Origin: Verrucomicrobiales bacterium | GTDB lineage: Bacteria > Verrucomicrobiota > Verrucomicrobiia > Limisphaerales > UBA1096 | Direction of reading: 5' to 3' | Assembly (NCBI GenBank): GCA_002686755.1 | Contig: NYYJ01000181.1 | Coordinates: 1 to 41,284 of the forward strand | Length of the DNA: 41,284 nucleotides | Shown here: positions 1 to 41,284 of the stretch, in pieces | Layout of the letters: each line of letters begins with the position of its first letter | Numbering within the stretch: the stretch's first letter is position 1 | Program-made: the position numbers and the translations under genes | The notes under the pieces: generated by a model | Databases searched by the model: none | Told to the model about the DNA's origin: nothing | Seen by the model: the letters and a program-made list of their open reading frames with translations, nothing else

Positions 1-249
1 AAACAGCACTTGACTGATGGGGTGGGTGTCAATGCGAAGTCTGAAATGGGAAGAACTACTTTGCATTCTGCGGCTCGTGAAGGTCATACGGAAGTCATCG
101 AACTACTTATTGCCAAGGGTGCGGATGTGAATGTGAAGGATAAAGATGGCACAACCCCGCTAGATATGGCCGATGATAAGGAAACTGCCGACCTCCTCCG
201 AAAACACGGCGGCAAGACGGGTGACGAATTGAAAGCTGAAGGCAAATGA
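1..249 (+). CDS. Ankyrin-repeat protein, C-terminal part (5' end outside window)
   Basis: The frame is open from the first base, so the gene starts upstream of the window. The visible 82 residues hold about two ankyrin repeats (TLHSAAREGHTEVIELLIAKGADVN is the consensus type; TPLDMA starts the next) and end in the tail LLRKHGGKTGDELKAEGK. That tail is nearly identical to the tails inside and at the end of the next gene, so the two are recent paralogs. The stop codon overlaps the next start (ATGA), which suggests translational coupling. Ankyrin repeats bind other proteins; the partner is unknown. Cellular location cannot be judged without the N-terminus. Confidence 0.85.
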   Translation, partial: KQHLTDGVGVNAKSEMGRTTLHSAAREGHTEVIELLIAKGADVNVKDKDGTTPLDMADDKETADLLRKHGGKTGDELKAEGK

Positions 250-3200
250 AACACATACTAATCACAACAATCGCAGCTGTGCTGTTGGCGGGTTGTTCGA
301 AACCATCACCGCCAGACATCTCAATTCACCTTGCAGCAGGGGCAAATAATGGAAAGAAAGCGAACATTGAAGCCATCAAACAGCACTTGGCAGCAGGCAC
401 TAATGTGAATGCAAAGGATGCTCGTGATGGAGGCAAAACCCCCTTGATGCATGCAGTATTTTGGGGGCATAAAGAAATTACCGAACTGATAGTTGCCAAT
501 GGAGGTGATAGTAATATAACAGATGATATTGTTGGTGCTACTTCACTTCATTACGGTGTGTTGGGGCACGATTGGATAGTCTCAGAAGATCGTTATAGAA
601 TTGTGGAAATCTTAATTGAAAATGGTGCTGAAGTTAATGCTATTGCAAATAAGGGTCGTATTACAAAAGGAGGTGGTACAGCTCTAGATATGGCCATTAC
701 AAGCAAACAAGTTGAAACCGCCGACCTCCTCCGCAAACACGGCGGCAAGACGGGTGAAGAATTGAAAGCTGAAGGCGATACCGGTAAAACCGATGAGCAA
801 TCCACTGGTGAAAAACAGGAAGGAGAACTTGCCGCATTCCTACCCGGCAAACACATTTACTTCAGAATTCCAATACCCGGTGATCCCGGAGATCCGACTG
901 AACCTGAGCCGAAGCTGTTTCCAGATGAACCCGAGGTAGAACCGGGGAAAAAGTCTACTCCCCCGGAAATCGTTTGGCAGTTTGAAAAGGATGGCACAAT
1001 CACCATGGGGGTGTTTTCAGATGGAGAGGTCGAGTTTTTTGAGGAGCAAAAAATGTCATACAAGGTGAACGACCTTGATGTGGTAGGATTTGAAGATGGC
1101 AAAGAAGAGGGAGGCATGACGTTCACAACGGCGAATCCCAAAAAGGGAGACAAGGTATTAATGGGAGAAAAAGGCCAAGAAAAAGTACCAGTCACAATAA
1201 CCCGGATAGAGGAAGCCAGTTCACTATCCCCAGTTGTAAAAACACTCTCACAACCACCAGCTTCAACAGCCAAACCAGAACCCGTTACCGAAGTTCCGCA
1301 ATCGAAACAACAAGCTGAATCTGTTGTTGATGATGCCAACCCGGAACCAACTCAAACCAAAATCGAAGCACCAAAAGTGTCCATTCATGTCGCTACCCAA
1401 AAAAAGAATCTGGAAGCGATCAAGCAGCATTTGGACGCGGGGACGGATATCAATAAGAAGGACAAAAATGGCGCCACCGCCCTACACCGTGCGGCACGTT
1501 ATCGTCTCTTGGAAATTGTAGAGTTTCTGATTGAAAACGGAGCGAATGTTGCAGCAAGAGATGACCGGGGCGAAACACCCCTGCACCACCAGACCAAAGC
1601 TAAAAAAATCATCGAAGTTCTTATTTCCAAGGGGGCGGATGTGAATGCGCGAGACAAATCAGGACAAAGTTCTTTGCACGAAGCAGCAGGAGGTTACAAC
1701 AGCCACTCCATCGTCAAACTATTCGTTGATCATGGTGCAGATGTGAATTTAAAAGATAACTCCGAGCGGACCCCTTTGCATGAAGCGGCTGAAGTCCTCA
1801 GCAACTCCTCGACAATTGAATTACTCATAGCTCAAGGTGCAGAAATCAATGCAAAGGACAAGAATGGAGAAACACCACTGGATCAAGTCCACAAATTAAG
1901 AAGGAGGACGGAAGGCCTGCGTAAAAGAATCGGAAAGCAGCTCCGTCCAGATGAAAAAGCCTCCTACGAAAAATTAGCCGGCCTTTTCCTTAAGCACGGC
2001 GGTAAAAGCGGTGCGGAAGATTCAATTGTTGTGGCTTATGCAACTGGAAACATCGAAACTATTAATCGGCACCTTAATGCTGGCGTGGATGCCAATACTA
2101 AATTCGAGGATGACAAAACTCTTTTGCATGAGGCAGCTTCTGATGGCCACAAAGAAATCGCAGAGCTGTTAATATCCAACGGCGCAGATGTAAACGCCAA
2201 GATTGAACGGGGCGTTTCTCCTTCTCCTTTCACCGGCGATTCTCCTTTGCATGGTGCGGCGCAGAACGGTCACAAAGAAATCGCAGAGCTGTTAATCTCC
2301 AACGGCGCAGATGTAAACGCCAAGATTGAACGAGGCGATTCTCCTTTGCATGATGCGGCGCAAAACGGTCACAAGGAGATAGTTGAGTTACTCATTGCCA
2401 AGGGAGCCAATGTAAATCTGGGTAGTTATTCTACTCCTTTGGATAAGGCTAAAAATAAAAAAGAAATCTTTGACCTGATTCGCAAACACGGTGGCAAGAC
2501 ACGTGAGGAACTGAAAGATGAAGTGGACAAGTTGATTGGCCTGATTCGTGATGGAAATGTTGAAGGCGTGAAGAATGCATTGGACGGTGTAACGAATGTA
2601 AATATTAAAGGAAAATATGGATTAACTCCTTTAGCGCAGGCAGTCAAAGAAAGTCGCAAGGAAATTGCTGAACTTTTAATCGCCAAAGGCGCTGATGTGA
2701 ATGAGATGGATACAGGAGAACGAACTATTTTGCATCAAGTGCTTTTACAGTTTTCTACATTTGGTAAAACGCCAACATCAGTTCACGTTGAAATGATTGA
2801 ATTGTTGATTGCTAACCGAGCGAACGTGAACGCCATATCGGGATACGGAACAGGTCAAACACCGCTCGGATTGCTCAACAAATTTAAAATTAACGGGGAA
2901 TTTCTAGAAGGCACTGACAGTAATGTATTTAAAATTGAAAAACTTCTCCGTGATAAAGGCGGGAAGACGGGTGAGGAACTCTCCATTCATCTGGCTGCAA
3001 GAAAAGGCGATTTGGAAGCCGTTAAAAGGCACTTGGCTGATGGTGTAAATGTAAATGCAAAGGATCCTCATAGCCGTCTTTTAGGGGAACTTTTACAGAG
3101 TACACCTATGCACCTTGCGGCTCGGATCGGTCACAAGGAAATTCTCGAACTGCTAATTGCTAAGGGTGGTGATGTTAACGCAAAGGATAAAGATGGAGAT

Positions 3201-3512
3201 ACGCCACTTCATGGGGCGGCCCTACGAAAGGATTTCGCTGTATTGCTTATCGCCGAGGGGGCAAATGTGAATGCGAAGGGTAAGCATGGAGAGACTCCTT
3301 TGCATCGTGCGGCTAAAAGCTTTATCCCAAACAGCATTCTCAAAGCAGCCCTACAATTACTTATCGATAAGGGGGCGAACGTGAATGCGAAGGATGATAA
3401 AGGCAGAACACCGTTAGATTTAGCCATGATTAATAACAAAACCGAAACCGCCGACCTCCTCCGCAAACACGGCGGCAAGACGGGTAAAGAATTGAAAGCT
3501 GAAGGAAAGTAG
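246..3512 (+). CDS. Giant ankyrin-repeat lipoprotein (five head-to-tail ankyrin cassettes)
   Basis: The 1088-residue product starts with a lipoprotein signal peptide (lipobox LAGC, Cys at about residue 17), so it is probably exported and lipid-anchored. The rest is mostly ankyrin repeats (LHxAAxxGHKEIxELLIxxGADVNAK). They fall into five cassettes, each opening with a degenerate SIHLAA..G.LEAIKQHL.AG..VNAK head (near residues 26, 378, 592, 761, 912) and closing with an LLRKHGGKTGEELKAEG-type tail (near residues 160, 579, 743, 899, 1070). Between cassettes 1 and 2, residues about 180-375 form a Pro/Glu-rich non-ankyrin insert of unknown role. The start at 246 is set by the signal peptide and the ATGA overlap with the upstream paralog. 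Codon use is AT-richer than in genes after 8682. Likely a surface protein-binding scaffold; partner unknown. Confidence 0.9.
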   Translation: MKHILITTIAAVLLAGCSKPSPPDISIHLAAGANNGKKANIEAIKQHLAAGTNVNAKDARDGGKTPLMHAVFWGHKEITELIVANGGDSNITDDIVGATSLHYGVLGHDWIVSEDRYRIVEILIENGAEVNAIANKGRITKGGGTALDMAITSKQVETADLLRKHGGKTGEELKAEGDTGKTDEQSTGEKQEGELAAFLPGKHIYFRIPIPGDPGDPTEPEPKLFPDEPEVEPGKKSTPPEIVWQFEKDGTITMGVFSDGEVEFFEEQKMSYKVNDLDVVGFEDGKEEGGMTFTTANPKKGDKVLMGEKGQEKVPVTITRIEEASSLSPVVKTLSQPPASTAKPEPVTEVPQSKQQAESVVDDANPEPTQTKIEAPKVSIHVATQKKNLEAIKQHLDAGTDINKKDKNGATALHRAARYRLLEIVEFLIENGANVAARDDRGETPLHHQTKAKKIIEVLISKGADVNARDKSGQSSLHEAAGGYNSHSIVKLFVDHGADVNLKDNSERTPLHEAAEVLSNSSTIELLIAQGAEINAKDKNGETPLDQVHKLRRRTEGLRKRIGKQLRPDEKASYEKLAGLFLKHGGKSGAEDSIVVAYATGNIETINRHLNAGVDANTKFEDDKTLLHEAASDGHKEIAELLISNGADVNAKIERGVSPSPFTGDSPLHGAAQNGHKEIAELLISNGADVNAKIERGDSPLHDAAQNGHKEIVELLIAKGANVNLGSYSTPLDKAKNKKEIFDLIRKHGGKTREELKDEVDKLIGLIRDGNVEGVKNALDGVTNVNIKGKYGLTPLAQAVKESRKEIAELLIAKGADVNEMDTGERTILHQVLLQFSTFGKTPTSVHVEMIELLIANRANVNAISGYGTGQTPLGLLNKFKINGEFLEGTDSNVFKIEKLLRDKGGKTGEELSIHLAARKGDLEAVKRHLADGVNVNAKDPHSRLLGELLQSTPMHLAARIGHKEILELLIAKGGDVNAKDKDGDTPLHGAALRKDFAVLLIAEGANVNAKGKHGETPLHRAAKSFIPNSILKAALQLLIDKGANVNAKDDKGRTPLDLAMINNKTETADLLRKHGGKTGKELKAEGK
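2148..2336 (+). repeat. Recent tandem duplication inside the ankyrin gene
   Basis: The segment 2148-2213 recurs almost base for base at 2271-2336, an offset of 123 bp (41 codons). The flanking piece starting GGCGATTCTCCTTTGCATG at 2236 recurs at 2335, an offset of 99 bp, exactly one 33-residue ankyrin repeat. Near-identity at the DNA level means the duplication is young compared with the other, diverged repeats of this gene. Confidence 0.85.
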
Positions 3513-3628
3513 TGACGTTTGGCCAGCATTTGATTTAAAAAAAGAGTCGATTTCATGCTGATGTATTTTGCATCACTCCACTAATAATTTTATTCAGAGC
3601 TTGAGTTCAACGGTGAATCATTAAGAGT

Positions 3629-5074
3629 GTGCGCGTGAACAAGAAATGGCCAACCATCTTCGCGTTTTTTTCTCTTTTATTTACTTCTTTCGCCACTGCT
3701 AAGAAATACAATGTGCTTTTCATTATTTCTGATGATCTGACTTCCACCGCATTGTCCTGTTATGGCAATACGGTCTGCAAGACACCGAATATCGATGCCC
3801 TTGCAGCCAGAGGTACACGCTTTACGCGCACCTATTGTCAAGGCACCTATTGTGGTCCATCGCGTGCCTCATTTATGAGTGGCTATTATCCGCATGCGAC
3901 AGGTGTTTTGGGATATAAAAGTCCGCGCCCAAAGATTGGCAACCGATCGACGTGGTCGCAGCATTTCAAGAATAACGGCTATCACTCCGCGCGCGTCAGC
4001 AAGATCTATCATATGGGTGTTCCCGGGGGCATTGAGCAGGGTGGTCATGGTGCCGATGACGCCGCCTCGTGGACCGAGCGCTTCAACAGTCAAGGCCCGG
4101 AATGGAAAGCACCCGGAAAAGGTGAGACGCTGGAGGGCAATCCTGATGGCAAACGGCCGGTGGTTGGTGGCAACACATTTGTGGTAGTGGAAGCTGAAGG
4201 TGACGATCTGGTTCATTCAGATGGCAAAACTGCCAAGAAGGCCTGTGAACTACTGGTAAAATATGCAAAACAGAAGAAGCCGTTCTTTCTGGGCGTAGGT
4301 TTTGTTCGCCCACATGTACCGTTTGTGGCACCAGAAAAATATTATCCACCCTTTCTGCCGTACTCTAAAATGAAACTGCCACACAAGGTTGAAGGAGACT
4401 GGGATGACATTCCTAAGGCGGGTATTAACTACAAGACCAGTGTGAACATGAAGATGGATGTTCGACGTCAAAAGAAGGCCATAGGTGGCTACTACGCCTC
4501 GGTGAGTTTCATGGATGCGCAGGTGGGCAAGGTACTCGCTGCGCTAAAAAAAACTGGGCTAGAGGATGACACGATTGTGATTTTCACCAGCGACCATGGC
4601 TATCACCTGGGCGAACACGATTTTTGGGCCAAGGTGAGTTTACTCGATGAATCCTCGCAGGTACCGCTCATCATCAAGGTACCCGACAAGAAACCCGCTG
4701 TATGCCATTCGTTGACCGAGTTGCTTGACCTTTATCCCACCGTTTCGGCCCTCTGCGGTCTGCCCACCCAATCGCGCCTGCAGGGTAAGGATATTTCCAA
4801 AATGCTTGATGACCCCAAGCATACAGTGCGCACCGCCGCCTTTTCCGTAGCCCCCATGCGCAACGGCTTTCTTTTACGTGAGGATGAGTGGGCCTACATC
4901 CAGTACGGTGAAAATGGAGCTAAAGGTATAGAGCTTTATAACATAAAAAAGGATCCGCACCAGTACACCAATCTCGCTCAACATCCTGCCCACCAAGAAA
5001 CCATAGCTCGCTTCAAGGCCCAGATGACAGGCAAGCTGCGGAACATCCGCAACAATGATCTCAATGGGGACTGA
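3629..5074 (+). CDS. Secreted sulfatase (iduronate-2-sulfatase-like)
   Basis: The 481-residue protein belongs to the type I sulfatase family, which hydrolyses sulfate esters, often on polysaccharides. It has an N-terminal signal peptide (FAFFSLLFTSFATA), a metal-binding ISDD segment near residue 34, and the signature CGPSR with Cys75 as the residue expected to become formylglycine. TSDHGYHLGEHDFWAK near residue 325 is the typical second metal/substrate motif. The GTG at 3629 is used; GTG 3635 is an alternative. The gene lies between the ankyrin lipoprotein gene and a decayed ankyrin/lipoprotein remnant. The window's FGE-like protein (36938) lacks the cysteines of true formylglycine-generating enzymes and is unlikely to mature it. 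Confidence 0.92.
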   Translation: MRVNKKWPTIFAFFSLLFTSFATAKKYNVLFIISDDLTSTALSCYGNTVCKTPNIDALAARGTRFTRTYCQGTYCGPSRASFMSGYYPHATGVLGYKSPRPKIGNRSTWSQHFKNNGYHSARVSKIYHMGVPGGIEQGGHGADDAASWTERFNSQGPEWKAPGKGETLEGNPDGKRPVVGGNTFVVVEAEGDDLVHSDGKTAKKACELLVKYAKQKKPFFLGVGFVRPHVPFVAPEKYYPPFLPYSKMKLPHKVEGDWDDIPKAGINYKTSVNMKMDVRRQKKAIGGYYASVSFMDAQVGKVLAALKKTGLEDDTIVIFTSDHGYHLGEHDFWAKVSLLDESSQVPLIIKVPDKKPAVCHSLTELLDLYPTVSALCGLPTQSRLQGKDISKMLDDPKHTVRTAAFSVAPMRNGFLLREDEWAYIQYGENGAKGIELYNIKKDPHQYTNLAQHPAHQETIARFKAQMTGKLRNIRNNDLNGD

Positions 5075-5109
5075 AAACCAGATTGCACGCTGTCATTAAA
5101 AAACTCGTC

Positions 5110-5279
5110 ATGTGCGCCCTCCTCCGCAAACACGGAGCTAAGAAAGCTGAAGGGAAGAGAAACACCTCTTACTCACAACAATCGCAGCCGTGGTGGTGGT
5201 GGGGTGTGGAGAGTCGCAGCAGTCGGCTCCTCAAACTAAACCAGTTGAATCCCGTGCCAAAACTGCAAAACCAGAGTAG
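5110..5279 (+). pseudogene. Decayed ankyrin tail fused to a lipoprotein signal-peptide start
   Basis: This stretch mirrors the junction at about 190-300, where one ankyrin gene ends and the next begins. CTCCTCCGCAAACACGG is the codon set for the ankyrin tail LLRKHG; about 18 bases of the tail are then missing before AAAGCTGAAGG. Where the intact junction has AAATGAAACAC (stop and start overlapped), this copy has AAGAGAAACAC, so both stop and start codons are gone. The following frame still reads KHLLLTTIAAVVVVGCGES, an intact-looking lipoprotein signal peptide, and stops at 5277-5279. It is therefore the scar of a lost third ankyrin-family gene. A TTG-started readthrough into the next gene is possible but the product would be nonsense. 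Confidence 0.75.
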
Positions 5280-5283
5280 ACCC

Positions 5284-7689
5284 ATGAAATACAATATGCT
5301 GAATCACCTTGCCGCCATCTCGCTTTTCATTGTTTGCGCGGCTTGTTCGACGATGTCCGCGGTCGCCACGCCTGCGACGGTGGACTCAATATTCAACACC
5401 GAAGAGATTCTCGACGAAAACACACTGGAGACAAAGACACTGCAGGATTGGCATCCCGTAGGCGCCACACGACAGAAGCTGATCGAAATCAATGTCGCGC
5501 AGTGGTGGCCTGGACAAGATTACCGGATTCCGGTGCGACTGATCGTGCCGCTCGAAGGCAAGGCGAAGGGCTTTAGTATTACCGGAGCAAATCCATATGA
5601 GACGCTGATAAAAGACGCGCGCCCAACCGACTTTCAGGCAAAACTGCTGGCAGGTGGGGTTGGCATCGTTAAGACGCACGTCAAGGCGTTTAGGCAGATA
5701 CCGGGCAAACGGGGCCTGGAACAACAAATGAGGCGCGTGTTTATGAAAGACCTGAATCCGCGATACACGACACTCTGGATTTGGTCGATGACCTTAATGC
5801 GGGCAACCACTGCGGCGTATGCGGAGACCGATTATTTCGAAAAAGGCAAAGTGGCCGGCTCGGGCAGCTCCAAGAATGGCATATCGCCCGCGGTCGCCTT
5901 GATTAATGACGAGCGTTTTACCGCGACATGCTCCGACCATGCGTTTGCTTACTATTCGCCGACTCGAAGAGCCGACAGGGAAGAAATGGCCAAAGCGAAC
6001 GCGGCAAACAAAGCATTCTTTGAGGCTGTCAAGGCCGGCGATATCGACCTGGATCAAAAACGCGGGAAAATTTATCAGCGCGTTATGGTGGGATCTGAGA
6101 GCAGCATGGATAAGATGGCGCTGAAAGCGGGAAGATCCATGGACGAAATGCAAACCTTTGCGGATCGTTTATGGTCTAGCGTGTGCGTTGCGGAAAATTG
6201 GGATCGGTTGATGGAACGCGGCGTCGATGTTCTTTTCCAGCCGGGAACGCATGACTATGTCGCCTATGATGTTCTTTGGGGAGCGCAAAACCATCCCCAG
6301 TTGCCTGTCTATTACAAACCCAGTGGCGGGCACTCGCAAACGCCGCATGTCGCTGCAGCAAAGGACGAACAGAATAGAGACGCCTTCCTCTGGCATCACT
6401 TCTTTGGCGGCGATCCTTTGATGAAGCCTCCGGCGTCGAGCCATAAAGTCGACAAGGATAAGCTAAGTGTTCGTGTGAGTTTTGATGAAGGACCTAAGCC
6501 GATAAGCGGACGTATCTGGTGGATCTATGACCGCGCTCCGGCAGGTTCCGCCCCGTTCTTGCACGCGCCAATCCCCGAAGACCAATGGGCGGATATGGAA
6601 CGGGATCCCAAGACCGGTTCCTGGACTGCCACCATCCCGTTACAAAAAGGGGCTTCCCGTATCGATTTCTTCAGCAATCACGGGCATATGTCCAACGGCT
6701 ACAAACAGTATCTTTCAAGCCCATACACTCGAGTGGAACTTTCCGCATCTCAGCCGAACGCGCAAGCGCAACAGCCCTCCGAAGAGCAACTGGCGCGAAT
6801 ACTCAAGCGTTTTCCCGAAGCGGACACGGATAAGGACGGCAAACTGACCACGAGGGAAATCCAAAAGTTCCGCCAATCTAGGCAGAGGAATAGGCGCCCG
6901 GCCGCAGCAGCACAACCGACGCAGGATGGGGATGCTAAACTTACTGAGACGTTGGCGGGGATGAATGCGCGGTTTAAGAAAATTGAGCTGGAGCTTTTAG
7001 AGTGGCCTGGTGAGTTGCATCAGAAACTTGGAAAAATGAAGAAAGTTGCTTTTGTGGCGCGGCCTGTGGAGAAGATTGCGGGGAAGCTGCCGTTGTTGAT
7101 CTCGTTGCATGGTGGAGGACAGCGTTGGTGGGACCTGAGTTTGCAAGAGCAGCTTGCGATTTCGGCTCCGGGAGGGCCGTTCGAGAAGAAGCGGGGGTTT
7201 AAGAAGCTGCGGGGGTATGATTTGGCAGAGCTTGCTGGGAAGGGGATGATTTTGCTCGAGCCTAACACGGCGGGACTTTGGGATGCAGATTCGCTCGATA
7301 CGATGCTTGATTATGTTTTGGAAAATTTTCCTGAGATTGATGAGGATCGTGTGTATGTGATGGGGTACAGTATGGGTGGTAAGGGTACTTGGGTTTGGAT
7401 CAATGAATCGGCGGATCGATTTGCGGCAGCGGCGCCTTGTGGTTTTACGATTGGAGGTTCTAGCGGCGATGTGAAGAAGCTTGCGAAGTTGCCGATTTGG
7501 GGGATGGCGGGAGGCAATGATGGGAAGAATACAACCGGAGTGAGAAAAATGGTGGAGCGATTGAAGGCGGCGGGGAATGTGAACGTGAAGCATACGGAGT
7601 TTGAAGGGGCGGATCATAGTGCGGGCACAGCAGTGTTTAGTTCGGTGGAGTTGGTGGATTGGATGCTGGGGTTTTCGAAGGGGAAGTAG
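5284..7689 (+). CDS. PqaA-like hydrolase fused via EF-hand linker to a second alpha/beta-hydrolase
   Basis: The 801-residue protein starts at ATG 5284, which gives a clear signal peptide (LAAISLFIVCAACS, possible lipobox). Residues about 40-390 match PhoPQ-activated pathogenicity-related proteins (PqaA family), with nucleophile motif GSSKNG (Ser196), an acid in PGTHDY and His in GGHSQT. Residues about 513-525 hold a canonical EF-hand loop, DTDKDGKLTTRE, expected to bind calcium. Residues about 580-801 form a second esterase/dienelactone-hydrolase-type domain with LISLHGGG, nucleophile GYSMGG (Ser696), and GADHS near the end. Codon choice changes around 6920: the first part uses mixed C-ending codons, the last part mainly G- and T-ending ones. 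Probably a secreted ester hydrolase; substrate unknown. Confidence 0.85.
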   Translation: MKYNMLNHLAAISLFIVCAACSTMSAVATPATVDSIFNTEEILDENTLETKTLQDWHPVGATRQKLIEINVAQWWPGQDYRIPVRLIVPLEGKAKGFSITGANPYETLIKDARPTDFQAKLLAGGVGIVKTHVKAFRQIPGKRGLEQQMRRVFMKDLNPRYTTLWIWSMTLMRATTAAYAETDYFEKGKVAGSGSSKNGISPAVALINDERFTATCSDHAFAYYSPTRRADREEMAKANAANKAFFEAVKAGDIDLDQKRGKIYQRVMVGSESSMDKMALKAGRSMDEMQTFADRLWSSVCVAENWDRLMERGVDVLFQPGTHDYVAYDVLWGAQNHPQLPVYYKPSGGHSQTPHVAAAKDEQNRDAFLWHHFFGGDPLMKPPASSHKVDKDKLSVRVSFDEGPKPISGRIWWIYDRAPAGSAPFLHAPIPEDQWADMERDPKTGSWTATIPLQKGASRIDFFSNHGHMSNGYKQYLSSPYTRVELSASQPNAQAQQPSEEQLARILKRFPEADTDKDGKLTTREIQKFRQSRQRNRRPAAAAQPTQDGDAKLTETLAGMNARFKKIELELLEWPGELHQKLGKMKKVAFVARPVEKIAGKLPLLISLHGGGQRWWDLSLQEQLAISAPGGPFEKKRGFKKLRGYDLAELAGKGMILLEPNTAGLWDADSLDTMLDYVLENFPEIDEDRVYVMGYSMGGKGTWVWINESADRFAAAAPCGFTIGGSSGDVKKLAKLPIWGMAGGNDGKNTTGVRKMVERLKAAGNVNVKHTEFEGADHSAGTAVFSSVELVDWMLGFSKGK

Positions 7690-7701
7690 TAGGATTTTTA
7701 T

Positions 7702-7791
7702 ATGAAATACCTCAACAGCTCATTTCTTCTTATTCTCTTGAGCTCAGCCCATCGGCGGTCAAGAAGTAACCGCCCTCATTCCTCCCCGTGA
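7702..7791 (+). pseudogene. Signal-peptide-only ORF, probable gene remnant
   Basis: A 29-codon frame begins MKYLNSSFLLILLSSAH, which has the charge and hydrophobic core of a signal peptide, then runs into basic residues and a stop at 7789-7791. It follows the hydrolase gene by 12 bp on the same strand. No secreted protein follows in any nearby frame. The simplest reading is the start of a secreted-protein gene whose body was deleted; a genuine micro-peptide cannot be excluded. Confidence 0.4.
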
Positions 7792-7844
7792 AAGTCCTTG
7801 AGGGCAGTTGATGAATGCCCCCTTACCCCTGAAAGAAATAAAAA

Positions 7845-7878
7845 GCCCACAGCGGTCAACTGTGGGCCTTGTTTTTTT
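7845..7878. terminator. Bidirectional Rho-independent terminator
   Basis: GCCCACAG (7845-7852) pairs with CTGTGGGC (7860-7867) around a 7-base loop. On the + strand a GTTTTTTT run follows at 7871-7878, ending transcription from the hydrolase gene. On the - strand the same stem is followed by a TTTTT run, ending transcription of the small Cys-rich gene whose stop is at 7902. Confidence 0.85.
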
Positions 7879-7901
7879 GCCTTTAACGGCGAAAGCGTTA
7901 A

Positions 7902-8156
7902 TCAAGTAGGATTTTGGTCTTCAGCCTTCTTTTGGTCGGCGCAATCTGTCTTAGCACCACAGTCGGTTTTTGCGCCTTCATCGCAAGTGGCTTTCTGGTC
8001 GCACTCCTCTTTGGAAGCTGAACATTCTACTTTGGAAGCTGAACATTCCTCTTTGGAAGCTGAACATTCGGATTCGGAAGTGCTATTGACATAGTAGAAT
8101 CCCGCACCCGTAACCGAAACCGCCGCTATTGCTATAAATGTAACTAGAGCCTTCAT
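7902..8156 (-). CDS. Small secreted or anchored Cys-rich repeat protein
   Basis: The 84-residue product starts with a hydrophobic export segment (FIAIAAVSVTGAGFYYV), followed by a mature part in which Cys recurs every 5-7 residues among Ser, Lys, Glu and Asp. Three tandem copies of ECSASK(E/V) come from exact-length 21-bp DNA repeats; then come DEGAKTDC and GAKTDC. I do not recognise a family. Regular Cys spacing in an acidic/basic background would suit metal binding or disulfide-linked surface structure, but that is speculation. The gene ends at a shared terminator. A longer-looking frame on the opposite strand is a shadow of the repeats. Confidence 0.6.
   Translation of the reverse strand: MKALVTFIAIAAVSVTGAGFYYVNSTSESECSASKEECSASKVECSASKEECDQKATCDEGAKTDCGAKTDCADQKKAEDQNPT
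8009..8071. repeat. Three tandem 21-bp repeats
   Basis: CTTTGGAAGCTGAACATTC plus two bases recurs at 8009, 8030 and 8051 with one or two variable positions. Read on the - strand each unit encodes ECSASK(E/V). The unit is a multiple of three, so copy-number changes would keep the frame open. Confidence 0.9.
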
Positions 8157-8287
8157 CGCCGCGATGATTATCGCCTGCTATGGATTTAGCAAGTCATAAA
8201 TGTCATCGAAAATTGACGTTCTTATAGAAGTCCTTTCAGCCAAGTAACTTACATACGCAAGATGGAATAGAATTTCACCCAGAGCTG

Positions 8288-8320
8288 ACCCGCACCGATT
8301 AGTTCGAGTGCGGGTTTTTT
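8288..8320 (+). terminator. Rho-independent terminator without an obvious upstream gene
   Basis: ACCCGCAC (8288-8295) pairs with GTGCGGGT (8308-8315), with a partly self-complementary 12-base loop, followed by TTTTTT to 8320 on the + strand. On the - strand no T-run follows, so it does not serve the neighbouring - strand gene. No + strand ORF of note lies between 8157 and 8288, so it may end a short untranslated RNA. Confidence 0.6.
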
Positions 8321-8324
8321 CTTG

Positions 8325-8604
8325 CTAAACCAACCCGCTCCACCACTTGAACGCCGCAGGGTTGTTGTTCCAAACCGTGCACAATCCTGTCGCCAGACGG
8401 CGAACGTAGTTTTCTTCCGTCTCGGTTTCCTTCAAGTCCATCACGTGCGCGATGGCGTGGAATACCTCGTGCAGAAAGGTGTCCTGCATTGAGTCGTTGG
8501 ATTGGCTGCCCACGACTCCAAGCGTCTGGGTCGCAGTACCCGACCGCACCTGAGCCAGCCATCTGGGCATCGTTCAGGAACAGCACGTTGAACGTGAGGT
8601 TCAA
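8325..8604 (-). pseudogene. Frameshifted HExxH zinc-peptidase-like gene (phage-type small protein)
   Basis: Two overlapping - strand frames together look like one small protein of about 95 residues. The upstream frame (from TTG 8604) reads NLTFNVLFLNDAQMAGSG and then GYCDPD. The downstream frame (to stop 8325) reads QDTFLHEVFHAIAHVMDL, with a zinc-binding HEVFH motif, then EENYVRRLATGLCTVWNNNP. This order resembles small HExxH proteins common in phage genomes (from memory; not a search). The frame must change near 8515-8535, so the gene is broken there or contains a sequencing error. If only the downstream frame (ATG 8570) is translated, the start of the fold would be wrong. Confidence 0.5.
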
Positions 8605-8681
8605 GACCTTGATGCATCTTTTCCGTTGGCGTTGGGCTGACGATTCTCTACCTTCGGTGACCCTTTTTTGGATTTAGGAAA

Positions 8682-11321
8682 ATGAAACGAACCCTCCTCT
8701 TTTTTGCCGCCGCCCTTTCGCTTGGCCAAGCGCACTTGGCCAAGGCGGAACAACATGTCCACGGTATCCAGTGCGGGCACGCCGCCAGCATCTGGGCCAG
8801 CATCGACTCGCCGTCGCAGCGCTACGCTCCAGATCGGGCGGTGGACATCCAGCACTTCGACCTCGACGTCACGCCGGACTTCAAAAACCGGCGCGTGTCC
8901 GGCAAGGCGTCGTTCACGTTTCAGCCGATCCTGAAGCCACTTGGCCAACTGCGACTCGACGCGCACGACCTCGAGATTCACACGGTCACCGGCAGCGCCG
9001 GGATCACGGCGTGGCAAAACACCGACCGCGCGTTGATCGTCACCTTCGCCAAGCCGATCTCCCCGACGTCACAGGCCAAGCTCACCGTCACCTACGAGGC
9101 TGAGCCGAAAAAAGGTCTCTACTTTCGCACGCCGGAGATGGGGTACAACCCCGGCGACACTCACATCTGGACCCAGGGTGAACCGATCGAGGCGCGGCAC
9201 TGGTTCCCGTGCTTCGACGCGCCGAACGAGTTTTTCACATCGACCATGACCTGCCGCGTGCCGGACGGCATGACCGTTCTTTCCAACGGCCGCAAAGTCT
9301 CCGACGCGGTCGACGAGAAAACCAAGCTGCGCGTGATCAAGTGGAGCCAGGAAAAGCCGCACGTCAATTATCTCATCACGCTTGTCGCCGGTCACTTCAA
9401 GCGGCTCGAGGAAAAACACGGCGACCTGTCGATGTCATTCTGGGCGGCTCCGTCCGACTTCGCCAACGCCGCCAACTCGTTCCGTCACACGAAGGAGTGC
9501 ATGGAGTATTTTGAGGCGGAAATCGGCGTGCCGTATCCGTGGGCCAAGTACGACCAGGTCACCGTGCAGGATTTCAACTGGGGAGGCATGGAGAACACCA
9601 GCATCAGCACACTCAACGCCTCGACCCTGTTCAGCAGCGAGACGGAAAACATCCGGAGCAGCCAGGGGCTGATGGCGCACGAATTGGCGCACCAATGGTT
9701 CGGCGACCTCGTCACCTGCAAGGACTGGAGCCAGCTTTGGCTCAACGAGGGATTCGCCACCTACTACACGCACCTGTTCGCCGGGCACAAGGACGGCATC
9801 GACGAGTTCCACTACGGTCTGTACCGCGACCAAAAACGCCTCACGAGCCGCTCTAACGACACCGCACCGATGGTCAACCGCGACTATCAAATCCCGGAGG
9901 ACATGTTCCGCAAATACGGTTTTCTGTCTTACACCAAGGGCAGCTGGATCCTGCACATGCTCCGCTCGCAGCTTGGGCCAGACCTGTTTCGCAAATGCGT
10001 CAAGACCTACCTCGAGCGGCATCGCCACGGCAACGTCGTCACCGAGGATCTGCGCTCGATCATCGAGGAACATTCCGGCCGGTCGTTCGACCGCTTTTTT
10101 GACCAGTACGTTTTCCACGCGCACCATCCGGAATTGAAGATCGCCTACGCGTGGGACGAGAAAGCCAAGCTGGCCAAGATCAGCGTGCAGCAGACGCAAA
10201 AGATCGACGACAACATCCTGCTTTTTCACGTGCCGTTGCCGGTACGTTTCAAGATCGACGGCCAGGCGGTCGACCACACCCTGCCGATCACCAAGCTCGC
10301 CGAGGACTACTACTTCCCCCTGGCCAAGGCGCCGCAAATCGTCCGCATCGACCCCGGCCTCACCCTGTTGGCCAAGATCACCTTCACCCCGCCAACCGCG
10401 CAGCTTCACGCGCAGTTGGCCGACGCCTCCGACGCGCTGGGCCGCCAACTCGCCGTTGAGCACTTGGCCAAGCGCAAGGACAAAACCACCGTCGAAAAAC
10501 TGACGCACGTACTGCGCAACGATCCGTTTTACGGCGTCCGCATCGCCGCTTCGCGGGCACTACGAGGCATTGCCACCGATGCCACCTTGGCCGTGTTGAT
10601 CGACTCGGTCGACCAGCCCAACGCCAAGGTGCGGCAACAGGTCATCGGCGACATCGCCACCCAATACAAACCAGCCGCCTTGGGCGCGCTCAAGCAGAGC
10701 CTGGACAGCGAGAAAAATCCGGCCATCCGCGCCCGCATCATCAGCGGCCTCACCGGGCATGACGACAAGCAGGCGCGCAAGCTGATCGACGCGGCGCTTG
10801 GCTCCGACTCGTTCCGCCACCAACTCGCCGACGCCGCCGTGAGCGCGCTGCGCAAACAGGATCGGCCGGCCAACATCGCCAAGATTCGCGCCGCGCTGGA
10901 GAATGACGGGGCCAAGTTCACCACCCGCGGCTACGCCGGCGCCCTAGGCGCGCTGGGTCACCTTGGCCGCAACCAGAAAAACAAGGCCAAGCTGCGCGAG
11001 TTCCTCGTCGGACACGTGAACAGTCCCAAGCGCCGGGTCGCCCTTGGCGCCATCGACGCGCTTGGCCAACTCGGCGATCCCCGGGCCATCTCCGTGCTGG
11101 AGAAACTCACCGGCGCAGCCGAGGACGATCCCGCCCGAAAAGCCGCCGAGCAGGCGATCGAGAAACTACGCGCGGCCCGCAAGCCGGCCGACGACTACAA
11201 AAATCTTCGCAAGGAAGTCACCAACCTGAAACAAGCCAACTCCAAGCTGACGAAGGAGTTGGGTGACTTAAAAAAACGCTTTGACGCCACGCTCGGCGAC
11301 AAAAAGAGGTCTGAGAAATAA
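8682..11321 (+). CDS. Secreted M1-family zinc aminopeptidase with C-terminal HEAT repeats
   Basis: The 879-residue product has a signal peptide, an M1 peptidase N-domain, the exopeptidase motif GGMEN (residues 301-305), and the zinc site HELAH...E (His333, His337, Glu356; HExxH-x18-E). The family removes N-terminal amino acids from peptides. Residues about 590-840 are Ala/Leu-rich HEAT-like repeats, and the last 35 residues are a Lys/Leu coiled coil. The start ATG 8682 follows TTAGGAAA, a plausible ribosome site. The TTGGCCAA palindrome occurs six times: two copies fall in the signal peptide (SLGQAHLAKA), the others at 8941, 10368, 10464 and 11062, read as LGQ or LAK. High GC codon use contrasts sharply with the upstream genes. 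Confidence 0.93.
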   Translation: MKRTLLFFAAALSLGQAHLAKAEQHVHGIQCGHAASIWASIDSPSQRYAPDRAVDIQHFDLDVTPDFKNRRVSGKASFTFQPILKPLGQLRLDAHDLEIHTVTGSAGITAWQNTDRALIVTFAKPISPTSQAKLTVTYEAEPKKGLYFRTPEMGYNPGDTHIWTQGEPIEARHWFPCFDAPNEFFTSTMTCRVPDGMTVLSNGRKVSDAVDEKTKLRVIKWSQEKPHVNYLITLVAGHFKRLEEKHGDLSMSFWAAPSDFANAANSFRHTKECMEYFEAEIGVPYPWAKYDQVTVQDFNWGGMENTSISTLNASTLFSSETENIRSSQGLMAHELAHQWFGDLVTCKDWSQLWLNEGFATYYTHLFAGHKDGIDEFHYGLYRDQKRLTSRSNDTAPMVNRDYQIPEDMFRKYGFLSYTKGSWILHMLRSQLGPDLFRKCVKTYLERHRHGNVVTEDLRSIIEEHSGRSFDRFFDQYVFHAHHPELKIAYAWDEKAKLAKISVQQTQKIDDNILLFHVPLPVRFKIDGQAVDHTLPITKLAEDYYFPLAKAPQIVRIDPGLTLLAKITFTPPTAQLHAQLADASDALGRQLAVEHLAKRKDKTTVEKLTHVLRNDPFYGVRIAASRALRGIATDATLAVLIDSVDQPNAKVRQQVIGDIATQYKPAALGALKQSLDSEKNPAIRARIISGLTGHDDKQARKLIDAALGSDSFRHQLADAAVSALRKQDRPANIAKIRAALENDGAKFTTRGYAGALGALGHLGRNQKNKAKLREFLVGHVNSPKRRVALGAIDALGQLGDPRAISVLEKLTGAAEDDPARKAAEQAIEKLRAARKPADDYKNLRKEVTNLKQANSKLTKELGDLKKRFDATLGDKKRSEK

Positions 11322-11414
11322 ATAACGGAGAAAAAGTGAAACTTTTTCAAGGCTATTATTGAATAGTCTCAACGCTTGGCCTGTCTGAAACCCAAGCCAC
11401 AAGGCATAAAGATC

Positions 11415-11858
11415 ATGAAAACATTCAAACTCATTGTAACGACGGTCGCCATCTCGCTGGCGATGCTCTCCTCCAACGCGGAAGAGAAAAAAGAGAAAGC
11501 AGCAGGGAAAGCCAAGGCTGCAGCCAAGGAACGCACCGTTCGCGGCACCGCCATGTGCGCCAAGTGCACCCTGAAGAAAACCAAGGACTGCCAGGCCGCA
11601 TTGGAGGTCAAGCGCAAGGGCAAGGACGGCAAGGAGGTCGCCCGTGTTCTCCTCCTCAAGAACAACGACATCACCAAGGCGTTTCACGGCAAGATATGCA
11701 AGGGCGACAAAGTGCCCGTGGCCGTCACCGGCAAATTGGAAGGCAAGGGTAAAAACCGCGTGTTGGTTGCCAGCAAGATCAACGACAAGCCGGCCCCCGC
11801 CAAGAAAGGCAAGCGCGGCAAGGGCAAAAAGGCTGGTGCCAAGAAGAAGGAAGCCTGA
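11415..11858 (+). CDS. Small secreted CxxC protein (DUF6370-like)
   Basis: The 147-residue protein starts at ATG 11415, 93 bp after the peptidase gene. It has a signal peptide (LIVTTVAISLAMLSSNA), a Lys/Ala-rich spacer, and a central core with GTAMCAKCTLKKTKDCQAAL, followed by HGKICKG and VTGKLEGKG. This CxxC...C...C arrangement fits small periplasmic proteins of the DUF6370 type seen in planctomycetes and relatives (recalled, not searched). The C-terminal 25 residues are almost all Lys, Gly and Ala, suggesting an unstructured basic tail. Cysteines could bind metal or a redox partner; function unknown. A strong terminator follows. Confidence 0.75.
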   Translation: MKTFKLIVTTVAISLAMLSSNAEEKKEKAAGKAKAAAKERTVRGTAMCAKCTLKKTKDCQAALEVKRKGKDGKEVARVLLLKNNDITKAFHGKICKGDKVPVAVTGKLEGKGKNRVLVASKINDKPAPAKKGKRGKGKKAGAKKKEA

Positions 11859-11880
11859 CCCACTCGCCAACCTTTTCAGC

Positions 11881-11914
11881 ACGCCCCGGCCAACCGGCCC
11901 GGGGCGTTTTTTTT
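11881..11914 (+). terminator. Rho-independent terminator
   Basis: ACGCCCCGG (11881-11889) pairs with CCGGGGCGT (11899-11907), followed by an eight-T run to 11914. It ends the CxxC-protein transcript. Confidence 0.92.
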
Positions 11915-12199
11915 ATAACCGCTTGGCCAAGCGCGTGTCGGTTACTTCTCCCAGCGGGAGAAGGTGGCCGCAGGCCGGATGAGGGAGAATGGGAAGTTGT
12001 TTTTCGAGGCTGCCCCGGCTTGGCCAAGCGCTCTCCCTCTCCCGCTTGGAGAGGGAACCGGTTCATTCGTCCTTGGGCATTCCTTGTTCGGTGTTCGATA
12101 TTGATACCGCTTGAGCCTTTTGAATGACGAATCTCGAACAAGGAATGTCCTAATCCCAATCCGCACTCTCCCGCTGAACGTGCCGGATTGGCCAAGCGC
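11915..12199. repeat. Intergenic cluster of palindromes and hairpins
   Basis: No gene is visible here. The stretch holds the full palindrome at 11920-11933 and 12018-12029 and a half-degenerate copy at 12188. A hairpin CTTCTCCC/GGGAGAAG (11945-11952/11956-11963) is followed by GGTGGCCGCAGGCCGGATGA, a type of intergenic repeat familiar from many genomes. CCCTCTCC/GGAGAGGG (12035-12042/12048-12055) forms a second hairpin, and CATTCCTTGTTCG/CGAACAAGGAATG (12078-12090/12135-12147) a perfect 13-bp inverted repeat around 44 bases. The region lies between a + strand terminator and the end of a - strand gene, so it is a transcriptional dead zone where repeats can accumulate. Confidence 0.75.
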
Positions 12200-12544
12200 T
12201 CAGCCAGGAGGCCAGGCCATTTTGCGGCTGCCGAGGATGTGGCAGTGCAAATGCGGCACGGTCTCGCCAGCGTCCGCACCGTTGTTCAGCACGAGCCGGA
12301 AACCGCCCTCCCCCAGACCAAGCGAGCGGGCCACCTCCGCCGCCTTGAGCAGCAGATGGCCGAGGAGTGCCTGGTCATCCGGCCCGGCCTCGTTAATGCG
12401 CGGGATCGGTTTGCGCGGGATAACCAAAACATGCGTCGGGGCAGCGGGCGCGATGTCGCGAAACGCCACAACCTGCTCGTCCTCATACACAATGTCGGCC
12501 GGGATTTCCTTGTCGCAGATTTTCTCGAACAGTGTCTTTTCCAT
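12200..12544 (-). CDS. HIT-family nucleotide-binding protein
   Basis: The 114-residue protein begins METLFEKI-like (MEKTLFEKICDKEIPADIVYED) in typical HIT/HINT fashion at ATG 12544; the frame extends upstream but without family similarity. It has the FRDIAPAAPTHVLVIPRKPI core and the histidine triad HLHCHIL near residue 101. Members hydrolyse nucleoside phosphoramidates or related nucleotides in the cytoplasm. Length matches the family. The gene is transcribed away from the following membrane-protein genes. Confidence 0.93.
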   Translation of the reverse strand: MEKTLFEKICDKEIPADIVYEDEQVVAFRDIAPAAPTHVLVIPRKPIPRINEAGPDDQALLGHLLLKAAEVARSLGLGEGGFRLVLNNGADAGETVPHLHCHILGSRKMAWPPG

Positions 12545-12621
12545 TGGTCGACAGCGAAAGCATCGCTGAAAATGGCGTTGAACTCCAGCCAAACCGTTGA
12601 TCTTAACGTGGATCTTTCCAC

Positions 12622-12653
12622 TTGACAACTGCCCGGAAACAATCCAATTATAC
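12622..12653 (+). promoter_or_regulatory. Possible sigma70-type promoter
   Basis: TTGACA (12622-12627) is a perfect -35 box. The best -10-like sequence, AATTAT or TTATAC, lies about 18-20 bases downstream, slightly wide. It precedes the membrane-protein ATG at 12682 by about 30 bases. Confidence 0.35.
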
Positions 12654-12681
12654 CACCCATCCGACGAAACCAACTCTAATC

Positions 12682-12993
12682 ATGAATGACACAACCTCAC
12701 ACACGACAGCATCCACGCCTGGCGGATTGGAACCTCATCGCGGCACACTGATCCTAGTACTAGGTATATTAAGCCTAGTTTTATGTGGATTTTTCACAGG
12801 CATCCCAGCTTGGATCATGGGCAAAGGTGATCTCGAAAAAATACAAGCCGGTCAAATGGATCCCGAAGGGCAAGGTATGACCAAAGCCGGAAAGATTTGT
12901 GGTATGATTAGCTGTATTCTGACTTTGGTTTGTGGCGGTTTTTACCTATTGCTGATTATCCTTGGGGGAAGCCTTGCGGCACTTGGTGTTTAA
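12682..12993 (+). CDS. Small two-helix membrane protein (DUF4190-like)
   Basis: The 103-residue product starts at ATG 12682. After a Thr/Ser-rich head it has LEPHRGTLILVLGILSLV as first membrane segment, a cytosolic-type loop WIMGKGDLEKIQAGQMDPEG, and a second membrane segment near the C-terminus. The loop pattern 'WIMGxxDLxxIxAGxMDPxGxGxTxAGKICGxI' fits DUF4190-type proteins and is shared with the next gene. Function unknown. Base composition is AT-richer than the surroundings. Confidence 0.8.
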   Translation: MNDTTSHTTASTPGGLEPHRGTLILVLGILSLVLCGFFTGIPAWIMGKGDLEKIQAGQMDPEGQGMTKAGKICGMISCILTLVCGGFYLLLIILGGSLAALGV

Positions 12994-13128
12994 CCCGGTT
13001 TTCATTTTTTATCCATACCAATTTTTGAGGAGTAGCGGCAGCTTATCCAAGCGGACGTTTGCTACTGATGTTGTCATGATTGTAAATATTTTTCGTTTTA
13101 TTTACCACCACGACTACAAATCTTAGTC

Positions 13129-13611
13129 ATGAAATACTTCTTCAAGGCATTAGACGAAAAGGAATACGGGCCGTTTGATACAGCAGAGATTCGTGACTTA
13201 CTCCAGCAGGGCCGAATGAACCAGGACTCCCTCATCCGCACAGTTGATTCGGAAGAGTGGCGACCATTAAATGATTACCCGGAATTGATGGTGTTGCTTG
13301 CCCCTTCAAGTTCAACGCAACCACCGTCATCTTCTCCACCCCAGGCAAACATAACTCATCTTGAACCTCATCGAGGGGCACTTATCCTGACGTTTGGGAT
13401 CTTGAGCATTGTCTGTTGTTTCCCGTTTGGAATCGCAGCATGGATCATGGGTAACAACGACATGCAGCAGATCGAAGCGGGAATGATGGATCCAAGCGGC
13501 AAAGGAATTACAAATGCTGGAAAAATTTGCGGTATTATTGGAACCATCGTGGGGGGGGGTTGCACGGGATTACAACTTATCGGTTTCTTGTTTGAATTGT
13601 CACAGATGTAG
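13129..13611 (+). CDS. GYF-domain membrane protein, paralog of the preceding gene
   Basis: Residues 1-60 form a GYF_2-type domain (KYFFKALDEKEYGPFDTAEI then LLQQGRM and WRPL), which in eukaryotes binds proline-rich peptides. A Ser/Pro/Gln linker follows, then the same two-helix module as the upstream gene (LEPHRGALILTFGILSI, AAWIMGNNDMQQIEAGMMDP, TNAGKICGII). The module duplicates and one copy gained, or the other lost, the GYF domain. A nine-G run at 13551-13559 lies in the second membrane segment and could slip. The gene converges with prfB. Confidence 0.85.
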   Translation: MKYFFKALDEKEYGPFDTAEIRDLLQQGRMNQDSLIRTVDSEEWRPLNDYPELMVLLAPSSSTQPPSSSPPQANITHLEPHRGALILTFGILSIVCCFPFGIAAWIMGNNDMQQIEAGMMDPSGKGITNAGKICGIIGTIVGGGCTGLQLIGFLFELSQM

Positions 13612-13660
13612 TCAATGACTCCCTATGTGCAAATCGATCCTCAGATAAAAAAACAGTTAT

Positions 13661-14804
13661 CTACTGGTTCTCATCCCCAATGCCGCTGGCCTTCTCGGTC
13701 GGGCAGCCGGCGCGTAGCCAGCCGTTGACGAACGGGTCGAGGTCGCCGTCCATGACGCCCTGCACGTCGCTCGCCTGCACGTTGGTTCGCAGATCCTTCA
13801 CCATGCGGTACGGCTGGAAGACGTAGCTGCGAATCTGGTTGCCCCACGAGATGCTACCCTTGTCACCATAGAATTTTTCAAGCTCGGATTTCTGCTCGTC
13901 CTCGCGCAGGGCGGTGATCTTGGCCATGAGGATGTTCATCGCCGTCGCCCGGTTTTGGTGCTGCGACCGCTGGTTTTGGCAGGCCACGACGAGCCCGGTC
14001 GGGATGTGCCGGATGCGCACCGCGGTCTCGACCTTGTTGACGTTCTGCCCGCCCTTGCCTCCGGAGCGAAACGTGCCGACATCAAACTCAGCCGGCGGCA
14101 GTTCCTCCTGCTCGCTCTCCTCGATCTCGGCGATGACGTCGATACTGGCAAAGCTGGTGTGGCGGCGCTTGTTCGAGTCGAACGGCGAGATGCGCACGAG
14201 CCGGTGCACGCCGCGCTCGGCCTTGCAGTAGCCGTAGGAGTTCTCACCGGTGACCAGCAGCGTGGCGCTCTTGATGCCGGCGACCTCCCCCGGCAGCAAT
14301 TCGCTGATCTCGACCTGCCAACCGCGCTCCTCGCCCCAGCGCTGGTACATGCGCAGGAGCATGTTCGCCCAGTCGCACGACTCGGTACCGCCGGCGCCGG
14401 CGTTGATGGAGAGGATGCAGTTGCTGCGGTCGTGCGGGCCGTCGAGCATCAGCTCCAGCTCGAGCGTCTCGAGTTGTTCGGTGAACTTGGGCAGGTCGGC
14501 TGTCAGCTCGGACTGAATCTCCTTCTGCGTCGCCTCCTCCTCGCCGTCGGCCAGCTCGAGCATCGTCTGCATGTCGGCCTGTTGCGACTCGGCCTTGAGC
14601 AGCGGCTCGATGCGGCGCTTGATCGCCGCCGACTCGTCTACGAGTTTCTGGGCGTAAGCGCGGTTGTCCCAGAAATTATCCTGAGACATCTCCCCCTCGA
14701 TCTCAGTTAAGCGGTTTTGTGCCTTGGGAACGTCAAAGATACCTCCTGAGATGAACGACCCGTTCTGCGGCGGCTTTCAATTGTTCCTCGATGTCCTCAA
14801 ACAT
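13661..14804 (-). CDS. prfB: Peptide chain release factor 2, with programmed +1 frameshift
   Basis: RF2 reads UGA and UAA stop codons and triggers peptide release on the ribosome. The main frame shows the codon-recognition tripeptide SPF (residues about 206-208) and the catalytic GGQ (about 251-253, in SGGKGGQNVNK). The main frame alone (ATG 14689) lacks the conserved N-terminus. A short frame starting ATG 14804 encodes MFEDIEEQLKAAAERVVHLR then RYL and meets TGA at 14735-14733. Skipping T14735 joins it to DVPKAQNRLTEIEGEM and gives 380 residues, aligned with classical RF2. The gene lies 41 bp downstream of the SMUG1 gene on the same strand. No TTGGCCAA palindrome lies inside it. Confidence 0.95.
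14732..14747 (-). promoter_or_regulatory. RF2 autoregulatory +1 frameshift site
   Basis: Read on the - strand the sequence is AGGAGGTATCTTTGAC. It contains an internal Shine-Dalgarno (AGGAGG, 14747-14742), three spacer bases, and the slippery CTT followed by the TGA stop and C. This is the established RF2 control element: low RF2 slows termination at UGA-C and the ribosome slips into the +1 frame. The Shine-Dalgarno here is an even better match than the AGGGGG of E. coli. Confidence 0.95.
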
Positions 14805-14845
14805 AAGCGCGGTGAATCTATTTTTGTGGGTCCCGAGTTTCAAGT

Positions 14846-15622
14846 TCATTCCCAGATGCCCTGCTCCTGGAGTTGCTTCTCCGCCTGTTCGGCCCAGCCA
14901 CGGTTGGCGGCGGGGCTGGCCGGGCTGGGATGCAGCACGCGGCCAATTTTCACGTCCGCTTGGCCAAGCACCTCCGCCGCCTTTTTCTCCGCGAACCCGC
15001 CGACGGCCACCAGCCATTCCGGTTGCACGATTTCCACGACCTTGGCCAAGTGCGCGTTGCAGATGGCCTCAAGCGGCCCGGTCTCGGCGGCAGGCAGCTT
15101 GTCCGGCGTGCGGTTGCGGCCGGTCTCCTCGAGGAAGGCCAAGGGACAATAATTCACGACAAAGTGATCGGCAAAAAACGCCTCCGGTTGGACAAACTTT
15201 TCGGCGAAGAATCCCCAGAACCGTCGGCCGCTCACCTCGCTGCGCGGGCAGTCAAGCCCCAATACGGGACGCTTCGGATGCTCGTTTGTCGGCTTGCCGA
15301 TCGGCGCGTCGATGCGCAGCCAGTCGCGCACCGCCGCCACCTCACCGAACGGCACGCCAACCTGCGCCATGCCAAACGGCCCCGGGTTCATGCCGAGAAA
15401 TAACGCGCGCTTGGCCCCGCCGCCGTACCGGCGGAGGAACTGCTCATGCGCCGCCCAAGCGTAATCAAGCGGGTTGTACACGCACTCCACCGGCGGCCCG
15501 AAGTTCAATCGGTTGACGGCATCCCGCAATTCGGCAGCGGCGGCAACAAGCGGAGAGAGGTCGGCTGTGGTCGGCACGCGGGGGTTATAGTCGCGAAGCC
15601 CCCGCTTGGCCAAGGTTAGCAT
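14846..15622 (-). CDS. SMUG1-type single-strand-selective uracil-DNA glycosylase
   Basis: The 258-residue enzyme removes uracil and oxidised pyrimidines from DNA in base-excision repair. The SMUG1 active-site signature is FLGMNPGPFGMAQVGVPFGE, followed by HPKRPVLGLDCPRSEVSG and FWGFF; the C-terminal HPSPASPAANRGW carries the catalytic-loop His. Length matches SMUG1. The start at ATG 15622 puts a palindrome copy in codons 3-6 (TLAKR); a GTG at about 15577 is a possible later start. Two more palindrome copies at 14960 and 15042 read as LGQA and LAK. Confidence 0.92.
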   Translation of the reverse strand: MLTLAKRGLRDYNPRVPTTADLSPLVAAAAELRDAVNRLNFGPPVECVYNPLDYAWAAHEQFLRRYGGGAKRALFLGMNPGPFGMAQVGVPFGEVAAVRDWLRIDAPIGKPTNEHPKRPVLGLDCPRSEVSGRRFWGFFAEKFVQPEAFFADHFVVNYCPLAFLEETGRNRTPDKLPAAETGPLEAICNAHLAKVVEIVQPEWLVAVGGFAEKKAAEVLGQADVKIGRVLHPSPASPAANRGWAEQAEKQLQEQGIWE

Positions 15623-15675
15623 TGCGGCAGGCCCGGCTTGGGGGTAGCGTCGGTGCTGTTCGCAGCCAGACCGCC

Positions 15676-16035
15676 ATGAGGGACAAAATGATGATGAACA
15701 TCGCCCACGCCATCAACGACGTGGTGCTGGTGGTGTTGAAGACGCCGGAAATCCTCGAGTCGGTCGGCATCTCGCAGGAGAAATTTTTCACCAAGGTGCT
15801 GGGCTACGACGAGACCGGCCTCTGGGTGCAATTCCCCGAGTTCGAGTTGCCGGTGCGCGTGGGCGAGGAGTCCGGCCTGTGGATCCCCGAGTCGATGCAG
15901 CAGGTCGACGCCTCCGTGATGCTCCCGTGGGGAGCAATCGCCACCGTGATGCATTTCCCCGACGTCCAGGGCTACGACAAACCCAGCCCATTCAACCGCG
16001 ACATCGGCTTCAATATCTCGGATGGCGAGGCGTGA
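15676..16035 (+). CDS. Conserved-looking cytosolic protein of unknown function
   Basis: The 119-residue protein starts at ATG 15676 (MRDKMMMNIAHAINDVVLVV). It has no signal peptide or membrane segment. Codon use matches the GC-rich neighbours, and the frame is clearly coding. The middle reads LGYDETGLWVQFPEFELPVR, and several acidic and aromatic residues suggest a small beta-rich domain. I do not recognise the family. It diverges from the SMUG1 gene with about 50 bp between starts, so the promoters overlap. Confidence 0.7.
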   Translation: MRDKMMMNIAHAINDVVLVVLKTPEILESVGISQEKFFTKVLGYDETGLWVQFPEFELPVRVGEESGLWIPESMQQVDASVMLPWGAIATVMHFPDVQGYDKPSPFNRDIGFNISDGEA

Positions 16036-16169
16036 CCGTCCGGTCTCGATGGGGCGGCCGGTATCTCAAAAAAATGTTGTTTTCGCAGCTTGACTCACTG
16101 CCACAGTGGGTCATCTTCCCCAAAAACATGGGCTTCCGGATCCACCGGAACACCATGGTGAAGGAGTAA
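16032..16169 (+). CDS. Possible 45-residue coupled ORF
   Basis: A GTG at 16032 overlaps the previous stop codon (GTGA), and the frame stays open to a TAA at 16167-16169, four bases before the DUF1501 start. The peptide ([14 protein letters not shown]..., ending [10 protein letters not shown]) has no recognised domain. Its last codons contain the AAGGAG that acts as ribosome site for the DUF1501 gene. It may be a coupling peptide or simply an open stretch. Confidence 0.3.
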
Positions 16170-16173
16170 ACGT

Positions 16174-17517
16174 ATGCTAAAAATCAGTGCAGGCGGAAAC
16201 GGCGGTGGGTTTTGCGACGGCATCGCCCGACGGGACTTCATTCGAATCGGGGCCATGGGGGTCGGCGGGATGACCATGGCCAACCTGCTTGAGGCCGACG
16301 CCCGGGCCGGCATTGGCTCCTCGCACAAAGCCATCATCAACATCTTCCTCCCTGGCGGGCCGCCGCATCAGGATATGTTCGACCTGAAGAGGGAGGCGCC
16401 CCGCGAGATTCGCGGTGAGTTCAAGCCGATCTCCACCAACGTCCCCGGCCTCCAAATCTGCGAGGAGTTCCCGCGCATGGCCAAGATGATGGACAAATTC
16501 ACTGTGATCCGCTCAATCGTCGGTGCTCAAGGCGGACACGATGCGGTCCAATGCACCACGGGGCGCAGCCCGCGCAACCAGCCACCCGGCGGCTGGCCCA
16601 GCATCGGCTCGACGCTTTCCAAGCTTGAGGGCCAGGTTAACCCGGATGCCCCTCCCTTCGTCGGGCTCTCTCCCAAAACAGGGCACATCCAGTGGAGCGA
16701 TCCCGGGCAATCCGGTTTCCTCGGTCCCGCACATGCCGCCTTCCGCCCCTCCGCCGAGGGCAAGGAGGACATGACACTCACCGGGATCACTCTGGACCGG
16801 CTGGGCGACCGGATGAAGTTGCTCAACAGTTTTGACCGGTTCCGTCGCGAAATGGACAACTCCGGCCTCATGGAAGGCATGGATACATACAACCAGCAGG
16901 CGTATGGAATGTTGACCACCGGCAAGCTCGCCGAGACGCTCGACCTTGAAAAAGAGGACACCAAGCTTCGCGACCGCTACGGTCGCGGCACAGCCAAGCT
17001 GACGGCCGATGGAGCGCCCAAACTGCTCGACCATTTTCTGCTCGCCCGACGCTTGGTAGAGGTCGGCGTGCGGTGCGTGACACTCTCCTTCAGCCGGTGG
17101 GACTGGCACGGCGGCAACTTCAACCGCGGACGCCAAGACTTCCCGATGCTCGATCAGGGCCTCACGGCGCTCGTCGAGGATCTCCACAATCGTGGGATGG
17201 ACAAGGATGTCACCGTCGTTTGCTGGGGTGAGTTTGGCCGCACGCCAACCATCAACAAGGATGCCGGACGAGACCACTGGCCGCGCGTCTCCATGGCGCT
17301 GCTGGCTTGCGGTGGCCTGAACCACGGACAGGTGATTGGCGCCACCGATCGCCTCGCTGGCGAAGCTGTCGAGCGCCCGGTCACGTTCCCCGAGATGTTC
17401 GCCACTCTCTATCACAACCTCGGCTATAACGTGAACGAACTGCGTATCCCTGACCTCAACGGCATACCTAGGTATCTGGTCGATGACAACGCACAGCCGC
17501 TGCCGGAGGTCATCTAG
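16174..17517 (+). CDS. Tat-exported DUF1501 protein
   Basis: The 447-residue protein has a twin-arginine signal ([15 protein letters not shown], Arg19-Arg20) and the DUF1501 body, a relative of the sulfatase/alkaline phosphatase superfamily. Typical segments are [15 protein letters not shown] near residue 57, [17 protein letters not shown] near 113, and [20 protein letters not shown] near 350. These proteins are abundant in planctomycetes and Verrucomicrobia, and their activity is unproven. They usually sit beside a DUF1549/DUF1553 cytochrome-like gene, which is not present here. AAGGAG at 16157-16162 is a good ribosome site for ATG 16174. Confidence 0.93.
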
Positions 17518-17548
17518 CCGGATGCGCGCTGTTTCACCGCGAACCGCT

Positions 17549-17568
17549 CCCCGGCCAAGCCGGGGAGG
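17549..17568 (+). promoter_or_regulatory. Hairpin overlapping the ribosome site of the pentapeptide gene
   Basis: CCCCGGC (17549-17555) and GCCGGGG (17559-17565) form a 7-bp stem with a 3-base loop. The 3' arm runs into GGGGAGGA, the Shine-Dalgarno for ATG 17573. Folding would hide the ribosome site. No T-run follows, so it is not a classical terminator. Confidence 0.5.
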
Positions 17569-17572
17569 ATTA

Positions 17573-18448
17573 ATGTTTTTGGCAACGACACTGCTCAGCG
17601 CGGCGCTTGGCCAAGCGGCCGACATCCGACTGACCGTCGTGCAGGCTGAACCCTTGAAACTTTCGTGGCATACGGCCCCAGTCACCCGACCTGACTCGGT
17701 CCAAATCATTCCCGACACCCAGCTCGAAATATCGACCGATCTCACCCATTGGCAGCCACTTGGCCAAGCGCAAACCGGAGGGCTCCGCACCATGCCGGAA
17801 ACCGTCAACCACACCATCCAATCCGCCGCCAAGGCCCGGTATTTTCGCGTCCGCTCACAGGTCACCCTGCCAAAAGCCAGCCTGGCCAATCACAGCCTCA
17901 TCGCAGCCGACCTGCGAGGCGCTGATCTGCGAGAGGCCAATCTCGCCCATGCCGATCTTGCCTTGGCCAACCTCGATGGCGCGAACCTCGCCGGCGCCAA
18001 TCTCACCGGCGCGAATCTGGCCGAGGCCATACTCGGCAAAGCCGACTTCACCGATGCCGACCTCACCGGCGCAACGATCGCCCCATGGCATCACTACCCA
18101 GAGGTGGTTTATCACAACACCACCCTGCCGGACGGCACCGTGAAAACCGACTCGCCCGAGCGGCAGTTGCTCGTCCAGTTGTATGTCGACAGTGCGCCGG
18201 AGGTGATCTTGGCCGGCCGCGATTTTTCCGGATGGGACCTGCGCGGCGTCGAGTTGCAAAAGCGCGACCTGACGAATTGCAGCTTCACCGGGACCGACCT
18301 GCGTAACACCAAGCTCGACGGGGCGAGCCTCGACGGGGCGAACCTAACGCGCGCCAACCTGCGGGGCGCGACCGGTTTCACGCTAGCCGAGCACGAAGAC
18401 GTGGTCTTGCACCAAACCACCCTCCCCGACGGCACGATCAGCGACTGA
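17573..18448 (+). CDS. Secreted pentapeptide-repeat protein
   Basis: The 291-residue product starts at ATG 17573, after GGGGAGGATTA, and has a signal peptide (FLATTLLSAALGQA). Residues about 45-110 contain a module 'LEISTDLTHWQPL...YFRVRS' that also occurs in two other secreted proteins of this window. Residues about 115-165 and 220-270 are pentapeptide repeats (A(D/N)L-x-x; LRGADLREANLAHADLALAN) expected to form right-handed quadrilateral helices. Two near-identical TTLPDGT(V/I) segments follow each repeat block, pointing to an internal duplication. Palindrome copies at 17607, 17760 and 17963 read as LGQA, LGQA and LAN. Role unknown. Confidence 0.88.
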   Translation: MFLATTLLSAALGQAADIRLTVVQAEPLKLSWHTAPVTRPDSVQIIPDTQLEISTDLTHWQPLGQAQTGGLRTMPETVNHTIQSAAKARYFRVRSQVTLPKASLANHSLIAADLRGADLREANLAHADLALANLDGANLAGANLTGANLAEAILGKADFTDADLTGATIAPWHHYPEVVYHNTTLPDGTVKTDSPERQLLVQLYVDSAPEVILAGRDFSGWDLRGVELQKRDLTNCSFTGTDLRNTKLDGASLDGANLTRANLRGATGFTLAEHEDVVLHQTTLPDGTISD

Positions 18449-18456
18449 AGTAAGGC

Positions 18457-19857
18457 TCAATCGTCGAGCCATGTGAATTGAACGGCGTCGGCTTCTCCGG
18501 TCAGGTGAACTGCGCGGTCGCCGACGAGCAGGTGCATCTCCTGTCCGGCCTCCTGCGGCCCGGCGAGGTTTGGCAGCAGTCCGCCGTAATGATTACCGCG
18601 AAACCGATGCGGATCGACCTCGCGCTGCCATCCGCCCGCATCGTCCTGAAACAGCCGCAGGCCCACGCTTGCGCCGTGCAGCAGGATGCCCCGCGCCGCT
18701 GACTTCGATTCTCCGTCGAACACGAACCGGTTGCCCTCCACCACGAATCCGCGCGTGTGATCCCAGAGCCGCAGGCCGTTGTGCCAATACGCAAACCGCG
18801 GCGCATGCGGTGCGATTAACCGGAAGGTGTTGTCCCTGATCACAAACGCCTTGCCGTCGTTGACGCTGCCGCCGCCGACGCAGGCGAAGAACCGATTGTC
18901 GCGGATCACCACACCGCGGTTGCCGCCGGTGTCGAAGTTGAACCCGATGCCGCAGTTCGTGACGGTGTTTTCGTAAAACTCCGCGCGCTGCAGGAACGCC
19001 CCGCCGAACGCAATACCGTTGGGGATGTTCCGAATCTCGTTGTGATGCACCCGTACCTGAACCGTGCCGTCCAAGTCCGCGCCCCGGTGGCTGACCATGA
19101 TCCCGGTGCAGTACGGCCAGGCAGTCCCGGTGCTTGGCCCGCGGACAAAGTCCTCCACCACGCAATGCCGGATCTCGATGACCGAGTCGCGATAGCCGGG
19201 CAGGTTGGCCCCGTCGCCCATGCCGGAAATGATGCGGATTGGGAACACCTCACGCCACGACGGTCGCCCACCCACCGCGCCGAACCGACTAACCCGCACC
19301 CGTTCCACCAGCGTCTGCCTGGCCAGCAGGTCAATGCCGGACGCCTTCTTGAGGATCGGGCCAAGCGCCGCCTTCATGACGCGCCAATTGCAGTCGAGCG
19401 ACAAGTCCGCGACGCGGATGTTGTCAAAATCACGACTGGCCTGCCGCTGCGGCCCCCAACCGCCGGCGATCACGCTGTGATAGGCGGACTTGATTTTCCG
19501 GTGACCCGGCCCCGGCACGAGCTTGAGGGTCGTCGTACCGATGCCGGCCCCGACGATGTGCCAGCGGGGACGCAGCCGGATGCCGTGCGTCTCGTAGTCG
19601 CCCGGCAAAAAGCGCAGTACCAGCCCGTCGCCGTAATGACCCTGCTCCCCGGCCAAGCGATCAAGCGCCTGGCCAAGCTTGGCCGCGGTCGAGGCGTCGA
19701 CCGGCTCGGACGCTGTCGAGCCGTCCCCGAAGGATGCACCTACCGCCGCAAGCCAAACCGTGCGCTCCGGCGCGCTTGGCCAAGCGATCTCCTGCGCCCG
19801 GGCGCTTGGCCAAGCGGCGGCCAAGGCAACGACACAGAGTTGGAACAGCAATCGCAT
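18457..19857 (-). CDS. Secreted right-handed parallel beta-helix protein
   Basis: The 466-residue product starts at ATG 19857 with a signal peptide (LLFQLCVVALAAAWPSARAQ); a longer frame to 19917 exists but dilutes it. The opening GASFGDGSTASEPVDAST resembles the start of pectate-lyase-like beta-helix proteins, and later segments are the usual ladders (VEIRHCVVEDF, VRVHHNEIRNIPNGI, FYENTVTNCGIGFNF, VIRDNRFFAC, VEGNRFVFDG). Such proteins bind or cleave polysaccharides; no catalytic set is evident. Two palindromes (19806, 19776) fall in the first 30 codons and both read as AWPS; a third lies just upstream at 19866. Confidence 0.88.
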   Translation of the reverse strand: MRLLFQLCVVALAAAWPSARAQEIAWPSAPERTVWLAAVGASFGDGSTASEPVDASTAAKLGQALDRLAGEQGHYGDGLVLRFLPGDYETHGIRLRPRWHIVGAGIGTTTLKLVPGPGHRKIKSAYHSVIAGGWGPQRQASRDFDNIRVADLSLDCNWRVMKAALGPILKKASGIDLLARQTLVERVRVSRFGAVGGRPSWREVFPIRIISGMGDGANLPGYRDSVIEIRHCVVEDFVRGPSTGTAWPYCTGIMVSHRGADLDGTVQVRVHHNEIRNIPNGIAFGGAFLQRAEFYENTVTNCGIGFNFDTGGNRGVVIRDNRFFACVGGGSVNDGKAFVIRDNTFRLIAPHAPRFAYWHNGLRLWDHTRGFVVEGNRFVFDGESKSAARGILLHGASVGLRLFQDDAGGWQREVDPHRFRGNHYGGLLPNLAGPQEAGQEMHLLVGDRAVHLTGEADAVQFTWLDD

Positions 19858-19965
19858 CACTACGCTTGGCCAAGCTTGGCCCCGGGCCAATCGTTCGTCA
19901 ATCGAGCGCCGAACCACGACGCGAAAGCGTGACTTTTTTGGTTGAGGCAGCGTACTCTCCGCGTG

Positions 19966-20943
19966 ATGAATACGCGATTTCGATGGATTGGAATAGTCGC
20001 CGGCTTGGCCGCCGGCACGGCCGTTGCCGCTGACACGCCCGAGCCGCCGCCGGGCTACAAGTCTAATCTGGCCATACTCGCGGCGTACGGCAGCGGGACG
20101 CTGGAGATTATCGACCGGGAAGTGCCACTACCGGAAGACGTCGTGCTGGAGAAAGACATCGAGTACGGCAACGCCGACGGCCATCCGCTCCGGCTCGACC
20201 TGTACCGGCCGGCGAAGCTCGACCGACCGGTGCCGGCGCTACTGTTCATCCACGGCGGCGCGTGGAAGAGCGGCAAGCGGCAGGATTACCATTTCTACAC
20301 GGCGGCCTTCGCCAGGAAGGGGTACGTGGTTGCCACGGCAAGTTATCGGCTGACCGGGCAGGCGCCGTACCCGGCGGCGGTGCAGGACTGCAAGTGTGCC
20401 GTCCGGTGGCTCCGGGCCAACGCGAAGAAATACAACATCAACCCGGACAAAATCGCCGCGGTCGGCGGATCGGCGGGAGGGCATCTCTCGATGATGCTCG
20501 GCTACGCGGACGACCCCGCACTCGAGGGGAAGAGCGGCCACGGCGGCGTCAGCAGCCGCGTCAGCGCGGTGGTCAACATTTACGGCGTGTACGACATGAC
20601 CACCCGGATCGCCAAGGAGAGCTCCGCAGTGAAAAGTTTTCTCCAAGGCAAATCGTTCGAGGAGGCGCCGGAACTGTACCGGCAGTCGTCGCCGATGGTT
20701 CACCTCGACAAGAACGACCCGCCGACGCTCATCCTGCACGGGACGATCGACGAGACCGTGCCGGTGGCGCAGTCCGACCGGCTGGCCGCGCACCTGAAGC
20801 GGCTGAAGATCCCGCACGCCTACGGGCGGCTCGACGGCTGGCCGCACACAATGGACCTGGCCAAGCCGGTCAACGACTACTGCCAGGAGATGATGGATCG
20901 GTTTTTCGCCGAACACCTCCCGTTGCCCCGGAAGAAAGATTGA
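19966..20943 (+). CDS. Secreted alpha/beta-hydrolase (BD-FAE/HSL-type esterase)
   Basis: The 325-residue enzyme starts at ATG 19966 with a signal peptide (IGIVAGLAAGTAVAA). It has the oxyanion motif FIHGGAW, the nucleophile motif GGSAGGH, an acid in HGTIDETVP and a His in GWPHTMD. This set is typical of carbohydrate or feruloyl esterases (BD-FAE) and lipases of the HSL type. Substrate cannot be set from sequence alone. Its promoter region is shared with the divergent beta-helix gene, which may mean joint control of polysaccharide breakdown (inference). Confidence 0.9.
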   Translation: MNTRFRWIGIVAGLAAGTAVAADTPEPPPGYKSNLAILAAYGSGTLEIIDREVPLPEDVVLEKDIEYGNADGHPLRLDLYRPAKLDRPVPALLFIHGGAWKSGKRQDYHFYTAAFARKGYVVATASYRLTGQAPYPAAVQDCKCAVRWLRANAKKYNINPDKIAAVGGSAGGHLSMMLGYADDPALEGKSGHGGVSSRVSAVVNIYGVYDMTTRIAKESSAVKSFLQGKSFEEAPELYRQSSPMVHLDKNDPPTLILHGTIDETVPVAQSDRLAAHLKRLKIPHAYGRLDGWPHTMDLAKPVNDYCQEMMDRFFAEHLPLPRKKD

Positions 20944-20990
20944 TGCCCGGCGTTTACAAACCGGCGGCGATCCGTTAAGCCAAGCGCGGT

Positions 20991-22931
20991 GTGAACAGGA
21001 GGACACTGGACAGTTTTTGCGAGCGGGGCATCGTCGGGCTGGTGCTTGCCGCGCTGGTCTTCTCGGCGCTGGCCACGGGGGCGGTCCGGGCGCTGGAGTT
21101 CGCGGTGGCCGAGTGGCTCGTGGCGGGCGCGGCCCTGCTGTGGGTGGCCCGTCTCTGGCTGGAGCCCCGGCGCAACCGGCTGCTGTTCCCGCCGGTCGGC
21201 GTCTGCCTGCTGCTGTTTCTCGCGTACGCGCTGTTTCACTACATGCAGGCGGATGTCGAGTACACGGCCCGCGGAGAGGTGCTGCGCCTGCTGGTCTACG
21301 CGCTGCTGTTTTTCGTGGCGCTGAACAACCTGCACAAGTCGGAGTGGACGCAGTTGACGCTGTACGTGCTGGTGTTCACCGGCGTGGCGATCGCCTTGTA
21401 CGGTATCGTGCAGGTGATCGCGGGGCTGGATCACGTGTGGCACTTCACCCGGCCGGAACAGTACCGGGGGCGCGGCTCGGGGACGTTCATCAACCCGAAT
21501 CATTTTGCCGGGTACCTGGGGATGCTGCTGCCGCTCTGCCTTGCGGCTGTGTTGACCGGCCGGATCAGCCAGCCGATACGCATCCTGCTGGGCTACTCGG
21601 CGCTGCTGCTGCTGGGCGGCGTGGCGGTGAGTATGTCGCGCGGCGCCTGGGTCTCAACCACCCTGACCTTGGCCGCAGTCATCGGCGTGTTGGGCTGGCG
21701 GAAACAGTTTCGAATGCGGGGCATCCTGCTGACCTGCCTGGCGCTGGGCCTCGCGGGAGGGTTCCTGTTGAACTCGAACATTGCACAAAACCGTCTGCGG
21801 GATGCGAACACACCGGGCACCGCGGGTCACGTCGGCTCGCGCATCGAGTTGTGGGGAGCAGCGGCGAAGGTGTGGCAGGAGGAAAAATTGCTCGGCGTTG
21901 GGCCGGGGCATTTCGACCATCGATTCCCGGCGCACCGGCCGGAGCGGCTGCAGTCGCGCCCGGTACGGGTGCACAACGATTATCTCAACACGCTGGTGGA
22001 CTGGGGGCTGGCTGGCATGCTGCTGGCCGGGCTGATGCTTGGGACAATGGTTTCCGGGATTGTTCGAAGCTGGAAATATTCGCAGCGCACCTCGAGCAGC
22101 CTCTCGGCCAAGACCAGCAACCGCTCGGCCTTCGTGCTGGGCAGCACGGCGGGGCTTGGCTCGATCGCGCTGCATTCGTTTACTGACTTCAATCTGCACA
22201 TCCCCTCAAACGCCATGCTGGCCGCGACACTGGCGGGGCTGCTGGCGGCGTACATCCGGTTCGCCACGGAGCGGTACTGGGTGGCCGTGCGGCTGCCGAT
22301 GCGCCTGGCCGTGACTGCGGTGGTCGGCAGCGTGTCGATCCTGCTGATGAGCCAGGCGCTTGGCCAAGCGCGGGAAATCGCCCGGCTCAACGCCTCGCAG
22401 GAGGCGGAAACCTTTCCCGAGCAGGTCACGGAGCTTGAACAGGCGATGGCGGTCGAGCCGAACAACTTCGAGACCGCCGCGTTGCTGGGGGAGATTCACC
22501 GACGGCGCGCCGGGGATGCCGGTGCGGCCGCGCGACGGGTCGAACTGAAAAAGGCGGCTGGCTGGCTGAACCGGGCGATCGCGCTCAACAAGTACGACGC
22601 CTATTCGCACGCGCGGCTGGGCATGACGCTGGCCCAGCTTGGCCAAGCGGAAAAGGCCGGGGAATATTTTGCCGAGGCAGAAAAACTCGATCCCAACGGC
22701 TACCTGACCGTGACCAACGTCGGCTGGCATAAGATGCACATCGGCGAATTCGCGGAGGCCAAGCGGTACTTTGAACGAGTGTCCCCGCTGGACGACCCAG
22801 CCACCGAGGAGGATGAGCGGAAAAACGGCCTCGTGGCGGATCGGTCCGAACAAATCGCCAAAGACTTGGCCCGGCACATCCGGGAGTCCTACCTACCGTA
22901 CATCAACGAGCAGTTGAAAAACCCCGAGTAA
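20991..22931 (+). CDS. O-antigen ligase/Wzy-like polytopic membrane protein with TPR tail
   Basis: The 646-residue protein starts at GTG 20991. Residues 1-455 contain about ten membrane segments with the O-antigen ligase/polymerase pattern (FHYMQADVEYTARGEVLRLL, RGSGTFINPNHFAGYLGMLL, then LGVGPGHFDHRFPAHRP, VHNDYLNTLVDWG). These match the Wzy_C/WaaL family that joins sugar repeat units at the periplasmic face. Residues about 470-646 form tetratricopeptide repeats. Palindromes at 22360 and 22639 read as LGQA. The partner genes kdsB and the sugar transferase are 8-11 kb downstream. Confidence 0.88.
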   Translation: MNRRTLDSFCERGIVGLVLAALVFSALATGAVRALEFAVAEWLVAGAALLWVARLWLEPRRNRLLFPPVGVCLLLFLAYALFHYMQADVEYTARGEVLRLLVYALLFFVALNNLHKSEWTQLTLYVLVFTGVAIALYGIVQVIAGLDHVWHFTRPEQYRGRGSGTFINPNHFAGYLGMLLPLCLAAVLTGRISQPIRILLGYSALLLLGGVAVSMSRGAWVSTTLTLAAVIGVLGWRKQFRMRGILLTCLALGLAGGFLLNSNIAQNRLRDANTPGTAGHVGSRIELWGAAAKVWQEEKLLGVGPGHFDHRFPAHRPERLQSRPVRVHNDYLNTLVDWGLAGMLLAGLMLGTMVSGIVRSWKYSQRTSSSLSAKTSNRSAFVLGSTAGLGSIALHSFTDFNLHIPSNAMLAATLAGLLAAYIRFATERYWVAVRLPMRLAVTAVVGSVSILLMSQALGQAREIARLNASQEAETFPEQVTELEQAMAVEPNNFETAALLGEIHRRRAGDAGAAARRVELKKAAGWLNRAIALNKYDAYSHARLGMTLAQLGQAEKAGEYFAEAEKLDPNGYLTVTNVGWHKMHIGEFAEAKRYFERVSPLDDPATEEDERKNGLVADRSEQIAKDLARHIRESYLPYINEQLKNPE

Positions 22932-22945
22932 GCCAAGCGCCTGGC

Positions 22946-25900
22946 CTACTCGTCTTCCCAGTCGATTTTCACCGCGCCGTAATTGCCCAGCGGCAGCCAC
23001 AGGCCGGACTCGACGCTGCCGGCCGCGTTATCCACATTGAACCAGAGGCAGCCGTCCAGCCCACCCGTTGCCTCAACGGAGAGTGACGCCGGGTTTGTGG
23101 TGTCGAACAAGTGCAGCGTGCGGTTGTTGTCCTGCCCCACGAGGCGACCGCCGATGTCGGCGAGATACCGGATGCCGAGCTCCAGCTCGATCTCGTCCAG
23201 CAACGCAAACTGCGCCGTCTCGTCGAGCGCGAGCGACTGCAAATAATAGGTTGTGACATACCGCGTGCCGTCCTCCTCGTTCGGTTTCACCTCCTCCTGC
23301 TCGGTGTACGCCATGTACAGCGTGCCGTCGCTGGCAACCTTGTGCGACTGCGGCCAGCGTTGCGGCTGCTCGATTGAATCGACGAGGTACGCCTCCAGCC
23401 CGTCGTACGAGCTGGCGTCGATCCAGTTGCCGTCCCACTTGTGCTCGTCCGTCCAGTGCGAGCCCTGCGTGTAAAGCAGTGCGCCGCCGTGCGACGTGCC
23501 GATCAGCGTGCCTGGGATCGGTGTCGCGTCGCGCACGACCGGGTTGAACATGTCGGAGTAGTCGACCACGTGCAGCTCGTAACTGGTGATCCAGTATCCG
23601 CGCGGCCTGGGTTGCGGCTTGGGTTCGTCGGGGTTCGGCTTGTCGGGATCTGGTTCGGGATCGTTGGGATCCGGCTCGTCGTCCCCGCCCTGTTCCTCCT
23701 CCTCCGGTTCCGGCTGGACGTATTCCGAGTGCTGGCTGCTGAGGTAGACGAGGCCGTTGTCGTTAAGGATCGCCTCGCTGAAATTCCAGCGGTTGGCGTA
23801 CCGCAGTTTTTGATCGTCGTTTTCCTCAACCGAGAGGTTGACGGAGGAAGCCAGGCTCGGCTTGGCGGCGTCACCAACGTCGAAACATATCAGTTGACCC
23901 GCGCTCCCGCCGTAATAGCCGGGCCACCAGGCATCGCCAGCCACATCAATGGCGTCGATCATCGGTCCGCCCCAGCCCCAGTAGCGGTAACCGCCGGCGT
24001 TGGACCACAGCAGCTTGCCGGCACTTGGCCAATTGGCCTTGAACTGGTTACTCCAGCCCATGTTCTTGTCCACCAAAGCCAATTCCCCGATCACGGTCAA
24101 CTCCGGCAGCTTGGCCAAGTCGATCACCGTCAGGAACACGTTGGGCTTTGGCTCCTCCGGCTCCGGTTCCTCCTCGTTGCCACCCTCATCGTCATTACCC
24201 TCTTCTGGTTTCTCAGGAACTGGTTTGGGATTGGCCGACTGGAACGCCTCTGTCTGCAGCAGGTACAGCTTGTCGCCGTTCACCGAGGCGCCGGATAGGT
24301 AGGCGGTCCGCGGCAGCACCACGCGGCCCAGCGCGGTATCGGGATCCCCCGGCGCAGCGACGCGGATCGACGGCCCGCCCTGCTCGCCAAAATACCAGTT
24401 TGAGCCCTTGGCCAACTGCAGCAGGTAGTCGCCGGTCGGGATGACCTGATCGACCGTCCAAGCCAGCTCGACCTCGCTCTTCACAACCGGGTCGTCGCGG
24501 TCGGTCGCATCCACCGTCAGCAGTTCCTTGCCGGAGATCGACAGGATGTAATCCTGATACTCCGTGGCACGGCGCGGCTGCAGCGCGTGTGCGATGACCC
24601 CGCGCTTGACCAGCGTCTTCTCGTTTAGATCGATGATCTGGACGTTCTTCACGTAGCCACCCTCCTCGCGGCCCTGATACGGCACGAGGATCAGCCCGGC
24701 GTGCGGCAGCACGGTGAACGCCTTCTCGTCGTACTGCGCCTCGCTCCACGACCAACGGTCGCCCATGGTGACCTTGTCGAACAGCTTCGGCTGGGTGACA
24801 TCGCTCACGTCGAACAGCGACACGGCGACACGGTTGCCATTGTTTGTGTCGTCCACGCCGATTGACACCAGCCGGTCGCCCAGTGGCTGGATGTAAGTGG
24901 ACCAGCCCGGCACCTCCAGTTCTCCCTTGATCTCCGGGTTGCGCGGGTCGGACAGGTCGACGATCCACAACGGATCGATCCGCTCGTAGGTCACGATATA
25001 CACCCGGTCGGCGTCGAAGCGCGTGGCAAACAGCCGCTCGCCCTTGGCCAGGCTCACCTCGCCCAGCGCCTTGGGCTTGTGCGGATTGGCCAGACTGAAC
25101 GTCTCAAGCGTGGTCAGCCAGCGGTTGCGATTGTCATCACTATTACGGTTCAATTCCTCCGAGATGACTGTGAGTGTGTCGCCGCTCAAGCGCATCTTGA
25201 ATTTGTCCGCCACGCGGCCGGCGGTGCGGATGGTGGCCGCCTCCTTCATCGTGCCGTTCGGTGCGGAGATGTCGATGCAGCGCAGATCGGTCTTGTAATA
25301 CTGTTTCACGACCGCCGTGGAGACGAACAGGAACTGATCCGTGGCATAGATGTCGTTGTTGTAGCCACTGTAAAACAACGTATCACGCTCGACCGGCTTG
25401 GCCGGGATTTTCAGGTCGAACGACGTCACCTGCGTGCCGTGCTCCCACCGAACGTAGGTGTCGCCAGTCTTTGGGTTGATCGTCTCCCGTTGGACATACG
25501 TTTGCGAGGCGATGTAAAGCGCGGTGCCGACGAGGCGGCTTTCGCGGATGTAACCCTTCACCGGCACGCTGGAGGCAATGACCGGCGTGTCGGCGGTGAC
25601 GTCAACAATGATCGCCTGGCTCTCGGCGTCGTTGCCCCACCAGTTGCAGCCGTCGCGGGCGAGCAGAATCACGTGGTCGTCGCCCAGCGTGTACATCTGC
25701 TCGCCGGCGGCCGGCATCGGCAGCACGCCGCGAATGACCGGGTTGTCCTTGTCCTTCAGGTCGATCACCTGCAGGCCGCGGAGAGTGTTGAAAAAATACA
25801 GCGTGTCGTTGTGAATGCTCCAAATGTCGGACTCAACAACATCGCGTGGGGCACCATCGTCAGCCTTGCCAGCGTCGGCTGTCTCGGCCACAGAATCGAA

Positions 25901-26374
25901 TTCGTTGCCTCGTCCGGGGGCAGGTGGCCCATCTGCTTCAACTATTCCTGCCCCATTTGAATCATCCTTTTGACCGTTGAAATCTGTTGTGCCTTTGTAG
26001 AATGCCGCCGGTAGCTCCTCCTTGTCGTCACCACGCACACGGAGAATTTCGTTGGACTTGTTGTAGGCGATCCGGATCACCAGCAGCCCGCCGGTGCCGT
26101 CCACCCGCTCGACTGCGCGAGGTGCCCAGTTGCCGATACCGAGCCGCGAGCGTCCCTCCAGCGTGACCTTTTTGATGCCCTTGGGGACACGCACCGTAAC
26201 CACCACCTCGCTGACCTCCAGTTGAATGCTGACGATCTCCGGCCGGTCGGCCTCCGGCGCGGCCAAGCCGCTTGGCACCGGCACCAAGGCCGGCACGCCA
26301 AACAACACCCCCAGCACCAAACCCAGCGCCGGGACGCCCCGGCCTATCGACTTCAAACATTGCAAGCGTTTCAT
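22946..26374 (-). CDS. Large secreted beta-propeller-domain protein
   Basis: The product is 1142 residues from ATG 26374 (signal peptide ALGLVLGVLFGVPALVPVPSG). An earlier ATG at 26509, preceded by AGGAAC, would add 45 residues before it and cannot be ruled out. The body has repeated blades of the secreted beta-propeller family PF09826 type (DTLYFFNTLRGLQVIDLKDK, LFATRFDADRVYIVTYERID, PLWIVDLSDPRNPEIKGELE). Two acidic/proline linkers (PEPEEEEQGGDDEPDPNDPE-type; EEGNDDEGGNEEEPEPEEP) interrupt the blades. It is probably a surface or extracellular binding protein. Palindromes at 24025, 24111 and 24408 lie inside the gene. Confidence 0.8.
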   Translation of the reverse strand: MKRLQCLKSIGRGVPALGLVLGVLFGVPALVPVPSGLAAPEADRPEIVSIQLEVSEVVVTVRVPKGIKKVTLEGRSRLGIGNWAPRAVERVDGTGGLLVIRIAYNKSNEILRVRGDDKEELPAAFYKGTTDFNGQKDDSNGAGIVEADGPPAPGRGNEFDSVAETADAGKADDGAPRDVVESDIWSIHNDTLYFFNTLRGLQVIDLKDKDNPVIRGVLPMPAAGEQMYTLGDDHVILLARDGCNWWGNDAESQAIIVDVTADTPVIASSVPVKGYIRESRLVGTALYIASQTYVQRETINPKTGDTYVRWEHGTQVTSFDLKIPAKPVERDTLFYSGYNNDIYATDQFLFVSTAVVKQYYKTDLRCIDISAPNGTMKEAATIRTAGRVADKFKMRLSGDTLTVISEELNRNSDDNRNRWLTTLETFSLANPHKPKALGEVSLAKGERLFATRFDADRVYIVTYERIDPLWIVDLSDPRNPEIKGELEVPGWSTYIQPLGDRLVSIGVDDTNNGNRVAVSLFDVSDVTQPKLFDKVTMGDRWSWSEAQYDEKAFTVLPHAGLILVPYQGREEGGYVKNVQIIDLNEKTLVKRGVIAHALQPRRATEYQDYILSISGKELLTVDATDRDDPVVKSEVELAWTVDQVIPTGDYLLQLAKGSNWYFGEQGGPSIRVAAPGDPDTALGRVVLPRTAYLSGASVNGDKLYLLQTEAFQSANPKPVPEKPEEGNDDEGGNEEEPEPEEPKPNVFLTVIDLAKLPELTVIGELALVDKNMGWSNQFKANWPSAGKLLWSNAGGYRYWGWGGPMIDAIDVAGDAWWPGYYGGSAGQLICFDVGDAAKPSLASSVNLSVEENDDQKLRYANRWNFSEAILNDNGLVYLSSQHSEYVQPEPEEEEQGGDDEPDPNDPEPDPDKPNPDEPKPQPRPRGYWITSYELHVVDYSDMFNPVVRDATPIPGTLIGTSHGGALLYTQGSHWTDEHKWDGNWIDASSYDGLEAYLVDSIEQPQRWPQSHKVASDGTLYMAYTEQEEVKPNEEDGTRYVTTYYLQSLALDETAQFALLDEIELELGIRYLADIGGRLVGQDNNRTLHLFDTTNPASLSVEATGGLDGCLWFNVDNAAGSVESGLWLPLGNYGAVKIDWEDE

Positions 26375-26694
26375 GATACGGTTCCGTGAAAAAAGCCCCT
26401 TCCCGGATTGCCTCTTGCGGCAAACAAACACCCGCTTGGCCAAGCCGTCAAGGCGAGGAGCCGGCACCAACCCCGGCGTGATTCGATTGATTAGTTCAAT
26501 TGTTTTCATTTTAGTTCCTATTATGTTTGTTATTTATCTTGTTCCCAATGGTTTACGCTTAAAATCCTGCCGGTCATCACAGCTTGCCAATGCGGGAATC
26601 GGCCGCGCCCGCTACCCAACGGGCGCGGCCTCTTTTCTGGTGTGTCCTCAACTGTTAACCAGACCCGATAAATCATCGCTCACTCCTTGCCTTA
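26375..26694. other. Intergenic stretch with palindrome and hairpin
   Basis: This 320-base gap contains one full 12-mer palindrome (26434-26445), an AT-rich stretch (26510-26560) that probably holds the promoter of the - strand beta-propeller gene (CATAAT on the - strand near 26523-26528), and a strong hairpin at 26601-26630. If translation starts at 26509 rather than 26374, the left part is coding. Confidence 0.55.
26601..26638 (+). terminator. Strong GC hairpin, terminator-like
   Basis: GGCCGCGCCCG (26601-26611) pairs perfectly with CGGGCGCGGCC (26620-26630) around an 8-base loop, followed by TCTTTTCT on the + strand. The gene ending next to it (26695) runs on the - strand, where no T-run follows. 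It may still stop that transcript by stem strength. Confidence 0.5.
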
Positions 26695-28662
26695 TTAGTC
26701 TCCGACCGTGAACTCGATGCTCAGCAGCCCAAATTGCCCCTCGTTCGACTCGCTCACATTGGCTTGGACGAACGCCGTCGTGCCGTTTTCGGTTGTGGCC
26801 CGTAGCTCGATAAAATAGGTGGTGGCGTTCCGCGACTTGGCCCCGGTGACGGCGACGATTCGCTCCAGTTTCAAGCCGTGCTCGGCCGCCGGTTCCTGGC
26901 CGAGGACAAACTCGGCCAAGCGCTTGGCCAAAGGCGAACCGGCCTCGACCGGGTTCAACTCGACACGCCCCGGGGTGGCGGAAGCAAAATCGGCGTCACC
27001 GGCTTCAGGTGCCTCCCTGAATTCAAGCGGCACGACGGTGATCCCCAACTCCGACTGCGTGAATGCCGTCAGCAGTTCAGTCTGGTTCGTCTCCGGGTTC
27101 GTTCCCACCTCGGCAAACACCGTCGCCGCCTCGCCCTCCGGCGTCGCGAGACTCAAGACCAGATGATCCGACGCCGATCCCGTCTCCCTGCTGGAAACCA
27201 CCTCGACCAGTGACCAGTTTTTCCCGGTGCGTTCATTCAGGTAAGCCAACGCGATCCCGGCGGATGCAGCGGAGCGGTCCGCGTTCACCGCACCCGGCGC
27301 GAGGGACAGGTCTTCATCGAACTCGACCGACTTCGTGCGACGAATCATCTCCCACCGGTCATCCACGTTGATCTTCGTCACGAATGGCATTTTTTGAACG
27401 CCGGCCTCGCCGAGTTCGGCGTAGACCGAAACCGGCTGCTGCTGCTCGTTTTTGCCGCGCAACTCGACCAAATATTGGGGGCCGAAAATAGGCGGCAACA
27501 ATCGTACAACCGAATCCACGGTCGCCCCGGTGACGTTGCGGCCGTCGATGTTCAAGCGCGCCAGCACGGTCTTGGCCAGGTTCTGCGCCAGTTGGCTGCC
27601 GGGTTCGATCGGCTTGCCTCCGCTGTAATCGAACACGCCCGGCGAAGCCAACTCCCTCGGGGTCAACCGGACGCGGTAAAACAGCGCCGCAGGCCGGTTC
27701 TCCCGGGAGTCGACCCAGTCGACGAATTCGCCTTGGCCGTCGATTTCCTCGACCGTGCTCCAGTTGGCCAAGTCGGCCGAGACCTGCACGGACAAGGTGA
27801 AGTTGTTGGCCCCGAACAACCGGATTTTCACCGGCGCGTCCGGCTCCGGGCCAAGGAAGATCGGCGGCAGCGCAAAGATGGGCGGGAGGCCGTTGACCAC
27901 CGAGTCGCCGGGAAACAGTTGAATCGAAAACCGCTCAACCGAGGCCGCCACGATCGGGCGCTTGGCCAAGCCGGCCCTGCGGATGATGTCCAGTTCGTAT
28001 CCCGACCGATCCGCCTTGGCCGGGAGCGGCTCGGCCAGATACACCAGCGTGTGGCCGGCCGCCTCATCGCGTTGGACGCGAAACCGGTCCCGGTCCGCGC
28101 CCTCGAGCGCGATCTCCGACCCCAAGCTGTCGGTGAACACCACGCCGTGCGGCAGCCACGTCTCCAGGTTCAATCCGTGGGCGGCCGGCTTGGCCGTGTC
28201 GTAAAAAGCATTTTCCGGAACCTGAACGGAATACTCGATCAACTCCTCGGGCAAGAAGGCCGGTGAGGCCGCGCTTGGCTTGAGGGAGAGTTGATGCCCG
28301 GTCGCCCCTGCGGTCAGGATGACGGCCCCCTCCGGCCCCTTGGCCAAGGCGTACTGGCGGGAGATGAGATCCACCGAAAAGACGGCATCCTCGCTCGACA
28401 AGGAACGAAACCGGATCGTGCTATCGGCGGGATCGACCGACCAGACGCCGCGGCCGTCTCCTCCGGCGGAGGTCAGCAACGGGTAAGGCGAATAAAACCG
28501 GCCCTCCGGGGAGATGTACAGGACGACCTCCCTGCCAAGGGAGTCGGTGCCCTTCCACACCGCCGGCTCCTCGAAAAACTGGGCCTTGGCCAAGCCGGAG
28601 CAGAGGCAGAACAGGGATACCGCCATGCCGAACGCCCTTCGACTTTGTTGGCTCAAAACCAT
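26695..28662 (-). CDS. Large secreted protein of unknown function
   Basis: The 655-residue product has a signal peptide (FGMAVSLFCLCSGLAKAQ); ATG 28626 is an alternative start just before the hydrophobic core. The middle (about residues 275-335) contains LSVQVSADLANWSTVEEI followed by LFYRVRLTP, the same 'sDLxxWxxv...FRV' module seen in the pentapeptide protein and in the protein at the right edge. The second half carries three related segments of about 90 residues ending in VELRGKNEQQQ-, LSLATPEGEA- and IELRATTENG-type strands, each preceded by a basic-acidic helix, suggesting an internal triplication. No family recognised. Five palindrome copies lie in it (26934, 27764, 27962, 28340, 28586), all in the LAK/LAN frame. 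Confidence 0.78.
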   Translation of the reverse strand: MVLSQQSRRAFGMAVSLFCLCSGLAKAQFFEEPAVWKGTDSLGREVVLYISPEGRFYSPYPLLTSAGGDGRGVWSVDPADSTIRFRSLSSEDAVFSVDLISRQYALAKGPEGAVILTAGATGHQLSLKPSAASPAFLPEELIEYSVQVPENAFYDTAKPAAHGLNLETWLPHGVVFTDSLGSEIALEGADRDRFRVQRDEAAGHTLVYLAEPLPAKADRSGYELDIIRRAGLAKRPIVAASVERFSIQLFPGDSVVNGLPPIFALPPIFLGPEPDAPVKIRLFGANNFTLSVQVSADLANWSTVEEIDGQGEFVDWVDSRENRPAALFYRVRLTPRELASPGVFDYSGGKPIEPGSQLAQNLAKTVLARLNIDGRNVTGATVDSVVRLLPPIFGPQYLVELRGKNEQQQPVSVYAELGEAGVQKMPFVTKINVDDRWEMIRRTKSVEFDEDLSLAPGAVNADRSAASAGIALAYLNERTGKNWSLVEVVSSRETGSASDHLVLSLATPEGEAATVFAEVGTNPETNQTELLTAFTQSELGITVVPLEFREAPEAGDADFASATPGRVELNPVEAGSPLAKRLAEFVLGQEPAAEHGLKLERIVAVTGAKSRNATTYFIELRATTENGTTAFVQANVSESNEGQFGLLSIEFTVGD

Positions 28663-28746
28663 GAGTTTACTCGCTGATCTTCAACATTTGCCAGCCCTCG
28701 AATCCCGGTGGAGATGCCGACTCCCACCGACGAACGGCTAAAATCT

Positions 28747-28835
28747 ATCAACTGATTGATTTGTGTCAACCGGTTTTTTGATTTTTTTTTGAAAAAAAAT
28801 GTGACAATTTAAGATTTTTGAGTTAGTCGGTTGAC
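28747..28835. promoter_or_regulatory. Candidate operator region of the TetR-family regulator
   Basis: The AT-rich space between the divergent genes contains ATCAACTGATTGAT (28747-28760, an inverted repeat), GTCAACCG (28765-28772) and its reverse complement CGGTTGAC (28828-28835), itself inside AGTCGGTTGACT. TetR-family proteins usually bind such inverted repeats next to their own gene. The TetR start is 10 bases after the last element, so binding would block its own expression. Confidence 0.4.
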
Positions 28836-28845
28836 TGTTTTTTGA

Positions 28846-29535
28846 ATGGCGGACAAGGGCAATGGTCTGAATAAGGGTGAGAAAACCCGTTTTTTGCTGC
28901 TGGACACTGCGGAGCGGTTGTTTGGCCAAAACGGCGTGACAGCCACGTCGTTGCGGGAGGTGATGAAGGTGGCGGATGTGAACATGGCCATGGTTCATTA
29001 CTATTTCAAAAACAAGGACGGCCTGCTGGACGCCATTCTGGAGCGTCGTCTCGTGCCGATCAATCAGGCCCGCCTGAATTTGCTCGGAAAATACGCGCTC
29101 GAGACCGGGGGTCAACCCATCACGATGGAAAACATCATCCGCGCCTACGTCGAGCCGTTCATCCGGCTGCGCGACAACGCCGACGAGGGCGGCGCCGATT
29201 TTCTCAAGCTCTTCGCTTGGCTGCGGATGGAGCCGAACTTCACCTATCACCAGTTGATGAAAAAGCATCTGGGCGATTCGCTGGCGGCGTTCCAAAAGGA
29301 ACTCAAGCGGTCGCTCCCGGACAAGACCGATGAGGAACTCAACTGGAAGTGGGCGTTCCTCGGGGGGACGGTGGTCATGACGATCACGCTGATGGACCAG
29401 ATCGACTGGTTCAACGACGAGGGCGACATGGGCGGCAGCGCCGACTGGATCATCCAGAATCTCGTCAATTACACCGCCACCGGTTTCGCGTCCACCTTCG
29501 CTCCGGAGCCGGTTCCGGCAGGTAGACCAAGCTGA
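28846..29535 (+). CDS. TetR-family transcriptional regulator
   Basis: The 229-residue protein has the N-terminal TetR helix-turn-helix (KTRFLLLDTAERLFGQNGVT, then SLREVMKVADVNMAMVHYYF and KNKDGLLDAIL) and a ligand-binding C-terminal domain of the CerR/DUF1956-like type (LLRM, FTYHQLMKKHLGDSLAAFQK). The ligand is unknown. It is divergent from the large secreted-protein gene at 26695-28662, which makes that gene the first target candidate. A TTGGCCAA core at 28922 lies within TTTGGCCAAAA and is the most degenerate copy. Confidence 0.93.
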   Translation: MADKGNGLNKGEKTRFLLLDTAERLFGQNGVTATSLREVMKVADVNMAMVHYYFKNKDGLLDAILERRLVPINQARLNLLGKYALETGGQPITMENIIRAYVEPFIRLRDNADEGGADFLKLFAWLRMEPNFTYHQLMKKHLGDSLAAFQKELKRSLPDKTDEELNWKWAFLGGTVVMTITLMDQIDWFNDEGDMGGSADWIIQNLVNYTATGFASTFAPEPVPAGRPS

Positions 29536-29552
29536 CGCCTCCCCCTGCATCG

Positions 29553-29577
29553 CGCTTGGCCAAGCGCTTGGCCAAGC
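29553..29577. repeat. Two abutting copies of the 12-mer palindrome
   Basis: GCTTGGCCAAGC occurs at 29554-29565 and again directly at 29566-29577 between the TetR gene and the end of the transglutaminase-like gene. The pair is itself a larger palindrome and could form an extended hairpin or cruciform between the convergent genes, but no T-run follows. Confidence 0.95.
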
Positions 29578-29583
29578 CGCACC

Positions 29584-30459
29584 TCAACAGGCCAGCTTGA
29601 TGAGATACCGCTGGACGCGGTCGCGCTCCTTCAGGTGCCGGCTCTTTTGGTAGATTTGATGCAGGTTGGAGCAGATCCGCATCAAGGTTCGGCGGGGGGT
29701 CGTGGTGGAGAGGAAACCGGCATCGATGCCGTACCCGCACCGCTTGAGCCGGGTGGCACAGTCGGAGTGGGTCAGAAAATTACCCCCGTTGAAAGCGTCG
29801 ACATAAATGGTGAACGCCGGCGACTGCAGCCGCAGGATGAAATGGCCCGGCATGCCGACGCCGGTCACCGGGAGGCCAAGCCGGCGGGCCACAAACAGGT
29901 ACACCAGGCAGAGGCTGAGCGGGTTGCCCAGACGGCGGTCGATCACCCGGTTCAGGTAGCTGTTCTGCGGGTCGTAATAGTTGGCCTTGTCGCCCCGGAA
30001 ATGTTCCTTCCGGTACAGGACACGGTTGACCGCCATCAGTGCCGCCGGCTGGCTCTGCGCGGGATCGCACACCTTGCGCACAGACGCCGCGAATTCATCG
30101 ATCTGGGCCTCGTACGATTCCAAGTCCAGATTGGGAAAGGCAGTGCGGGTGAGCAGCCAGACGCCTTTCTCGAGGTTGAGTTGCTCCCCGCCCCGGTTGC
30201 AAAAGGCGATGAATTCCCGGTCAGCTTCGCTCCGTTCCAGTTGCGTGAGGATGGCCCAGCAATGTTTCCGGACGAGCCGATCCCGGCTCCCGAGTCCGGC
30301 CTTCAGCCAAGGCCGCGCCTCGGAGCCGCAGTTGACCAAGGTTTGCCTGACGGCATGGAGCACCCCGGGGTCGGGATCGGACAACAACCTCACCAACGCC
30401 GCCTTGTCCTTCCCGGAAAGCGAGGCAAGCTCCATCGGGTTTGCCAGCAGAGCCTTCAT
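29584..30459 (-). CDS. SirB1-like transglutaminase-core family protein
   Basis: The 291-residue protein starts at ATG 30459 (a TTG at 30462 is in frame). The N-terminal 100 residues are helical, with HEAT-like character (LLSDPDPGVLHAVRQTL). The C-terminal part matches Transglut_core2/SirB1-type proteins: YYDPQNSYLNRVIDRRLGNP, SLCLVYLFVARRLGLPVTGV, GMPGHFILR. Family members are linked to cell-cycle or envelope functions, but their biochemistry is poorly known. The gene converges with the TetR gene. Confidence 0.85.
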   Translation of the reverse strand: MKALLANPMELASLSGKDKAALVRLLSDPDPGVLHAVRQTLVNCGSEARPWLKAGLGSRDRLVRKHCWAILTQLERSEADREFIAFCNRGGEQLNLEKGVWLLTRTAFPNLDLESYEAQIDEFAASVRKVCDPAQSQPAALMAVNRVLYRKEHFRGDKANYYDPQNSYLNRVIDRRLGNPLSLCLVYLFVARRLGLPVTGVGMPGHFILRLQSPAFTIYVDAFNGGNFLTHSDCATRLKRCGYGIDAGFLSTTTPRRTLMRICSNLHQIYQKSRHLKERDRVQRYLIKLAC

Positions 30460-30652
30460 CAATTGGTCAGGGCAGATTTAATCACCCGGCCGCCGGGCTG
30501 GCAACCCGGAGTTATTCACATGGTGCAGACCAAATAGCCGATTCTTCCGCAAAAAAAGGGAACCCTTTGACCTCTGGCCACGATTTGGGGTAATCATCCC
30601 TGTCCGCAAAGGACGCCCAGCTTGGCCAAGCGCCACCGCCGGGCGTACGACA

Positions 30653-33006
<2,354 letters not shown>

Positions 33007-33045
33007 GTTAATCCTTTTCGACCCGGATTCAGCAACAGGCCACCC

Positions 33046-33642
33046 ATGGAAAATCTGCCCCCCGTCATCCTTGCCTCCAGTTCCCCGAGACGATCGGAGT
33101 TGCTCACCTCTATGGACATCGAGTTCGAGGTCGTCCCCAGCCACGCGGAGGAAATCATGGAAGGCTGCGACTTCATCCCCGACCTCTGCGAGACCAACGC
33201 CGGGGCCAAGGCGGAGCCGATCGCCGAGCTGCATCCCGAGTGCCTCGTGATCGCCGCCGACACGCTGGTCTATCTTGAGGACGAATTGTTCGGCAAGCCC
33301 ACCCATGTCGATGACGCGGCCCGAATGCTGACGCGACTGCAGGGGCGCACACACCAGGTGGCCACCGGCGTCTCGCTCATCTACCACAACGACGAGATCA
33401 ACAAGGCGTTCTCGGTCATCACCAATGTCACCTTCCTGCCGCTTGGCAAGGGGCAGATCGACGAATACCTAGCCGAGATCGACCCGCTCGATAAGGCCGG
33501 CGGCTACGCCATCCAGCAGGACAAGCACAAGATCATCAAGCGCGTCTCCGGCTCGGTCTCCAACGTGGTCGGCCTGCCGGTCGAGCGGCTCAAGGAGGAG
33601 TTGAACCACCTGTTCGGCGAAAAAATCGAGGAGAAATGGTGA
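33046..33642 (+). CDS. maf: Maf-family nucleotide pyrophosphatase
   Basis: The 198-residue protein has the Maf signature SSSPRRSELL, AADTLVYLEDELFGKP, QGRTHQVATG and DKAGGYAIQ. Members hydrolyse non-canonical nucleoside triphosphates (dTTP/UTP or methylated forms) to monophosphates. Length fits the family. Probably cotranscribed with kdsB and pyrG. Confidence 0.95.
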   Translation: MENLPPVILASSSPRRSELLTSMDIEFEVVPSHAEEIMEGCDFIPDLCETNAGAKAEPIAELHPECLVIAADTLVYLEDELFGKPTHVDDAARMLTRLQGRTHQVATGVSLIYHNDEINKAFSVITNVTFLPLGKGQIDEYLAEIDPLDKAGGYAIQQDKHKIIKRVSGSVSNVVGLPVERLKEELNHLFGEKIEEKW

Positions 33643-33776
33643 TTTCAGCCGGGAGGCATTGAACGTTACCCCTGCTCCCCCCTGTCCAACTCCCCGCCTT
33701 GGGCAGATTGGGAGTTGATTCCCCGCCTGTCAGGGCGTACAAGGCTCGCCCCGCCGTACCGGGCCGCCCGACCCTC

Positions 33777-35171
33777 ATGCTGCGCAACCAACGACGAGTC
33801 CAGACAGGCATCCACAAGGTGCTCGACGGATTGGTTTTTGCCATCAGCCTTTGGCTGGCGCACGGAATGCGCCAGGTGCTGCACTTCGAGGTGTTCGGCG
33901 GTACGGCTGAGATCGCACCCTTTGAGGGGGCGTACGTCTGGATCAGCCTCCTGCTTCTGTTTGTGGCCCCTTTCATCCTGGACACGCAGGGGTTCTACTC
34001 GCGATCCGCTTGGCCAAGCCGGGCACAAACCGTCTGGCCATTGGCCAAGGCCTCCCTGCTCATCACCCTGCTCATTATCACCGTGATGTTCGTCTTCAAG
34101 ATTCAGTTGACCCGATCGGTGATCCTGATTTTTGCCGTGCTCAGCATCGCGCTGGCCTGGGCCAAGGAGGAGGCATCCATTCGCTGGCAGCGGCGGCGCC
34201 TGACCCGCGCCGACCTGCAGAAACGAATCATCCTCCTCGGCTCGCCGGAGGAAACGCAGGCCATGCTCGGTCGCATCGACGATGCCAACGACACGAGCTA
34301 CCGCGTCGTGCTGCAGTTCAACATCGACCGCGACCCGATCGAGCGCCTCCTGCGCCTGATGCACGAGCATTCCGCCAACGTCGTCCTTATCAACGCCGGC
34401 CACACCAAGTTCGACCTGATCGAGCAGGTCATCAACGCCTGCGAACTCGAAGGTGTCGAGGTGTGGCTTGCCGCCGATTTTTTCAACACGCAGATCGCGC
34501 GCACGGCGGTGGATGATTTTCACGGCGTCCCGCTGCTGGTGTTCCACTCCGCGCCGGCCGCCTCGCTGCAGGGCTTGGCCAAGCAGATGATCGACTTCGC
34601 CGGGGCGCTGGCCCTGCTCGTGCTGCTTTCGCCGGTGCTGCTGGGATGCGCCCTGCTGGTGAAGATCACCTCGCCCGGCCCGATCCTGTTCCGCCAAAAA
34701 CGCAGTGGCATCAACGGCCGCCCGTTCACCATGTACAAGTTCCGCTCGATGGCCACCAACGCCGAGCAGCGCAAACACGAGCTGGCGGCAATGAACGAGA
34801 TGAGCGGTCCGGTGTTCAAGGTCGCCAACGACCCACGCATCACGCCGGTCGGCCGGTTCCTGCGGCGGTTCAGCCTCGACGAGTTGCCCCAGTTGTTCAA
34901 CGTACTCCAAGGTGCCATGAGCCTCGTCGGTCCGCGGCCGCTGCCGGTGGACGAAACCAAGCGCTTCGAGGACCTTGCCCACCGCCGCCGCCTCAGCGTC
35001 AAGCCGGGCCTCACCTGCTTGTGGCAGATCAGCGGCCGCAACGAGGTGAAGGAATTCTCCGACTGGGTGCGCCTCGATCTCGAGTACATCGACAACTGGT
35101 CGCTTTGGCTCGACATCAAGATCCTCTTTCGCACCATCCCGGTCGTGTTCATCGGCACCGGCGCGAAGTGA
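33777..35171 (+). CDS. Polyprenyl-phosphate sugar phosphotransferase (exopolysaccharide initiation)
   Basis: The 464-residue membrane protein starts at ATG 33777. Four to five N-terminal membrane segments precede a CoA-binding-like cytosolic domain (RIILLGSPEETQAMLGRI), another membrane helix (ALALLVLLSPVLLGCALLV) and the catalytic domain of bacterial sugar transferases (SPGPILFRQKRSGINGRPF, MYKFRSM, VANDPRITPVGRFLRR, SLDELPQLFNVLQGAMSLVG, PRP). The enzyme places the first sugar phosphate on undecaprenyl phosphate for O-antigen or exopolysaccharide. Palindromes at 34011, 34041 and 34575 read as AWPS, LAK and LAK. Confidence 0.95.
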   Translation: MLRNQRRVQTGIHKVLDGLVFAISLWLAHGMRQVLHFEVFGGTAEIAPFEGAYVWISLLLLFVAPFILDTQGFYSRSAWPSRAQTVWPLAKASLLITLLIITVMFVFKIQLTRSVILIFAVLSIALAWAKEEASIRWQRRRLTRADLQKRIILLGSPEETQAMLGRIDDANDTSYRVVLQFNIDRDPIERLLRLMHEHSANVVLINAGHTKFDLIEQVINACELEGVEVWLAADFFNTQIARTAVDDFHGVPLLVFHSAPAASLQGLAKQMIDFAGALALLVLLSPVLLGCALLVKITSPGPILFRQKRSGINGRPFTMYKFRSMATNAEQRKHELAAMNEMSGPVFKVANDPRITPVGRFLRRFSLDELPQLFNVLQGAMSLVGPRPLPVDETKRFEDLAHRRRLSVKPGLTCLWQISGRNEVKEFSDWVRLDLEYIDNWSLWLDIKILFRTIPVVFIGTGAK

Positions 35172-35236
35172 TTCCGCGCACCTTTGCGCTTTCACGCGGA
35201 GGCTGTCTCTGCTAAATAGTTATCCCGTTCAAGGGC

Positions 35237-35905
35237 ATGGAGTTGTTATTCATCGGATTCGCGGCGGGATTCGTCCACGTGCTCAGCGGGGCAGACCACT
35301 TGGCCGCGCTGGCGCCATTTACCGCACGCCGCGAACAGCAGGCCGCGTGGCGGCTGGGCCTCCATTGGGGCATCGGCCACGCCGGCGGGGTGGCGTTGAT
35401 CGGCCTGCTCGTCTGGCTGCTCAAGGGCACCGCCGCCGCCGAGTGGCTCTCCAGCGGCGCGGAATGGCTGGTCGGCGCGGTGCTGGTGGCGGTCGGCGCG
35501 CTGGGCATCCACTCCCTGCTGCGGCATCGCGTCCACACCCACGAGCACGATCACTTCGGCATTCGGCACACGCACATCCACGCGCACCTTGGCCAAGCGG
35601 ACCCTGCCGCCAGTCATCACCACTCCCATGCCGCGCTGGGTATCGGCCTGCTGCACGGCGCCGCTGGGGGTACTCATCTCTGGGTGGTGCTGCCCACATT
35701 GGCCATCGCCAGTTTCGGCGGCGTGGCCCTTTACCTCGCCGCCTACGCGCTGGCCACAGTCGCGGCGATGACCCTGTTCTCCGCCGGACTGGGCCGCTTG
35801 GCCAAGCGCTTGGCCAACCGCAGCCCACGGCTTGGTCACGGCTTCGGCCTGGCCTGCTGCTCCGCCTCCCTGCTCGTCGGCGGCTACTGGCTGCTCGCCG
35901 GTTGA
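35237..35905 (+). CDS. NicO/UreH-like metal transporter
   Basis: The 222-residue polytopic protein has membrane segments with HVLSGADHLAALAPF, GLHWGIGHAGGVALIGLLVW and GIGLLHGAAGGTHLWVVLPT. A His-rich loop (residues about 95-135, with HTHEHDH, HTHIHAHLG and SHHHSH) fits nickel/cobalt or other divalent metal handling. Similar proteins belong to the NicO/RcnA and UreH-like group. The metal and direction are uncertain. Two palindrome copies at 35798 and 35810 lie 12 bases apart near the C-terminus and give RLAKRLANR. Confidence 0.85.
   Translation: MELLFIGFAAGFVHVLSGADHLAALAPFTARREQQAAWRLGLHWGIGHAGGVALIGLLVWLLKGTAAAEWLSSGAEWLVGAVLVAVGALGIHSLLRHRVHTHEHDHFGIRHTHIHAHLGQADPAASHHHSHAALGIGLLHGAAGGTHLWVVLPTLAIASFGGVALYLAAYALATVAAMTLFSAGLGRLAKRLANRSPRLGHGFGLACCSASLLVGGYWLLAG
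35796..35817. repeat. Tandem palindrome copies inside the transporter gene
   Basis: GCTTGGCCAAGC at 35796-35807 is followed without a gap by GCTTGGCCAA at 35808-35817. The arrangement matches the abutting pair at 29554-29577, but here it is inside coding sequence. Confidence 0.95.
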
Positions 35906-35931
35906 CCTTGGTGGCACCGGCTGTGCGAGTC

Positions 35932-36945
35932 ATGTCCAAGCTGATCCACCAAGCCATAGACTCGCTGCTCAAGGAAACCTCCCGCTCCTTTTACCTGACC
36001 CTCAAGGCGCTCCCGCCGCGCATACGGCCGCAGATCGGCCTTGGCTATCTGCTTGCCCGTATCGCCGACACGATCGCCGACGCAAAAGGCGGCCCCACCG
36101 ACCAGCGCCTGCGCCTGCTTGAGCAGTTCAACGACCGCATCCAGGGGCACACCGGCACGCTGCCCAACCTCACGACCTTCGCCCGACTCCAGCGCGAGCC
36201 GGCCGAGGCGCAACTGCTCGAGAACGCCGCCGCGCCACTAAGCTATCTCGAGCAATTTTCCGACGCCGACCAGCGGCGCATCCGGCAGGTGCTCAACACG
36301 ATCACCAGCGGCCAGATGCTCGACCTGAAACGCTTCGCCTACGCCACCGGCGACACGATCATCCCGCTGGCGCGCGAGGAGGAACTCGACGACTACACCT
36401 ACCGCGTCGCCGGTTGTGTCGGCGAATTCTGGACCCACCTGTCGCTGGCGCACCTGTTCGAGGCCGACGACGCCACCGAGGCGCAGCTGCTCGAGACCGG
36501 CGTGCGCTTTGGGAAGGGGCTCCAACTGGTCAACATCCTGCGCGACCTTCCGGCCGACCTGCGCACGGGCCGCTGCTACCTGCCCGCCGCCGTGCTGGCC
36601 GAGCACGACCTCACGCCGCGCGACCTGCTCGCGACGAAGACCATCGACCGCTTTCGTCCCGTTTACGACAGCTACCTCGACAAGGCGGCCGCGCACCTCG
36701 ACGACGCCGTCGAGTACATCGGCCTGCTGCCGTACCGGCAGTTCCGGCTGCGCACCGCCTGCATGCTGCCGGTGCTCATTGGCCAGCGGACACTCGCCCT
36801 GTTGCGCGTGCAAAACGTGCTCGACGCCGAAAACCGCATCAAGGTCAGCCGGCCTGAAATCAGGCAGTTGACCCGCCAAACCGCCCTCGCCGTACCGTCG
36901 CGCCGGCGCAGCCAAAAACTGCTCGACGCCCAACGCCATGCCTGA
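35932..36945 (+). CDS. Squalene/phytoene synthase family protein
   Basis: The 337-residue enzyme starts at ATG 35932; the frame is open far upstream but overlaps the transporter gene there. It has a first Asp-rich motif, DTIAD (residues 46-50), and a second, NILRDLPAD (residues 201-209), that bind Mg2+-diphosphate. Flanking YRVAGCVGEFW and GKGLQLVNILRD favour squalene synthase over phytoene synthase. The reaction would join two farnesyl diphosphates, for sterol, hopanoid or carotenoid precursors; no cyclase gene is seen nearby. Overlaps the next gene by 8 bp. Confidence 0.9.
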   Translation: MSKLIHQAIDSLLKETSRSFYLTLKALPPRIRPQIGLGYLLARIADTIADAKGGPTDQRLRLLEQFNDRIQGHTGTLPNLTTFARLQREPAEAQLLENAAAPLSYLEQFSDADQRRIRQVLNTITSGQMLDLKRFAYATGDTIIPLAREEELDDYTYRVAGCVGEFWTHLSLAHLFEADDATEAQLLETGVRFGKGLQLVNILRDLPADLRTGRCYLPAAVLAEHDLTPRDLLATKTIDRFRPVYDSYLDKAAAHLDDAVEYIGLLPYRQFRLRTACMLPVLIGQRTLALLRVQNVLDAENRIKVSRPEIRQLTRQTALAVPSRRRSQKLLDAQRHA

Positions 36946-37666
36946 TCCGACGCACAACCGATTCCCGCTTGGCCAAGCTCTGGCGCTGCTGGCGATCGCC
37001 GGGCTCCTCGGCGGTTGCGGCGGTGACCCCTTGGCCAAGCCCGGCTTTCACCAAGTCAATGAACGCCACCTGTTTGTCAACAGCCTCGGCATGCAGTTCG
37101 TCCCGCTGCCCGGCGGCGACGCCTGGATCAGCGTCTGGGAGACCCGCGTTGCCGACTACGCCGCCTTTGCCCGCGCCACCACCAACGGCTGGCAGTCCGC
37201 CTGGTTTCAGGACACTGACCGCCACCCCGCCGTCAATGTCTCGTGGGACGACGCTCAAGGCTTCTGCGCCTGGCTCAGCCAGCGCGAACGGGCAACCGGC
37301 CTGCTCGCCGACCACGAAGGCTACCGCCTGCCGACCTCCGACGAATGGACCGCCGCGCTTGGCCAAGCGCAGCCAGCCGACACCGCCAACTTCGGCCCGA
37401 AAACCGGCAGCGACAATTTCGAGCGCACCAGCCCGGTCGGCTCGTTCCCCGGCAACACGCTGGGCCTGCACGACCTGCGTGGCAATGCCTGGGAATGGTG
37501 CACCGCCTGGCCAAGCGAGGAGGGCATCGGCCGCATCCTGCGCGGCGGCGGCTGGCGCGACGACTCCCCCGACCTGCTCTACCCCGCCCGCGAACTCCTC
37601 GTCACCCCCAAGAGCGCCACCGAAGACTACGGCTTCCGCTGTATCCTCGTCCTCAAGGCGCGGTAA
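36938..37666 (+). CDS. FGE/SUMF1-like lipoprotein lacking catalytic cysteines
   Basis: The 242-residue product has a lipoprotein signal (ALLAIAGLLGGCGG) and an FGE-sulfatase domain (SLGMQFVPLPGGDAWISVWE, HPAVNVSWDDAQGFCAWLSQ, YRLPTSDEWTAAL, GNAWEWC, RILRGGGW, YGFRC). True formylglycine-generating enzymes have two Cys in the segment after RGG; here it reads RGGGWRDDSPDLLYPARELL with none. It is therefore probably a binding or structural member of the fold. Overlap with the upstream gene implies cotranscription. Palindromes at 36969, 37031 and 37369 read as LGQA, LAK and LGQA. Confidence 0.85.
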   Translation: MPDPTHNRFPLGQALALLAIAGLLGGCGGDPLAKPGFHQVNERHLFVNSLGMQFVPLPGGDAWISVWETRVADYAAFARATTNGWQSAWFQDTDRHPAVNVSWDDAQGFCAWLSQRERATGLLADHEGYRLPTSDEWTAALGQAQPADTANFGPKTGSDNFERTSPVGSFPGNTLGLHDLRGNAWEWCTAWPSEEGIGRILRGGGWRDDSPDLLYPARELLVTPKSATEDYGFRCILVLKAR

Positions 37667-37784
37667 AAACTCAGAGGATCTTCGGGGCGACTAATTATTC
37701 ACAATTCGGGAATCTCGCTTGGGACGGTTTCGGTTGTCCCGTACATTGGCCGCAGGGTGGCAGCGCCCCCATTCAAGGATCATT

Positions 37785-40643
<2,859 letters not shown>

Positions 40644-40651
40644 CTGCGGCC

Positions 40652-41284
40652 CTACGGCTGGAGCACCCGGAAGAATTTTTGCCCGTCATTTGGATCGACC
40701 GCGAACGGACTGGCGGCGTCATCGACCGGTTGCCAATTTTTCAGGTTGTCGCTGGCCTGCAACTTGCCGCCGCCGGCCCACTCCAGTGCCACTTTGCCCT
40801 CCCCGCTTCGCGCGACGGCAAGCACCGGCGGTTCGCTGGATTCGTTGACGGTCAACGTGAACGCCGTCGCGGCCTGCTTCTCACCATCACTGACAGTGAA
40901 CGTGATGACAGCCTCACCGAACGCGCCCGAAGCGGGCGTGATAATCACGGTGCGCTTGGAGCCAGAGGAATTAATCTCGATTCCCTCCGAAGGAACCAGC
41001 GCCGAATTGGAAGAATCGGCGGTGACTATGAGCTTGGAGGAAGACAACTCGACATCATCAATATGAATGACCATCTCCCCGGTTCCGTTCTCGTTGATGG
41101 TCAGGCTATCGACCGGCTCGATGGTGGGCGGAAAGTTGTACAGCGTCCCATCGAGCTTGAGATTCTTGTAATACCCGATTTCGCTGCCCGGATCCCAGGC
41201 GCTGTCCCAGTAACCAAAGTAGCCAAACCGATGCTGGCTGCCCTCCGGTCGGGGCAGGTTCGTCAGCAGGACGATCTCCCGGGT
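40652..41284 (-). CDS. C-terminal part of a large secreted protein (5' end outside window)
   Basis: The frame is open on the - strand from the right edge to the stop at 40652, about 210 residues. It starts with a LamG-like end (FGYFGYWDSAWDPGSEIGYY, KNLKLDGTLYNFP). A repeat-type domain follows (DSLTINENGTGEMVIHIDD, ...VIITPASGAFGEAVITFTVS), similar to cadherin-like adhesin repeats. It ends with LQASDNLKNWQPVDD and KFFRVLQP, the same terminal module as in two other secreted proteins here. Probably an extracellular adhesin or glycan-binding protein. The stop lies 8 bases from the end of gcvP. Confidence 0.8.
   Translation of the reverse strand, partial: TREIVLLTNLPRPEGSQHRFGYFGYWDSAWDPGSEIGYYKNLKLDGTLYNFPPTIEPVDSLTINENGTGEMVIHIDDVELSSSKLIVTADSSNSALVPSEGIEINSSGSKRTVIITPASGAFGEAVITFTVSDGEKQAATAFTLTVNESSEPPVLAVARSGEGKVALEWAGGGKLQASDNLKNWQPVDDAASPFAVDPNDGQKFFRVLQP

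Follow-up and report, generated by a model that had tools for sequence, protein, structure and literature searches.

An Iterated Palindrome in a Genus of Marine Verrucomicrobiota, with Clustered Copies and Helical Phasing in Three Genomes

Introduction

Ever since the description of HIP1 in 1995, the purpose of highly iterated palindromes has been debated; the leading explanation links them to DNA methylation. HIP1 (GCGATCGC) and the alternative cyanobacterial HIPs are perfect, GC-rich palindromes that occur about once per kb, mostly within genes, with palindromic flank extensions and variation chiefly at the outer bases. They are widespread in their group, with loss in some lineages, and their over-representation ranges from about 500 to 2,500 copies per Mb. 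According to the methylation model, each genome possesses a methyltransferase for its word, and modification-directed repair creates the word (PMC4390886).

Uptake sequences represent another type of abundant word. The DUS of Neisseriaceae and the USS of Pasteurellaceae are taxon-limited words of about 10-12 bp, found about once per kb and with many genic copies. The known uptake sequences are non-palindromic, and these and other driven words display a graded one-mismatch spectrum (PMC1939737), while specific uptake is documented in Neisseriaceae and Pasteurellaceae only (PMC12616744). Chi is oriented, non-palindromic and read by a host recombination nuclease. The chromosome sites of SlmA and Noc are palindromes of 12-14 bp, bound by dimers and present in tens of copies per genome. 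REP and mobile palindromes are extragenic, form hairpins and spread by insertion, and the over-represented AACCGTTnnAACGGTT palindrome of Caldithrix abyssi, whose function is unassigned, is REP-like, avoids genes and has 38 exact copies (PMC5317091).

The motif described here, the 12-mer GCTTGGCCAAGC with its core TTGGCCAA, shares with the HIPs all of the general features listed above, and in the sampled parts of two genomes, G000 and G008, its density of 1,062-1,134 cores per Mb falls within their range. It differs from HIP1 in sequence, in having no matching methyltransferase among the families searched, and in being clustered and helically phased. The likeness to HIP1 drawn in an earlier, sequence-only reading of this DNA consequently stands for abundance, palindromy and genic placement, and fails for methyltransferase linkage and spacing. 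With DUS and USS the motif has in common its taxonomic restriction, length, density, genic copies and graded one-mismatch excess, and a tentative further parallel is that comEC and dprA are not detectable in the motif-poor genomes, which are incomplete and mostly of one clade; unlike them, it is palindromic, clustered and phased, and it occurs in Verrucomicrobiota. Its palindromy leaves it without the orientation of Chi. It resembles the SlmA and Noc sites in palindrome length and in its spread over the chromosome, but reaches about 1,000 cores per Mb. Like the Caldithrix word, it is an over-represented palindrome outside the cyanobacteria, although with more than 1,500 12-mers that are mostly genic, and it departs from REP and mobile palindromes in being about 80% intragenic and in turning over by substitution.

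The Motif in the 41-kb Window

The window is the whole stretch of DNA analysed, 41,284 nucleotides of contig NYYJ01000181.1. It contains 48 cores, the first at 8722-8729 and the last at 39388-39395, whereas dinucleotide shuffles average 0.92 and never exceed 4. Half of the cores (24/48) lie inside the full 12-mer, whose copies span positions 8720 to 39397. A recount reproduced exactly the 48 cores and 24 12-mers of the sequence-only reading, and the shuffled mean agrees with its claim that the 8-mer should occur less than once by chance.

Sites are given in window coordinates and without a strand. A 12-mer at 8720-8731 is followed by a core at 8736-8743, 14 bp from it, and by cores at 8941-8948, 10368-10375, 10464-10471 and 11062-11069. 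The 12-mers at 11921-11932 and 12018-12029, both intergenic by the gene calls of this analysis, precede a core at 12188-12195; a 12-mer at 14958-14969 precedes cores at 15042-15049 and 15606-15613, and another at 17605-17616 precedes cores at 17760-17767 and 17963-17970. A triplet of 12-mers spaced 30 and 60 bp opens at 19774-19785, has its middle copy at 19804-19815 and ends at 19864-19875. Beyond it lie 12-mers at 22358-22369 and 22637-22648, cores at 24025-24032, 24111-24118 and 24408-24415, a 12-mer at 26434-26445, cores at 26924-26931 and 27764-27771, a 12-mer at 27960-27971, and cores at 28340-28347, 28586-28593 and 28922-28929. The 12-mers at 29554-29565 and 29566-29577 form an abutting tandem pair. 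They are followed by 12-mers at 30620-30631, 30765-30776 and 34008-34019, the last with a core 31 bp away (34041-34048), and then by a 12-mer at 34573-34584 and a core at 35589-35596. The 12-mer at 35796-35807 belongs to an abutting tandem pair, and the core at 35810-35817 is 12 bp from the preceding core; 12-mers at 36967-36978 and 37357-37368 enclose a core at 37031-37038. The remaining sites lie inside the GcvP gene, namely cores at 38883-38890 and 39350-39357 and 12-mers at 38915-38926, 38966-38977 and 39386-39397.

Positions 1-8719 hold no core and have a GC content of 45-57%. Positions 1-8700, mostly at 45-52% GC, encode a 1,088-aa ankyrin-repeat protein, a sulfatase, and an 868-aa protein with a weak prolyl-oligopeptidase/dienelactone-hydrolase match; this motif-free part looks like a recent acquisition. 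No tRNA was found in the window.

The word itself is a perfect palindrome over 8-14 bp, with the consensus CGCTTGGCCAAGCG and information that drops beyond 12-14 bp; GC content is 50% for the 8-mer and 67% for the 12-mer. Across roughly 448 kb sampled from G000 and G008, one-mismatch variants occur in a graded excess, strongest at the outer bases and weakest at the central GG/CC; their observed-to-expected ratios are 3.4-5.9 at position 1 and only 0.9-1.7 by position 4. Around the sites, no accessory element was found except the abutting tandem copy. In the G000 and G008 samples, AAGCGCTT ranks second among over-represented palindromes, its excess arising partly from the junctions of abutting motif copies.

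Abundance and Taxonomic Limits

The window's own assembly (G000; 3.50 Mb in 197 contigs) contains 1,539 12-mers against 3 copies of a reversed control word. Among 20 congeneric genomes, 17 contain 144-1,837 12-mers and three (G001, G005 and G019) are motif-poor, with 6-13; all the genomes are incomplete MAGs, and G000 and G008 were sampled, with about 1 Mb read. A class-wide sample of 384 genomes gave at most 13 copies outside the genus, and the order's 37 other families gave 0-10. The 484 cores counted in about 448 kb of G000 and G008 exceed about 46-fold the 10.4 predicted by a third-order Markov model whose training sequence had the motif masked. The over-representation that the sequence-only reading proposed to check against a Markov model in the genome and its relatives was thus found, and the single-contig assembly artefact it had considered is excluded by the spread of the 12-mers over the assembly and the congeners. 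Extrapolating from 1,062 per Mb, we infer about 3,700 cores per genome.

Genomic GC content varies inside this one genus from about 41% in the motif-poor G001, G005 and G019 to 62% in G000 and G008, and motif density tracks it, with about 110 cores per Mb at 41% GC, 269 at 50%, about 720 at 58% and about 1,100 at 61%. At 41% GC, the motif is still the top or second over-represented palindrome, with a 2-3 fold excess.

A GTDB scan for close motif pairs returned, among the matches listed, nearly all Verrucomicrobia-type marine MAGs, one of them titled Pedosphaera sp., in support of a placement in Verrucomicrobiota; no close motif pairs were found in viral contigs. One non-Verrucomicrobia contig among the matches listed, PMXB01000365.1 of Acidobacteriaceae bog_172, bears two 12-mers within 33 bp, which may reflect chance, mis-binning or another carrier. 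Another family of the order (f24; 3-13 12-mers) was considered as a second carrier and rejected, cores being at background in samples of two genomes. Within the window's own assembly, the 10,239-bp contig G000:C25 is motif-free and encodes a cation efflux protein, an FTR1/cytochrome c protein, an outer-membrane efflux protein and an HlyD-type protein, representing either an acquired metal-efflux island or a mis-binned contig. A literature search gave no relevant use of the word among the matches listed, and none of the papers searched paired "highly iterated palindrome" with Verrucomicrobia.

Placement in Genes and Turnover by Substitution

By a simple codon-score gene caller written for this analysis, whose boundaries are approximate, about 81% of sites are intragenic, and intergenic DNA is about twofold denser in sites. 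The reading phases of genic sites are uneven (159, 111 and 16), the rare phase encoding Trp-Pro. Density reaches 1,977 per Mb in the first 60 nt of genes against about 830 per Mb beyond 300 nt, an excess that could reflect relaxed constraint as well as function. When codons were shuffled with proteins held fixed, 25.8 cores were obtained against 279 observed, and the top enriched tripeptides (LGQ, GQA, AKR and LAK) are 4-6 fold over-represented in the G000 and G008 samples. Together, these results indicate a pressure on DNA that pulls protein sequence after it. Composition-based protein analyses of this genus will therefore be skewed by motif-made tripeptides.

In syntenic alignments, gained and lost sites are mostly one or two substitutions apart in gap-free sequence. 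Retention exceeds that of equal-GC control 8-mers in most motif-rich species, with values of 0.67 against 0.34 in G008 and 0.62 against 0.145 in G010 at 75% identity. In a larger set, 231 of 432 site comparisons, which share ancestry, retained the site, about twice the rate of control 8-mers (0.26). A phased partner brings no gain in conservation (0.51 for such sites, 0.60 for single ones), a result that selection on pairs would leave unexplained. In a GcvP tree, the motif-poor G001, G005 and G019 form one clade with a support of 1.00, and under midpoint rooting this clade adjoins G010 with a support of 0.73. Because it nests among motif-rich lineages, loss of the motif appears likelier than late gain, with the root of the tree not fixed.

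Clustering and Helical Phasing

Copies of the motif are clustered. Relative to uniform and gene-aware nulls, pairs are too frequent at distances under 200 bp and too scarce at 300-1,100 bp; gene layout was rejected as the cause, the gene-aware null leaving the clustering intact. Pair distances form a ladder near 21, 31, 41, 52, 62, 72, 82, 103, 115, 136, 147 and 157 bp. The 424 pairs separated by 14-200 bp gave an R of 0.33 and an nR2 of 46.6, compared with a maximum of 10.5 in 500 jitters that preserved codons by shifting sites by multiples of three bases. A period of 10.44 bp was obtained (bootstrap 95% interval 10.38-10.50), in line with B-DNA and incompatible with the 10.8 bp periodicity of alpha-helices; the mean phase is near zero, corresponding to whole turns, and phasing fades by 200-300 bp.

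Since the species share ancestry, tests on single genomes matter. They gave nR2 values of 10.6 in G000 and 30.5 in G008, neither reached in 2,000 nulls (0/2,000 each), and 6.0 in G010 (2/2,000); no phasing was detected in G015 with 26 pairs, and in the window alone, with 18 pairs only, it was not significant. Phasing is also present in pairs not located in one gene (n=102, R=0.35), in pairs with both members intergenic (n=76, R=0.41), and for partial sites near perfect ones. Alpha-helix periodicity was rejected as its cause on account of the period and of the phased intergenic pairs. Abutting copies, 12 bp apart, make up the most frequent close spacing (38 pairs), and this distance does not equal a whole turn. 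A comparison of phase between newly gained and shared sites yielded few pairs. Other frequent 8-mers were used as a phasing control, in which one unrelated word only had at least 40 pairs. HIP1 controls, which are plasmids and not chromosomes, displayed no phasing in pAQ7 (287 sites; R=0.03, n=52), where close pairs are depleted (52 against 82 expected), or in the small sample from Kovacikia pA (260 sites; R=0.12, n=29).

Helical phasing supports protein binding in general, and its simplest reading is a protein in contact with multiple sites along the same side of a stiff stretch of DNA. Reading of the sites by a protein on one face of the helix is very likely. Palindromy together with phasing points to a symmetric, probably dimeric reader, and such a protein probably reads several sites together on that face.

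Candidate Roles of the Motif

Of the four roles proposed in the sequence-only reading, a DNA uptake signal and a chromosome-organising site stay the leading candidates. Natural transformation is ranked first among the roles considered, because uptake drive explains thousands of copies that overrule protein sequence. Although this assignment is tentative, GCTTGGCCAAGC may be the site of a symmetric protein that binds several copies and serves self-recognition during transformation. A symmetric, probably dimeric, sequence-specific protein would bind GCTTGGCCAAGC through the core TTGGCCAA, engaging several sites on one face, and a surface receptor would prefer fragments with one or more same-face sites. 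As such fragments were preferentially taken up and recombined, molecular drive would spread the word; it would settle wherever proteins tolerate it and would decay in a lineage that loses competence. The distribution of competence genes leans toward uptake, suggesting, and only suggesting, a link between comEC/dprA and motif richness. Among motif-rich genomes, 9/17 carry comEC and 12/17 carry dprA, both genes being found in 0/4 of the motif-poor set, which consists of G001, G005, G019 and the intermediate G020 (144 12-mers), grouped with them after the counts had been seen. At least one of the two genes occurs in 13/17 motif-rich and 0/4 motif-poor genomes (Fisher p=0.012), in a comparison of incomplete genomes that represents mostly one clade. 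The probability that incompleteness removed both genes from all four is about 2e-5 if the genes are universal and gaps are independent and random. The comEC of G000 is an open frame with both conserved domains. The 46-fold excess with its graded one-mismatch spectrum, the surplus over codon-shuffled genes, the above-control retention with turnover by substitution, and the phasing also speak for this reading. Nevertheless, the association is close to one event because three of the four motif-poor genomes form one low-GC clade, and with this clade set aside, genomes with and without dprA show no significant difference in density (p=0.15). Other points against uptake are the palindromic form of the word, the restriction of documented specific uptake to Neisseriaceae and Pasteurellaceae, the conservation of phased sites being no better than that of single ones, the lack of a detected receptor, and three motif-rich genomes of 83-88% completeness (G006, G009 and G014) without detectable comEC, G009 being without dprA too.

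Palindromy and phasing place next to uptake, and as a slightly less probable role, a chromosome-organising or global regulatory function, in which a cytoplasmic dimer would bind same-face clusters of sites and bridge, wrap or loop DNA, selection keeping the sites. The perfect 12-14 bp palindrome, the clustering and its phasing over short range, the pair deficit at longer range that gene layout does not explain, the phased partial sites, and the roughly twofold density of intergenic and gene-start sites over deep-genic ones all speak for it. On the other side, no candidate protein was found, phased sites are no better conserved than single ones, and this function by itself does not account for the missing comEC and dprA of motif-poor genomes. 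Moreover, no architectural protein is known to us that has sites by the thousand at an enrichment of about 46-fold.

A by-product of the HIP type, in which a GGCC-specific modification steers mismatch repair and so creates palindromes (the model of PMC4390886), is favored by the resemblance to HIP1 in density, palindromy, flank extension and outer-base variation, but appears unlikely in view of both the modification genes and the spacing. Across 21 congeneric genomes, the C5 methyltransferase family PF00145 was found in one, the N4/N6 family PF01555 and the D12 family PF02086 in none, and the N6_Mtase family PF02384 as three borderline hits only; DndB was found in 0/21 and Vsr in 1/21. The methylation target suggested by the sequence-only reading receives no support from these counts, though a methyltransferase of another family may be present. 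The sole C5 cytosine methyltransferase of the genus lies at G008:C53:508-1560, in one species, and the sole Vsr-family match at G017:C118:5404-5580. The HIP1 plasmids are unphased, and the scarcity of close pairs in pAQ7 is the reverse of the clustering observed here. A mobile or selfish palindromic element inserting its own copies, also raised by that reading, would agree with the high copy number and with the tandem pairs at exactly 12 bp; it is nonetheless very improbable, as most gains and losses involve one or two substitutions in gap-free alignments instead of insertions, and conservation does not extend beyond about 14 bp. Least probable of all is a cause at the protein level, whereby favored peptides or alpha-helix periodicity make the words and their spacing. 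The predominance of genic sites and their strongly unequal reading phases are in its favor, whereas codon shuffling with fixed proteins yields ten times fewer sites, intergenic DNA is richer in them, and the period and the phased intergenic pairs contradict a helical-protein origin. As a sole cause, it is refuted by the intergenic sites.

Conclusions

The evidence summarized here makes it fairly probable that the motif is a helically phased address code running through the genomes and genes of this genus, either a third and palindromic uptake signal or thousands of same-face docking sites for a chromosome-organising protein. Either reading, if true, would constitute a whole-genome sequence signal of a kind not described so far, and an uptake signal would be the third independent one and the first outside Proteobacteria. 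The motif attains the abundance of HIPs without the usual methyltransferase families, whereas the leading HIP model is tied to methylation. What is new is the clustering within 200 bp combined with helical phasing, a physical clue that implies a multi-site reader on one face and turns the function of iterated palindromes into a testable question. The large-scale change of protein sequence by the motif matters for reading the coding sequence of these marine bacteria, and if its role is DNA uptake, sequence-specific transformation would have evolved in a third lineage.

What the first reader, a model, noticed from the sequence alone, without database searches (positions are those of the whole stretch)
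19773..19876. Palindromes cluster at signal peptides and other tolerant protein segments
Three copies sit in and just before the beta-helix signal peptide. Others fall in the signal peptides of the M1 peptidase (two), the pentapeptide protein, the FGE-like lipoprotein and the 26695-28662 protein, and in the first codons of SMUG1. None was seen in pyrG, prfB, maf or DUF1501. This is what one expects if copies spread wherever protein function permits.
Basis: partly seen in the sequence, partly recalled or inferred. Interest (0 to 1): 0.5.

Follow-up and report, generated by a model that had tools for sequence, protein, structure and literature searches.

The report
Genome-wide palindrome tracking DNA-uptake genes
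A 14-letter palindrome occurs about a thousand times in the genome of an uncultured bacterium, sits where genes tolerate it and just after gene ends, and fades in the related lineages where genes for taking up DNA were not found, which suggests it may be a recognition tag for swapping DNA.

Summary
The three copies of GCTTGGCCAAGC are at the stated place. They belong to a highly iterated palindrome, CGCTTGGCCAAGCG: 24 exact 12-mers in the window (0 expected), 1539 in the 3.5-Mb genome, 6-1837 in all 21 genomes of one Limisphaerales (Verrucomicrobiota) genus, and at most 22 in 272 other genomes of the order.

But the sharpest hot spot is the 20 bp after stop codons, and most coding copies lie inside proteins. 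"Copies spread" is wrong beyond codon 40: sites arise in place by point substitution and are then held at DNA level (45% versus 11% identical between two clades).

Two lineages lost most copies independently. ComEC, DprA and ComM were not found above cut-off in those four genomes (0/4 each; 9, 12 and 11 of 17 elsewhere), while MutS was (4/4). Three DNA-methyltransferase families are absent from 20-21 of 21 genomes. Best reading: a palindromic DNA-uptake-type sequence maintained through natural transformation (confidence 0.4); an intracellular protein-binding site is the main rival.

The parts
8720..8731 (.). exact copy, codons 12-16 of M1 peptidase signal peptide (LGQA)
8735..8744 (.). 10-mer copy, same signal peptide (LAK)
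10463..10472 (.). 10-mer copy inside M1 peptidase
11921..11932 (.). exact copy, intergenic
12018..12029 (.). exact copy, intergenic
14958..14969 (.). exact copy inside SMUG1-like glycosylase; in 3 of 4 aligned genomes
15041..15050 (.). 10-mer copy inside SMUG1-like gene
15605..15614 (.). 10-mer copy, codon 2 of SMUG1-like gene
17605..17616 (.). exact copy, codon 10-11 of pentapeptide protein (N-terminal, signal-peptide-like)
17759..17768 (.). 10-mer copy inside pentapeptide protein
19774..19785 (.). exact copy, codon 24 of beta-helix protein (AWPS)
19804..19815 (.). exact copy, codon 14 of beta-helix signal peptide (AWPS); shared by G016
19864..19875 (.). exact copy just upstream of the beta-helix start codon
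22358..22369 (.). exact copy inside O-antigen ligase/TPR gene; in 4 of 10 aligned genomes
22637..22648 (.). exact copy inside O-antigen ligase/TPR gene; in 7 of 10 aligned genomes
24110..24119 (.). 10-mer copy inside beta-propeller gene
26434..26445 (.). exact copy upstream of beta-propeller gene (inside it if the longer ORF to 26509 is the gene)
27960..27971 (.). exact copy inside the 26695-28626 gene; in 4 of 8 aligned genomes
28339..28348 (.). 10-mer copy inside the 26695-28626 gene
28585..28594 (.). 10-mer copy, codon 10 (signal-peptide-like) of the 26695-28626 gene
29554..29577 (.). tandem doublet of exact copies (12-bp period) between two convergent genes, within 20 bp of both stop codons
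30620..30631 (.). exact copy, intergenic, upstream of kdsB-like gene
30765..30776 (.). exact copy at codon 37 of kdsB-like gene (RLAKR); in 11 of 17 aligned genomes
34008..34019 (.). exact copy inside sugar transferase (AWPS); in 8 of 15 aligned genomes
34573..34584 (.). exact copy inside sugar transferase (LAK); in 7 of 15 aligned genomes
35588..35597 (.). 10-mer copy in DsbD_2-type membrane protein
35796..35807 (.). exact copy in DsbD_2-type membrane protein; in 3 of 9 aligned genomes
36967..36978 (.). exact copy, codon 9-10 of FGE-like lipoprotein (N-terminus/signal peptide)
37030..37039 (.). 10-mer copy, codon 30 of FGE-like lipoprotein
37357..37368 (.). exact copy inside FGE-like lipoprotein
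38915..38926 (.). exact copy in glycine dehydrogenase; in 5 of 12 aligned genomes
38966..38977 (.). exact copy in glycine dehydrogenase; in 4 of 12 aligned genomes
39386..39397 (.). exact copy in glycine dehydrogenase; only G000 of 12 aligned genomes

Best explanation
The palindrome is a genome-wide DNA signal (consensus CGCTTGGCCAAGCG, core TTGGCCAA) of one Limisphaerales genus. Shown here: beyond the protein N-termini it arises in place by point substitution; it favours intergenic DNA just after stop codons, variable protein segments and signal peptides; and it is kept at DNA level, also at synonymous positions. On the tree it was ancestral to the genus and largely lost in two separate lineages, and ComEC, DprA and ComM were not found above cut-off in any genome of either. 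Inferred: the pressure is preferential uptake of conspecific DNA. Competent cells import fragments carrying the palindrome, recombination puts them back, and copies accumulate wherever protein and regulatory function permit, as for Neisseria DUS and Haemophilus USS. When transformation is lost, the copies decay. Inferred further: the receptor reads the palindrome as a dimer or in either orientation.
For: Counts and near-confinement to one genus. Intergenic consensus (C 0.92, G 0.85, C 0.83 outward from TTGG). Few changes at inner positions: one-off variants by position 1-6 are 216, 43, 53, 7, 8, 12 in 902 kb. Sequence rather than shape: 261 of 281 stems of 5 bp with a GGCC loop have the arm CGCTT. 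Substitution origin beyond codon 40. DNA-level maintenance: identical 10-mers 0.448 versus 0.106 for composition-matched controls between clades A and B; given identical amino acids 0.578 versus 0.235; within A 0.790 versus 0.368. Two losses on a 16-gene tree of 20 of the 21 genomes. Competence genes in palindrome-rich versus palindrome-poor genomes: ComEC 9/17 versus 0/4, DprA 12/17 versus 0/4, ComM above cut-off 11/17 versus 0/4; control MutS 15/17 versus 4/4. At least one of the three: 14/17 versus 0/4, hypergeometric p 0.006, not corrected for kinship. Preference for non-coding and unconstrained coding DNA is printed for uptake sequences (PMC1939737, passages), and a bias to gene termini within Pasteurellaceae genes (PMC2346458, part 1 of 3).
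Against: No uptake experiment. Known uptake sequences are not palindromes and, in the passages of PMC1939737, are said not to be biased towards positions downstream of coding sequences, whereas these are. The genomes are 61-93% complete, so absences are uncertain. Three palindrome-rich genomes (G004, G010, G012) show none of the three genes above cut-off (G004 and G010 have ComM fragments; G012, 86% complete, still has 400 copies). G001 and G015 give weak sub-threshold matches to the ComM model (E about 2e-4 to 9e-4). Only two independent losses exist, and both go with lower G+C (51% and 41-43%), so a wider change could have removed both. Copies are not fully gone in the poor genomes: 10 10-mers versus 0.10 expected in the G001 sample.
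Confidence: 0.4

Rival explanations
1. The palindrome is the binding site of an intracellular dimeric DNA-binding protein (nucleoid, recombination or repair protein, Chi-like or nucleoid-occlusion-like), and the sites are selected for that function.
For: Perfect symmetry with a sharp core; near-Poisson spread, 161 5-kb windows with variance 4.42 and mean 3.85; DNA-level maintenance; excess in convergent gaps of 13-40 bp, 20 of 46 gene ends, a shared gap counting for both ends; post-stop peak.
Against: No candidate protein was looked for or found. Many sites differ between species of the genus. Copies collapse in the lineages where ComEC, DprA and ComM were not found while MutS was.
Confidence: 0.35
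2. A cyanobacterial-type HIP: methyltransferase-directed mismatch repair creates and keeps the palindrome (Elhai model).
For: GC-rich palindrome at similar density (TTGGCCAA about 1.0 per kb); substitution origin.
Against: C5 methylases (PF00145) in 1 of 21 genomes, N6/N4 (PF01555) in 0 of 21, Dam-like (PF02086) in 0 of 21, with controls positive in 10, 11 and 4 of 14. Other methyltransferase families were not searched.
Confidence: 0.07
3. A transcription terminator or 3'-end RNA hairpin.
For: Post-stop peak; a 5-bp stem with GGCC loop is possible, -3.5 kcal/mol alone and -18.8 for the doublet.
Against: No T-run excess: TTTT within 25 nt in 10 of 49 versus 42 of 242. Arms rarely vary in a compensated way. 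270 of 417 copies are inside genes.
Confidence: 0.09
4. A mobile palindromic element (REP-like) that inserts copies.
For: High copy number and tandem doublets; gapped N-terminal alignments at some signal-peptide copies.
Against: No conserved unit beyond about 14-16 bp (target duplications were not tested). Copies beyond codon 40 are no more gapped than their genes against relatives.
Confidence: 0.04
5. Passive mutation or codon bias without function.
For: Copy number rises with G+C within the genome (rho 0.37) and between genomes (rho 0.66).
Against: About 0.4 copies expected by composition versus 1539; intergenic consensus; maintenance beyond matched controls; at most 22 copies in 272 other genomes of the order.
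Confidence: 0.05

Closest known systems
HIP1 (GCGATCGC) and alternate HIPs of cyanobacteria (Elhai 2015, PMC4390886; abstract, sections 2.3, 2.6, 3.6 and the first third of section 3 read)
   Same: Perfect GC-rich palindrome at about 1 per kb for the 8-mer core, uneven one-off pattern, patchy loss in some lineages.
   Different: Unrelated sequence, longer (14 bp), in Verrucomicrobiota; the three methyltransferase families searched are nearly all absent; losses go with absence of competence genes in these incomplete genomes.
DNA uptake sequences: Neisseria DUS and Pasteurellaceae USS (PMC2346458 part 1 of 3; PMC1939737 and PMC12616744 passages; PMC7811141, PMC3630211, PMC1626085 search listing only)
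   Same: Hundreds to thousands of short copies, denser in non-coding DNA and in tolerant coding positions; association with competence genes.
   Different: Palindromic, so no orientation; strong bias just after stop codons; another phylum; no uptake test.
REP/BIME extragenic palindromes (recalled)
   Same: Palindromes just after genes.
   Different: As recalled, REPs are longer, extragenic and mobilised; here 270 of 417 sampled copies are in genes and interior ones are made by substitution.

Membership tests
HIP class (Elhai 2015) | Strongly over-represented GC-rich palindrome | tested here: met
HIP class (Elhai 2015) | Copies throughout coding and non-coding DNA (my wording of the class) | tested here: met
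HIP class (Elhai 2015) | A methyltransferase for part of the palindrome in the genome (an association reported for all HIP genomes there) | tested here: not met
   PF00145 1/21, PF01555 0/21, PF02086 0/21; gamma-class and type I families not searched
DNA uptake sequence (DUS/USS) | Hundreds to thousands of copies per genome | tested here: met
   306-1837 12-mers in 17 of 21 genomes
DNA uptake sequence (DUS/USS) | Preference for non-coding and tolerant coding positions | tested here: met
DNA uptake sequence (DUS/USS) | No bias to positions downstream of coding sequences (as stated for known DUES in PMC1939737 passages) | tested here: not met
   71 copies within 20 bp after stops versus 41.5 +/- 4.0
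DNA uptake sequence (DUS/USS) | Carriers have transformation genes; loss goes with decay | tested here: inconclusive
   ComEC, DprA, ComM 9, 12, 11 of 17 versus 0/4 each; two loss events only; incomplete genomes
DNA uptake sequence (DUS/USS) | Non-palindromic, as in known cases | tested here: not met
   perfect palindrome
DNA uptake sequence (DUS/USS) | Copies raise DNA uptake | not testable with these tools
   needs a competent culture
Intrinsic terminator | Hairpin followed by T-run | tested here: not met
   10/49 versus 42/242 with TTTT
REP-like mobile palindrome | Extragenic insertion of whole units | tested here: not met
   270 of 417 in genes; no excess gaps beyond codon 40

The most novel reading that the evidence does not exclude
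A palindromic DNA-uptake sequence in Verrucomicrobiota. Natural transformation has driven a 14-bp palindrome to about a thousand copies in a genome, shaping signal peptides and gene ends, and the palindrome decays wherever competence is lost. By extension cyanobacterial HIP1, at low frequency in several obligate symbionts, could be an uptake sequence too.
Probability: 0.37. Interest if true: 0.9.

Novelty: new variant of a known kind. Interest (0 to 1): 0.7.

Why it matters
The function of highly iterated palindromes is still called a mystery for HIP1 (PMC4390886, section 3.3). Here three DNA-methyltransferase families are nearly absent, and copy number is low in the lineages where transformation genes were not found. 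That makes the uptake hypothesis directly testable, would extend uptake sequences beyond Pasteurellaceae and Neisseriaceae, and shows a DNA-level force rewriting protein segments such as signal peptides.

Tried and rejected
Insertion or transposition: disfavoured beyond codon 40 by orthologous alignments. Terminator: disfavoured for lack of a T-run and of compensated arms. Methyltransferase link: three families searched, one hit in 21 genomes. Mismatch-repair loss: a MutS domain is present in all four palindrome-poor genomes; MutL was not searched. My first gene models skipped ORFs with ambiguous bases and covered only 58-60% of the sample; their genome-wide numbers were discarded and the models repaired; the window tally was redone with the final models. 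The first-30-codon excess is weaker in clade B (10-mer 1.3- to 1.5-fold, 12-mer 1.3- to 1.6-fold). The Fisher test counted copies; one search counts genes and is the one reported.

Searches behind 'not found in print': searches returned no paper; one unrelated paper; seventeen papers, ten listed, none of those listed naming this palindrome or phylum in title or the abstract start shown. Open-licence library only.

Full report
WHAT IS THERE. The stated span holds three exact GCTTGGCCAAGC. The window has 24 exact 12-mers (shuffles 0.00) and 34 CTTGGCCAAG (0.07). The window's genome G000 (3,504,672 bp, 197 contigs, 87% complete) has 988 exact CGCTTGGCCAAGCG, with 0 for the reversed control, and 1539 12-mers (reversed control 3). 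Composition alone predicts about 0.4 12-mers. Around intergenic TTGGCCAA the next bases outward are C 0.92, G 0.85, C 0.83 and then fade (G 0.46), so the unit is a 14-bp palindrome.

WHO HAS IT. pyrG relatives in named records place the organism in Verrucomicrobiota. Matching contig lengths suggest that G017, G007 and G003 are the MAGs CAJWEP01 (ERR599127 bin 44), QOAX01 (MAG 15) and UBA6775. The order name Limisphaerales comes from titles of near outgroups; that ERR599127 is a marine sample is recalled. All 21 genomes of the genus have 12-mers: 17 have 306-1837 ('rich'), and G006 144, G015 13, G005 8, G001 6 ('poor'). Of 272 other genomes of the order, 117 have at least one and the highest has 22 (293 genomes).

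WHERE COPIES SIT. In 902,612 bp of G000 with 689 predicted genes (own codon-usage models), 12-mers occur 270 times in genes (0.342/kb) and 147 times between genes (1.288/kb). Frames are LGQ 136, LAK 123, AWPS 11. G003 gives 0.368 and 0.887/kb. The sharpest peak is after stop codons: 10-mers at 6.9/kb in the first 20 bp against 1.3-1.4/kb further on in G000 (89 hits over 645 gene ends), 7.3 against 1.2-1.7 in G003 (30 hits over 206). Placing copies at random within the same intergenic gaps, each copy counted once, gives 41.5 +/- 4.0, largest 55 of 1000, against 71 observed. Signal-peptide genes have 2.04 10-mers/kb in the first 30 codons, 4.0 times their rest; other genes 0.86, 1.4 times. In G003 the ratios are 3.2 and 0.85 (a hydrophobicity rule, not a trained predictor). 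By genes: 28 of 169 against 36 of 489 (p 8.7e-4), G003 7 of 49 against 7 of 160 (p 0.02). Palindrome-encoded LGQ is 7.5-fold denser there, other LGQ 1.3-fold; for LAK the two do not differ (2.25, 2.18).

HOW COPIES ARISE AND LAST. Orthologous codons show substitution in register, for example glycine dehydrogenase QLGQAV (palindrome in 5 of 12 aligned genomes) against QIGQIV in G001, and kdsB-like RLAKR (11 of 17) against LLSKM in G015. Over 1712 copy-ortholog comparisons (274 distinct coding copies), copies beyond codon 40 have no more gaps than their genes, and their flanks are less conserved than the genes (0.603 against 0.698 versus AT-rich relatives). In the first 40 codons, where the comparator lacks the copy, 35% of copy codons are gapped, so insertion cannot be excluded there. 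Maintenance (beyond codon 40): clade A versus B, 10-mers identical in 0.448 of 402 comparisons against 0.106 of 5880 controls; with identical amino acids 0.578 against 0.235. Within A 0.553 against 0.223 (557 and 8063). A against G006 0.122 versus 0.076, interval including zero, so no maintenance is seen there; A against AT-rich 0.014 versus 0.014 (copies were chosen in one of the pair, so parallel gain also counts, and comparisons share genes and ancestry).

LOSS AND GENE CONTENT. A 16-gene tree of 20 of the 21 genomes (G019 had none of these genes in hand) puts the AT-rich trio beside palindrome-rich clade B (support 99) and G006 beside G016 inside clade A (81; enclosing nodes 99 and 100). 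Two losses with lower G+C is the simplest reading (G006 covers 45% of columns). Detected genes, rich versus poor: ComEC 9/17, 0/4; DprA 12/17, 0/4; ComM above cut-off 11/17, 0/4; MutS 15/17, 4/4; pyrG 15/17, 3/4. At least one of the three: 14/17 against 0/4 (p 0.006 without regard to kinship). G004 and G010 have ComM fragments (G004's with two stops). G001 and G015, and many rich genomes, give weak partial matches to the ComM model near E 1e-4 to 1e-3 that I take for other ATPases. G012, 86% complete with none above cut-off, has the lowest density of the rich genomes (114 per Mb). Methyltransferases: PF00145 1/21, PF01555 0/21, PF02086 0/21, controls positive in 10, 11 and 4 of 14.

READING. 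The pattern is that of a force acting on DNA sequence everywhere and expressed where function allows. Uptake sequences would explain copy number, non-coding bias, tolerance filter, maintenance, absence from odd DNA (no copy in the first 8.6 kb of the window, Poisson p 0.0014; GC 44-54%) and co-loss with competence. The palindromic form and the bias just after stop codons are misfits to known uptake sequences (PMC1939737, passages). An intracellular binding protein remains a serious rival. [quoted passage not shown]

Noticed in passing
window 1-8600: Ankyrin-repeat region of lower G+C (44-54%) without a single palindrome; looks recently acquired or differently evolving.
   Followed up: partly
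G001, G005, G015 (for example L022-L041, L184-L188): One genus spans 41% to 64% G+C in the samples held; the AT-rich clade sits on a long branch.
   Followed up: partly
window 29554-29577; 68 palindromes of the other centre in the G000 sample: Tandem doublets with a 12-bp period make a second palindrome centred on GCGC and a strong hairpin as RNA.
   Followed up: partly
G007:C124, G017:C53, G012:C8: The beta-propeller protein matches in two pieces (about 1-909 and 911-1141) separated by roughly 220-260 bp in one open frame: an insert shared by three genomes.
   Followed up: no
L200 (G009:C53): The only C5 DNA methylase found in the 21 genomes.
   Followed up: no
G009:C11:9913-10518: A second, weaker DprA-like match beside the regular one.
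   Followed up: no
L062: A public MAG contig titled Klebsiella pneumoniae whose pyrG is 76% identical to this verrucomicrobial one; probably a misleading title.
   Followed up: no
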